This document shows positions 1 to 64,000 of a stretch of 64,000 nucleotides of DNA, piece by piece (position 1 is the stretch's first letter; the number at the start of each line of letters is the position of its first letter). The stretch spans positions 41,856,362-41,920,361 of the forward strand of contig CM049307.1 in NCBI GenBank assembly GCA_026874595.1. Reading direction: 5' to 3'. Both the position numbers and the translations under genes were made by a program. The notes under the pieces are model-generated. The model was not told the DNA's origin. It saw only the letters and a program-made list of their open reading frames with translations, and made no database searches. Origin of the DNA: Sipunculus nudus (lineage: Eukaryota > Annelida > Sipuncula > Golfingiida > Sipunculidae).

Positions 1-233
1 ACTATTTACTTAAAAGTCGATCTATTGGCCAGATTATTTCTGCCCAATATGTGGGAATTGTGATTAGCTAGAATCGCTGCCTACAACTGCAGTTGAGTAA
101 GTCAGAAGTCTGAACTTTATATAAACCATGCTACGAAGCTGATTTAACCAATACATTGATAGTCAATGTAAACATGATTCACTTCTCATCCTGATTATTC
201 TCCATGTGAATTTTTACATACTCTTACTCAACA

Positions 234-398
234 ATGCCAAGGGAGTCATGTAAGTGCCGTATCCTGTCAGTTAATGACAAGCTATTGATCCTTGTAAGAC
301 TTGACACGGGTGCCAAGCCAACTGACCTTTCCAGAGAATTCAACGTCGAGGGATTTAAGATCAGCGACATTAACGTTTTGGTTCATTATTTGAAATAA
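234..398 (+). pseudogene. Truncated psq/CENP-B-type helix-turn-helix ORF
   Basis: A 54-codon ORF runs from ATG at 234 to TAA at 396. Residues 10-43 read like the N-terminal psq helix-turn-helix of Tigger/pogo transposases and CENP-B or jerky-like proteins: the segments LSVNDKLLILVRLDTGAK and LSREFNV..F.ISDIN follow the usual pattern of the family (LTLKDKVEILKRL, LAREFNVGKSTISDI). The GKST turn is altered to EGFK, and the frame stops right after the third helix. No CENPB-type second HTH or DDE catalytic domain follows, so this is a remnant of a transposase or domesticated derivative, or a lone exon. Recognition is by eye. Confidence 0.5.
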
Positions 399-859
399 AA
401 CTGTGTACATTAGCTTGTTTACTTGTGCATTCAGCTGATCCTCTTGCTTGTCTTTTCAAAAAATAATTCAGTTCATGTGTAGAGGCTCCCATTGTTAACC
501 TGTCTGCCAAGAGATGGCAGCACTTTCGAGGTCATTGCAGTTATCATGGCTGCATGGCAGCCACGCATGACATGACGTAGGTTTGATACCGATTATTTCC
601 AGTGTTGGGATGTTCACCAAAAATTATATTATCATATAATAATATGTTCAATATGATAAATTTATAAAATCGATGGAAAATGTTATGATATGTTGTCACA
701 CATTTATCAAGGGCTACCTTAATCAGTTTAGGTCAGTCATTATCTGGTAATGTCCCAAACTTTGAGGTCGGCCTAATCAAGGTGATTCCCAGGGCAATTT
801 CATGCGAAATTGTTCAACTGAACGATCGTTCACACAAACAAAAAGCTTGTCCCCCGAGG
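399..859. other. Non-coding AT-rich stretch
   Basis: No coding exon or clear repeat boundary was seen. The last bases (about 843-859), joined to those after 3212, resemble an older MITE (GCTTTCAGATAATCGAAGCT) that was split by the hAT element. Confidence 0.4.
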
Positions 860-867
860 CTTTCAGA

Positions 868-3204
868 CAGGGTTGGGTTTTAGGCTGCCCAAAACCTGTT
901 TTAGGCAGGGCAGAGCCTAAAACCTGCCTTTAACTGCCTAAAATAGGTTATAACCTGCCTAAAACTGCCTTTAACTGCCTAAAACCTTACATACCCTCAA
1001 CTATGACTTGCAGTTTAACTATGTTTTATTGTTACATAGCTAATTGCATTAAAGAAATATTCTCAACAAATTAAAAGTGAGGAACACTATATTCAAACTA
1101 AATAATTAAACCATGATACAAAAAAAAAGCAAAAAATGAATACAACACTACTTCAGGTTTTCCATATGAACACCGTTCTCTGACAATTTTAGCTTGTATC
1201 CCCAAATCAAGTTTTGAGGTCCCCCACTTCCATTATTGCCAATTTATAAAAGAATGCTCATACTGTACGTTTATTACCATATACTTTGATTGGCTTTTTG
1301 ATCACAAGGGATTACATTTTTTATATATGCAAAAGAAGTTTTCCCGAATTTAAAAAGTTGTTCCATTTACACTGATGAATAGTCCTTTATACTGTAGTCT
1401 CACTAACATATCATGAATATTTTTTATGCCTAAAATTTTGTAGCTTCAAGTGGCAAAAAGCAAAAGATTGATTTTCTTAATTATAACAGATCTTTTATGC
1501 TAGCCATAAACTAAAAATTTGATAATATCTATTGCATAATCTGATAATGAACAAGAATAGCCACTGGTTGTTTTTTCCAATAGGAAGGTCATCCTTTATC
1601 AAATTTTAAGATTTTGTGTGCTTACTATTTGTCTATATAATGATGGATATGCTCTGTTAACTGTGAGATGTGAAAATGGAACCCTCATGAAACACTATAA
1701 TTAGTGTAAAACTGAAAAATGCGAAAATATATTGCAGTGAATATGTTGCAAATCACAATATTCATAATCACTTTTGTTCAACCTAAAATAAAAGGCCTGA
1801 GAAACCTACATGTCATGGTCAGGGGCCCTGACTGCATAACCCAGTTTGACTCAAGAACAGTTTCCAGGGCAAGAGCTTTGTTTGCATCACATGAACATCT
1901 ACTGGGACACAGCAATGGGACTTATGACCATTGGGTCTTATGACCCCATTACCCTGATAAATACATGTAGTAATAAACTGGTCTAATCAAGCATGGCCTT
2001 ACAAGAGGCATACTATAGACGCTATTACATCATTCCAGGTAGCAGGGCTCTCATCAGCAAACCCAAAGGGTCATGTTACGTAATGACATTACCTTGGTCA
2101 ATGAAACTATATGGCACACAAACATGGTTCCATGCTCAAGAAACCTATAAGACTCTTTTCTACCAAAATCAATCAGATTATGGAACCAAATGGATCTTGA
2201 TAAGAAAGCTTGCTTGACAAGTGCCTCATTAAACTACCAATTGAAAAAATCAGCTCTAAGAACTTAAACACCTATGTACTACAACTCAGGAACCAGATAA
2301 TCACAAATAATCCATGCACGCATGAGAATGAAATGTAGTGATCTAAATTATCATATGTACACAAGACATATAAGCAACACCAAAAAATGTCAATGTGGCC
2401 ACCCATCAGAAGATCCCAACTACTACCTACTGCAATGCCACCTCTATAACTCCACTAGGAAAACATACTTACCTAGGGATACCCCATTAAAAGTTCTACT
2501 TTTTGGTGACCCAAAAATAGATGACAAATCAAACAAGGAAATATTCGAATCGGTAGCAAACTTTATTGAAAACTCAAACAGATTCTAACATAAAATTATT
2601 TGACGATTTTGACAAACTCATCCCACACCCACCAAAACTCTCTCTCCTCTCAACTGGCACCTTACACTTTCCAAATCACAACTAAAAACAGTCATTATGC
2701 TATCCACATCTTCCATGATACTTCAGTCATCAATATGTTAACATCACCCCCCCCCCCCCCCTGCCATGCATCAGAAAATTACCCCTTTAGAATTCAGGAG
2801 TGAGCTTCATAAGCTTTAAGTAGCTTGTGCTCAATCTATTTATACATGTTTATATTTATATATGTGCTTAGATAGAATACCACATGAATGTGCTTACTAT
2901 GTATTGTGTCAATAAATCATTCAAACAAACCTATAAGGCACTTTGAAGACTACATGATTCCAGCAAAGAAGAGATCATACAATACTGATACCTGAAACCT
3001 TCCAGAAGCCAAGCAAAGCCTTGTGACTGTATCACCCAAGCCAGTTTAGCAGTTTCATAGATCTTTAAGTCAAAATTTATACAAATATAGGTTTTAGGCA
3101 CTTTTGGTGCCTAAAACCTGCCTTAAACCTGTTTTAGGCGGGGCAGTTTTAACCTGGTTATAACCTATGGTTAAAACCTTCCTGCCTAAAACTTGCCAAC
3201 CCTG
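868..3204. mobile_element. hAT-like DNA transposon with 8-bp target duplication
   Basis: The left end CAGGGTTGGGTTTTAGGC and the reverse complement of the right end (CAGGGTTGGCAAGTTTTAGG) are terminal inverted repeats that differ mainly by a CAA indel. The element is flanked by a perfect 8-bp direct repeat, CTTTCAGA, at 860-867 and 3205-3212. TIRs starting CAGGG with an 8-bp duplication are the hallmark of the hAT superfamily. Next to both ends are palindromic runs built from GCCTAAAAC and GTTTTAGGC (870-985, 3090-3195). No hAT transposase is visible; the interior holds a decayed LINE fragment, so the copy is non-autonomous. Confidence 0.75.
1984..2590 (+). pseudogene. Decayed 3' end of a LINE (non-LTR) reverse-transcriptase ORF
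   Basis: The best part is an open stretch at 2322-2588 starting MRMKCSDLNYHMYTRHI, followed by a C-x-C-x(8-9)-Y-x-L-x-C zinc-knuckle-like block (CQCGHPSEDPNYYLLQC). That pattern (HARxRxxCSxLNxHLY...CxCG...xHYLxxCPxY) ends the ORF2 of many molluscan non-LTR retrotransposons. Upstream, 1984-2320 has scattered similarity in shifting frames (for example KINQIMEPNGS, like the LFYKINN.L.P.Y region). Frameshifts and the loss of the palm domain mark it as a pseudogene. It lies inside the hAT-like element. Confidence 0.5.
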
Positions 3205-4555
3205 CTTTCAGATAATCGAAGCTCTACTGTATGTTTAAAGATGTCACAATCTTACTCCCACCTTGACCCATTTAACCCTATGTAGATGTTCTTTGTAAGG
3301 CAAGGCATTGAAGCAAGATCAGTAATCATGTCACTGATGCACATGCACTTCCTTATATCGTTGCTGATTAAAGAATACATTCTTAGTTATCAGTACTTTA
3401 TCTGATATATGGCCTTCATTGTTGATGTGATGAATCATCAAGACTATTGCATAAAGGTGCTTGTGCTTTTTAGCTCGGCTGACTATAAGTCATCTGAGCT
3501 ATAGTCGTGGTCCTTTGTCCGTCGTCCATCTGTCCGGCCGGCAGTCAGTTTTTAAACCGTTGGACCTACAAATCGAAAATTTTGCATACCATTAGATGTC
3601 CCCAAAATCTCCTACCATACGGAAAAGTAGGTCATTAAGACAGCGTTCCTTCGTGATATTAAGGAAAAACTCTGTTTTCCATAAAAAAGCCATTGTAACA
3701 CTCCAAGACTGCTTTATAACAAAACCACTGATCTGTTTTTGATCATATTTAGTATTCATATTCTTCCATACATTATCTATTTACATACCAAAAATTAGGT
3801 CAGTATTGGGTATTTATTTAAGTTATGGGCCCAAATATAATGCAATTTAAAAATAAAATGTGAAATTATTTACTCACCTAACATGAGAGTTGCTGAAGCT
3901 GGAGACCTTTTTCAGGAATATAACTAAATTCAATCAAGATTCAATTGTTTACCCAAAATTAGATCTGAATTTTGCAAATTTTTCAAGTTATTAGCATAAA
4001 TAAAAAATTAATACCTTAAATTTTGTCCAACTTTGACAATGGCAAGTTTTTTTTCCTATAAGCACTGTTGATTTAATTTTCACAGCATATATACATAAGG
4101 ATTTAATCTATTAAAATCTGAAATTTCAAAGGAATAAATTGAAAAGAGTAGTTTTTATTCAAGTTTTCATACACCATGTCAAGTGTTGTTTACATCTAGC
4201 CTACCTAGTAGTACAGCCTTCACTTGCATTATGTAACCCACCCCAGGCAGCTTGCCTTGGCTCAGCTTGGCCACTACTAGCAGGCTTCCCCTCTGCCCTG
4301 CACTTCCCCCCCCCCCTGATGGTGCATTAACTAGATAAATGTTATCATTTTCTGTATTTTATTTTATTCCTGGCTATGCTGCATTTTAGATTTTGTTTTG
4401 TACCACCAGGGTTACAATGATTAAAGTGCACATTTAATTGTGTCCACAAAGTGGTGTATTGCTATGAAAGTGTGGATGTTCATCAGCTAAGTAATTCCTT
4501 ACTTCAGAACAGTAAAAACATCACCAGGTGTGAAATTGACTATTAATTCCAGTAA

Positions 4556-6265
4556 TAAACTAGAATACGGGTAGTCGACAAGCGACTACTTGTATCCGCC
4601 TAAATCAGAGTGGAACGGGTGAAGTGTTGCATATCAGCATGGATGTCTGCAGCCAAATTGTGTATGTAGGTTGCGCTACCTACCAAAAAATCCAGAAAGC
4701 CGTCCAAGTTGTATACATATGCAAAATTTAAGGCAGATAAGTCAAACCACTATATTGTATATGAGTGATTTTTGCCCTTGGCAGACAAACAGATGGACGC
4801 TGTGCAAAAAAGGGTTGCAGGTGGCGCCACCAGTTTAGCGTATGATAAAGAGCTTTGTGAGAACTATACACATGCAAAATTTTGGCCCAATCGGTCAAAC
4901 GGTTCCCTAGATATGAGCTTGGATGTCTGCAGCGTAAACTTGATTGTAGGTGGCGCCACCTGTCATAAAATCAGAAAAGCTATCCAAGATGTATAAGCAT
5001 GCAGAATTTCAGGTGAATTAGTCAAACCACTGCGGAGATATGAGTGATTTTAACCCAAGGCAGACGAACAGCTGGACACTGTGCAAACATGGTTGCAGGT
5101 GGCGCCACCATTTTTTGTGTATGTTATAAAGCTCTCCAAGGGCTACATTTGTGCAAAAAAATTTTTCTGATCGGTCAAACGGTTCCTGAGATATGAGCTT
5201 GGATGTCTGCAGCGTAAACGTGAATGTAGGTGGCGCCACCTGTCATAAAATCAGAAAAGCTATCCAGGATGTATACGCATGCCAAATTTCAGGTGAATTA
5301 GTCAAGTCACTGCAGAGATATGAGTGATTTTAACCCAAGGCATACGAACAGATTGACACTGTGCAAACATGGTTGCAGGTAGCGGCACTATTTTTGGTGT
5401 ATGTTATAAAGCTCTCCAAGGGCTACATTTGTGCAAAAGAATTTTCCTGATCAGTCAAACGGTTCCCGAGATATGAGCTTGGATGTCTGCAGCGTAAACG
5501 TGAATGTAGGTGGCGCCACCTGTCATAAAATCAGATAAGCTATCCAGGATGTATACGCATGCCAAATTTCAGGTGAATTAGTCAAGTCACTGCAGAGATT
5601 TGAGTGATTTTAACCCAAGGCAGACGAACAGATGGACACTGTGCAAACATGGTTGCAGGTGGCGCCACCATTTTTGGTGTATGTTATAAAGCTCTCCAAG
5701 GGCTACAATTGTGCAAAAGAATTTTCCTGATCGGTCAAACGGTTTCCGAGATATGAGCTTGGATGTCTGCAGCGTAAACGTAAATGTAGGTGGCGCCACC
5801 TGTCATAAAATCAGAAAAGCTATCCAGGATGTTTGCGCATGCCGAATTTCAGGTGAATTAGTCAACTCACTGCAGAGATATGAGTGATTTTAACCCAAGG
5901 CAGACGAACAGATGGACACTGTGCAAACATGGTTGCAGGTGGCGCCAGCATTTTTGGTGTATGTTATAAAGCTCTCCGAGGGCTACATTTGTGTAAAAAA
6001 AATTTCCTGATCGGTCAAACGGTTCCCGAGATATGTGGGTTTATGTGTGGAAACAGACGCACAAACGGACGCAGAGCGCAGAGGAAAGGTCAGAGGTCAA
6101 AACAAAATCGGGGCGCAGCAGTTCACATGTGACCCGAACATAATCCCGGGTTTCGGAAAATTCCGCCCAGCGGTTACGGAGGAGTTCTCCGGACACCTAC
6201 GCGGCGGCGGCGGCGTCCAGCTGAAAACATAGTATCCGCAAAACTCTGTTTTGGCGGATACAATT
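4556..6265 (+). mobile_element. Family 2 element with 280-bp satellite core
   Basis: The 5' end AAACTAGAATACGGGTAGTC contains a hairpin at 4571-4589 (GTAGTCG / CGACTAC), then X = TGTATCCGCC at 4591-4600. The 3' end is a stem-loop at 6232-6261, GTATCCGCAAAAC-tct-GTTTTGGCGGATAC, whose right arm is the reverse complement of X. Between them lies a tandem array followed by ACGGACGC/GCGGCGG-rich sequence. It sits in family 1 copy A. Confidence 0.6.
4620..6035 (+). repeat. Tandem array, about five 280-bp units
   Basis: The phrase ATGAGTGATTTTAACCCAAG recurs near 4761, 5040, 5321, 5600 and 5880, a period of about 280 bp. Each unit is a diverged dimer of about 140-bp halves, each half carrying the palindrome GGTGGCGCCACC (4817, 4951, 5098, 5229, 5509, 5658, 5789; decayed near 5378 and 5938). 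The ORFs reading MAPPTFTFTLQTSKLIS on the other strand come from the repeat. Confidence 0.85.
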
Positions 6266-7295
6266 ATAGCTGAGATTGTAATTGAAAAGATGATTTTATT
6301 TTATCAAATTTACTTAACCTTTTATTTTATTTCGGTGAATAAAATTAAGCATGTACTAAAAACTCCAATATGCAAATCTTTTTAATAGTGATTCAAGGAA
6401 TAATCTTGTAGATGCCATGTTGTGGCATTATTTTCTTTTAAATTCTGTTTAAAAATTTGTGATTTAAAAATAATAAAATATATGTGTATGCATAATATGA
6501 CCCAATATGAGCTACACTTGATATGTAATGATTCCAACTTAGAAATCTAATATTTAAACTTATATTTTCAGTTTTTTTTTATTACAAATTTATAAAACTT
6601 GTAAATAAAAAAAAATGAATCAGATAAAAACTATTAATGGAAAAAGTGGATATGCTAAAAAAATAGGCTTATATATATAAACTTAAATGCATTATTCCCT
6701 TGAAAGTGAAATAAAGGTATTAGTCCATTCTGTCCACTTGCCTGTCCATCTGTAAACTTTTCATATGAATCACAGTATCTCAAAACATTTACTGTTTTTC
6801 TTCATGATAGTCTTGTCAGAGTATTAGTTTGCAACATATATTTAGAACTTTACTATAACCAAGTAGTAGGGCCCCTTTCCTCTTAGCTTCTCATATGCTT
6901 AAATAAATAAATGATCTTAACTATTTTGACCAAATACACAATACTCTGAACTGCTGACCCTTCAGTTTAACCCCCCCCCCCCCTTTCAAAATCCAATGTT
7001 ATTCCATCACAGAATGCCAGGTGTGCCTACAACTGCAATTTAGCTTGGTTCAATTGTAGTATTTTCCCTTGCCTGTCATAATAGAATATTTTGCATATTT
7101 TGCATTGCAAAAATTTCAAACTTAAGCTGAGCGCCGTGACCCATGGGTCCTTCGTTTTCAATAGATACACACACTAAGTGATGAAGATTACTTATCAGAT
7201 GTCTAGTATCCATCTGTTTTAGATTTTTAAAAGAGTTGATCATTCCCATACATGTTGTTAATGCCTTTAATTTAACAATGATTTATTTATTTCAG

Positions 7296-7492
7296 TTCCT
7301 GGGGGATCACCAGCCAGTGACGAGCCAAAATACACTATATTCATCGCCACAACACCTGGAAACTTTACAAAATTAGATGGATCCGTACCGTTAGAAGCAG
7401 TCAATGAGAAATACTGGAAAGTCAACAAACCTTTAGAAATGTACTTCTCGTCACAAAAACAGAAAAAGGACGAAGACTCTGATAAGTCCTGA
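7296..7492 (+). CDS. Terminal exon of an unidentified protein-coding gene
   Basis: A strong acceptor (TTTATTTATTTCAG) precedes 7296 and the frame stays open to TGA at 7490. Two bases complete a codon begun in the previous exon. The 64 whole codons read from PGGSPASDEPKYTIFIATTP through the segment VNEKYWKVNKPLEMYFSS to a charged tail QKQKKDEDSDKS. Codon use is richer in GC than the flanks. I do not recognise the family; a C-terminal cytosolic or lumenal tail is possible. Upstream exons are not visible in 1-7295, which is nearly all transposon, so they probably lie beyond the window's left edge. A 3' UTR with AATAAA at 8186 is plausible. Confidence 0.6.
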
Positions 7493-8185
7493 ATACTTAA
7501 GAAAACAGACTTGTACATTACACAAGGGACAGTTTCGGTCGAGATTTTTCGGTCGAGATATCTGTGACCGAGAGACATATGCACACACCCACATGTTTAT
7601 CATACTTTCTTCCTTCCCAGTGTCATCATCGTGTAGATGGACCACACAGTATTTTGGTTGTCAAACTATAGCAGTTGCTCTGTAGTGTTACACGTTTTAT
7701 ATATCCTTGAGCTTGTAGTGTCCGTGAGCATGTTGGCTGCCTCAGTGTTTCTTCAATCTGTTGTATCCCTCTCGTTTAGTTTGTCGTCGTGTCTTATACA
7801 GTAGCAGTCCATTATTGTTACCGGTCCTGTGGTTAATGAGGTTTTTCAATGTGTCTTGTACGTCAGCTCTGCCGCTGAACCAAAGGACAGAGATGTTTAA
7901 ATTATCATAAATATGCTGATTCATATATAATTTTTTTTTACATTACACGGAAGAGAACATGGGCACTGAAAGATTTGTTACAGTGTATATATGGCAAAAC
8001 GAATGAAGAACCAGTTTTAATGTCACAATATTTTGAATTGTTTCTTTGTTTTATTACATTAAACAAAAAAAAACAAGTTTAATATATATTTATTCTTTTT
8101 GTCTGGTTTAACCAGATATCTTGTGAAGTATTAACTTGTAGTTCCAAGCCTCATGACGAGGTTGGGGTTGGTCAGGTATGTCTTG

Positions 8186-8191
8186 AATAAA
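8186..8191 (+). terminator. Polyadenylation signal AATAAA
   Basis: AATAAA lies about 700 bp after the stop at 7492, with no other coding signal between, and is the likely 3' end signal for the exon at 7296-7492. Confidence 0.35.
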
Positions 8192-8635
8192 TGACCAATA
8201 GTAAAACTTCAAAATGCATGCTTAACTATAAAGTGTATTTTAAGATACTTCCATACAATGCTTTTTTTCACTGAATAACGTTTTCTGCTGCCAATGGTGA
8301 AGGTGAATCACACACTTGACAGTACATGGTGCTTGTGGCCTTGGACCACACTGTTAAAAAATTCAATGACTACAATTGGTTACTTATAAAGATCTGTGAC
8401 GTTATCTGTTATGCCTTTGTTAAAGAGTTTCTATGATCCAGTTTCAAGGCATTGGATATCAACATTTCTGTCTTAAGAATTAAAAGAGGTTTTTTAATCT
8501 CATGTCATTTAGCTGTTAGTGAATTAATGATATATGATTAGAAACCATGCGCTGTTTTAAATGAAGAGTTTCACATATAAGATTGTGAAGGAAATAATTC
8601 TCAGTTGGCAACATATTCTTTCCTTTATTTTGCAG

Positions 8636-8749
8636 TACAACGCTCTACCTATTCACATATTTCCTGTACCGGCTGCACTAACCATGGTTATCTGTCTTTC
8701 TGTTATGTATGTCTACACTTTCTCGGCTACAAATGGCAGCTGGGCTTAA
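8636..8749 (+). CDS. Possible terminal exon encoding a short membrane segment
   Basis: A pyrimidine-rich acceptor (CCTTTATTTTGCAG) precedes 8636 and the phase-0 frame gives 37 residues before TAA: YNALPIHIFPVPAALTMVIC, then a hydrophobic run LSVMYVYTFSA and the end TNGSWA. The hydrophobic stretch could be one transmembrane helix. AATAAA follows at 8942. No upstream partner exon was found and its phase does not match the exon at 7296, so it would belong to a different gene or be chance. Confidence 0.3.
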   Translation, partial: YNALPIHIFPVPAALTMVICLSVMYVYTFSATNGSWA

Positions 8750-8941
8750 ATACATCATATCTGTCCATTATATCCTTGGGCATGACGTCACACGTTCTAG
8801 ATTATGCCATTAAAATCATTGACAAATGGTCCGTAAATGAACTGTTTATAGACCAGCTTTCCTGCTCAGACTGCTCGCTCAGCCAGGATGTATGGAGTGT
8901 GATGGCGACCGGAGGATATGATGTAGATACATTTTTACTGT

Positions 8942-8947
8942 AATAAA
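8942..8947 (+). terminator. Polyadenylation signal AATAAA
   Basis: AATAAA followed by a T/G-rich stretch (GATGTTCTGTTGTTTGATG), about 195 bp after the stop of the possible exon at 8636-8749. Confidence 0.3.
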
Positions 8948-8959
8948 CCAGAGAAAATC

Positions 8960-10330
8960 TGATGTTCTGTTGTTTGATGAAGTTCCAGTGCTTGGGTGGT
9001 TTGCTTGGGTACCTAACCGCACACAACCGATTAATTAAAGCTGACCGCCAATGGCAGGGGCCAGTTGTGCACTGATCATGCATATTATTAACTGGCGACG
9101 CCTGTTATCAACGTGATGCAGGTACCTTGGCCCACCCGCTACACCGCCAGATCCCAGGTCCGTATCGCGGCGTGGTTATTACGGCTTCCATCGGCCCAGG
9201 ACGTTCGTATCAGCCTGAGTGAGAAGGTAGTGCCAGTCAAAAGGTTTAATAACATAGTGCACATACTACCACATAGTAACCGCGATTTATAAAGTAGATA
9301 TAATCAGTGTGAATGACTATGAACAGGGCGGTCCCAGAAATTTTTACTCGCATTTTTTTCTACCAGTAGATCTATTCAGCTCGATGTCCGGGGTAAATGA
9401 ATCTGTTTCTTCGGGTCAAACTGTCTGAACTGAAGTGTCCACGTCCTTTCTCTTCCACAACCTGCAGTATCATATATGCCAGACCAGGTAACTAGATCAT
9501 CAATGCATAATGAACTTGATGGAAAATGTGGGATGGCCAAGTTTTTGGTAAACGAGAAACAGATTTTGAATTTAGAATTTTTGTTCAAGCGGCATTCCGC
9601 GACGCCAAGTATGGTGTAATTAAATTTGCATTGAAAGCCAATACACTTTATAATATATACACGGCAAATTGTAAGCTAGTGGAAACGATATATGCATTCA
9701 GAGTATTTTATCGGCCTGCTTCGCGGGTTATAATTGACTTATTCATAGCCCCAATATATACAAGCTGATTGCCCCCTGTGGTTTCGAGTAATTGGTTGAA
9801 CCTGCTGTCGAATGAGATGTCTGGCGTTGTTTAAAAAAGGAAAAGTAAATGTTTTTCTTCGCATGCTTAATGATTGAGGATATATTGACATACTGTTAGA
9901 GTAATTTAACAGATGGATGCCTTGACGTGGCATATTTAGGGCCCCGCGAAGCCACATACAGTGGTCGCCTTGTCCATCCGTATCTCAAACAGAATGCATT
10001 CGACCTTTCTTAAATTCTTAAGAATGATTGGTGTCTATGAGGGTTCCAGCCCTATCAAATTACACACCTGCCTTATATCCGACATGGCCACCAGAGCAAA
10101 ATCAGTGATTTTCTTTTGTGAAAAATTTAACAGAAAGTCTTTATCCATGAGAGGATTTTGCTTTCAAATTTCAGACTCCTGTTAAATCCTGTATGGCTGC
10201 CAGGCAAATATTTTTAAATCCTTTCGCAATTTTTTTAAGATATTGTCATGATTTTCCTTAAGAGTCTTCCCTTTCTGATTATATGTATTGTGATAAATTT
10301 CAGACCAATCTGACATCCGCTATGACCACA
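8960..10330. other. Intergenic sequence without a recognised gene
   Basis: Only shadow ORFs were seen. A somewhat GC-richer patch lies at 9100-9240 without a sustained reading frame. About 9960-10330 reads like decayed repeat sequence ahead of family 1 copy B. Confidence 0.4.
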
Positions 10331-10340
10331 GGGGTGCCAT

Positions 10341-13300
10341 TTTTAGCTCAGCTGACTATAAGTCATCTGAGCTATAGTCGTGGTCCATTGTCCGTCATAC
10401 GTCCGTCCGTTAGACTGGTACGTTTTGAAACCGTTAGACCTACGAATCCAAAATTCAGCATACTGTTATAGACGTCCACAAAATCTCCTACCAAACAGAA
10501 AACTGGGTCAATGCAACTTTGTTCCTTCGAGAAACTAAGGAAAAACTTCAAATTTCCATTAAAAACCTATTATCACACTTTAGGACTGCCTAATATCAAA
10601 ACCACTTAATTTTCTGTTTTCTTTATATTTACCAGAAGTATTCTCCTATGTATTTCTCCTATATATTTCCTAGATACATGCCAGAAATTAAGTCCTTCAA
10701 GTGTAATTTCTTTAAGTTATGGACCCGAACATAATGTACTTTGTAAAAAAATCAGGAAAAAAATTTACTCAATAAACATGAACATATTTAAAATTTTTTT
10801 CCAAGTATATTACTTTGTCTAATTAAGATTCAATTGTATACCCAAAAATAGATCTGAATTTTGTAAATTTTTAACGTTTAAGTATAAAAATAAAATCAGT
10901 ACCCTAGATTTTGCCCAACTTTGACCATGGCGCGTTTTTTTCTGTTAGTACTCTTGATTTAATTTTCACCGGATATAAACGTAAGTATTTAATCTGTTTA
11001 AATCTGAAATTTGAAAATATAAAAGGTTGAACATTTGGCTAGTTCTTGATTTTTTTCTTGAGGATCTATTGTAGTCACTGGCTTTGTCCAGATGCAGGTA
11101 GGCCACCCCTGGTTACTGGGGGAGATCCCCTGCTGGGACAAGTGTTATTCTCATATCAACTCTACCCCCACCTTCACCCCCCTCCCCCACCCCCACTTTC
11201 GCCAAACCTCCCCACCAAGTGTTATGCAGTTGTTATTGTTTGCACTGTATTTCCTTAACTGTAATGGTGTTTCCACTCTAACTTTTCTTGAAAAAATAAT
11301 TTCAGGAGTAATCCAGAAGATGCCATGTTGTGTTGATGTTGCATTTTTAAAGAAATCAATTTTCTGTTAAATGATTTTAACAAATAAAAATATAATTAAA
11401 TTTATAAAATATGAAGCAAATTATGGATAAATAAAGGCACAATTTGAAACTGTGAAATCTGAATCAAGTATTATTTTTATATATTTATTGTTTTGAAACT
11501 TTAAAAGATATGTTTTTGTTGTAAAAAAAATAAATTCATTTGTTCATAATTCATATGATGTGGTGTTATCTGACAATATTGAGATTTATAATGATGCAAT
11601 TTAGAATAATGAATCAACTTTGATATTCAGATATATATGTTATATAATGGAAATGTATAGAAATATAAACTTAAAATTTAAAAAAAATGATGTGATAAAA
11701 AAATTGAGGATGTTATACAAACATTTGTTCATTATTTCCCTGCCTCAGCAGAATTGGAGATTAGGCTTTGTTTGTCCTGTATGTTAGCAGAAGTGTTGTA
11801 AATCCCCCCCCCCTGCTTATTTAATTTAAATAAAAATTTGATCAGAAAAAAATTAGATCTAATCGAAACATAAACTTGCCCCAGGAGAATGGAACATAAA
11901 GTGATCAGCTCTGTCTGTCCATATGTTAAACTTTAAAAGAATTTGATTTAATAAAAAGTTAAGAGATAATTGAAACTTCATATACATGTACATGTTTTAC
12001 CAGGTTTGTTTGTCTACCAGTCTGTCTGTCCTTTTTAACTCAGCTGACTATAAGTCATCTGAGCTACAGTCTTGGTCCATTTTCCGTCGTCCGTCCGTAG
12101 ATGTGGCACGTAAGATCTAGGAATCCAAAATTCGGCATAATGTTATAGATGTCCCCAAGATCTTCTACTAAGCCGAAAGCTGGCTCTTTGCGACTTCGTT
12201 TATTTGAGGAATTAAGGAAAAACCTCCATTTTTATTAAAAACATATTTTCACACTTTAAGACTGCCTAATATCAAAACCACTCATCTGTTTTTCCTCATA
12301 TTTACCATAAATATTCCTCTATATAGTTCCTATGTACATGCCAGAAATCAAGTCTGTTAAGTATAATTTCTTTAAGTTATGGGCCCGAACAAAATGGACT
12401 TTGTAAAAAATCAGGAAAAATATTTACTCACTTAACATGAAAAACTTTTTAACAAGAGTCTATTTTCCCAAGTATATAACTATGTTTAATTAAGATTCAA
12501 TTGTTTACCCAAAATAAGATCTTAATTTTGTAATTTTTTTTAAGTTATTAGCATAAAAATATAATCAGTTCCTTAAATTTTGCCCAACTTTGACCATGGC
12601 ACGTTATTTTCTTGTAAGTACCATTTATTTAATTTTTACAGCTAGTAAACATAAGTATCTAATCTATTTAAATCTGAATTGTTAAAATAAAAGCTTGAAA
12701 ATTAGGCTAGTTATTGCTTTTTTCTTGAGGCTCTATTGTAGTTATTTGCTTGGTCCAGAAGCAGGGTCCAACTCCAGGTCACTGGGAGTCAGCTTTGCCA
12801 GGGTTTCTGATTTGTTATACATGCAGTTACTGGGGGAGATCCCCTGTTGTGACAGGTGTACAGTTATTCTCATATCACCACCCCGGACCCCCCCCCCCCC
12901 CCCCCCGCCAAACCCAACTCACCAAGTGTTATGCAGTAATTGTTGTTTTCACGGTATCTCCTTAATTGTAATGCTGTTTCCACTCCAATATACAAAAACT
13001 TTCCTTGAAAAAGTAATTCAAGGTGTAATCCAGAAGATGCCATGTTGTGTTAATGAAGCATTTTTAAAGAAATCAGTTTTCTTTTAAATGATTTTAACAA
13101 ATATAATTAAACCCATCAGTATGCTTAAATTTATAAAATATGAAGCACATTATGGAAAAATAAATCTAAATCAAGTATTATTTTTAGATATTTATTGCTT
13201 TGCAGATTTAAAAAATATATTTTTGTGGTATAAATTCAATTGAACAAATGTGTAAAATACTGAAATGTCAACAGTTAATCAAAGCCAACTAATGATCATG

Positions 13301-14110
13301 GTAATAGTGCAGATCATTTGTTCACAAACTGCTCACATGCTTCAGTTTCAACATAAGGAAACACATGGTCAGGTCACAAAATATTGCAACAATTTCTTGC
13401 TCATTGAAACAAACCAATCAAATTAACCAACCATGGCCTATATTACCTCTTCCTCTTTATCTCCATTTGATATTATTTTAGATTTTTATCTTCAAGGTCA
13501 ATTTCAGCTGAGCACAGTGACCCATGGGTCCGTAGTTTAAATATTAAGTATGTAATTGTGAATGAACTGTTTTATCCTGTAAGCATTGTTGAATTAAGTA
13601 AAAATCCTATGTATATATATATTAATAATGTAGAGATGTTGTAACTCCCATTATTTCTCTCCCCCCCCCCCCCCACCCACACCACCACCAAGTACTTGGA
13701 CCTGTGGACTGGGAACATAAGTTATATTTCGACTGTATTACATAAAAAAATACATATATATAATAATATATATATATATTCAAAATAATAGATCAAATTG
13801 AACAAATGTGTAAACCTCTGAACTGTCAAGAATTTATCTAAAAGCAAACCAGTGATCATGGAAATAATATACATCTTATGTTCACCAACTGCATAAATGC
13901 TTCAATTTAACATAAGAAATGCATGCATGGTTTGGTCGTGCCCAACATATTATTAGCAACAATTTCTTACTCATCAATACAAACCAATCATGTCTACCAG
14001 CCATGGCCTATATTACCTTTTCCTCTTAAACTTTATCTCCATTTGGTATTATTTTAGATTTTTACCTTCAAGGTCAACTTCAGCTGAGCACAGGGATCCA
14101 TGGGTCCTTG
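10341..14110 (-). mobile_element. Family 1 element, copy B, interrupted by copy C
   Basis: Its - strand 3' hairpin end lies at 10341-10385 (TTTTAGCTCAGCTGACTATA on the + strand, followed by GTCC repeats), and its 5' palindrome end at about 14080-14110 (CAGCTGAGC...GGATCCATGGGTCC). Copy C (12032-13533) lies inside. The block 13795-14110 parallels 13230-13533 of copy C, which is why I treat 13534-14110 as the remainder of B. Confidence 0.55.
12032..13533 (-). mobile_element. Family 1 element, copy C (shortest intact copy)
   Basis: About 1.5 kb with both ends: TTTTTAACTCAGCTGACTAT at 12032 and CAGCTGAGCACAGTGACCCA through TGGGTCC at about 13506-13532. Its body parallels copy B (for example TTTTTTCTTGAGGCTCTATTG at 12718 and TTTTTTTCTTGAGGATCTATTG at 11049) and includes a poly-C tract at 12890-12906. 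With no satellite core, it is the baseline form of the family. Confidence 0.6.
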
Positions 14111-14114
14111 TTAA

Positions 14115-14588
14115 GAACCTTCAATCGCGGAGCCCTAATTGAGGACATTTATGGTCCCAAACCTCTATAGTTTATGTTGCCTTTCATATCTTTTCACTGG
14201 TCTTTTCGGCACAATTTATGACCGAAGAACAGTTAATCGTCTGATTAAACATGCATGTTTGCTGTGCCTGAATCTGTATTGAATATGCAAACTGATATGG
14301 TTAAATAATTATGTAAAACTGCGCCCCCAGCTGCTATTGAGAAGTGTACATACCGACGGGGTATAGATACCTGCATGGTCTGTCCAAACATTTTGTTTCT
14401 GCATGCACATATTCTCATATGCTTGGCTCGCATTAAAAAAAATCAATTTCATATTCGCAACCCTCGGAGAAGAAACTATAATAAGACACACACAGAGACG
14501 GGCAGTCAGACACATATGTGAGTACGAAACCATTAGTCACATTGGCATATGCACTACACATATACACATGCATATATATTCAAACATG
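14115..14588. other. Non-coding stretch between repeats
   Basis: Nothing convincing was seen. ORFs here lack splice or codon support. Confidence 0.3.
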
Positions 14589-14668
14589 CGGACGAAAAAA
14601 TTGGACGTCGAACTTTGACGGCTTAAATGAGTGTCGCATATTCAGGTAACATGTTACGTAACATGCCT

Positions 14669-14669
14669 G

Positions 14670-14736
<67 letters not shown>
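14669..14736. repeat. (AT)n microsatellite
   Basis: About 68 bp of AT dinucleotides with one ATGT interruption. The IYIYIY-type ORFs over it are artefacts. Confidence 0.9.
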
Positions 14737-14738
<2 letters not shown>

Positions 14739-14885
14739 TTTAATTTCCTCTGCACACAAATAAATCAGAACTAATCGGAGAAGCTCTTGAAACCAAATCC
14801 TATACTGGTTCCGATAAATAAATTGTTCTGGTGCCTTAAAAAAAAAATCAAACATTTCCTTAGCTGAGGGTGGGGGCTGAAGTAG

Positions 14886-15002
<117 letters not shown>

Positions 15003-15728
15003 AAAACTGAACGTCCAGCTTTGACTTGGATTAAATGAGTGTATAACTATATGTATAAATATAGCGTATTCAGGTAACATGATTCGCAATATAATGGTAA
15101 TATATACCCTATATTAATTAATTCTCCCTTCACAAAACTAAATCAGAACGAATCGATCCAGCCTTGGAGAGCAAATACGAACTGGTTCCCAAAAATAAAT
15201 TGTTCTGCATGGTGCTTGATCGATTATGAATAAACGTCAAACTTTTCCTTGGCAGAGGGCGGGGTTTGACTGCTTGACGTTATAAGACAAGTTGTGATAA
15301 TCAATCTGGTTACATTCGTCTCGTTTACTTACACAGTTTTTTAACCCCACTTCAGTTAGAATATATATTGCAAATATTCTGTTTTTGCAAATACTCCATC
15401 ATAATCCCAAATATGCATTGCAGCTGATCTGGCGACTCTCTGCATGATGCGGCACGATGCTAGCTTTGTTAATGTGCTTGTATATATATATATGGACGGT
15501 GAATATAAGGCTGTCTGAGGACGCACAGGTGGGATTAACTATAGGCGACAGACGGATTTGTCATTTATATGCAGGTAAATGAATGTGTATATACTGTTAA
15601 TCAAAATTCTTTGGAATTATCCATTGATACACTGTAACTGTATTACTCTCATAGCCAATTGTTCCATTAAGTCAATGCGCTCAGTGATCCATGCATGTAT
15701 GTGTTCTATAAACCCGGCCCATGCAGGC

Positions 15729-15730
<2 letters not shown>

Positions 15731-15790
<60 letters not shown>
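15731..15790. repeat. (AT)n microsatellite
   Basis: About 60 bp of uninterrupted AT dinucleotides. Confidence 0.9.
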
Positions 15791-15792
<2 letters not shown>

Positions 15793-15799
15793 GAGGTGT

Positions 15800-17332
15800 T
15801 AGAGTGTAATGCCATCCTTCTGCGGTATGGGATTTTTTAAGTGAATGATTAAGATATCAAATTTGAGCATCATTTAGCATTAAAATTAATATTGTCTCAC
15901 GTCACTTGTCATAAAATATAATGGTAAACAATGAAACATCGGAATAATCTTGTTCAATTCAATATTTTGTCACCAATGCATGCAGTCTGAGAAATTCATA
16001 CAGATTCCTCTTTAACAAATGTATTATGATAACATTAAAACAAATTGTAACCTGGTGCAATTTTATTTCTCTACTTCATTCTTTTTATTTTCTTGTTATT
16101 CCTCTCAGACAGCTTCCCATATATTTATTATTGATTGATTTACAGTTTGTTTGTAAACTGGCAGTAAACTCTTGAGTGTAAATTCTGAAGCTGGATCAAT
16201 ACTTGCAATTAAACGCTCCAATCGACCAGCTCTTATTTATGCTAGGAAGCCAGCCGTGCACGGGACCTCCTTGACTGCGGTGAACCATTCATCTCGTGCT
16301 CAGTATTACATGTATAGCCTGCTATATCTCATTGTGCCGCTAAACCTCCTCAGCATATACCCAAGGGCTAATACAGTTGGCAGTACTTAAATGAGGCATG
16401 TTTTCCCCGTCGACCTGGTTTTCTTTTCGTGACCAAGCCACGTTGACTAAGGTGGTCGTATATTGGCGATGTTTCAGCTGATATGAGGGGTATATTTTCT
16501 CACCGTTTGTGCGAACAAACATAAAAAATTTCATTTATTGTGAAGCACGCCAGCGGCGACTGGATGACACTGGATAGACTGCTTAAGCCAAGATCGTCTG
16601 CTCAATATAGTGCCAACGACGATCCCTTTAAGTCTTAACTGCTTGAGCGCATGACGGGACGCCAGTGTCACTTTCTCCAAGGACTAATCTACTTCATTTA
16701 GACACAGCATTTGCTTGCAGTCTTTAGACAACGGTGCGGTAAGATTCTAATATATTTTAGAGCTGTGAATGTAAAAGGCTTATATTTTAATTAAAAAATA
16801 ATAACATACTTGCACACATACACACCTTGGACCATGAGTTTAAAAGGCATACACTTACAGAAAACACTCAGACTGACGCAATATATTTTTTAAACAACAA
16901 ATCATCCTAAGAGAAATTAATTCTTCATTGATAGTGGTCATATTGTCCAGTAGTCTGTCAGACCTAAAAGACAAACAAAAACGGACCAGAATACATAACC
17001 TTTGTGCGATAATCCAAGATATCTAAAAAATATTCTAATAACCGTTTAAATTTGATGACGGATAACATGTTAGAAAATAAGATGTTACAAGAAAGCCGGA
17101 AAAAAAAAAAATCAGTATAAAGTCTTTGGAAATACAGTACGTTTTCAAACTTACTTGTTCACATGATCGAGTGCCTATATACGGAACTTGGGGGGGGGGG
17201 GGTTAAAGAAATTAAGTAAGAGTAAAGTCCAAAAGTAAATGCAAAACGGTATTGCAAAACATATGGGGAATATGATATGGTACTTTCTAATGTATAAATT
17301 AGATCATGTATAGATGACATATACAGCTATTC

Positions 17333-17335
<3 letters not shown>
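15800..17335. other. Intergenic stretch without a recognised gene
   Basis: No supported gene. A pattern compatible with a non-coding exon end (ACGGTGCG|GTAAGA, about 16734) is isolated. A poly-G tract lies at 17191-17202. Confidence 0.35.

Positions 17336-17391
<56 letters not shown>
17336..17391. repeat. (AT)n microsatellite at a retroelement 3' end
   Basis: About 56 bp of AT dinucleotides directly abutting the Penelope-like 3' end at 17392. Confidence 0.85.
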
Positions 17392-17395
<4 letters not shown>

Positions 17396-17520
17396 CAGAA
17401 GAAAACCAACACTGTTTATTCAAAACAGTCTGTTTCACGGGATGCGACCCGATCATCAGGTGAATGTGGTTAGAATGAAGCTAACGGCGTGGTTTGAAAA
17501 GCCGAGACTTTACGAGATTA
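17392..17520 (-). mobile_element. 3' end fragment of a Penelope-like retroelement
   Basis: On the - strand the sequence runs CACCTGATGATCGGGTCGCA, then GAAACAGACTGTTTTGAATA, an AATAAA signal, GTTGGTTTTCTTCTGAGTTT and a TA-dinucleotide tail. CCTGATGA...GAAAC...AATAAA...TTTATATATA 3' UTRs are typical of Penelope-like elements encoding a GIY-YIG endonuclease. No coding sequence remains. Assignment is from memory of the family and tentative. Confidence 0.4.
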
Positions 17521-18020
17521 CGAAATTATGCTTTGTGCGATTCGGCCGGGGGGGGGGGGGGCAAGTAAAAGACTGACACTGATCCTATTGTCCTCGGGGG
17601 CACAATAGGATTGTTCGGGGTACACGTGCGATACTGGAACATAACCGGGCAAAGAGGTTAGTTGTTGTTTTTGTTTATATATAATACAAAGATATATTAC
17701 CAGGATGCTCAATTAGCATTGTGAACTGATTTGCAATTGGGTCCTGGAAGCAGTGAACGTGTCAGTAGTATACATATGATATAAATACAAAAATACTATG
17801 AAAATACACAATATATAATATATAAGGCAAATATACAATATAAAGGCCAAATATACTATACTATACTTATACCAAGTGGACTCCACTCGATAAACTCACC
17901 ATGGGGTAGGCCTAGTGGATAACGCCATGTCTCTCAACACTGCAAAGCAGTGAGAGAACAACTACCTGAACAGGTAAGTCTGCCCAGCGGATCCTCGTGG
18001 TGGGGGGGGGGGATAACTCT

Positions 18021-18025
<5 letters not shown>

Positions 18026-18065
<40 letters not shown>

Positions 18066-18087
18066 ATATATATATATATATATATAC
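18026..18087. repeat. (TC)n(TA)n microsatellite
   Basis: About 38 bp of TC followed by about 23 bp of TA, just after a poly-G tract at 18002-18012. Confidence 0.9.
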
Positions 18088-18833
18088 ATACATACATATA
18101 CCTGTCCTAAATTAAGCACGCTATTTATTATGTACTTTACTCCTTCAACGGCCGTGCCGTATATACATGAATATTCTAGCTGTATTGACATACCCGTTTC
18201 CTTTTCCTATATCTGCATGTGCAAAACAATTAGCAAGCAGCATGGCTCGACAGTTTCGGTATGGTCACAAGACAAAATAGATATTTTAAAATTTGAATTT
18301 CAGAACGCATGGTGATATTAGTAAAGAAAGAGCCTATTAAGCTTAGTATAAAACAGCTTTTACCGGTATACTCTATATACAAACTTTTCCGAAAATGTTT
18401 ATGATAGACAAATTAGACATTTTTTTTTCTTATTAAATGATAATGGAGCGTTTACTCGGTGAAACAGTATAATATTCTCATTACACGAATGTTGTCAGAT
18501 CTCAATATACTGACTCTTTCAAAAATGACAGGCCATTGTTATATATTAATGTAAAGTTTATTGTAATGCCATATACGAGCCTTGCAATGGTTGATTTACT
18601 TCAGGAAAGGCCTAGTCAATATATACAATGGAAAGCTTCTTCAAGCGGAATGATTACATTGCCTGCCACGTGTGTTACAGTACATATATGTTATAACAAC
18701 AATTATACACGTGTGTACATTTTTTTACAGTTACTGACATGTAATGGATTGTATATTTAGCCTAATTAATTCATATTTATATAATTCTTGCTTCGTTGGT
18801 TTATGTTAAATCAACATATAATTGTTTTCAGTA

Positions 18834-19400
18834 CACTGTAAAAACACTTGTGTTGGCCAAACACAAGTTTGTGTTCCCTGCAACACAATACTTGTGTAAT
18901 ATATGAAAGACACAAACTTGTGTTCTGTTAACACAAGTACTTGTGTTAAGTCTAATATACAAGTCTTGTGTTGAAATCACACTTTCTCTGTGTTGTTAGA
19001 ACACAAGTTTTGTGTTAAGCATGGACACATTACTTGTGTTACAGGCACACAAGTGTTGTGTTCCTGACCCAACTGACTTGTGTAGATTTAACAATATACT
19101 TGTGTTATTCTTTCACACATTACTTGTGTTGCAGGAACATAATATTGTGTTCCTCACCCATTCCACTTGTGTAGATTTAACAATCTTGTTGTCTTATTCT
19201 TTCACACATTACTTGTGTTGCAGGAACAAAATATTGTGTTCCTCACCCATCCCACTTGTGTTGATTTAACAATCTACATGTTTTTAATTCACACATTACT
19301 TGGGTTACAGTAACAAAAGGTTGGTGTTGTTAACACATACCGTTTGTATCGATATAATAACCTGCTTGTTTTATTCATTCACACACTATAGTTGATTTGT
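18834..19400. repeat. Subterminal repeat block of the CACTA-like element
   Basis: Short CACTTGTGTT/AACACAAGT motifs crowd 18834-19020. From 19023 a unit of 87-91 bp starting ACACATTACTTGTGTT repeats at 19023, 19114, 19204 and 19291, decaying near 19380. The right end (about 22155-22292) has similar motifs. Such clusters are usually transposase-binding sites. Confidence 0.75.
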
Positions 19401-19993
19401 GGATATAAAAATGATGTGCTCCTCGCCCAATACTTTGGATTGACAATTTACCATTATCTTTGTAAGGGAGTAATACGGACACACTGTATTTTCTTTACAT
19501 ATAACATGTAACAACACATGTTTCTGAACAATACATGTGTGATCTAGGCATATATATTTCAAAATGTAGTACTTTTCAATTACTGTTTTCCTTTGCTAAC
19601 ATTCAAGGAAACGACATTCAATAGGCTTGCCAAATAACCTTAAAACTTGACATAGTCATTTTTCTCAAATAAAATGTATATGACCAAGTGTACAATTGAT
19701 GTATAATAAAAATAGGGTCCGGAGCAAAACTGAATGGAAACTTTCAACCAAATTAACGATCATCAGAATCACTCAGAACACAAAAGTTAATGACTTTATA
19801 ATTTATTAAATATTGGCTTATACTACAGGCCAGCATCTTCCAATTTTTCCTATACATCACAATAATGTCCACGGACAGATAAAAGAATTGTTGAGAAAAT
19901 GTAAAACTCAAGAAAACGACATCGGTGTACGTATAATTTAAAGGCATGCAGATGAAAAGAGAAATACATATATATGGAACATCTTTATCATGA

Positions 19994-20077
19994 ATTACTA
20001 AGTAGGTGACACTGGGACCTCTGATCGCTTATATTCTTATAAGCGATCAGAGGTCCCAGTGTCACATACTTAGTAAT
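19994..20077. repeat. Near-perfect 40-bp hairpin inside the transposon
   Basis: The left arm (19994-20033) and right arm (20038-20077) are reverse complements at 39 of 40 positions around a 4-nt loop (TTCT). The core of the arm is GACACTGGGACCTCTGATCG. It begins about 40 bp beyond the stop codon of the - strand exon, so it would lie in that transcript's 3' UTR. Confidence 0.9.
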
Positions 20078-20117
20078 AATTTAACTAAAATGTAGAAAAG
20101 AACGAGCATCTTGAAAG

Positions 20118-20459
20118 TTATGTGTAAACTGACGTAAGTGCACTTTCACAGTACAAACTGCACAGTAGGATACCAACAGAGATTTTCACCCCATCAATGT
20201 TGTTAATATATTGTTCAATAAATCCATAGAATGGCTGAAGATATTTTGGAAATTCCATGTTTAATACATATATCGATTTAAACAAAATGTCCACTGCCAT
20301 CGCTATTGTACTGGGTTGTACAACCACAGCCATGTCCTCCAGCATAACGAAATAGCTAGGTAGAGGGCTTATTCCGTAAGATGTATACGACTGTGTTCTC
20401 TTGAGTGTTGTATTCTTCTGTTTCAGTTCCTCCACAGCTAACTCCAGCGAGGTCCCAGG
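20118..20459 (-). CDS. Terminal exon of a transposon-borne uncharacterised protein
   Basis: On the - strand an acceptor (TATAATTTCAG) precedes 20459 and the frame is open for 113 codons to the stop at 20118. It starts PGTSLELAVEELKQ and continues with an E/K-rich helix, the segment MAVVVQPSTIAMAVDILFKS, then IYVLNMEFPKYLQPFYGFIE. The pattern of a TI-AVD-LF-IYVLN-YP-FI helix resembles the C-terminal domain of multicopy uncharacterised proteins seen near repeats in fish and invertebrate genomes; I cannot name the family. Upstream exons were not identified. It lies inside the CACTA-like element and may be cargo or an accessory gene of the element. Confidence 0.5.
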   Translation of the reverse strand, partial: PGTSLELAVEELKQKNTTLKRTQSYTSYGISPLPSYFVMLEDMAVVVQPSTIAMAVDILFKSIYVLNMEFPKYLQPFYGFIEQYINNIDGVKISVGILLCSLYCESALTSVYT

Positions 20460-21707
20460 CTGAAATTATACAGGGTGCATTAATTAAATATAATGAGTTT
20501 CTGCAAGGGTTCAGGGCTGCAAAATAATTTTATGAAAAATATAAAAAAAAATCTACATTAATTGCTCTTAATTTTCATGAAAATGACAACACTGTTAATT
20601 CGCTGAACAGGTCATAACATAACGGATAATTTTTTATTCTATTTTTTAATTTACATGAATGAAATGTCAGAGCTGCAGGAACTCAAATTCGGAGAATTAC
20701 TACTGGAAATCTGTAGTCTGGGGGGGGGGGGAGGGTGTCCCCGGGGAACCAACCAATTTTTGTTTGGCCTTATAACATCCCATCATACACAAGGCTAACA
20801 ACAACGTCGTATACGATATAATAATATAGGTTATTCAGTTGCGCGTACATATGTGTGTTTGTCAAGCTTGGGTCTAAATGCAAATGTATTAGCATTTGAA
20901 AATGCGCATTTGCAGTTAAATGGAGAAGGGAAACATTTTATCTTCAAATATGAATGCAGGCAATTATGGAATGCAATCTCAGAATAATAAGCTTCACTAA
21001 GAACCAAAAAAATAATAATGGTTTCAGCAGCTCTATATTCGAACAGCAAAACATTACTTTATACACCTAACTCTAGGTATCAGGTGATAATATAGATGTA
21101 AAGTGCAGATGCATTTTAATTGTATGTGCATTTGATAAATCTTTACATTTGCATTGGCAATAAATACTATATCTAGTAGCATTTGCATTTGATTAATTTG
21201 ATACATTTTAATTTCAATTAAAATGTACTTATTTGTTTGCTTTTGGACCCAACCCTAGCGTGTGTTAAAGTCCATGTGTATCATTACAAATTACATTTAA
21301 TGAAATCACAACCAATATTTTCAGTCAGTTTCAGTTAGAATGAATAAAAATAAGTTTATATGTATATACTTACAAATAAGTCTTCTCATAGAAGCTTTCT
21401 CTAATGCTGCGAGCTGTTTTTCCTAATGCCTGGTTCCTCTAATGATGCTTGTCGCTGCTGCTGTCCAAATGGCCGACTTCTGCATGCATGAATTCAAAAT
21501 GCATCACATGTTGGCGGGAATCGGACCATAACAAAAGCAGGCACAGGCTTTGACCAGCACTTGGCCGTGCTGATATGATGTATGTAGGTCACCGCCAGCC
21601 ACACACTGCCATTAAAAGCTCATTAATTTAACATCTGGCATTGGCAGGTCCAGATTTAACATTGATGGGGTAGGGGGTGGACATGGGCATGGCGTCTACG
21701 GGTCAGG

Positions 21708-21708
<1 letters not shown>

Positions 21709-21761
<53 letters not shown>
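21709..21761. repeat. (AT)n microsatellite
   Basis: About 52 bp of AT dinucleotides inside the CACTA-like transposon. Confidence 0.9.
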
Positions 21762-21765
<4 letters not shown>

Positions 21766-22294
21766 ACTAATATGTGGGGAGTGGATGCCCTATATGTTCC
21801 TTAATGTAACCTAAATGTATTTGTACTTTAATTAGAAAAAATCCAGAAATATATATAAATGTGTTTATATTTAGATATTTATATTGGATAGAGTACAATC
21901 CGATCCCATAATATGAGCAAAATAAAATTTTTAGATCAAGCTTATAGGACACCTTTTACAGAAATTGCAAGGATTTTCTTCTCCTAAAAATAACATTACA
22001 ATCAGATATTCTGATCTCCGCAACATTTATAAGGGGGGGGGGGTTAGGCGCATATGCATAATATCGTCAAACTTTGGAGGAGCGACCCCCCGTCGACCCC
22101 CCTAGGTTGTGCCGACTACCATCACCTCGCTTGCTACGCCCGTGAGCGTGATACACAGAGAACACAAGGCTTGTGTTCTGCACTGGACAGCCCATCATTC
22201 ACACAAGTTTTGTGTTGCAACAACACAAGTTTGTGTCATATGCTTTTACACAAGTTCTTGTGTTGTTTTTTAACACAAGTGTTTTTACAGTGTA

Positions 22295-23370
22295 TGTGAA
22301 ATAAAATATACATGTACGGAGCACTATAGACTATTTAATTATGTATAATAGAACACTTGATCGGTGATTGTTTTCCTTCAGTGTCAGGTTTCTATAGTCC
22401 ACTGACTTTGATCAGATAAAGAGCATGAATTATATGCACTGCAAATACAGTCATATAAAACTGGAATATAAAAAGTGACATATCTGTCTTTGTTAATTGC
22501 TTGTATATTTCCTGCATCACCTGCAGTTTTTCCTATTCCGTTTATCGTTTGACCTGTAATGGCTATAACCCATGCATGCAGCTTGAATATATATTCATAG
22601 TCTGGCATGCACATCATGCATACATGTATGCAGCAAGAAACAAATATATATAGCGACGTTTGTACTACAGTTTTACAAATAAACAGATTTTGTCCTGTAT
22701 AGTATATATTTTCACATTAACCCAGTACATAGCTCTAAGTAATGAGTATATATTGTAAGTCTCATTTATATTGAATACATATACATGTATTTATATACAT
22801 TATAGCCCTTTTGTCCGGTAGCTGGTTTAACCGATGGGCTGGGTAAATAAAGCTGATTTAGAAAATGACACCAAAGTCTAAGTCATAGCCCCTTCACCAA
22901 GATTGAAACGAAAATAGAACGCACATATATATATAGCTATGCATGCGGTGAAAGCCTTATTTAGGGATCTACAGCTCAATTATCATGTAGGAACCCAGAG
23001 GGCATTAGTATATAGGAAGTATTTTCGTCCAAAAACGAAACAATTTTCCATGAGTTAAGTATGCGCGCCAAATTATATTAGTATAAAACCAAAAACATGC
23101 ATGAAGATTATAAACATCATCTATACAGGTCTATGAATAACTTTTTTCCTGTCGAAAGCAATTCAATCAAAAAAGCAGTTAAAATATTTGTATAAAAAAA
23201 GTGTCAGGGAATCTTGACTGTGAAAAAAATTACATGTGAAAATAACAAAAGCGTGTCCTTCAGTCTCTTGATATAGAAAATATAATACTTAATCCTTGTC
23301 CCTGCATGTGTTAGAAAATATATGATACCTGATCCCTTATCCGGTGTATGATCCATATACACAGACTCGT
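22295..23370. other. Non-coding AT-rich stretch
   Basis: Nothing recognised beyond short simple repeats. If the CNBD2-like gene extends upstream, its first cyclic-nucleotide-binding domain is not visible here. Confidence 0.35.
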
Positions 23371-23376
23371 GGGTTT

Positions 23377-23577
23377 CAGGGGCGGAACAAGGGTTTAGGA
23401 AAAGGGTGGGTCCAAGCATTGAGTACTTATGAAAAACCCTAAAAAAAAGGTCCACAGGTCCGAAAAAGGGGTGGTCCTGGCCACAAAAAAAATGGTCTAA
23501 AACCCTTAAAAGCAAGTTTGCCACGGCTGGAAAGGGGGATACGGACCCCCTGGACCCTCCCCCTGGATCCGCTTCTT
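23377..23577 (+). mobile_element. GGATCC-type MITE, copy 1
   Basis: The ends CAGGGGCGGAACAAGG and (reverse complement of the right end) AAGAAGCGGATCCAGG are inverted repeats. The element is flanked by a 5-bp duplication GGTTT (23372-23376, 23578-23582). The interior is rich in AAAAGGGTGG and GGACCCCCTGGACCC. Other copies lie at 42131-42393, 59605-59730, 61097-61320 and 63713-63920. The 5-bp duplication and CAGGGGC end suggest a hAT5-type MITE. Confidence 0.65.
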
Positions 23578-23869
23578 GGTTTCCAGAATCAATGCTTGGT
23601 TCATTTGGTTATACTGCACACAGAGCTAGTAATATGATCTCGCCATATCCATATAGTGCTGGTCGTTTGCAAGGCGGGCTCACGTGCATTCATTTCCCCT
23701 CGTGACTTAACCTTCCTGCAAAATATTATATTCAAGGGTTTAGGCCTATTTTCAAACATGGAACATGCTTTCATCAAAACCCATGTCCAGAACACAATAT
23801 TGCCGTTCATCTGATCGTATTTAGATTCCTCATTGTATTTCCTTTTATTTTTGCCTTCAGCTACCATGC

Positions 23870-23913
23870 ATACACACACCGACACACACTCACTCTCACT
23901 CACTCACACACAC
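23870..23913. repeat. (CA)n-rich microsatellite
   Basis: An interrupted CA/CTCA dinucleotide tract. Confidence 0.8.
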
Positions 23914-24159
23914 ATTCATTTAAACAGATTTGTTCGACTTGATAATTTTAATTTAAAACGTAAACCGTGCCCTAGTATATATGTGAAAAAATGGGCATTG
24001 TTAACTGGAACTGCCACTATAAGATTTCAACGTCGATATCAGTATATACAAAAATGTCGCATACAAGTACATACATGTTTACACGAAAGACTATTGAATA
24101 TTTTTTTCCCATGGTCGGTGAAATCAAAGCAGCTTAACCCAGACAGAGCATAATATAGA

Positions 24160-24396
24160 TCATACATATACTGTTTGCTGTGTTATGCTAAGCTCCGGTG
24201 TCTGTAGGCTTTTTACGGACTGAACTGGCTGTATCGATGTTCCAACAGCCCAACAGCAGTTCTTATCTATACAAAAAAAAGTTTCAGTATGGATATTATG
24301 TCCATATCCACACCTGATTTTCTCGTTCGGCTCTCCCTTACTAATGTTCAAAGGAGGCTTGGGACAGGATAGTGGAAAGAACTCCTTATATAGCAA
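24160..24396 (-). CDS. Possible exon with trefoil (P-type)-like cysteine pattern
   Basis: A - strand open frame contains KIRCGYGHNIHTETFFCIDK followed by NCCW. This nearly fits the P-type trefoil signature K-x(2)-C-x-Y-x(4)-T-x(3)-C-x(4)-C-C-W, with one extra residue before the second cysteine. The usual closing WCF/WCY is missing and the frame continues to a stop at 24160. No good donor follows and no partner exon was found. It could be a decayed trefoil exon or a chance match. Confidence 0.2.
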   Translation of the reverse strand: MLYKEFFPLSCPKPPLNISKGEPNEKIRCGYGHNIHTETFFCIDKNCCWAVGTSIQPVQSVKSLQTPELSITQQTVYV

Positions 24397-24958
24397 AACG
24401 CCACCTGATATATCATATATTGACGCTCGTATTTTGATTTTAAAATATGTTCAGATGACCTACATGATGAACTGATCACGGTATCCGCTGAAAAATAGTT
24501 TTGTGGATACTGTGTCGTCAGCCATCGCATTCTTTTCCGGAGAACAACCAGGGAACCGTTTGGTGGAATTTTACGGAACTTGGCATTAAAGGGTGACCAT
24601 AAGGGTCACATAAGAAACTGTTGTTTTATAGTTTGGGTACGACCTCGTCTTTGAGTAGCTTCCATCCGTACGTTTGTATTATTAGTGATAATCTCGCACA
24701 TCTCAGGAATGGTTTGATGTGGTTGTGTAAAGACCTTTGCAAGGTCCCCTAATAAATGTAAATACATATTGTAGTTATTATATTTTACTGCGGGAGTTAT
24801 GTTGTAACCGGTAAAATCGATTCCAACATTTGTGTCCTTGACCAATAAACAATTTCCACGAGCAGGCGATTCCTATATGTAACGTTCGTCTGCTGCGTTC
24901 GGTTCTTGTGAACTATACAATGCGGGTTATACTGATTGAAATACGATCTTTATTTGTC

Positions 24959-24990
24959 GATATAAAGGACCCCAACGCTTAGTTTCAGTC
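24959..24990 (+). promoter_or_regulatory. TATA box plus initiator, candidate core promoter
   Basis: GATATAAAGG at 24959-24966 is followed by TTTCAGTC, matching the initiator TCAGTY, with its A at 24987. The TATA box starts 28 bp upstream, the canonical distance. A transcript from 24987 could use the donor GAG|GTAGAA at 25040/25041 and splice to the exon at 25179. The gene's cyclic-nucleotide domain starts right there, so this may be the main or an internal promoter. Confidence 0.35.
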
Positions 24991-25178
24991 GTTGCCAACA
25001 GACGTCGCTTGTGTAGTGGGAAAGTTCTATTACGAACGAGGTAGAAGCTTTATGATGCTCCAAACTGTACTATATTTGCAAACCGCATGTTGATATAGTC
25101 TTCGTGGAAAGTCTATTAAACATAGTTATTTTTCATAATTTAGAATATGTGACTATTACACTTTATTTTTATTTGCAG

Positions 25179-25237
25179 GTACATGCGATTATCAAAATCA
25201 TGCATGACATGGATCCCGAATGCACAAGGTTTCTCAG
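25179..25237 (+). CDS. CNBD2: CNBD2-like exon a
   Basis: Acceptor TTTTTATTTGCAG, donor CAG|GTAATA. It encodes VHAIIKIMHDMDPECTRFL plus two bases, the helix leading into the cyclic-nucleotide-binding domain. In-frame ATG codons occur at codons 8 and 11. Confidence 0.65.
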
Positions 25238-28200
25238 GTAATATATAATATTAGCCTCTACAAGCAAAGACCTCTGATTTGTATATGAATGTATTTGAAA
25301 TATACAGTTATGACACTAAAACATGATTTGAAGATCATGGTGATTCAGGAGTTTTGTTTTGGTGATGTTTACAGGGACATATCGTTTCTCCGGGGCTGGC
25401 CTGTCGACAAACTCTACATCAACCCCGCAGTCTGTATGGTACAGCATTTCGAGTAAGTAGAACAACTGTAAACACACTAAAACCTCTTCACCCAGGCAAG
25501 TTACCATAGAACACTTTAGTCTTAAACAAGCATGTTTATAATTTTTATACACGTTTACCACAACACTCACACGATGAAAGCAACGCATCGTTTAAAACAC
25601 CTTTTTAACATTTTAACTGAACATCCACACGACCGTCCAATCAATAAGATCCCTTAACGGCAGTGGTTTCAATAGAGTGTCAGCGTGTAGTGTATTATTT
25701 CGTATTTTGACTCTCTATGCATGTATGCCCTATATGATGAAGTGAAATAACAGTTGTACCTTGCCTCTCGATGTTGCCAATATAATTCCCCTAGTGTATG
25801 AGTGTGACGTAAGATATAATAGAAAACAAGTGGAAAACAAGTCTATTAAATCTTTTAATTATTTTTTCTTCTTTTATCAAACTAATTAGCATTTGAAGCG
25901 CTGTTTTATCAGTAGATTTTTACATGTAATATTTCAGTAGGGGACAGGTGCTGGTGAAGGAACATCGGAAAGCTCCTGAGTGGATATACATTGTCAAAGA
26001 GGTGAGTACAGCCATTTGACTCGTACACCATCACAGGCTAGGTGGCGCTCCAGTCGCTCCACTGTCAAAGGTTTGGGGTCAAATTTGTTTCAGAATAAAA
26101 ATGCACATCATGCGATCACACTTTTTTTCAGCATCAAATGTAGCCCATAAGGCTAAATAATTAATATTAAGAACTGGCTTGCTGCAAAATGAAAAAAAAA
26201 ACAATCTAGGGAAAAAAGACTTTATATATAGTCAGTGGTGTACGTATATATAGCATAGAACACAAAATGACGGAAGTATAGGCACCCGTGCACTGGACCA
26301 CAAAACCACCAGGGAGCATATTCTCTTAAGTAACTGTGACCTTAATTTTAAAATCAAGTTTAAATCGGGAAAAAAAGAATGGGGAAGGGGTAAGCATCTC
26401 AAACGACGCCGAGGGAGGGTTTAAGGTGGGGTGATAGCGAGGGTACCTGCATGCTATACATTACAGACGTTTAGTGTCTGAGATTGAATCATTTAAACCA
26501 CTAGAATCCCACGCAGTCTTTTACATGAAAATATAGAACAGTAGCTGAGAATCGTGTTTATCAAAACAGGAACTACAACAAAAGCACCGTGTGTTGTATG
26601 CCGTTATATATCGTGTGTAACGATCCACGTTATTCTGATCATGTCACACACGCATACACACGTATTCGCGGTCTCACGTGGAAACGGACAATCTATTTGA
26701 CACTGTTGATTCTAAAGAAACTGTCTTTGTTTCCCTCCTGTTTTAGAATGTTATCAGAAAATGCTAAGATCTTTACATTTATATTATGCCATGTGTGTCT
26801 ATCTATTGCAATACTGTAATTTGAAAATACGCAGTTTAAAGCTACGACCGGCAGTACAAAATTAGTCTATACAGTCGATTCATTCACAGACGCTTGAATC
26901 CCTATTTATAATAAAGTCTTCATAAGTCCAATGTTCTTATAGATACTACGACGAAATCATGTCATATTACAAGTGATAACACGGTATTATCGTTTTATTA
27001 TTGGGTCGTTTGACCTGATTTCGTCGTAGTGTCTCTAAAAACATTGGAGATATGAAGACTTTATTATAAATACTAAAACAGGGATTCAAGCGCCTGTGAT
27101 TCACTCAAATACTGATATGTAATGAACTGTATTAATGCATATGCTTACGTTTATATATCAAATAATGCAATATTACGTCTCTCCAGGATATAAAAAATTA
27201 TAATAAGAAAATATATGGATTAATTCTGTTTATGGAACAGAATTCCTTTTTTAATTTCAATTGACTTTTTCCATTTTTACCTGCAGGTAAATTAAAAGTG
27301 AATTTTCATTAAAAACATGAATTTATACGAAAGTACAGTATGGTGCAGGCTCTTCACGCCGATGTACACAGACACATATGCAAATTATAATGTCTTGTAT
27401 GATATAATGTTTTACAGGGCAGCCTGTCTCTGATAAAGAAACTACAGGGAGTTCAACCAAAGAAGCCACCAATAATACACGGTGCCACCTACGAAGGCGT
27501 AACAGGTAAATGAGACGGCACATACAGGACTGCTTTTACCTTAAAACAACCTTAGCAACGATTTTTATATAGTGAATTTAAGACGGTTTATGGATTTGAG
27601 AGACTTGTTCATGTAAAGGTTGTGTTGATATCATCTGAATAAAAAGTTCCATATATATGCGACTTTAGTTGCTATAACTCTAGTTGCCAATTTTATTGTT
27701 AATATATAAAATACTTTTTTTTTCAAAGTGACAAGTTTGAAGCTGGCGAATGTCATCTAAAATGGAAAATCAACCATATCAACTAAAGGACGTATATATT
27801 ATGTTTACCGTTAGTTATAATTCCTGTTGTCTTTGTTGTTGTTCTTCTTCTTATTCTTATTAATATATTATATTTATTATTATTATTATTTTTATTATTA
27901 TTATTATTATAATTATTATTATTATTATTATTCAGGCCCTGTGATGAAACGACCTGCCGACACATCTGGACTTTTCAAGAAACAGACAAGATTTAAACAA
28001 CGAAAACAATACCACTACCGTAACAGATATGTCTCGACACAGAGCCAACCGGAAGTGCCAAGCCTCTGCCTTCCAAGCCTTCCAGATGCCAAACAACAGC
28101 GACTCTTTAATACCAGACACTCAGCTCCGAACTTCAAGAATCAGATCGAAATGGAAATACGACTTGTATGTTTTATTTTGTTCATGAAAATAGGCGTCTA

Positions 28201-30645
28201 TTTAGACACACACAGTAATATATACATGCATATTTACCTAAAATCATTCGTGTTTTATCAAAATTTATAATGCGTATTTGCTTGTTTCGGAAATGGCGAT
28301 CTTCGTTTAGCGTGTTTTAAATACAGTTGAACCTCTTTAATCCGACACCATCGGGATCAGGAATTTTCCAGGATTATGCATTTTCCCGGATTACTTAACA
28401 AGGACATTCTAAGAAGAATACACTATACCTGGGGAGAGCAATACTTGCTGTATAATAAATACGAAATTTAAAATTAATTATATTACCGAAGACAAAGTAA
28501 ACATAAAACGGTAAATCGAGTAAGTAAAAGTCATCAGCAATTATGTAAAATGTACTTTATTCAACAAGTTCCACCGAAATATAGCAACACATGTATCAAG
28601 TGAATCTCAGGAATCGTTTCATTAGTAAAATGCATATCTCATTCGTACACTTAAATTTTTCAAATCCTGTTTTAATGAATTAATATATAGAGGAAACCGT
28701 ATGATTTAATATTATTATCTATGCAAGATATAAATTACCATGCAGTTTAAGTTTATAACATTCTAAAAACTATTTATAAATTATTTGAAGGAAAAATCCC
28801 TCCCAGGTTTATACAACACATTGGATCGATTGGGTACAGTTAATTATGACAAAATCATCAAAGACTTCAAACAGAGAGTGAAACCTTCCAAGTACCGTTC
28901 TCCTGTGGTCGACGATGCTGCACGTGATGATGACGTAACACAAGAAGGCAGTCAATCAACAGAACCGCAGGTTGTGACGTCACACGAGAACCGGAAACCT
29001 ATTTTGCCGCGCATCACAAAAACAAAGAAGGTGAAGAATAATAAGCAGTGACTACATGTTTAAAATATGTAAATTAATAAGTAAGCTTTTTATCTGTCAG
29101 GGTTTACATTCAGGACTCATATATTGTGTTCAACATTTTTTTAAGGTTTTCTTCTTGCGACCAAACAATTACTGAATGATATAACCTGGGTAAATTACCA
29201 TTAAGCTTCATTTCAACTTTAATTTCTTCCTTTAATTCTTTTGTTTCCCTTTCTTTCTTTTCTTTTCTTTCTTTATTTTTTGGCCTTCTTTCTTTCCTTT
29301 CTTAATATCTTTTAATTTTCATTCTTTCTTTCCTTATCTTTCTCTTACATTATATGCCCCATTTCTTTCTTTCTTTTTTCCGTTTGCTCCTTCATTTTCT
29401 TTCTTTCTTTCCTTAGTTTCTATCTTTCATTTCTTTTTTTAATGTCTATATTTTAACTGCCTGTGATGTATATAAATGATATTGGTGTATTTCTGCATTC
29501 CTCTTCTCCCATACATAGTCACAACAGTAACAGACGAGTAAACAAAATAATAATCAATATTTACGATATTCATGCAGGGTACATACATGACGACGGCCAG
29601 TCTGACTCGGACAAAACATCTGGATGTTCCTTCTCCCGGATCTGGCACTGTAACTTCCGGTAAGAACAATACCCTCTCAGGGAGCGTACATGACTTAACA
29701 TAGTATAGCGTCGATATCAGCACCTAGCGGTCGATGACTACAACAAACAAAACCTTTCAGCGAGATCTGTGAGACGTGCCTTTCGTATTCTTTATTTAAT
29801 GGATTCATTTTCTGTTGGGGGAAAAAAATTATTCGGTGGAAATTGTTTGTTTACTTTGAACATATATTCCTATTCCTTCCCGACGTGGAAGAATAAGAAT
29901 TTGATCTAGAATAGTTAATACATGTTTTTCTTTTATCAAAATGTTATGACCATATGGTGATAATTTAATCAGGATGGTAAGAATGATATATGTTGTTATT
30001 AAGCCTTCTGGATTTCAAGTAATAATTATAAAGCATCTTTTATAAAACATTAGAGGGAATCTCTGCATTAGGTTGAAGCGAATTTTCATCATTAAGCCAC
30101 TGAGGCACAGGGGTGTGTGTGTGTGTGTCGGCTGGGGGGGGGGGGTGTTCTTTTTTTTTTTTTTTTGCTTTTTGTATAATGGGATTTTCGACACTTAATC
30201 AATCAAAATAAAAATTGCAAGAAAATGGTCAGTGCTTTCATCAGAATCCTATGAGCTTCCGTTATTGTGGTTCTGCCTCCAATTTTTCATATTTAAAATA
30301 TAAGCCATGCAAATTGAGTAGAAGGGGATAAGCAGACCTGTCAAATCACTCTTTTTAAAAAAAGTTAATATTCTTTTAGGGTTTCTTGAAAATGACGCTA
30401 ATTACTCTTTTTTCAATCTTTTTTTTCAGCAGCACTCTTTTTTTTCTCTTTTTTTTGGTGAAAGAATTCCGATATATACTATTTCTCTCCTGTTTTAACA
30501 GTTTAGCTAGAACAAGAATGGGACATTTCACATATTGTTTGCATGTAAATATCCAGCACGAGTCGCAACATGTGGAAAATGCCCTTATCTTCATGCAGGG
30601 GGATGTGCGGCATGTATGTTTCTGATTTTTTGAACGAAATGTGTC

Positions 30646-30711
<66 letters not shown>

Positions 30712-33700
30712 CAGTTGTGCTATGTGAAGCACATTGAGTCTGTGAGAGAAAATGGGGGAATTGTCGCTAATTTTACTCTTTTTACACTCTTTATTTCATA
30801 TAAGTCTATTCTTTTTTTTCCAGAACTCTTACTCCTTTTTCAGTCCTTAACCTTTGGTAGGCATAATAAGGTCTTTCACATGGATTCACCTGAACAAAAA
30901 GTTTCTTAACTGCAATCAATGGATATTCAAACAAGCAGAATGGAACCATTAAGGCCCAAGTGCAATTTAAAATCTCCAGATGAGGTTTCAGTGTTTTACA
31001 GAAACGATCACATTAAAACTCAAGGTTGGCGCATGTCATAAATCAAACCTGTTGGTATTGCAATATATGTATATATATACTATATATGAAAATAATATAA
31101 GGATAATGTTTTTCTATCATTCTGCCAGAAATCTTTCTGTATGAGAGCTGGCAAAACTTGACTAATTTCTCCAGATTGGAGTTGGTATATGTTGCTATAG
31201 TATCTATATACGCAGGCACTGCGCTGAGCGTACCGACGACGGACGGCGACACAGGATCATCCTCAGGAACGCCTCGGCGAGAGAAACGCAAGAAAATGAA
31301 GGCAGATAGAACCACAAATCTACTACAGCCTTTATTTATCCTTGTGCAAGTGCTGGAGCGAGGGCAGTATTTTGTGAGTGTGAGAAAATAAAATAAATGT
31401 TGAATATTTAAAATGGAAATTAGGGTTGCTCTAGAAATCCATGTTTATCATTTATCAAAGGGAATTTAGTATATGTAACTTAGTGTATACGCTGATATCA
31501 CTCAATGAAGAATCAAAAAGCAACATTTAAAACGTCTGGTAGAATTTTACAGCGGCAAGAGGCCAAGTCATGTTTCGATAGCTTTGAGAGTCAATCAGGA
31601 GATAAATTGAGATACGGCGTTAAACGAACCAATACATAGAACAGAAAACCTTATTAAAGTAAAATTCTCGCTTTTCGATGAGTGACAAGGTTAAAATAAG
31701 GGGGGGGGGGATTAATGAAAACAAATTGAACCTCCGTAACCAAGGATTTGATATTTTTTATGTATATGTAATCCGGATTAAGTTTTAAGCTCAACTGACT
31801 GAAAGTCATCTGAGCTATGGCGATCACTCTTTGTCCGTTGTCCATCCGTCAGGTCGTCCGTCCGGCCGTCCAGTCGTCCGTGAACAAGGCACAATTCGTA
31901 ACCGCTCGCCTTTGAAACTTTTAATTGGACACTAATATAGGTCCGTTAAAGATTTCCTTCGAAACCTGAAATTTGGTCACTGCGACCTATATCCTCTGAG
32001 TTATGTGGCTCGAAATTACCCCGAGAATAATTAAACTAGATGTGTCGGAACGACACGAATGCCCCCGCCTGGGGCAAATTAGAAACATTTGTAAAATTTT
32101 GAAAAAAAATTTTAAGTTCAGGAGGTGTCGTATGGTCAAAAGTAGGTCAACAAGGGCAAAATGCAAACTCGATCTGTAACGGGTCATTATCAAGCAACAC
32201 ACCAAAAATCATGCCAGTATATGCAGGCATTGTGAAAAAAAGTCCATACATGTGCATTTTTCATAAAAATTTCTGTCTTTCATGAAACTTTCTATGTTTA
32301 GGAGCTGTAAAACAATGAAAAGTAGGTCAACCGGGACAAAACGCGAACTTGATCTGTAACTGTCATTATCTGCCCACACATGAAAAATCAGGGTGGTATC
32401 TGCAGGCATTGAGGAAAAAAATTCAGTACATATGCATTTGTTATGAAAATTTCATATTTTTCATGAAACTTTCTATGTTCAGGAGCAGTCAAATGGTCAA
32501 AAGTAGGTCAACCGGGACATAACAAGAACTCGATCTGTAACTGGTCAATATCTGCCTACACACCAAAAATCAGGCCCATATCTGCAGGCACTGCGAAAAA
32601 AAGTCCATACATGTGCACTTTTTTATGAAATTTTCTATGTTAGAGCACCGTCAAATGGTCAAAAGTAGGTCAACTGGGACAAAACGCGAACTCGATCTGT
32701 AACTGATCAATATCTGCCAACACACCAAAAATCAGGCCAATATCTGCAGGCACTGCGAAAAAAAGTCCATACATGTGCACTTTTTTATGAAATTTTCTAT
32801 GTTAGAGCACCGTCAAATGGTCAAAAGTAGGTCAACCGGGACAAAACGCGAACTCGATCTGTAACTGGTCAATATCTGCCAACACACCAAAAATCAGGCC
32901 AATATCTGCAGGCATTGCGAAAAAAAGTCCGTACATGTGTACTTGTCATGAAATTTCATATTTTTCATGAAATTTTCTATGTTCAGGAGCCATAAAACGG
33001 TCAAAAGAAGGTCAACCGGGACAAAACGCGAACTCGATCTGTAACTGGTCAATATCTGCCAACACACTAAAATCAGGCCAATATCTGCAGGCATTGCGAA
33101 AAAAAATCCGTACATGTGTATTTGTCATGAAATTTCATATTTTTCATAAAAGTTTCTATGTTCAGGAGCCGTAAAACGGTCAAAAGAAGGTCAACCGGGA
33201 CAAAACGCGAACTCAATCTGTAACTGGTCATTATCTGCCCACACACAAAAAATCAGGCCAATATCTGCAGGCATTGCGAAAAATAATCCGTACATGTGTA
33301 TCTGTCATGAATATTTCTATTTTTCATGAAATTTTCTAAGTTAAGGAGGTGTAAAACGTTCAAAAGTAAGTCAACCGGGACGAAACGCGAACTCGATCTG
33401 TAACTGGTCATTATCTGCCCACACACAAAAAATCAGGCCAATATCTGCAGGCATTGCGAATAAAAAGTCCGAACATGTGTATTTGTCATGAAATTTCTAT
33501 TTTTCATGAAATTTTCTAAGTTTAGGAGCCGTAAAACGGTCAAAAGTAGGTCAACCGGGACGAAACTCGAACTCGATCTGTAACTGGTCTATATCTGCCC
33601 ACACACTAAAAATCAGGCCAATATCTGCAGGCATTGCGAAAAAAAAGTCCGTACATAAGTATTTGTCATGAAAATTTTATTTTTCATGAAATTTTCTAAG

Positions 33701-35080
33701 TTTAGGAGCCGTAAAACGGTCAAAAGTAGGTCAACTGGGACGAAACGCGAACTCGATCTGTAACTGGTCTATATCTGCCCACACACCAAAAATCAGGCCA
33801 ATATCTGCAGGCATTGCGAAAAAAAGTCCGTACAACTGTTTGATTTCGGAAGGACGGAAGGACGGAAGGACGGAATGACGGACATGGGTAAAACTATATG
33901 CCCCGGCCACTTTGTGGCGGGGGCATAAAAATTAATATAAAAGCTCCAGTATCTGAATAACTAATACATTGATTGCTACGATTCTTTCCATGCATATCTT
34001 CATGCATGGAGTGTTTCATCATTTCCTGGACACAAGGCTTTGGACAAATAAACTTCTTACTTAGCATCTAGGCAGTTCCTGGTATAGAACCTTCTTGGAA
34101 AGACTGAATAAGGTCACTGTAACCTATTTCTAAGGACTATTGGCAAAATGCATGATTTTGAGCCTTATGGGAGTTATTTTAACCACTGTCCAAGGTTCCT
34201 TGAATTCAGCTGAGTGTCATGGCCCATGGGCCAGTTGTATTCTGTTAGGGTTGACTGAATGCTTTTATAATCCTCCAGGGAGTGAGCCATCTTTTATTTG
34301 ACGAACAACCACGAATGAGCGTGGTCAGCAATGACGCCGTTGTCGTTATGATCTCAACATCCTTTTTCCGGCAGCACACGGGTGATGACGTCATCCGATC
34401 CCTCAGAAGAAGCGTAGGTATTTGTTGGATATTTGGGAAATTTTCCAGACTTATAGTGGAAGCATGATATATCTGGCTCACCTATGTAAGTCAGAAATCA
34501 TAGCTTTAGCTTGGCAAAGATGTGTTTTAGATATGGTTTACATATAGATTGATATAACATTTATATTCGTAACTGTTCTTGTGATGTAAAAGTATAGTGA
34601 GTTGAACGTCACAAATGAAAGTACAATATGTATAAGCTGATTTATAAATTTTTTATATTTATGCTCATGCAATTTCCATTAATTTTTAATCGATAGGTAG
34701 AGGGATTATATAACTGTTTTAATTATACAGATATTTTTGTGCAAAGAAATCGTTGAAGATTCTTCCTCTCTTACCTTAATTATGTTATTAATTAACAGGT
34801 ATATTATAAGATGCATGCATGTGTCATCCTTCTTAGAATATATCGGAGACTTTGAAAATTCTAAATATATAATGATTTATTTGTTTTTAAATTTAAGGAA
34901 GTGCCATTTCCCCCCGAGAGTTATCTTGCGGAAAACCTGAAAGATTACACTGACTGGAGCGCCCACCGGCGGCGAGTTTATGAACGACTGGTGGCTCACA
35001 CATCACAGACAGTCAAACTACGAAAACAGTATACCAAGGCCTACCTCGGCCAGTACAATTATAGAACCGGGCCCACGTGA
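25179..35080 (+). CDS. CNBD2: CNBD2/CRIS-like cyclic-nucleotide-binding domain protein (C-terminal 438 codons)
   Basis: Ten exons with GT..AG boundaries and matching phases join into 438 residues plus stop: 25179-25237, 25375-25452, 25938-26001, 27418-27505, 27936-28165, 28791-29030, 29578-29659, 31216-31373, 34279-34413, 34898-35080. Residues 19-75 form the first half of a cyclic-nucleotide-binding beta-roll (FLRDISFLRGWPVDKLYINP, then RGQVLVKE, EWIYIVKEGSLSLIKKL). A low-complexity, Lys/Arg/Ser-rich insert of about 245 residues follows (76-319). Residues 320-378 give the second half (LERGQYFGVSHLLFDEQPRM). In the phosphate-binding cassette the usual FGE-AL-PRAA reads FGVSHLLFDEQPRM: the Pro-Arg is kept but the ribose-binding Glu is not. 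CNBD2 (mouse CRIS) acts in sperm cAMP signalling. The N-terminus is not found; an in-frame Met lies at codon 8 of the first exon. Confidence 0.75.
25375..25452 (+). CDS. CNBD2: CNBD2-like exon b
   Basis: Acceptor GATGTTTACAG, donor CGA|GTAAGT. It encodes DISFLRGWPVDKLYINPAVC and the following MVQHF, the first strands of the beta-roll. Confidence 0.75.
25938..26001 (+). CDS. CNBD2: CNBD2-like exon c
   Basis: Acceptor ATATTTCAG, donor GAG|GTGAGT. It encodes RGQVLVKEHRKAPEWIYIVK then E, matching the G-x-x-(I/V)-x-x-x-(G/E)...(I/V)-Y-(I/V)-(I/V)-x-x-G core of cyclic-nucleotide-binding domains. Confidence 0.75.
26885..27098. mobile_element. Fold-back MITE in intron 3 of the CNBD2-like gene
   Basis: Long inverted arms: CACAGACGCTTGAATCCCTA at the left pairs with AGGGATTCAAGCGCCTGTG at the right, and the similarity continues inwards to TACGACGAAATCA / TGATTTCGTCGTA. 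About 80-bp arms flank a loop of about 55 bp. It is flanked by GATTCATT (26877-26884) and, overlapping its last base, GATTCACT (27098-27105), an imperfect 8-bp duplication. Confidence 0.75.
27418..27505 (+). CDS. CNBD2: CNBD2-like exon d
   Basis: Acceptor ATGTTTTACAG, donor ACAG|GTAAAT. It starts GSLSLIKKLQGVQPKKPPII, the last strand of the half-roll, and then enters the insert. Confidence 0.75.
27860..27934. repeat. (TTA)n/(ATT)n trinucleotide repeat abutting a splice acceptor
   Basis: Interrupted ATT/TTA triplets run to the very CAG acceptor of exon e at 27935, replacing the polypyrimidine tract. Confidence 0.85.
27936..28165 (+). CDS. CNBD2: CNBD2-like exon e
   Basis: Acceptor TTATTCAG, donor CTT|GTATGT. 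It encodes basic, Gln-rich insert sequence beginning PVMKRPADTSGLFKKQTRFK and ending EMEIRL. It is probably disordered. Confidence 0.7.
28322..28400. mobile_element. Single end of a Tc1/mariner-type MITE
   Basis: TACAGTTGAACCTCTTTAAT resembles the end of the complete MITE at 43148-43331 (TACAGTGAAACCTCG). No matching right end is visible. Confidence 0.3.
28791..29030 (+). CDS. CNBD2: CNBD2-like exon f
   Basis: Acceptor ATTATTTGAAG, donor AAG|GTGAAG (weaker than the others). It encodes 80 residues in phase 0, from EKSLPGLYNTLDRLGTVNYD to an acidic/polar linker and a basic end TKTKK. Confidence 0.65.
29214..29445. repeat. Polypyrimidine (TTTC)n-like tract
   Basis: About 230 bp of irregular TTTC/CTTT repeats in intron 6, between exons f and g. 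Confidence 0.8.
29578..29659 (+). CDS. CNBD2: CNBD2-like exon g
   Basis: Acceptor TTCATGCAG, donor CCG|GTAAGA. It encodes GTYMTTASLTRTKHLDVPSP and seven further residues of the insert. Confidence 0.7.
30130..30166. repeat. Poly-G tract followed by a poly-T tract
   Basis: A run of about ten G is followed by about sixteen T, in intron 7. Confidence 0.8.
30649..30708. repeat. (AT)n microsatellite
   Basis: About 60 bp of AT dinucleotides in intron 7 of the CNBD2-like gene. Confidence 0.9.
31216..31373 (+). CDS. CNBD2: CNBD2-like exon h
   Basis: Acceptor ATATACGCAG, donor TTT|GTGAGT. It closes the insert (RREKRKKMKADRT) and resumes the beta-roll with LLQPLFILVQVLERGQYF. Confidence 0.75.
32033..33930 (+). 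mobile_element. Family 3 element with 180-bp satellite core
   Basis: The 5' end AAACTAGATGTGTCGGAACG contains the hairpin GTGTCG-gaa-CGACAC (32042-32056), then X = ATGCCCCCGCC (32059-32069). After the array come GGAC/GGAAGGAC repeats (33848-33890) and the stem-loop ATGCCCCGGCCAC-ttt-GTGGCGGGGGCAT (33898-33926), whose right arm is the reverse complement of X, then AAAA. Confidence 0.65.
32100..33845 (+). repeat. Tandem array, ten units of about 180 bp
   Basis: The phrase CTCGATCTGTAACTGGTC or a close variant recurs near 32171, 32351, 32532, 32694, 32856, 33036, 33215, 33395, 33575 and 33755. Spacing is 179-181 bp except for two 162-bp units sharing the same 18-bp deletion. Within units, TTTTTCATGAAA and TATCTGCAGGCATTGCG are conserved. 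Confidence 0.9.
34279..34413 (+). CDS. CNBD2: CNBD2-like exon i
   Basis: Acceptor ATAATCCTCCAG, donor AGC|GTAGGT. It encodes 45 residues from GVSHLLFDEQPRMSVVSNDA to DDVIRSLRRS: the phosphate-binding-cassette equivalent and the end of the cyclic-nucleotide domain. Confidence 0.8.
34898..35080 (+). CDS. CNBD2: CNBD2-like exon j (terminal)
   Basis: Acceptor TTTAAATTTAAG; 60 codons then TGA. It encodes EVPFPPESYLAENLKDYTDW and a basic helical tail ending YLGQYNYRTGPT. AATAAA lies 130 bp downstream. Confidence 0.8.
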   Translation, partial: EVPFPPESYLAENLKDYTDWSAHRRRVYERLVAHTSQTVKLRKQYTKAYLGQYNYRTGPT

Positions 35081-35209
35081 TATTGTAACAGTATTCACTT
35101 GTCGTAACTCTAATGCATATACTAATGTAATACATTATATAATATAATTATCCCCGTGTCCCGTTTAATATGCCATATGAAGCTAAATGTATATGTATAT
35201 TCAATATTT

Positions 35210-35215
35210 AATAAA
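35210..35215 (+). terminator. Polyadenylation signal AATAAA
   Basis: AATAAA about 130 bp after the stop of the CNBD2-like gene, in an AT-rich 3' UTR. Confidence 0.6.
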
Positions 35216-35229
35216 TTTCCTACAGTTTT

Positions 35230-36980
35230 ATATAAAGTTATTATTACATATTTGAAGATATTTTAAGTTATACGTGTTTCTTGGTGACCAATGTCAAGAG
35301 GAAGAACAGTCCCAAAAAAAGCAGTTTTAGTGTCAACCAATATCACAAAACACAAACGTACACCCACACTTAGTTGTACACCTCTGGCATCCATGTGAAC
35401 TCATTCGCAAGCCAACGGATTCGGCAGAGGAATTCGGAGTGCATGTGAATGTTGTTGTGGAGGCAGTGAAAAATGGACGTTATGCAGTATCCTTTGTTAC
35501 CCTATTTCGGCCCTCTGTCATCGAAAAGTCTACGACCAGCATATACTAGCTGTCAGAGTGCTGTTACATCCTTCATAAAAGGCTCTATGAGAATGTAAAT
35601 ATTTTCGTCATTTAAGACAACGCCTCCCAGTCTTCAAGTACGCCGTCACTTGACAAAAACCAGGCCAAATGTTAGCATGTGTAATATACTTCATAACAAC
35701 ACCTATAGCGAAAAAAATCGGTTTAACTCAGCATATTGGTAAACCTTTCCGTATGTTTGTTGAATTTCCGACCGCATTGCTTATAACGGGTAATGGACGC
35801 AACTAATTCGTTAGTGTCGCGACGGACTTTCAGTTTATGTTGCAAGTTCACATGTATTATTTTGTGTTGCTTCATCATTGGTAGCCTAATTTTAAGTCTA
35901 TGGGGTGTTTAGCACATTACGAATGCAGCATGATGGAAGACGACTGCGATGCATATATCGATATGGCTTGTATCACGACTCGAGTTATAGGCTTATACCA
36001 GCCGAATATTAGGGCCTACTGAGTTGTGTTTACGGCTACCTCCTTCGCAGACCTCTTCCCCCGTTTGGAGGCTTCAAGTGTCCAATTCTGCACTGTTATA
36101 TAGACTATTAATTATACTGACTTGTATGATGCGCGCTTTCAGCAGGGAGCGTGCCTCACCGTCGTTACATTGTTAAAGGGATTTGCACATTCCTTTAATT
36201 TATTTTTTTTTTTTTTTGCTTCTAGTGTTAAAATTATACGGTTACCGATAAATGGCAACTGTTTACTAAAGATAATCCCTAGAAAGTTTCATAAAAATAG
36301 GCCAGAAAACGTCAATCTTTCGTTAAACAAGCTGTTCGTTTTGTATATATCCTATTGTTTCTATATATATAACAATGGGGGGGGGGGGGCGCCTAAAAAA
36401 TCCGAAACTTTCATCAAGGACATCTGGCAGAAAGTCAGACAAACCAAGTTTTGCAAACCGCATTTTGCAATAATACATCTTTCAACTTAATTCCGCATAT
36501 ATGCAACAAACCACGTTCAGTTAAATGTTTTATTTCTGTCTGTCATCACAGGCGCATGTTTTGTGGTTACCAAGAGCTCGTAGATAGACAAACTCATACA
36601 CCCATCACAGAGACGTTTTACATAAATCCTACAGATAAATCAGGTCAATAGATGACTTTAACTGTAGCGTTTGTATCATCTTTATTTTCCTTCACGAATT
36701 AAACCAACAGGACAGCAACTCTGTATCTACCATGACATTCATAATCCCCTCATAAGAATTCCCAAGTATGCACATTTTAATTTGTCCCACTAAGTTAGCA
36801 TTCATTCATTTAAAATATATCCAGTAGTGTTTAATTTTTTTTCACCAACAAAAGAGCAATGGTTAGCCTGTCCTTTCCCAATATCATTTTAGTTTTGCTT
36901 TATACAAAGTTTCCCAAAATAACCATCACAGCACACATTACCTTGCCTACAATTGTTTATCACCTTGTTATGGGTCTGCG
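35230..36980. other. Intergenic stretch without a recognised gene
   Basis: No exon met both splice and codon criteria. Poly-T (36206-36220) and poly-G (36376-36390) tracts are present. Confidence 0.35.
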
Positions 36981-36989
36981 TTTTGGTAA

Positions 36990-37330
36990 ACACAGTCCAC
37001 GTGTGTCTGTTTACCATAACAAGGCCGCGTGTCCTGAGGTCCGATTGTGAGCCTCAACACGCTGTGTTTTAGCCAGCGGGAAATGTAATATATTTTTGTG
37101 CCAAGTCAGTCGGGGCATCTTCTGATTGACACGTGTTGTGAGTCCAACGCGCAGTGTGTATGTTGACACCTGTGATCGCGCCAGGTCTACTGTTTTTAAC
37201 ACTGGTTTACAGGAGTAAGCAAACGGTTTCATGGCAATATTTTGGCAGGTACCCATTTATTTGAAAGGGAAGAAGCTATTTTTCGTGTTAACTCAACATG
37301 CTTTTAGGTGATTGGGCCCCTTTAACTACG
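36990..37330. repeat. Dispersed repeat R, copy 1 (partial)
   Basis: It shares GTTTACAGGAGTAAGCAAAC and neighbouring phrases with 55080-55620 and 57345-57850. On the - strand all three read as ORFs containing KPFAYSC or a variant. Confidence 0.5.
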
Positions 37331-38329
37331 CGCCTTTGTCAAAGATCGGAAATGTCGTTCGAGATGCATAATATGTATGTTTCCATGTATACGTGTGTTT
37401 ATAGTTGGGCAGATGAGTACAGATTAATGTAGTACAGATAAATGTAGATTCAGATAAAATACAGTATATGCAACCATAAAAATGGCAGGACACACAAAAT
37501 TTGATCAAATCATACCATGCATACTAATGGAAATACTCTTTTCTTCCGAGTACAAGAGCCACATTCAAAGGCCACTGTATTTCCATTGCCATGACATACA
37601 TACTGATATCAGAAGTGACGACATAGGGGGCAATATCAACCCAGTATTAGTTTTATCCTGGAAAAATTGTGTTGTACGTCTGCATGTTTCTGAATTACAA
37701 CTTGAAGGAGCAAATTCATGAAATCATCATATAACGCTAAGGAAGAGATCAAATTTGGACCAGTTGTAGTCATTTTTGGTAGATCCAAAGGGTTTATTTA
37801 GTGTATCCGTTTTATATGTAGCAACATTAATAATATAGGTTAGACAGTCGCACACATTTTTAAACCCTTTGTGAAACTTTTCTTTTTTTATTTTTTTTAA
37901 TGACTATATCATTGTACAAATGGTGCGCTGCATATGGGCTCTAAATTATAATGTTTTCACTGGCAAAGTCTATTTGTTCATATTATTAATAAGCAACTAC
38001 ATATGGCGCGCAGCGTTCCTGTTTCAATATAGAAAATTATGATTTATTTCTAGAGGTCTATCTATGTATAAATTGTCAAGACACACCGGTTAACCCCCCG
38101 GACTGAAAAAATATATATATTTGGGCGAAGATCGAGAAAAGAAAGAGTTCAATTATAAAAAAAGTGTGAAAAAATTGTATCCTTTTGATAAAAACAAGCT
38201 TTAATTTATAACTTATAAATTAATATTTTCTTTGAGCTTCGGGCAATTATTAGAATCGGTTTACTTTTAATAATGTTACTGAAGGTTCAAATGATGCACA
38301 CTTATGTTTTTATAAATATTAAAACGATA

Positions 38330-40402
38330 CCTACAGGCCTAAGCGAACCTGTGCAATGGTATATACACCAGGTATAATACTTCAATGCTGGACCATTACT
38401 TTTCAAGTACATGTGTAACATGTACATGAACGATGCAAGTTCTAAAGATTTTGAACAAGAACCAATTACACAAACAACACTGCTGAAATACAGGCATGGT
38501 TGCACACAATACAAAAACGATTGAAAGTGGCCACACCAATCTTGTATTCGACAACGCTATCCAATATGTATAAATATGCACAATTTCAGGCTGATATATC
38601 AAATCACTCCTGAGAAATAAGCGGGCAAATACACTGTGCAAAAATCATTATAGGTGGCGACACCAGTATTATGAACGAGAAAGCCATCAAAGATGCATAG
38701 ACAGGTTAAAATATCAGGCCAATTCATCAAACTTTTCTTGAGTCCAGTGCACTGGGCTAACCATGCTCTAGTCACTGGCTCTAGTCACTGCACTGAGTGA
38801 ACTCTTGACCTGCATCTGGCTGCACTGACACTCTTGACCTGTACCTGGCTGCACTGAGTGAACTCTTGACCAGTTACATAATCTGACACAGTTGGCAGTC
38901 TGCCTAAGCTTAGATAGATCCAGACTGTGTTTTGGCGTGTAGCAAAATTTGAAATATTTGGCAGTCTGCCAAGCTTTTTATAGATACAGACTCAATCTTT
39001 GGCTATAGGTAAATTGGTTTACACATACTGAAAGACGTTGACTACAATGCTATTTTTTAAGCTTGCATATTCATAAAAAAAATTTTTATCAACATGTTTA
39101 GAATAATAAAAGATGTAGTCCTGTCATTGTTAAAGTCCAATAACTCTGCCAACAATAATTTAAATAAACTTGAACAAAAGCCTCCTAAGAATCATTTTGT
39201 GCAAAGTTACAGAAGTTGAAAAACCAGTTTTGCAGAAGAAGACTTTTGCAGCCCTCATTTTGAAATAGGCTTACTAATGGCCGCAAGACCAAACTACAGC
39301 TATCTATGACTCTGCCAAAAATCAACAAACCCAAACTATTCTTTTACAATTGAAAGAACCCTACCCTAGGATAGTACTAGTGAAAAATTAAACAATTCAG
39401 GTTGACAGTTTCACCATAAAATAATTCTAAACTGAAAGAGGCTAAAATTATGAGTGTTTTGTCAGTAATAAGCAGGTTGATGTAGGCTGCATAAAAAAAA
39501 GTGCAATTTCAAATATATGACATGTGACCAACATTTGTACAAATCTTGGTGATGCTGGCTCCTGTCTTTTCTGAGATTAGTATGTGTCTGCTTACTTGGT
39601 CAAATGACTAAGTTCAAATTCCTCGGCCAAAATTCATCAAACCTAAACCATTTGACCAAACTTGAGAGAGCTTATCTTTGGGATTATTTATGTGAAATAC
39701 TGAACAATTTGGCTGAATGATTTCGGAGAAAAAGATTTTCAATTTTTTTTAGCATTTTCCTCCTAAAATGTAAGTTAATGCAGGTGCCGCTACAAAACGC
39801 TCAATCTTACATTTGATATGCGAAAGATTTTGGCATAAAGTTAGAGGATTCTAGTTCCTGTCATTCCTGAGAAATTATGGGTTAATGTACTGATGACGGA
39901 TGACTATCGTACAGAAAAGGTTGATGCAGGTGGTGCCACTAATACATCAAATTCATATATGAGTCATGTGACCAACATTTGTATAAAATTTGAAGATAGC
40001 TCCAGCTGTTTCTGACGTGGTAAATTTCGTATCCTTTTTTGGCCAAATGACATAGTTCAGCTTCCTGCAACTCGGCTAAAATTCACCAAACTGGAACCAT
40101 TCGAACAAACTTGAGATGTGTGGTTTCAGGGATTATTTTTGTTATATTGGACAATTTGGCTGAACAGTTTCAGAGAAGATTTTTAAAGTTTGTTAAGGTT
40201 TTTCCTGGTAAAATCTAAGTAAATGCAGATATCAAAAACAATAAGTTCAATCCGATCATGTTGTCATGTGACAGATTTTTCCACAAAAATTTGATGCTGT
40301 CAGCTCTAACGGTGTTTGAGATAGCATATAGGTTAACGTACGGTGGACGGACAAATTAGCAATGATAAAGACGAGATGGGGAGTTCTGTGAATTTGCTAA
40401 AT
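38330..40402 (+). mobile_element. Family 5 element, copy F
   Basis: The 5' region has CTACAGGCCTAAGCGAACCT with X = AGCGAACCTGTG (38342-38353). The 3' region has GGTGGACGGACAAA (about 40342) and a decayed X' (CTGTGAATTTGCTAAAT, about 40386-40402). The body has irregular repeats such as CATGTGACCAACATTTGTA (39522, 39967) and AACCATT.GA.CAAACTTGAG. It is collinear with copy G. Confidence 0.5.
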
Positions 40403-40751
40403 AGCGCTACCATTTGTTTAATTATGATCCAAATGTGCAAGGACTATATATCTACAATCTTACCGTAAAAATCGTGCATGGAAATAAGTGGGGACATTAT
40501 ACTGATTAACACATAATGCATTACACGCAAACATACAGTCGAAAAACTTGAAGAGAACTACTTTATATGTCTCAATAACAATTTTTTTATTCACACATTT
40601 TAGTTCATTGTTTTCATCACAGGTGCCAGCACATGTCATTTCTCACACTTCTCTCGCTATCTACTATAAACATCTACTTGTATTCTAGATTATACACGTA
40701 GACTAACACATATATGCCCATAATGCGTGAATAATGATCGACAACTAAGCC

Positions 40752-40757
40752 TTTATT
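40752..40757 (-). terminator. Polyadenylation signal AATAAA (- strand)
   Basis: TTTATT on the + strand, 31 bases past the stop codon of the - strand terminal exon at 40788. Confidence 0.5.
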
Positions 40758-40787
40758 AAACACTATATGAAATACATATAATATATT

Positions 40788-40885
40788 CTATATATGAACG
40801 CTGTACCATAAAGGACGAACACGAGGTTTTCGATTATTGCTCAAAAGATAACTCCACCCTGCTCGGACTGTAACTGGAACTCCTC
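40788..40885 (-). CDS. Membrane protein terminal exon
   Basis: Acceptor TTTTTTTACAAG. Continuing the phase from 43930 gives GVPVTVRAGWSYLLSNNRKP and RVRPLWYSVHI, then TAG, with AATAAA 31 bases later. In another frame EEFQLQSEQGGVIF and a stop could be read, but the phase of the upstream donor selects the first. Confidence 0.55.
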
Positions 40886-43800
40886 CTTGTAAAAAAATAA
40901 AGGTAAAAGGTACAATTCTATACTGCACTCAAATATTTTAATGTGTGATGTCAGACGTGAACGTATAATTGAGAAATTAGACATGTAGTTCTGCCATGAT
41001 CTAATTTAAATACTTTATGAGCACTTTCTTCTTGTTTCAATAGTAGACCCTACATGCATGCCGTTTGCATTCGTAATATTATTAACACACAATCTTCACA
41101 AATACTGGTATACATATATGGACAGCGGGGGTGCGGAAACATGATATCGCAAGAAAGTTAGTATTAGCTGCATTAATTATACGGTGTACGTATCCAGGAT
41201 CCTACACAGCTTAGCGTGGGGAGAGAGCTGTAGGGATAAGTTAGTATATATAAATAATTATTCCAGGGTGATACGGTTTTTTTTGTATTATTATGGTATT
41301 TGTCCTCTTATGTATATTGTTTTTACTGAAAATAAATACTGTCATACAATATGTTATAATTACATATAAACATAATTACTCATAGACCTACTGATTACAT
41401 GTTATAAATAACCGCCCTGGTTGATCAATTTGATCATACAATATCGGGGCAATAAGTATAAGCAGAATATGAATAAATGCATATGGTATTATCCTAAAAG
41501 TATCACATCTCAGGATGGCATGGCATTATACAACCACATGTATAATAATGATATCACACCTGATTGCGTACAATGTCAGGACTATTTTTTGAGGATTTAA
41601 CACAACACGACATATATTGTTACATGTTTTGCACATACAGTGGAACCCCACAATTACGCGGCCACCTAGTGGACACCCAAAAGTGGTCGTAAATTTTAGG
41701 TGGTCTTATTTGTTAAATTCTAAGTTGCCTGGATCATATATTCGGGACCAGGAACATTGTCGTATTTGTGGGGTGGTCGAAATGATGGGCTGCTTCCAAT
41801 GTACACGTGCAATTTATTCCAGGCCCAAAGTCTGTTTGCGTATTTTAGATTTATGTAACAATCTTAAACTAAACCAACAATTTTCTTCAATTAATCCAGC
41901 TTGCAGAATACAATAAAACATCCAATTTTACCATATCATCATAACAAAGATTTAATTGCAGAACTTTACAAAGAGCAAGATCAAATGATCAAATCTTACA
42001 TCATTGAAAATCCAACACATATACCCAGATTTGGTGATCAAAACAAAGAAAAGACCACATGGTCAAATGCTTACACTACTGGCCACGAATCCGGCAAATG
42101 CTTTCCCTTTTTTGTGATAAGGGGTACTTGATTAGCAGAAGCATATCAGGGGGGGGGCCAGGGAGTCCATATATATACCCCCCATTTTCAGCCACAACAA
42201 CCATTTCTTAAGGGTTTCAGACCGATTTGCAGCATGGAGCCCCCCCCCCCCCCCAACACACACACTTTTTCGAGACTTCGGGACCCCCCCACTTTTTCCA
42301 GACTTTGGGACCTTTTTTATAGGCTTTGTCATTAGTCCTCCTCTCCTGGGTTAGACCTGGCCCCCCCCCCCCCCCTTTCCTAAATCCTAGTAGAGAAGGT
42401 AAGCTACAGCGTACAGAACATCAGATACAAAATAAAATAGTGTCAATAAAAAAAAACCCCGAGATATACAGTAGTCTTTTAATGTAATGAACACTTTTCT
42501 TGCTGATATGGTGGTTCAGTGAAAAAGGTGAGAAACTGAATGTAATATTTTAAGTATGAATAAACCAGTGACTAATACATTACATACAAATTTATTTTAA
42601 AATATTGCTTGAAAATCATTTGACTAAATGCTAAAATATGTAAAATTAAACCAAAAAATAAATCAAAAGGATCAGACAATGAATAAAAAAATATGAAATT
42701 GACCTAAATGTGACATGGCATGGTACAAGAGTTTTACATACAGCACAATGGCGCCACCTATTGGTGATTTGGTAATGACAGATTTTGGTGTATGTTGAAA
42801 AATGAACCACCTTAAACAAAGATTTTTTTTTTATAATAAAACAATAAAATCTAGGAATTAACAAAATAGATTGCTGATTCATGAAATCTTCAACTAAAAA
42901 AATATACCTAAATCACATATGAACACATTTCATATAAACAATCATGACAAAAATATTGCAAATTAATTAAAGGCCAATAATGTTACATGCTCAGGCAATA
43001 AAAATATAAATATATAAACTGAAAGATGTTTGGTTTATACACATGAAAGAAAAATGTAATTAACTTTTGATCTGAAAGATACTATATAAATTTCATGCAG
43101 TATATAATGCTTCACACATACATACACATTTATATATAATTTAAATACAGTGAAACCTCGATGTGTCGAAGTCGAAGGCACCCTCAGAAAACTTCAACAC
43201 ATCCGAGGTTCGACACAAGCAGGTTTTATTTGGTAATAATTTAACTTGATTTGTCCGGAATATCAAGTCTGTAACTTCAACATAAACGGGGTATTCGACT
43301 TAAGCGAGTTAGACACAACGAGGTTTCACTGTATATACCAATAGACAGCAACTGGTGTTAACATTGATAACTGCCTTTCTACCATACTGACCCATACAAA
43401 ATAAACTTTCAGAAGTACACAGTCTGACCTCTGTGAAAAAAAAAGGTGAGCATTAGAGCAGAAAGGAGTATACTCAAATTTGAGTACTTCTGAATTGCTG
43501 ATTCAGTCCCAGAGTAGTATTTAAGTTGACCTAAATTTTGTTTAGAAATGATACATTTCCAAACAAATAAAACATGGAGTGCTCACCATGTTTTCAAAGT
43601 GCATCCAGGCTATATTCACCTTGAAAACAGGATTCATCTTAGAATCAACAACATGTATTGTTAAACCTTCATGTGTGTGCACAACATATGACTAACAGAC
43701 GTTTGTTACAGAAAAACATTGTATAGCTCATCTCTATGACATCTATGTGTTCCCATATGATAATCCTTGGTATTCTATAGTCATGGAAATTATTCTACAT

Positions 43801-44935
43801 GTTCCGATATAATAATCTTTGGTATTCTGTAGTCAAGGAAATTATTATAAGAGCCAAAGTGAGGACAGTTTTCCTTGTTGTGGCCCTGGCATGCAAGCAG
43901 CATATGTTCACTATTTCATCATACCATACCTTGCCATCGCGCGTTGTATCCCCTACTTCCATAGTTTTGTCTTTTTTCAACGTTTTGTAACGGTAATATC
44001 ACTGGCTCCTCTTTCTTTCTAAATGATAATATATCTTTCACAAATCTTTCCACGCGTTCCTGGCGTTCAGTCCATTTAGTCCTCAACCTAAATCCTATCC
44101 TCCAGTGGTGGAAGTCAAAGTTGGCTGTTTCCACGTGCTTTCTCCTCTTGTCCAGGCTGTAGCTGACTCCTAGCACCACCATTACAATCACATATATAGC
44201 GACACACACCAGCGGTATCAGTATATTTCCAGGGCCCTCTCCATGACCTAAAGGATAAACACATAAAGATTCAGTGAAAATGCTCCCCTCTCTCAGTTTC
44301 TCACTCTTTCTTTCTCTTTCATGCATACACATCTCAGTTATCCTGTTAATATTGGTTTTATGTTGCAATGATGGAGAGATAGATGCCATCACCAGTCTTG
44401 AAACCATAAAAAATATGGCCAGATCAATGTACAGGATATTCTAATCACCCATTCTGTAGAATTCATATGTTTTGTGTGTTTCACACTAAATCTTTAATTT
44501 CAAGTTTATGAACAATTTCAAGACATATTGTTTAATTACTCCTCATCCTCTGACCAATATATGTGTACCTACAAAATCCGAAAGACATCCGTCAATCTTC
44601 AAATCTTATCCTCAAGTTTTTTCAATTTTTTTTTTCAGAAAATGTGTATATATGATCACTGAGCATTGCACCAAATAGGCAAAATTTTGGTCACAAGATC
44701 TTTGGTAAAAACAAGGATGTAAATTAAATCACAATGTCATTTCACAGACATATATGTAAAACCCACCAGACTGTGAGGTTGTATATGAAGCTAATACATT
44801 GCTGTTATCACTATTAGGGGTGACTGTGGACTCTGCTGTCAGGCTTCTAACAGTGGCTGCAGGAGCACTGATAACCTCACTGCTGTTCTCAGAATAAACC
44901 AAAGTCATGATCTCTTCTCCTGGGTCATGTTCTAT
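40788..44935 (-). CDS. Unidentified single-pass membrane protein, C-terminal part
   Basis: Three - strand exons with compatible phases: 44935-44767, 44247-43930 and 40885-40788. The product has a Ser/Thr-rich, probably extracellular segment (SENSSEVISAPAATVRSLTA), a transmembrane helix (ILIPLVCVAIYVIVMVVLGV), then a basic cytosolic tail (SLDKRRKHVETANFDFHHWR, RTKWTERQERVERFVKDIL) and the end KPRVRPLWYSVHI. N-terminal exons, including any signal peptide, were not located; a candidate 5' exon lies at about 60050-59975. I do not recognise the family. If the donor at 43930 is not used, the frame ends three residues later (GMV, stop at 43919), an alternative C-terminus. Confidence 0.6.
40900..42130. 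other. Intron sequence with repeat fragments
   Basis: It holds a repeat end at 41639 (CAGTGGAACCCCACAATTAC) resembling Tc1/mariner-type MITE ends, and no supported exon. A possible 55-bp - strand exon near 41185-41240 (acceptor TTATCCCTACAG) is too weak to call. Confidence 0.3.
42131..42393 (-). mobile_element. GGATCC-type MITE, copy 2 (degenerate)
   Basis: On the - strand it reads GGATTTAGGAAAGGGGGG, a C/G tract, CCAGG...AACCCAGGAG and AAAGTCTGGAAAAAG, matching copy 4 at 61110-61200. It contains poly-C tracts at 42240-42254 and 42360-42375. Confidence 0.5.
43148..43331. mobile_element. Tc1/mariner-type MITE, 184 bp, complete
   Basis: Perfect 13-bp terminal inverted repeats CAGTGAAACCTCG / CGAGGTTTCACTG, flanked by TA on each side. 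The interior continues partly palindromic (TGTCGAAG ... GACACAACG). It lies in the intron between exons 43930 and 40885 of the - strand gene, or past its alternative stop. Confidence 0.85.
43930..44247 (-). CDS. Membrane protein exon: transmembrane helix and cytosolic tail
   Basis: Acceptor TATCCTTTAG, donor CAAG|GTATGG. It encodes GHGEGPGN, a 24-residue hydrophobic helix, a stop-transfer DKRRKH and a charged tail to GYNARWQ. The length (318) fits 2 + 315 + 1 phasing. Confidence 0.65.
44767..44935 (-). CDS. Membrane protein exon: extracellular stalk
   Basis: Acceptor TGTATTTTCAG, donor CTG|GTGGGT. It starts IEHDPGEEIMTLVYSENSSE in phase 0 and leaves one base. It is rich in Ser, Thr and Ala, with one N-linked glycosylation sequon (NSS). 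Confidence 0.6.
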
Positions 44936-44939
44936 CTGA

Positions 44940-46185
44940 AAATACACAGAAACAGATTAAAACAGTCATGACCACTGTCTTATATACTATATACATTCTA
45001 CAGTTATAAGGGTAGTTACTAGTGATGGGACCAATGATCGATTATAACCGATGATTGCTTGACTGATGCAAACAATCCAATGATCAATATAACATTGCCA
45101 TAATCGATTACTGAGTTTTTTTTTTTCAAAAAGGTAAGGCTTTATAATGGCAGAAGGTATGCTTTCATAAAATTTATGTGAACAATCTTTATAACAACCT
45201 GTGTGTATTAAAATATTTTCACCTAAAGTTTACAATATACACATGAAGCCTATAGATTTATTGGATATACTAGTATTGGCCAATATGTAGGCCTATATAT
45301 CAATTGAAAGGATGTAAAGTTCAATATTTAATAAGAAATATCATACTAATAGAGGTAAACCAATTTTTACTGATGACTGATCATGAAATTACAACCGATT
45401 CCCTCCATTTCTCAAAAGTTACATAAATAATCCATCATCAGCTGCTGATATGCTGATCAGGCAGGTTATTCCCACTACTAATAGTTGCATATCCTCAATA
45501 TGAGTAAAATAACTTTAAATTTAAAATAGGCTTCCTTGTGGTTTATGGTTTTAGATTACAAAGCTGCAAGGTTTGAGTAAGTACAGTAAAATCTTCAATA
45601 TTATATCTTTGCATAAATGGATATCTGCCGATGTTAAAAATTTCTCTGACATAAACCAGAAACAGTGGTTATTTCCTTCTAACAATCCACTATCTTAATC
45701 TGGATCTAGATAAACTATCAATAAAGATCCTTTTCATTTTCAGGTTTATCAACAAAATTACACTGAAATCCATCCACAAATTACACAAGCAAGGAGACAA
45801 GCAGGCAGACATGCAGATGGACAGACAAACAGAGACAAGAGAATCTATATCCTCCACTGCATTTAAAGATATTTAAAAGCAGGTTACAGGACTTGAAACT
45901 GTGCTTATGTTAGCCACTCATATTCTATATATAGCTTATCATTGCTACAGGGAAAGCCAGTCTAAAAGGGGTGGGTTAGTGAATACATTTGATGGTACAT
46001 ATGAATGCATGTTACTGTTTACACCGCTCTGTGGATAGGGGAAAAGTGCATGTGTAAGCATGATTCATATACTGACTGTACATGTGTTACCATTTGTCAA
46101 AACAGGAAGTAAGATAGATGCATACTGATATCAGGCAAATGAAAGTGGATGGGAATAATTACATACATAGGTATATTTCATATGT
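44940..46185. other. Non-coding stretch upstream of the membrane-protein exons
   Basis: No further - strand exon was recognised. A GGCA/GACA-rich simple repeat lies at 45785-45840. Confidence 0.35.
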
Positions 46186-46767
46186 TGCATAACAAGGCCT
46201 ACAGGCCTTATGCAAACCTGTGCAAAGTTTGGGAGTATGAACGTTTATTTTTAAAATTTAATACTGATACTCTCATGTACAGCATAACTACCTCAGTCAT
46301 TATGATCTCAGCCAAATGGACATTTCTGACCTGCACGTTTCGGACTTGGACATTATAAAACTAGAATGTATCAGTCAGGATATTTCTGATATGTTCTTTT
46401 TGCCAGGGAGGGATATTGGAACAGATGAACAGACAATTTGGCAGCATGGTTTCGGAGAAGAACATTATAAAATGTTTTTAAGCATTTTCCCTATAAAATC
46501 TATGAACAAGTTCCTCTTTTAGCCTTGGTATTGAGTCACACCTACTCATGCATCCTGGCAATGGAGGCTCAGCTTTTCCCCAGGTCAAGGGTACCTAATG
46601 TGCCACATGTAACCGCACCACTGGCTCTAACAGGCTGAAAGTTACCACTGGCTCTTACAGACTGAAACTTGACCTGTTGCAAATTTGAAATGGTTGGCAG
46701 TCTGCCAAAGTTATTTAAAGATCAAGAGCCTAACTTGACCTTTTGTGAAATATGACACAGTTGGCAG

Positions 46768-46818
46768 GATCTAGACATCTAGGCAGTGTGTCTAGACACA
46801 TCGTCTAGACGTCTAGAC
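46768..46818. repeat. Cluster of TCTAGA palindromes
   Basis: TCTAGA occurs at 46770, 46791, 46804 and 46812 within 48 bp, including the longer palindromes TGTGTCTAGACACA and CGTCTAGACG. Confidence 0.8.
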
Positions 46819-48309
46819 TGTATCTGAACACCAGGCAGAGCCAGGTCAGTCGCCATGGTGATGTCTGGACTGCACCTGAGTGCACTGATTGACCTCTTGA
46901 CTCTACATGTTGAAACTTGCCATGCTGCCAATTTTGTTTTCAAATACTGAAAGCCTTTTTTCAATTGGCTACACTGCTTTTTTAATGCTGCATTTACCCA
47001 ATCTATTCTAATAAAACTGACAAACAATACTATAGAACAATTCTTTAAACCAATCAGCTTAACAGTTTCTTGACAAGGGACCTATTGGTCACGGCGCTCA
47101 GCTGTTATATATGATAAATAAATATTATTTGGAAATAAGGCACATGCTGGTTTTGTGTGGTAATAAATAAAAGCTATATTATGAGTTGTTGGTGTTTAGC
47201 TTATGTATGATTTTGATAGTATCTTTTGAGACAGGTAAAAGGATTGATTTCATTTATTTTACTGACAAATGGAGTGCTATTGTCACACAGATTTTGACTT
47301 GGCCATATAACTTATAAGCAGCACATAAAATAATATAAGAGTTTAACTATTTATTAAAATTTAATAACAAATATTGTGCCAAACATAATTTTTATTAAAA
47401 TAAATAAAAGAATCAGGATTTTTTAAAAATAAAATATAACTGAAATGATTATTAAAATAATATTATAGAATATATTCATGAATGCATTCATGAATACATT
47501 TTGAAAGTATTTGCACTGGTATTCAAATACTTTCATTTTTACTTATATTCCCATTCTTATGCAAGAAATTTTATAATGATTCATATTCGTATTCAAATAC
47601 ATATACATATTATATACATATTATATATATATATAATCCAAACAATGATGTTGAGAATCCAGAATATACAAAATTCAAAATTTAAATAATGATCATAAGT
47701 ACCTGGTTTTATGGCTTTTATTTATATTAATAAAAAATAAATGTAATATATTCACTCTGGACTACTTTCACATCAATATACACACTAGACACAGTAGGAA
47801 CTAGATTAATATTATCAACTGTATCTTTGTCTATCATTAATTTCCTTCACATGATCCCTAATGATTAGTAATGAATAATATGATTTATTTATGTCATCAT
47901 AAAAAAATTGAACTGAAAAATACCATAGGTGACTGCATGGTGTTATTTGGAATACTTGACATTCTATCCATCCATACAAGATTCTTACATCATCAGTAAC
48001 TGCAAGTTAATTTCCTGTTACTCAACAACTAACAAATTCCTTTTCTATTAATTTTTCTTTAATTTGTTATTAAAAACCAATAAAAATTTATTAATTTATA
48101 GTTTCTTGTTATGTTGTTGGTCAAAACAACTACTAGATAAGTTGGGTTGGACACCTGGATCAACTGTGGCTGGCCATAAGCTGCCTGGCTGCCCCAGTGT
48201 ATGCCTCCCTCAAGCGTGCATAATTTGCTGAAAGGTCAATAAGGTCAACATACAGGTGACTGAAGAGGGGCTTTGGAGAGCCTGGTTCTGACATGGTCTC
48301 ATAAAAACA

Positions 48310-49658
48310 TTAACTAGAATATCAGCAAAAGCTGACAAAAGCCCTCAGCCAAAAGAACAGTGTTTAGAGGTGGTAACAGTAACAAGTACTAAATATCTGT
48401 TCTCACATGGTTGATATCTGTACATATCTCAGTTATAAATTTAAAATGGAGAGGTATGTACCATGATTCATAACAATCCATCCAATGGTTCCTGAGAAAT
48501 AAGCTTCTAAATGTTTTTTCTATAATCAGCTCTAAAACATAGAAAAATAGGTCAAGGTCACCCATCTCCGAACTTGACCGAGATTTTGTCAATATACATC
48601 TTCTCCGAAAAAATAACATTCTTACGGTGAATCCTTTTCGAGATATCCCGCTCACAAGCCCAAAGTTGAAAAATCCAATAAAAATTCATTAAAAATAAGA
48701 AATTGTAGGTGGCGCCACCAAACTTGTATAGCAGGTACAAACTATCAGTCCCAATAACCATAGTAAGTTTTGTGAAAATCCACCAAATGGTTCCTGAGTA
48801 ATAAGCATCTAAGTGTTTTTTCTATAATCATTTCTAAAACGTAGAAAAATAGGTCAAGGTCACCCACCTTCGAACTTGACCGAGACTTTGTCAATATACA
48901 TCTTCTCCGAAAAAATAAAATTCTTACGGTGAATCCTTTTCGAGATATCCCGCTCACAAGCCCAAAGTTGAAAAATCCGATAAAAATTCATTAAAAATCA
49001 GATATTGTAGGTGGCGCCACCAAACTTGTATTGCAGGTACAAACTATCAGTCCAAATAACCATAGTAAGTTTTGTGAAAATCCACCAAATGGTTCCTGAG
49101 TAATAAGCATCTAAGTGTTTTTTTCTATAATCAGCTCTAAAACGTAGAAAAATAGGTCAAGGTCACCCACCTTCGAACTTGACCGAGATTTTGTCAATAT
49201 ACATCTTCTCCGAAAAAATAAAATTCTTACAGTGAATCCTTTTCGAGATATCCCGCTCACAAGCCCAAAGTTGAAAAATCCGATAAAAATTCATTAAAAA
49301 TCAGAAATTGTAGGTGGCGCCACCAAACTTGTATAGCAAGTACAGACTATCAGTCCCAATAACCATAGTAAGTTTTGTGAAAATCCACCAAATGGTTCCT
49401 GAGTAATAAGCATCTAAGTGTTTTTCTATAATCAGCTCTAAAATGTAGAAAAATAGGTCAAGGTCACCCATCTTCGAACTTGACCAAGATTTTGTCGATA
49501 TACATCTTTACCGAGGAAATAAAATTCTGACGGTGAATCCTTTTCAAGATATCCCACTCACAAGGTAAAAGTTAACAGACGCCGGACGGACGGACAGACG
49601 GACGGACAGCTTGGGTGACGACAATAGCCCATCAGCCTAAGGGCTGAGGGCTAATAAA
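48310..49658 (+). mobile_element. Family 4 element with 300-bp satellite core
   Basis: The 5' end TTAACTAGAATATCAGCAAA has the hairpin TCAGC-aaaa-GCTGA and X = AGCCCTCAGCC (48340-48350). The 3' end has GGACGGACGGACAGACGGAC (about 49585), then the stem-loop AGCCCATCAGCC-taa-GGGCTGAGGGCT (49626-49652) and AATAAAA. The right arm contains the reverse complement of X. Confidence 0.65.
48390..49575 (+). repeat. Tandem array, four units of about 302 bp
   Basis: GGTGGCGCCACC recurs at 48708, 49010 and 49313, and AAATAGGTCAAGGTCACCCA recurs once per unit. The last unit is truncated before the next palindrome. Units are very similar, so the array is young. Confidence 0.9.
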
Positions 49659-52099
49659 AGCTACAATTTTTGGCCATTTTCTTTCAGCTTTTTAGTTTAG
49701 AAATCCTTATGTATGCATGATATGAAAATTATATCAACAGTTCTCACAGGAAACAAACGTGTCATGGTCAAAGTTGGGCAAAATTTAAGGTACTAATTTT
49801 ATATTTATACTAATAACTTATAAAATTTGAAAAATTCATAAATAATTTTGGGTATTCAATTGAATCTTGATTAAATAATGTTCATCCCTGACAAAAAATC
49901 TCTAGCTTCAGCAATCCCTTTTGTTAAGGGAGTAAATAAATTTCTTGATTTTTACAAAGTGCATTATGTTTGGGCCCATAACTTAAAACAATTACACAAT
50001 ACTGACATCATTTATGGCATGTGCATAGCAAATGAATAGAAAAATATGTATATCATATATGATCAAAGTCAGATCAGTGGTTTTGATATTAGGCAGTCTT
50101 GTGTAACAATGGGGTTTTAATGGAAAAATAAAGTTTTTCATTAATATCTAAAAGTCCTAGTGATCAAATTCTTAGCATGGTATGGGATATTGGAGACATC
50201 TAACTGTATGTCAAATTTTAGGAACTGAGAGCTGAAGCTGGGGAGCTGAGCTCTAGCAAACTGCATTACACTAGCTTGATGTAAATAATATGTGACATGG
50301 TGCTTGAAAACTTGAATAAAATCTACAGTTTTTGATCAATTGGTTTCAAATTTTTAGTGTTAAGAGATGAAATGCTAACAAGTCCATACTGTGAAAATTA
50401 AATCCACAGCAGTTACAGGAGAAAAAGTGCCCTGGTCAAAGTTGGGCAAAATTTAAGGTACCAATTTTTTATTTTTGCTAATATTTTAAAATATTTAAAA
50501 GATTTTGATCTAATTTTGGGTATACAATTTAATTTTTAATAATCAAAGTTATATTACTGGAAAAAAGTCCTTAGCTTTAACATGTTTTGTGTTAAGTGAT
50601 CAAATATCTTTCCTGATTTTTTACAAAATGCATTATGTTTGGGCACATAACTTTTTTAAATTATATAATATAGACCTAATTTCTGGCATGTACATTGGAA
50701 TTATATACAGGAATATTTATGGTAAATATGAGGAAAAACAGATGAGTGGTTTTAATATTAGGCAGTCCTGAAGTGTGAAAATAGGTTTTTAATAAAAAAT
50801 TGAGGTTTTCCCTTAATTTCTCAAAGGAACAAAGGCACAAAGACCCAGTTTTCAGCTTGGTAGGAGATCTTGGGGACATCTAACATTATGCCAAATTTTT
50901 GATTCCTAGCTCTTATGGTTTCAAAACGTGCCAGTTTAACGGACGGACAGACGGACAGCCAACGGACAAAGGACCATGACTATAGCTCAGATGACTTATA
51001 GTCAGCTGAGCTAAAAAAAAACGTGTATAAGCTAGAAGAGTCTAAACTTACATTTTTGTTTGTAAAAAACATATCAATGTAGGTGGCGCCACCAACACCT
51101 CAACTTCAGATATGACTCATGTGACAAACATTGGTATGAAATTTGGTGATGACATTCTGAGATTTTAAGTTTAGTATGCTTTTTTACACAGATGACTAAG
51201 TTAAACCTCCTGTAACTCAGCCAAAAATCAGCGAACTGGAGCCATTTAAACAAATTTGCGAGAGATTGTTCTAGGGATCATTTCTGTGAAATACTGGACA
51301 ATTTGGCTGGAAAGTTCTGGAGAAGAAGATTTTTATATCTTTTTTATATTTTCCTGTATAAAATATAAGTGGTTTTTGAGAAGGAGATCTTTGCAGCCAC
51401 TGAGCAGAAATGGGCTGCTATAACATTTGACTATTTTCAGCTTCCCATAACACGGCCAAAAGTCATTGAACAGAGACCATTTGAACAAACTTAAAAAAGC
51501 ACTACCCAAGGAGCATTTCCATGCAATATTAAACAATTTGGCTTTACCTTTCAGATAAGAAGTTTTTTGTAGCCCTCTGCATGCTTTGGGCACCGTTGAC
51601 CCCAGTACAAAAAGACCAATGCAGGTGGCCCAACCAGTACCTCAATTTCAGAAATGACTCAAGTGACCAACATTAACATAAAATTTGATGATGATAGCTC
51701 CATCCATTTTTGAGATTGTAATTTTACCATGCAAATGACTAAGTTCAACTTCCTGTAACTTGGTAAAAAATCACCGCCCTGGAACCATTCGAACAAACTT
51801 TAGAGAGATTGCTCCAGGGAACATTTCTGTGAAATATTGGACAATTTGGCTGGACATTTTCAGAGAAGAAGATTTTTAAAGGTTTTTAAGCTTTTTCTCT
51901 ATAAAATCTTATTAATGCAGATACCAAATAATAAACTCTAGGGCACCAAGTTTCACGTATGACTAATTCTTACATATAATTTGGAGCTGCTAGCTTCAAT
52001 GGTTTCTAACTTACAGCTATGGACGGTGGACAGCCAACCTGGGACGGTGGACAGAGGATACCGTGCCATCACATAAGCTCACAGGTTCGCTAAAAAAAT

Positions 52100-55070
52100 G
52101 GATTTTTGGGGGGTAAAAGGTAAAGTTGTTAAATTAATCCTAATCACAGTTAATATGTTGTTTAAAAGTTGGGATTTTTGTGTAAAACATGTCATTGTAT
52201 AATTAATCCTAGTCACAAATATAACCAAAATAATGAAAAATACAACAAAGACTGGTATATTTTATATCAGAGAAGACACAAAGGCACATTTCACAGAAAG
52301 TAGGGTTATAAGAATAATGGTGTAATCAGAACTCTCCAGTTAGAGTGTCTTTTTCAACAAATTAATTCTCATCCTTTTGGATGAAAAAGGATAAGAATTA
52401 TTTTTTTAAAAAAGAAACTCTCATGGGAGAGTTCTGTATCTGGTCTTGTTGGCTTAACTACTCAATGATATGGTTAATTCACTGGTGACAATGTTACATT
52501 TATTGTATAATACAGACTTATTGAATGACTGTTCTTTAGCTGAGTTTATGGAGTGTAGGGTTTGATGAGAGACCAATGCCCTAACCACTATTCTGTGTCC
52601 TACCCCTGTGGCATGATTACATGTTGTTTCCAACTAGAATACTGCTCAGTTGAGTGAAAGGACTACCTGTATCTGCTGCCCACTGAGACTGTGACCTGTG
52701 TTGGCAATGAAACATATTATCAGTCATCATTATACATCAAATCATGAAGCCTGGTAATTTCATATCATTGTACCTGCTTGTTTAATGTTTGTTAAAACTT
52801 GGCACTTTGGTACCTATTGAAACATACTATTTTTTATTGGTTTTGCATTGTTGAGATAGCAGCAAAAGTGAGAGCAAGACTGTGAGTGATACCAGAACAT
52901 ACTGGTATTTCCTGTCAAAACATATTTAAACATATTCAGGCCAGTCACAGACTTGGGCTGTGGCACATGCAGCCCCAAATCCACTACATTCAACTATGCA
53001 AGAAATACCTGGCATTTGGGTTAAGGGTTAGACTCTGGTTAGATCTACCTGCATATCTCCGGTAACACAGGATTGAAAGAATAGCAGAATATCTTACTCT
53101 CTGGCACACAAAAGTTCACTACCTCAAATTGCAAATCTCTTGCCAAGATCATAAACCGTGTGTCAATGAGTCAAAGTCTAACCACATAAATCCCATATAA
53201 TAGTCTAATTTGTATCAAAACACATGTATGCTCACACATCAACATGCTGTACCAACTGGCTCAACTCCATGACATGATCAGGAATTAATCATCACGGCCA
53301 TTAATTATATATAGGGATTTATATAGGCTTTCAAGGTTTACATATCTGTATAAACAGAAATTTGCCAAGAGCATGGCTGGCCCTGCTGAGAGGGGCAGCT
53401 ATATTTAGTATTTGGTTCTTTACATACGTGCGCCTGCTCAAAAGCCCTGCACTGATATCAGCTGTGAACACTCAGGACTCGTTAAATTTTGTATAAATCT
53501 TGAGCATGAAATCAATATTCCTTGAAACTGCCAGTGCATGTTTCCCTCATTTTTCAAACCTGCTTTTTGAGTAAAGATTACTGAAGTTTGCCAATACATG
53601 ATATTCTCTTTCTCAAATTTCATGACATCAGTACCTGTTTAATTGAAACTCAGCAACCACTGAAAAGTTAAACTGTATTTCATGATGAAATACAGATTTT
53701 GGTTAATAACTTGGTAAAAAATTGTAAAAATGATATGAAATCTATTGGTGTCCTCACTTAAGTCCTTCACACTTAAAAAAAATGACAACTGACAACAAGT
53801 TTTGAATGCTGATTATTCTGCTGCTACAAAAGGGCTAGTCATAATCAAAATGAATACAAATTATTACTTTTTTTTTTACAAAAGTTACCATTCCAGCAGA
53901 TTACAGATATAACAGATTGTTCAGTATACCATTTTATGGCATCTGCAAAATTCCTCAAATAATATCGATATACATGATTTAGTGCCTCATCACAAAATTC
54001 TCTATTTGGTTACAGCCAGGGTTAACAGTTTTTTTCATACTCATATTGTTTGCACTATTTATAAATAAAACATAATTTAACATTGAATTATATGATAAAA
54101 TTTTAAACACTTTTCGCATCGTCAACCTATTGGTCATTTGGTATTATAATCCCACTATCATCATATATGTTAATCCATTTTCACTTTAATAAAATGCCCA
54201 GAGCACTTTAGTTTCACCCAGAAGATTACATAACTATCAGTTTGAGAGCAGGATAACTAGATAACTAGCTGTTGTATCTCACATTGCTTGGCCTTCCCCC
54301 TGCTCTCTGATCTAAATTTAGCACGTCAGAAGTAACATGTGGAGAAAAGATCCAGCAAGCAGTCCTGGATGTTCCATACACAGGTCACTGCTCCCAGGTC
54401 ACTGCTCCCAGTACAGACGCTGAGCTAACTTTATGTAACTATCTGGATGACTCAGCTGGGTAGAAAAGTACCTAAGTTCCTTCCCAACTGTGATAATTCT
54501 CCTGTTTAACTGAAACAAAACTTTTTTCAGTGATGCTATAGATTAGATCCCGGCAGCAATGCCAGCCAAAATAAGATCAAGCTGTGCTGAGCTGAGTTAA
54601 TCAGGAGGCGCAGCTGAAATTTCATGAAGCCGAATTGAGCTGATTTTGTGCAGCTCAGTTTGGCTTGAGAAAAAAATTAATACAAAAAGATAAATATTTT
54701 ACAATTAAAAATGACCAAAAACAGTCTTATTGTCTGAAAGTGTTAGCTTATGAAACCACCAGGTAAGACTATGCTCAATATTTAATCACACACGAGTTAA
54801 ATGTTAAATGGATGCAATATGTCACAGATAACTCGTTTAAATAAAACAGGTACTTTGTAACATTGTCAAATGAATAGGCTTCCACATCAGTTTTAGCCAG
54901 GTGACAATTTGTAAGCCAATTCAAGCCAAAAACCCGCCTCACTACTTAAGTCAGCTATTTTTTGTGTGGCTAACACCCCTCTGGGCTCTACAATAGATTC
55001 CATGAAATTTAAAGGTTGATTTTCATTGGTCAGATGCTCGAAAAATCCTGATTTGTGAAGTTGTGTGTTA
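52100..55070. other. Non-coding stretch with minor repeats
   Basis: No supported exon. A possible 42-bp - strand exon (TTTCAG acceptor, CTTAG|GTACTT) near 54470-54512 and a short - strand frame at 53050-53160 were too weak to call. A decayed tRNA-SINE-like patch lies near 52552-52614. Confidence 0.3.
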
Positions 55071-55079
55071 CAGCTACCA

Positions 55080-55620
55080 GATGACATGCATCATGTTTAC
55101 ATTTTGTGCCACTGATTGTGCCTGGTGCATGGTTTTTTTCCACTTGTGTACAGGAGTAAGCAAATGGTTTCAGAACAATATATTTAAAGAAATGGTAGTA
55201 TTTTAAGGAGAATGCATTATATTTCATGTATATTTAACATACCTGGTATGTGAATAGGTCGCTTTAAAGGCAGATCTGGATGTGGACCAACCTAAGTTAA
55301 TACCTATTTGTCTGTTGCTCTGTTGGATTGTCCACACAGTATCTCTGACATTGATCTATTTTACATAAATGTAGTAATTACTTACCCAGACTCAAGAATC
55401 GCCCTTCTTAATATTACTTTAAAATTTGTGAAATGCTACATAAAATGTTGAAAAAGTAGCCCTGCATGGTCTAAGATCTTACATAATTTTTTTTTACAAA
55501 TGACTCTGTTGTATTGAATGATGCTTACTAATCATCATTTTTCCAGCTGTGGTTTCAGTTCCTGTTACCATTGTTGACATATATATAAATATTACATGGG
55601 GTGGATCGAATAACTCCACT
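55080..55620. repeat. Dispersed repeat R, copy 2
   Basis: Collinear with 57345-57850 over more than 450 bp: GTGTACAGGAGTAAGCA, TTTTAAGGAGAAT, ATCTCTGACATT, AAATGACTCTG and ATATAAATATTACATGGGGT occur in the same order. Confidence 0.75.
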
Positions 55621-56149
55621 CTTCCCTAGTGGGTGAACATGTGATATACGTCATTTATTCACACTCATGACCAGATAATATTCATAGTCAACGTTACTGT
55701 TTAGCCACAATCACACTCTGTGCTGTGTTTTTTTAATATGAAATTGGTATCATTTCTATGTGACTTCCTCATCATTATGTGCAAGAACACGTCTATGTAT
55801 CACACATCCATGTACATTAAACAGGATAGTTTGTGCTCTGTCATCCTAGCGTTTATTATGAACTTTCAACATAACTTAATGTACTCGAGTTTATTTTATT
55901 TTAAAAAATCATAGATATATATTTACGTAACAGACTTGTGTGTATACTCAGATAGTGTAAGTGATGCCCAACAGAGAGCACCCCCCAATTAATAGGCTTT
56001 AAGTTCATTTTAGTGTCTATGATGGGGAATCACTAGTCGTTAATTAACTGTTGCATATATTTTCCTTATAAGGTTAAGTTCACTTATTTAATATGCACTT
56101 GTCACACTGCACCTGACATCTGACTCTGCCGCCAAAACGACTTCAATAT

Positions 56150-56613
56150 TCTTCCTTTTTCGCGCCATTCTGTTACCAAACTTTGAAATGGCAACACGCC
56201 ATAAACGTTGTGTATTTGATACTCCACAGGTAAGAATTGCCTTCATTTTCTATGATATTCATTACTATTCGCATTCATAATTTTGTTCTAAGTAATAACA
56301 AATATCAATGTTTGTGTATCAATGGCATAATTCAATCATTTTATAATTTCGGTCCTGTATTATAATACTCTATCCAGCCTCATATTTGTCTTCCACTGTA
56401 TCCAGTGTACTTTGTATTATGGTGCGTTTGTCTAATGATATAACTCTGTAACACTGCTTGTTACCCATTTGCATTTGAATATTGAATTTCTTCAAATGTC
56501 TCTGCATTGTTAATATCACATTATATATAATTTCATTTTAACAGAAAAGATTCTGTAACCAAACTTCGTTATGGCAACACACCATAAACATTGTGTATTT
56601 GTTACTCCACAGT
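56150..56613. repeat. Duplicated 75-bp block, units 394 bp apart
   Basis: ATTCTGTTACCAAACTTTGA plus ATGGCAACACGCCATAAACG at 56167-56228 recurs, diverged, at 56552-56613. The first copy looks like a coding exon start (MATRHKRCVFDTPQ, then CAG|GTAAGA), and TTTTTCGCGCC upstream matches an E2F site. The second copy has lost the donor (CAG|TAAACC). Confidence 0.6.
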
Positions 56614-56628
56614 AAACCTGTTCACCAC

Positions 56629-57003
56629 GTCGGTCATTTGCTTGTTCTCTTGCTGGAAGAGAGAGGACACTTCCCCTTTTCTTTTGAACCCAGTCTAAGG
56701 ACTGTTATAATGGAGGCCCTGCTGCTATTCGTTCTTTCTCCATATCGCTAGTGTTGCCATGCATGACGCCAAGACACGTTTGACTAAGAGTCTTAAGTCG
56801 CTTTCCCCCTAGCTGGGGTGCACACCAGCACTGAGGCGCAGTCAAGCGTGACACAGTTTACCATACTGAGCTCAGTTTTTCGTCAATTGACGCTGTACAC
56901 TGCACAACGCAGGCTTATAAAGGACGGTCATTTGCTTGTTTGTTGATGGAAGCGAGAGGACACTTCCCCCTTTTCTTTTGAACCCAGTCTAAAGACTGTT
57001 ATA
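56629..57003. repeat. Direct repeat pair flanking about 210 bp
   Basis: CGGTCATTTGCTTGTT through GAACCCAGTCTAA.GACTGTTATA occurs at 56629-56712 and again at 56924-57003. An AT microsatellite (57002-57026) follows the second copy. Confidence 0.75.
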
Positions 57004-57026
57004 TATATATATATATATATATATAC
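57002..57026. repeat. (AT)n microsatellite
   Basis: About 25 bp of AT dinucleotides. Confidence 0.85.
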
Positions 57027-57344
57027 GCATTATTCCTTAAAATAACTAAGGTTTAAAATTACCAATTGTAAAGGACATTGTACCTGAAGGTCTCTGTTAC
57101 TGGAATATCCCACTCCCAGGTCTTAGTTGTGAGTGACAGGTAAAAATATGAACCCCCTTTTTTGTAGCTCATAGGCTGATATGAGCCTCATCACAAGAAA
57201 AACAGTTGCCCCATGTATTACTTTACCAGACTCACCTACATAAATTCACACACACACACAAACACACACATGGGGTTGGTGAACCATGACAGGTGTGCAA
57301 TTGTACACAGCAAAGTTTCATGATGATCCAGGTGGTGTTTGCAC

Positions 57345-57850
57345 GCTATGTTTAAATTTTGTGCCACTGATCGTGCCTGTTGCAAGCTTTTTTCTGTTTG
57401 TGTACAGGAGTAAGCATATTGTTTTAGAATAATATACTGAGATACAATAACATTTTAAGGAGAATTTGCTATAATTCATTAATAGTCAATAAACCTGCTG
57501 TTTGCAGGAAAAGGACCCTTTAAGGGCAGATCTTGGTGTGGCTTTAGCCAAGTTTATTACTTTTGGTCTGTTGCTCAGATTTTGTGCTAACAATATCTCT
57601 GACATTAATCAGTTCATCATAAACTTAATATCTTCTTACTTATCTTATTAATTGCTCTCCCAAAAATTTCATTTAAAATTGTGCAATGCTAAGTAAACAT
57701 GATGAAAAAGCAGCCCTGGTCAAAGATCCTACATATTTTTTTTTACAAATGACTCTGCTGTATTAAATGATGCCCTCTGTGGTTTCCGTTCCTGTTATGA
57801 CTATTGACTTATATATAAATATTACATGGGGTGGATTGAAAATCTGTTAA
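57345..57850. repeat. Dispersed repeat R, copy 3
   Basis: The partner of 55080-55620. Just upstream, 57268-57330 (GGTGAACCATGACAGGTGTG, AGCAAAGTTTCATGATGATC) is repeated at 58808-58860. Confidence 0.75.
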
Positions 57851-58059
57851 GCTACAATTACATTGCATGGTGTGGTTTTGAAGATGAAACTGGTATCATT
57901 TCTACGTGACTTCCTCATAATTATGTGTAATTACATGTCTGTGTATCATATATTTTTAGGTAAGTATATCCTGACGTCACTAGTATTTTTTTAGATGTGC
58001 AGCTCATTTTGTTGTACCTGTCAGGCTGGTGTTTACCATGAACTTTCAGTTACTGAATA

Positions 58060-59600
58060 TATATTATTTTAATTAATTTATTATCTGAAATAAAATAGAT
58101 TATAAATAGTATAGATTATTCCTAAAAAATTATGTGGGGTTAATTTAACAGTTTTAGCACTGGATGTTGTGCCTGTATGTCTTTTTAAAGAAATGTCCAT
58201 TCCTGTTCCCACTTATTGTGTTGTGATATTTATGAATGAATAGAGTCATCCCCGTGTTACACTTGGCACTGATATCTGGGGAACACTGTTTTACACATCT
58301 TGGTTCAGCCTGAAATAAACCTTGAACTTGTGTATGTATATGTATATCCTGAAGCAGCTAATGACGTGTCTTTATATGTCATGATATATATACCTTTCCT
58401 GACCTCCTGATGTTGTTTGCAACATTCAGAAAAATGAGATGATAAAATTTATCCTAGCTGTGTTTACTTTCCCAAAATAACATTTCCTTCTTATCCTGTT
58501 GTAACAAGAGTACCAGTTACACATACAAACATGCAGACACACAAAACCAATACACATTTGTCTATCTCCAGCAGGTGGTGAGAGGTATTTTACTCAACCC
58601 TTAGGTTGTCATCCCCCCAAATTTACACAAAAAGTTCCAAACAGAATTAGTTGAAATTTTGCAGAGGGTTAGGAGGTAATCTAGATCAACATAAAAAATA
58701 TCACTTCAAAGAATTCTGTCCAATTATTAGAGCTTATATCATTATAACAGAGCTATTGATCTGTATTAGAGGGTGGCTTAGTACTGGAAGTGGCCTGGGA
58801 TGGGGGTGGTGAACCATGACAGGTGTGTACACCTAACACAGCAAAGTTTCATGAGGATCATCATGGGGTCTGATGACTCCTACAACATCTTATAATAAAC
58901 TCATACCCCCCAATGTTACAAACACATGGATGTAAACAGCCTGGGCACAGTGAAATCAGCGTTTTCTTGCCTGTTTTATTAAAGATTCAAGGGATTTTCT
59001 TGAGTTAATGGACCTAAAACATCACAGTAGGTTCCCAATAAATATAATACGTATAGAAGAGCCTGGAGGGGATCAAACAAAGGTATACATCAATTCTTAC
59101 TCCCTACCTAAGGTATATCCGGCCCAACTCACAATCAAAACTTTATTTATCAATACAACACAGTATGTCATGGTTACCCGTGATCATATAAGAAAGACAT
59201 CTATTATCATTTAGGCTTAGACTACAGTTATCTGTAACATACACACAGGGCATATGGCATGCCACCTATTAATTCACACAGGGTTTCTCAGCCAGGGTGT
59301 AAACACAAATCCTGAGTAAATACCAAGCCTTTACTGATCGTTATCTATACAAATGACACCTCAAGTGACTAATTAACCAAGCGATACCTGTCTCACAGGT
59401 AAACACAATAAGCCTCCTAATCAAACCAGGTAGAAATATAAGAAAGATAATAATTCACAAAACAATAAGAATATTATCATTATTTAAATCCAGACTAAAG
59501 TAGGCCCAATATAGAGCCTTAAATTGAACTCAGACAGAGGTAGGCCTAATACAGGCTTGATATAGCCTACATAAGAGCCGTTGGCCAATCTTTTTTTTTT
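58060..59600. other. Non-coding stretch with short duplications
   Basis: A + strand frame at 59008-59214 (MDLKHHSRFPINIIRIEEPG) has no splice or similarity support. Nothing else stands out. Confidence 0.3.
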
Positions 59601-59604
59601 AGAG

Positions 59605-59730
59605 CTTCAAAACAAATTTTGTGACCTGGACCACCCCCTACCCAGACCAGAGGACCCTTTTTTTAAGGTTTTCTTTTAGTCGTAGACCCTCCCGTTAAAA
59701 AAAAATCCTGGATCTGTCCCTGCTTCCTTA
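59605..59730 (-). mobile_element. GGATCC-type MITE, copy 3 (fragment)
   Basis: On the - strand: GCAGGGACAGATCCAGGATT, a poly-T/A stretch and GGGAGGGTC, then decay. Only the left end is clear. Confidence 0.45.
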
Positions 59731-59974
59731 CCCTTGGCATAGGTTGCTGACAAATAACATTTGACGTGAAGATTCAAGGGGCGGGAACACAGCCACATGT
59801 GTTACTGTAAGCTGGTAAGTGTTACTTTTAAGCACTGCAGGATATAACGTTACTTAGTAACCAGCAACATACGTATAGAATAAAGCTGTAATACACAAAC
59901 AATATAGCATATATTATATGTCATTTTAAACACATATTGTATACATATGTAAGAGCGTATGGTGTATACCTTAC

Positions 59975-60055
59975 CTGGAGTATTAAACTGTCACCGTTTG
60001 TTAGCTCTGGGTAAGTCTTTGTTAGTGTTGAGCCTCCGTGGAGCACGCCATGCGC
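59975..60055 (-). other. Candidate non-coding 5' exon (- strand)
   Basis: On the - strand the segment following the promoter cluster ends in TTTAATACTCCAG|GTAAGG, a strong donor. It contains ATGGCGTGCTCCACGGAGG, which opens only a nine-codon upstream ORF. It could be the 5' UTR exon of the - strand membrane-protein gene, but the link across about 15 kb is unproven. Confidence 0.3.
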
Positions 60056-60088
60056 TAAGAAGCTGCACGGGAAATGTGATCAAAACAT

Positions 60089-60129
60089 TGACTCATCACG
60101 TGGGGAAATCCCCTCACTGGTATCACGTG
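60089..60129 (-). promoter_or_regulatory. AP-1 / E-box / kappaB / E-box cluster
   Basis: Within 41 bp there are TGACTCA (AP-1, 60089-60095), CACGTG (60097-60102), the perfect palindrome GGGGAAATCCCC (kappaB type, 60102-60113) and CACGTG (60124-60129). It lies just upstream of the candidate - strand 5' exon. Confidence 0.5.
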
Positions 60130-60179
60130 GTAGCTCCCGCCTCGTAGCTCGCGAGTATTGATCCGGCAGGACAGCCCAA

Positions 60180-61090
60180 GACGTGCTACACATCGTATAG
60201 AGGGTTCCCAAAGGGCCTACAGTCTACTAGCATATATTTACTTAGCATAGACCTATTAGCACCATTAGGCCTGTGCAAAAAATAAATAAATAAATAGACA
60301 AGAATTCTTGGATCTGCCACTGGTAATTTCATAAAATCTTAGTTCTCATTTGAATCCATAAAACCTGCATTAAAAAGGCGTGTATCCATGTGCGCGTATA
60401 TAAATGCGAAGGCCTACATGCGTGAACAGTCAGACTAATTTATTTCCAATTATTTGTACTGTGGATCCAGCAAGCCTTCCACAAAAAGATGGTTGAGTGA
60501 CGTCATTTTACCCATGAATCCCGAGTTCACGCAAACCCTATTTAAGGCCTATTGTAACGTTCCCTCTTCTCTTTTATCACCTGAGGATCCTAATAGAACG
60601 GGGATATTAGCTCAAAGTTTAAAAATGCACTCGGGTTGCTTCCATTCCACATTCCTGTTCACGTGAGCCCAATTGAAAATCCAATTTGATGGTAAAACTG
60701 AAGATTTATTCTGATGAATCATAAAATTAAGTTCATTCTAGCAGAACATCATTTAAAAAAATAAAAGTGAAACTTGCTTACTACACTGTGATCTGTTGAT
60801 TTTTCCTTAAGACCAATCTATTGAAACGGAGCCATTTGTGAATTAAGAAAATATGCCAAAGTGCTCCCAGAGAAAAGTCTGGCTGTGCTTATATATAAAC
60901 AGGTCTGTACGTCCATCAGTTCAACCATCCAGATTCCTGAAGTTACACTATTAAATATTAAAATACATGCTTTTGACCTGCATATATGAAATATTGTCCA
61001 TTCAGGAGCTAGAAAACAAATGACATTGTTATCAATTCGGACCACTTATACCAGGTGCAACTGTTGATAAGCTAGGGGTAGTTTACAAGA
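60180..61090. other. Intergenic stretch
   Basis: No supported gene. A perfect cAMP-response element TGACGTCA lies at 60498-60505. A MITE end fragment (TTGGATCTGCCACTG) lies at about 60308. Confidence 0.3.
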
Positions 61091-61096
61091 CTAAAT

Positions 61097-61320
61097 CAGG
61101 GGCAGATCCAGGATTTAGGAAAAGGGGGGGGGGGGTCCAACCCAGGAGGACTTATGAAAATCCTGAAAAAACAGGTCATCACGTCTGGAAAAGAGGGGTC
61201 CAGGCCGCAAAATTACGTCTAAAACACCTTAGAAAAGGTTACTTCGGGTGAAAAAGGGGGGGGGGGGGGGGGGGGTCCGGACCCCCTGGACACCCCCCCC
61301 CCCCCCCGGATCCGCTTCTG
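61097..61320 (+). mobile_element. GGATCC-type MITE, copy 4, complete
   Basis: Ends CAGGGGCAGATCCAGG and CGGATCCGCTTCTG, flanked by the 5-bp duplication TAAAT (61092-61096, 61321-61325). It contains a poly-G tract (61257-61275) and a poly-C tract (61293-61307). Confidence 0.75.
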
Positions 61321-61325
61321 TAAAT

Positions 61326-63110
61326 GCTATTTATTGCTGCACTGGGCTGAAACAAGATTTTATAAGCCTGGTATACGGGTAATTTGCTTTCCCCTGAAAG
61401 ACGGACAGTCATACAAATGCCAGGCTGTGATATACAAGCTCTGGGTGGCATATTTAATAGAATCTGGTAGAGTGGACAAAATATGTGATAACGGGAAAAA
61501 ACAGATATAACATCTAATAACTGACCTAGTGTCTTAGATTCATGGATCCATCTGGTGTCTTAGATCCATGACATGGCCTGGACTATAGCAGCTACAAGCC
61601 TCTAGCTATTAATATATCATGCATCTCACAATTAAGATAATAGTTGGTTATCATTGCATGGAAATCAGATAATGTATCATTCTTTCAGATAATATATAAA
61701 CTATTATGAAGAAAAGTGATATAATATCTCCAATTAAACAAAGTAAGGTAATCAAACACGTCAACTAACACTGTATCATCTAAATATGATTAGCATTGTT
61801 AACTGACCATATCCTGTAATCATAAAATTATGCGTGAATTTTTATGGGGCGTGAACCCAGGTACCAAGATATCCACGTGTTGTACCACGTGCATACAATG
61901 TAAAGGAGCTGGTATAGTCTGAAGGAAGGCCACGTGCTCAGCCACGTGATATCCAGAGGATATAATCCCTACTAAGAAGCAGATATAGATATACATGTAT
62001 ATAGTATATATGTTACCTGTATTGTCACCTCTTTATTCAACTGCAGCAATGATATTTACATAGCTAAATATTGGACTTTAATAGGGTATCTTGTGTCGAC
62101 ATGATCTTCACAGAGATGCCAAAAATAAAACAACCAAGTTTAATCCGCTGCTTAATATAGGGCACATGGAACGAGTATATTACACTTGTATATACAGTAT
62201 ACCTTCTTCACAAATGTAATTGTTCATCTCTTAGGTTAAGAATGCTTGATAGAATGTTTAAATTGCTATATATTTTCCTGTACCAAACCTATATACATAT
62301 ATAGTCTATACAGGATAGACAAAGCTAAGTGTATGCACAACGAACATATAATGCTCACATTATATCATGTGATATTTTATTTGGACAATGAAATAGAAAA
62401 TGAAGTAATAGAATTATTTTGAAAAGATGTATGCAAATAAAATAACTAACTATAATAATCACATAGCTAAAACGGCCAATGAATCACATCTTAAAAAGAT
62501 ACAAATTGCAGCTTCACTGTATTTTCCGTTGAGTTGTTCATGCATGAAAATCCCTACATGTGCATCTCCCGACCATAGTGTCAAATTACTAATTTATAAA
62601 GTGAAATTTTAATGGTTCAAGGAAAACAACACGTTTTTTAAGTATATATTAAAGAAATTTGCTTTTAATATCCTAAAAAGAATCTCACGTTCATGTCTAG
62701 ACTTAAAATTTGATTTATCAATAATTATATAAACTATCATCTAACAACATAATGGTTGGTTATCACTGCATGAAAATCAGAAGTAAAATATTCCGATTGT
62801 TAAAATTTAATTTAAGGCATGAATTGGAGGCTTCGTCAACACTTTATCTAATCGTTAAAATTTGTTTCGAGTAACTCCGGTGTAAGATGTTTAATTTGGG
62901 TTACTATAGTATTTAAATTCGCTTGTCTAATTTTGGTTACCTATTTATACCTTTGTGAACGAAATGAGAGTATGAAACAGTTATATAATATAATATAATA
63001 TAATATATATGTATATATATATATGACTTTTCAGACGTTAAGTATAATTTACTATTGTTATTTTGTTTTAATGTTTTAATTCTTTCAAAAATTATATACT
63101 GTGAAATGTG
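61326..63110. other. AT-rich stretch without a recognised gene
   Basis: Paired CACGTG motifs occur near 61875-61950. A short duplication, GTGTCTTAGAT.CATG, lies at 61530-61572. No exon was supported. Confidence 0.3.
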
Positions 63111-63111
63111 T

Positions 63112-63117
63112 GTATAT

Positions 63118-63150
<33 letters not shown>

Positions 63151-63166
63151 TGTATGTATGTATATG

Positions 63167-63217
<51 letters not shown>
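63112..63217. repeat. (CATA)n/(TATG)n and (AT)n microsatellite
   Basis: CATA repeats, then TATG repeats, then AT dinucleotides. The first two are mutually complementary and could fold into a hairpin. Confidence 0.9.
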
Positions 63218-63221
<4 letters not shown>

Positions 63222-63712
63222 TGCACGTTATACTCATGCATTACATTATAGATAGACTGTATTCAATATGCTGTTTTTGTTCTGTTTGTTAACTGATGTT
63301 ATGAAACTCTCCGACGGGGACAAGGACAAGCCCAGTGCATGGTCGCTTGGTTAGATCCGGCTTTGTGGGACTTTATATCATGCACAAACTACGTAAATAT
63401 TGTTCGTCCCTTGTTTCCATGAAAAAGAACATCACGTGCATTGTGGTAACCCAGACATGCACCTCGTGCCCACATATATAAAACTAATATATTGTATAAG
63501 TATTATAAAAAAAAACACTATACTTGTATTTATATAAAGCATATTTATGTTACTTGTCGTTTGTGACAAGACAAAAAAATAAAAGAATCTCGTCGCGTCT
63601 CTGCACCGTCCTTTGTTCTGTGTACATTTAGCCTGCATGAATGGGAGGAGTGGAAGAAATTAGGGTGTATAAGTCAGGTTTTATCCACATCCTGTGTAGA
63701 CGTTATCACATT

Positions 63713-63920
63713 CAAGGGGCGGATTTAGGAAAATCGAAACGAGAGAGTCCAACGCAGGAGGGAAAAAAGAAATCCTGAAAAAAAAAATCTTCTTATCCAG
63801 AAAGGGAGGGGTTCAGGCTGGAAAATCTAGGTTTAAACCATTAAAAACTTAGTTGCGGCTCAGAAGAAGGAGTCCGAACCCCGCGACCCCCAACCCCCAC
63901 CCCGCATGGATCCGCCACTG
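63713..63920 (+). mobile_element. GGATCC-type MITE, copy 5
   Basis: Ends CAAGGGGCGGATTTAGG and GGATCCGCCACTG. The interior GAGTCCGAACCCCGCGACCC matches the other copies. No clean 5-bp duplication is visible. Confidence 0.6.
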
Positions 63921-64000
63921 CATATGGGATTAACATGAAAAAAAATTTGACTATTACATCCACTTAAAACCACCCTGTAGGTGGCGCTGTATGTTATACC

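Follow-up and report, generated by a model that had tools for sequence, protein, structure and literature searches.

Ten non-coding repeats in a 64,000-nucleotide stretch of the Sipunculus nudus genome: a common plan very probably that of HINEs

Introduction

The window analysed here, a stretch of 64,000 nucleotides from Sipunculus nudus, contains ten repeats that were sorted into five sequence families and appear to be built to one plan. This raises the question of what kind of element they are, and of which parts of the plan are read as sequence and which as shape. With a probability of roughly 0.9, they belong to the HINEs, which are related to Helentrons, the Helitron2-class rolling-circle transposons, but are non-autonomous and encode no protein. 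This kind of element has already been published from Drosophila, mites, moths and oysters, and those of S. nudus are further members. The original prediction had reached the same reading, for which defined ends, some empty sites and the copy number now provide support. It read the elements in the reverse of the published orientation, and its 3' stem-loop corresponds to the 5' end of a Helentron.

The elements and their class

In the published orientation, the plan runs from a T-run through a 5' subTIR with an imperfect inverted repeat, a GTCC-type microsatellite, a body often in tandem units and a 3' subTIR to a palindrome. The subTIR of a HINE is at least 11 bp long, beside the T-run at the 5' end and internal at the 3' end. 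It matches exactly over 11 bp in family 3 and in family 4, at 14 of 15 positions in family 2 and over 12 bp between copies F and G of family 5; those of family 1 are shorter (10 bp in B, 9 bp in C and E) and degenerate in A and D. An inverted repeat or palindrome lies by the 5' subTIR in families 1 to 4, as it does in two further families (f6 and f7, below), and in all five families a palindrome separates the 3' subTIR from the 3' end. At the five of 17 insertions with a junction-spanning match (below), insertion is into TT without modification of the target site, the gain of a TT being ambiguous, as in the literature. The 5' ends consist of a T-run plus subTIR and not of the TC of canonical Helitrons (Helitron1). 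A GGAC-type microsatellite had been predicted in every element; it belongs to the plan (as GTCC/GGAC) but is degenerate in family 2. No element contains a long open frame, the longest stop-to-stop frame inside any of them being 133 aa, and a Pfam scan (E 0.01) of ten of the 39 frames of at least 90 aa, four of them inside elements, gave no match.

Family 1 has copies A to D on the plus strand and E on the minus strand. Copy A (3467..7154; hairpin z -4.8) is matched by blastn to B, C and E; B (10340..14112; hairpin -10.4 kcal/mol, z -5.6) ends in CCATGGGTCCTTGTT; C occupies 12032..13535; and D (31783..34240), of a D subfamily, has its 5' end from alignment. The 3' ends of A, C and D are approximate. 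Copy E (47074..51017) has two tandem body units and ends in CTTGTC. The remaining elements are all on the minus strand: family 2 (4560..6266; satellite of ~280 bp in two half-units, 3' end ATTCTAG, hairpin z -8.0), family 3 (32036..33930; 180 bp satellite, 3' end ACATCTAG, z -4.8), family 4 (48314..49654; 302 bp satellite, 3' end ATTCTAG, z -5.8, with empty sites) and the two copies of family 5. Of these, F (38325..40400, ends approximate) keeps the 3' subTIR and part of the palindrome and lacks the 5' subTIR and hairpin, and G (46193..52098) has the 5' subTIR AGCGAACCTGTG and the 3' end GGCCTTGTT. Half of the elements are nested: family 2 interrupts A, C lies in B, family 3 interrupts D, family 4 interrupts E, and G carries E together with family 4. 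Relatives were also seen of copy D (L030, L037 and L038) and of G, the latter represented by a 5' end at L032:3995 and, from a different copy, a 3' end at L031:2250.

Pairing of the two ends

Each family had been predicted to carry a motif X near one end and its reverse complement X' near the other. All five motifs and their reverse complements are present where predicted; in family 5 the exact pair is split between the two copies, F having X (at 38342) and G having X' (at 52080). The best 5'/3' inverted match of each element was compared with 1000 dinucleotide shuffles. As good a match was found in 1 shuffle for B, 12 for C, 9 for E, 1 for family 3 and none for families 2 and 4, but in 84 for G, 882 for A, 537 for D and 893 for F. 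Pairing beyond that of shuffled sequence is therefore significant alone in six of the ten (B, C, E and families 2, 3 and 4) and not in A, D, F and G; A and D are recognised through homology to other family 1 copies, and F has lost its 5' end. Scanning the window for a hairpin plus X', with criteria chosen after the elements were seen, gave 12 registrations at four places (B and families 2, 3 and 4; A, C, D, E, F and G were missed), compared to three registrations in two of 20 shuffled windows. The own-end match scores of families 2, 3 and 4 (11-12) exceed all of their cross-family scores (4-7); the subTIR is thus matched within but not across these families, which points to family-specific sequence.

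The 3' terminus

A terminus overlooked in the original prediction, CT[A/T]GTT, was counted by eye in 21 of 29 ends of families 1 to 5, and is absent from the other eight, including four of the five family 1 ends in the window. CTAG occurs in families 3, 4, 6 and 7, two D-like ends of family 1 and part of family 2; CTTG, which does not fit the CTRR that follows a hairpin at the 3' end of canonical Helitrons, occurs in the remaining family 1 ends having the hexamer, family 5 and part of family 2. Three of five tails have one 7-mer in common, and a shared stretch of at least 7 arose in 6 of 3000 random sets, the tails having been chosen after the 7-mer was seen. The 3' palindromes are of modest folding stability (z -1.1 to -2.9; 0.44 in family 1), and a lax test for CTAGTT after a hairpin was also weak (4/14 against 461/4000). 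A division into two 3'-end classes, CTAGTT and TTGTT, was dropped, as further copies show CT[AT]GTT in families 1, 2 and 5 too.

The 5' hairpin, and recognition by shape or by sequence

The hairpins of families 1 to 4 are more stable than expected (z -3.6 to -8.0, with 0-1 of 200 shuffles as good); the folding test gave no significant 5' hairpin in family 5 (G z 0.15, F none). It had been proposed that structure rather than sequence is recognised, and in its full form this would mean that one enzyme reads only hairpin shape and CTWG|TT and moves all families, the subTIRs needing only to match each other. The 5' ends of families 1, 2 and 3 do fold alike, as 8 bp, a 1 nt defect, 5 bp and a 3 nt loop, with unrelated arms, and with families 4 and 6 close to this geometry, five of seven families have nearly one hairpin design. 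In families 1 to 4 the defect sits in the inverted-repeat arm, while the 3' subTIR, on reading the ends, copies the 5' subTIR through the defect. Exact copies of the family 2 hairpin number 5,347 in the genome with the bulge and five without it, and the 3' terminus is common to families 1 to 5. Against this, in 14 family 1 hairpins (10 distinct) none of 13 pairs changed on both sides, so no compensatory change is seen within the family; the kept bulge may be plain descent; and family 7 has no bulge and family 5 no hairpin. Recognition of structure alone is thus rather unlikely, and the proposal is half supported: the common geometry speaks for it, while the family-specific subTIR match, the lack of compensatory changes in family 1 and the plain sequence CT[AT]GTT speak against it.

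Insertion sites

Paralogous empty sites were sought for 17 insertions in 364 kb (E 1e-3), with junction-spanning matches for five and none for 12. Family 2 gave two such matches, the best-scoring one broken by a long gap immediately to the left of the junction, and family 3 gave 20; family 4 was also matched in a separate comparison. Matches for copy E (E 0.05) and family 7 (E 0.001, low complexity) did not hold up in this search and were not counted. The target at the five insertions is T-rich, without duplication beyond the ambiguous TT. In three readable cases, family 4, family 2 (against L017) and the D-like family 1 element of L037, the filled site equals empty site plus element plus TT. 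This extra TT, and the inverted repeats at both ends, are what would be left by MITEs that move by cut-and-paste and duplicate a 2-bp TT target, the class under which DINE-1 was once filed. However, MITEs have terminal inverted repeats and a target-site duplication, whereas here the 3' repeat is subterminal, followed by the palindrome and, at most ends, CTWG, the only candidate duplication is the ambiguous TT, the ends are asymmetric and Rep-domain matches exist in the genome; MITEs are a very improbable reading.

The boundaries of the 40 best-scored matches each for the 5' and 3' ends of family 4 and the 3' end of family 3 are mostly near the assigned ends, although such lists favour copies extending furthest by chance, and those of family 4 are the best 40 of 1,025 (5') and 1,334 (3') candidate places. 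Three of 39 other 5' matches of family 4 begin far outside the element. For several elements, the ends are now set by empty sites.

Abundance in the genome and further families

Exact 5' hairpins in the 1.43 Gb genome number 21,893 for family 1, 5,347 for family 2 and 2,607 for family 3, and the reversed-pattern control gave 0 for each. A 364-kb scan gave 23 hits compared to 3, 0, 1, 2, 0 and 2 in six shuffled sets; 15 were judged to be HINE ends and eight look like noise. It recovered families 1, 2 and 3 elsewhere plus families 6 and 7, which brings the HINE families of this one animal genome, each with its own subTIR, to at least seven. These results also bear on whether the common plan is an over-reading of AT-rich sequence full of hairpins and T-runs, as might be suspected from criteria set post hoc, the eight noise-like hits and the shuffle test that A, D and F fail individually and in which G is weak. 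The genome counts, the recovery of old and new families elsewhere and the junction-spanning empty sites contradict this; it is refuted for families 1 to 4 and barely credible overall. The diversity of the set, which had been called notable for one window, is a weaker point, as the available accounts describe 11 such elements from one oyster (PMC7492417) and seven families from one mite (PMC4067079).

The Rep domain Helitron_like_N has 143 matches in the genome, in open frames of up to 2,426 aa; long-frame loci are found, for example, at C11:50385293, C7:31578448 and C4:36174940. The proposed partner of these elements is a Rep/helicase element with a shared X. Scans of viral contigs for the hairpins found nothing. 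Separately, 13 matches to TGTAGGTGGCGCCACC appear to be fortuitous; to one of these 13 loci, the window matched over 37 bp.

Tandem units and a shared palindrome

The families had been described as unrelated, which fails on the common 3' terminus, on homology between families 2 and 5 over 104 bp (E 7e-9), and on a 12-bp palindrome, GGTGGCGCCACC, carried by families 2, 4 and 5 and the D subfamily of family 1. The half-units of family 2 contain eight (4820..5949; seven exact, one with one mismatch), each family 4 unit has one exact copy (three in 48708..49324), and G has one at 51082..51093, with a one-mismatch form in F at 38653-38664. The presence of GGTGGCGCCACC in the tandem units of five families that are for the most part dissimilar elsewhere is possibly new, and in satellites that mostly do not align with one another it provides a tangible candidate for the site through which such elements spread satellites, a process as yet unexplained. 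A role as unit-junction site, as the available text reports for phBglII400 (PMC5139131), was unsupported by eye in family 4. Satellite arrays had been predicted for families 2, 3 and 4, but family 1 can also carry tandem body units, as in E and in copies L026 and L034, where they measure ~0.6-0.7 kb. The latter rule out that the two units of E are a composite with two 5' ends.

A possible mechanism

A Rep/helicase made elsewhere would bind the family-specific subTIR beside the 5' hairpin, nick at the T-run and displace one of the strands. Termination would depend on the 3' subTIR, the palindrome and CTWG|TT, and the transferred strand would join a TT target. The sequence of the subTIR would then assign an element to its partner, while hairpin geometry and 3' terminus would be features on which a single class of enzymes acts in every family. 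Tandem units may arise by slippage or recombination in this replication, with parts exchanged between families. Different subTIRs combined with one 3' terminus and a nearly common hairpin offer a way to test which parts of Helentron ends are recognised through sequence and which through shape.

Orientation of neighbouring copies

Families 2, 3 and 4 are all minus in the window, and it is conceivable, if doubtful, that insertion strand is set by chromosome region and not by family, copies within ~50 kb sharing orientation. As in bacterial IS200/IS605, the transferred strand might be inserted at host replication forks into the template of the lagging strand. The strands compared are those of the 100 places that head the C1 list for each pattern. 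Among these, exact-hairpin pairs of families 2 and 3 agree in 26/28 cases within 20 kb (19/21 beyond 6 Mb) and 51/60 within 50 kb (36/45 beyond 6 Mb), dropping to 98/177 at 200-400 kb, and none of 99 sign rotations reached the observed level. With one vote per cluster, 16/18 agree at 20-kb linkage (p 0.0007; beyond 6 Mb 11/13, p 0.011) and 18/22 at 50-kb linkage (p 0.002; beyond 6 Mb 12/16, p 0.038). From the start of C1 to 1.15 Mb the listed copies are nearly all minus (57/58, 14/14 and 7/7 for families 1, 2 and 3), and at 1.23-1.47 Mb all are plus (9, 4 and 1).

Other observations run counter to this. In the window, families 2 and 3 are on the minus strand, yet the older copies A-D next to them are on the plus strand. 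Beyond 6 Mb, 9/16 family 2 pairs at a distance of 20-50 kb have the same strand. Among the listed C1 places beyond 6 Mb, family 2 alone has no clustering of runs (36 runs, mean 35.9) and family 3 alone only weak clustering (36 runs, mean 41.5; 2591 of 20000). The first 100 listed TGYAGGTGGCGCCACC places are all plus, with none at 1.15-1.49 Mb, where the four plus family 2 copies lead one to expect minus-strand motifs. An oriented non-HINE repeat used as control (1,759 exact copies) is randomly oriented when taken as a whole (56 runs, mean 51) but sparse, with seven pairs within 50 kb of families 2 or 3 (four agree) and six with itself (five agree). Cross-family agreement is a preliminary and possibly new observation; segmental duplication may underlie it, and the control is too thin at the distances that count. 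A link to fork direction is known for bacterial single-strand transposons, and a limited literature search found none reported for Helitrons. If the coherence is true, thousands of datable HINE insertions would preserve the direction of replication forks in an animal genome.

Comparison with known systems

The 11 Cg_HINE elements of the Crassostrea gigas genome (PMC7492417) resemble those of S. nudus in a 5' subTIR of 11-12 bp, a complementary inverted repeat, a left-flank microsatellite (GTCY/GTCC in several), a satellite array, a 3' subTIR, a palindrome and TT insertion. Their available description mentions two segments common to related monomers, but neither a shared CTWG 3' end nor a palindrome common to different satellites. 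Other C. gigas Helitron-like elements with subTIRs, as far as their account goes, also combine a 3' CTAG with hairpin and subTIRs (257/751) and have a 5' inverted repeat in a third of these, and the authors suggest Helitron/Helentron intermediates; they differ in starting with TC and in that only one has a microsatellite, whereas the S. nudus elements lack TC and have microsatellite and satellites (PMC7992393). Hel-2 of Lepidoptera shares the 5' inverted repeat, subTIRs, (CTGT)n after the 5' subTIR, 3' hairpin and CTAG, but has a 5' TC and an A/T target, and a satellite array is not mentioned in the accessible text (PMC4344730). The proto-Helentron of Phytophthora has the same 5' TT and 3' CTAG ends, but is described as ~14 kb long with a Rep/helicase gene, and inserts between A and T (PMC4067079). 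DINE-1 of Drosophila, according to the available portion of PMC2374699, has 13-bp subTIRs differing between species, a partial or interrupted inverted repeat, a GTCY microsatellite, central repeats non-homologous between species, a 3' stem-loop and a TT target. Its variation is described mainly between species, in contrast to that among families in one genome, and its authors had earlier made the case for a structure that persists as the sequence changes.

Structure of the element ends

Most of the window (C2:41856362-41920361, a 64-kb piece of the 1.43-Gb genome) was read, and 300 kb from chromosome C1 were taken as an independent sample, giving 364 kb together. In the published orientation of HINEs, the non-autonomous, non-coding relatives of Helentrons, an element starts with a T-run and a subTIR, which in families f1 to f4 folds back on an inverted repeat (IR). 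GTCC-type sequence (degenerate in f2) follows the 5' subTIR and IR. At the far end the 3' subTIR is followed by a palindrome, and most ends also carry CT[AT]GTT. The original prediction ran in the reverse of this direction, its 3' TAAA(A) being the T-run of the 5' end, and it overlooked the hexamer CT[AT]GTT just beyond the palindrome. Counted by eye, the hexamer is present at 21 of 29 ends of families 1-5: 10/15 in family 1 (1/5 in the window, 9/10 in the C1 sample), 6/8 in family 2, 2/2 in family 3, 1/1 in family 4 and 2/3 in family 5. It is also present in two further families, f6 and f7, but was required by the scan that found both.

In f1, f2 and f3 a one-base defect separates stem segments of 8 bp and 5 bp, and the loop has 3 nt; in f4 a bulge separates two segments of 6 bp each, with a loop of 4 nt. 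The f6 hairpin is 5-1-6-3, and the 14-bp stem of f7 is free of defects. In f1-f4 the defect sits in the IR, and the 3' subTIR copies the 5' subTIR through the defect position. The bulged form of the f2 hairpin occurs 5,347 times genome-wide and the unbulged form five times, an excess that descent alone could explain. Among 14 family-1 copies, 10 of them distinct, 93.1% of cells are paired, and changes on both sides of a pair were not found.

Pairing of the subterminal motifs

The claim that the motif X at one end is matched by its reverse complement, X', at the other was tested with shuffles and cross-family controls, and nested copies were compared. Self-scores of f2, f3 and f4 in the matrix are 11-12 and their scores against all others 4-7, with between-family scores of 4-8; f1 copies score 5-10 among themselves. 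For copy G of f5 the score is 8 against its own 3' end and 12 against that of copy F, which has no X of its own at the 5' side. The match is significant alone in 6/10 elements. The pairing is real, but it is family-specific sequence identity, and covariation within a family was not seen.

A palindrome common to several families

A palindrome of 12 bp, GGTGGCGCCACC, is repeated with the period of the tandem units, exactly or with a single mismatch, in f1-D, the subfamily of copy D (336 bp), in f2 (129/149) and in f4 (302); f5 and f6 have fewer copies of it, partly mutated. It lies at window positions 4820-5949, 38653, 48708-49324 and 51082, and in sampled loci L019-L038; it was not found in the compared f3 and main f1 units, nor in the f7 locus L018. 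The 364 kb hold 41 exact copies (11 in the window, 30 in the 10-Mb block and none in the other 100 kb), and among 12-bp palindromes composed of all four letters the runner-up has seven. Once the palindrome and five flanking bases per side were taken out, at least 18 of 200 shuffles did as well as the real pair for 18 of the 21 pairs of units; weak residual likeness was left for f1D/f5G (3/200), f2a/f5F (4/200) and f2a/f6 (6/200). Families f2 and f5 are homologous over 104 bp (E 7e-9), and this homology, with a palindrome common to tandem units of five families or subfamilies, contradicts the description of the families as unrelated.

The TGYA form, TGYAGGTGGCGCCACC, has 62,948 copies genome-wide (reversed control 0), with f2 spacing at many of the places listed. 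At C1:1.15-1.49 Mb, which has four exact f2 hairpins, no TGYAGGTGGCGCCACC is among the places listed on either strand. AGGTGGCGCCACC was not found in the literature searched.

Insertion sites

Joined flanks of 17 insertions were compared with the 364 kb (threshold E 1e-3), and junction-spanning matches were obtained for five: f2, f3 and f4 of the window, and f2 and f1-D in locus L037. The filled f4 site reads GTAGCTTTTATT-element-TTAATG and its empty copy GTAGCTTTTATTAATG. The f2 insertion in copy A was compared with L017 (the other junction match is gapped left of the junction); its filled site carries the element plus TT, and the same holds for the f1-D element of L037. This TT gain at the three sites is the ambiguity described for DINE-1 (PMC2374699) and mite HINEs (PMC4067079).

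Other features of the window

The exons at 25160-35080 are taken by us to resemble those of a cyclic-nucleotide-binding-domain protein gene, and copy D and f3 would lie inside an intron of this putative gene. A long element at 18838-22297 has, by eye, CACTGTAAAAACACTTGTGTT inverted ends with TA either side and internal ACACAAG repeats; sequence comparison gave a partial inverted match. Three fold-back inverted repeats (26884-27099, 19994-20077 and 52327-52436) are 78-93% identical to their own complements, and a MITE-like element of ~180 bp at 43152-43332 ends, by eye, in ACAGTGAAACCTCG and CGAGGTTTCACTGT. Adjoining diverged copies of one sequence occupy 55093-55802 and 57348-57948 within 55093-58859, a shorter piece recurring at 58800.

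Abundance and further families

Scanning the 364 kb, window included, for four features, a T-rich flank, a hairpin, an X' no more than 6.5 kb away and CT[AT]GTT, gave 23 matches, and six shuffled sets gave 3, 0, 1, 2, 0 and 2; 15 matches were judged to be HINE ends and eight noise. The 50 kb taken from 40 Mb gave none. The scan brought up two additional families, f6 at about 10.18 Mb of C1 and f7 in L018. At L018:6323-6536 four similar f7 5' ends stand in a row ~70 bp apart, with a single 3' end 5 kb on, recalling the Fusarium composite elements with several 5' termini (PMC5148889).

Counted across the genome, exact 5' hairpins number 21,893 for f1, 5,347 for f2 and 2,607 for f3 (none with each reversed pattern). 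Candidate places for the two ends of f4 number 1,025 and 1,334, with 40 of each scored. The Rep domain Helitron_like_N, expected in a partner element, has at least 143 matches; of 195 candidates 150 were scored, and the open frames reach 2,426 aa.

Strand coherence

For each family the first 100 hairpin places listed on C1 were used, which reach 2.9 Mb for f1, 17 Mb for f2 and 31 Mb for f3 and together cover 0.09-31 Mb. Among them, neighbours of different families share a strand above chance, over a range of ~50 kb inside C1 and over 1 Mb at its start; below 3 Mb the nearest f1 agrees in strand with f2 in 19/22 cases. Almost all listed f1, f2 and f3 copies in the first 1.15 Mb are minus, and a plus block follows. 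The strand control was an oriented non-HINE repeat (window 23376-23576 and 61096-61319; its 22-mer has 1,759 exact copies genome-wide); its strands are random overall (56 runs, mean 51), and it supplies only seven pairs within 50 kb of f2 or f3, four of which agree. Against coherence, f2 by itself beyond 6 Mb gives no clustering of runs (36 runs, mean 35.9).

Duplication blocks are a possible cause, suggested in the first megabase of C1 by exact-copy pairs ~0.24 kb apart; regional T/A asymmetry, or older HINEs that favour one orientation for insertions within them, may also produce such coherence. It may also reflect insertion guided by fork direction: Helraiser transfers the plus strand only (PMC5876387) and the orientation of IS200/IS605 tracks replication (PMC5371812), which makes this idea plausible.

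Comparison with known systems

By the features tested the ten elements are HINEs; a shared partner would be the one further defining feature. Their plan has a subTIR with its IR, a microsatellite of GTCY type and repeats in the centre, and then a 3' subTIR with a palindrome after it. The whole or a large part of this plan is published for Drosophila (PMC2374699), for mites (PMC4067079), for Lepidoptera (PMC4344730) and, in one oyster, for 11 elements (PMC7492417), and oyster elements with both CTAG ends and subTIRs have been termed possible intermediates (PMC7992393).
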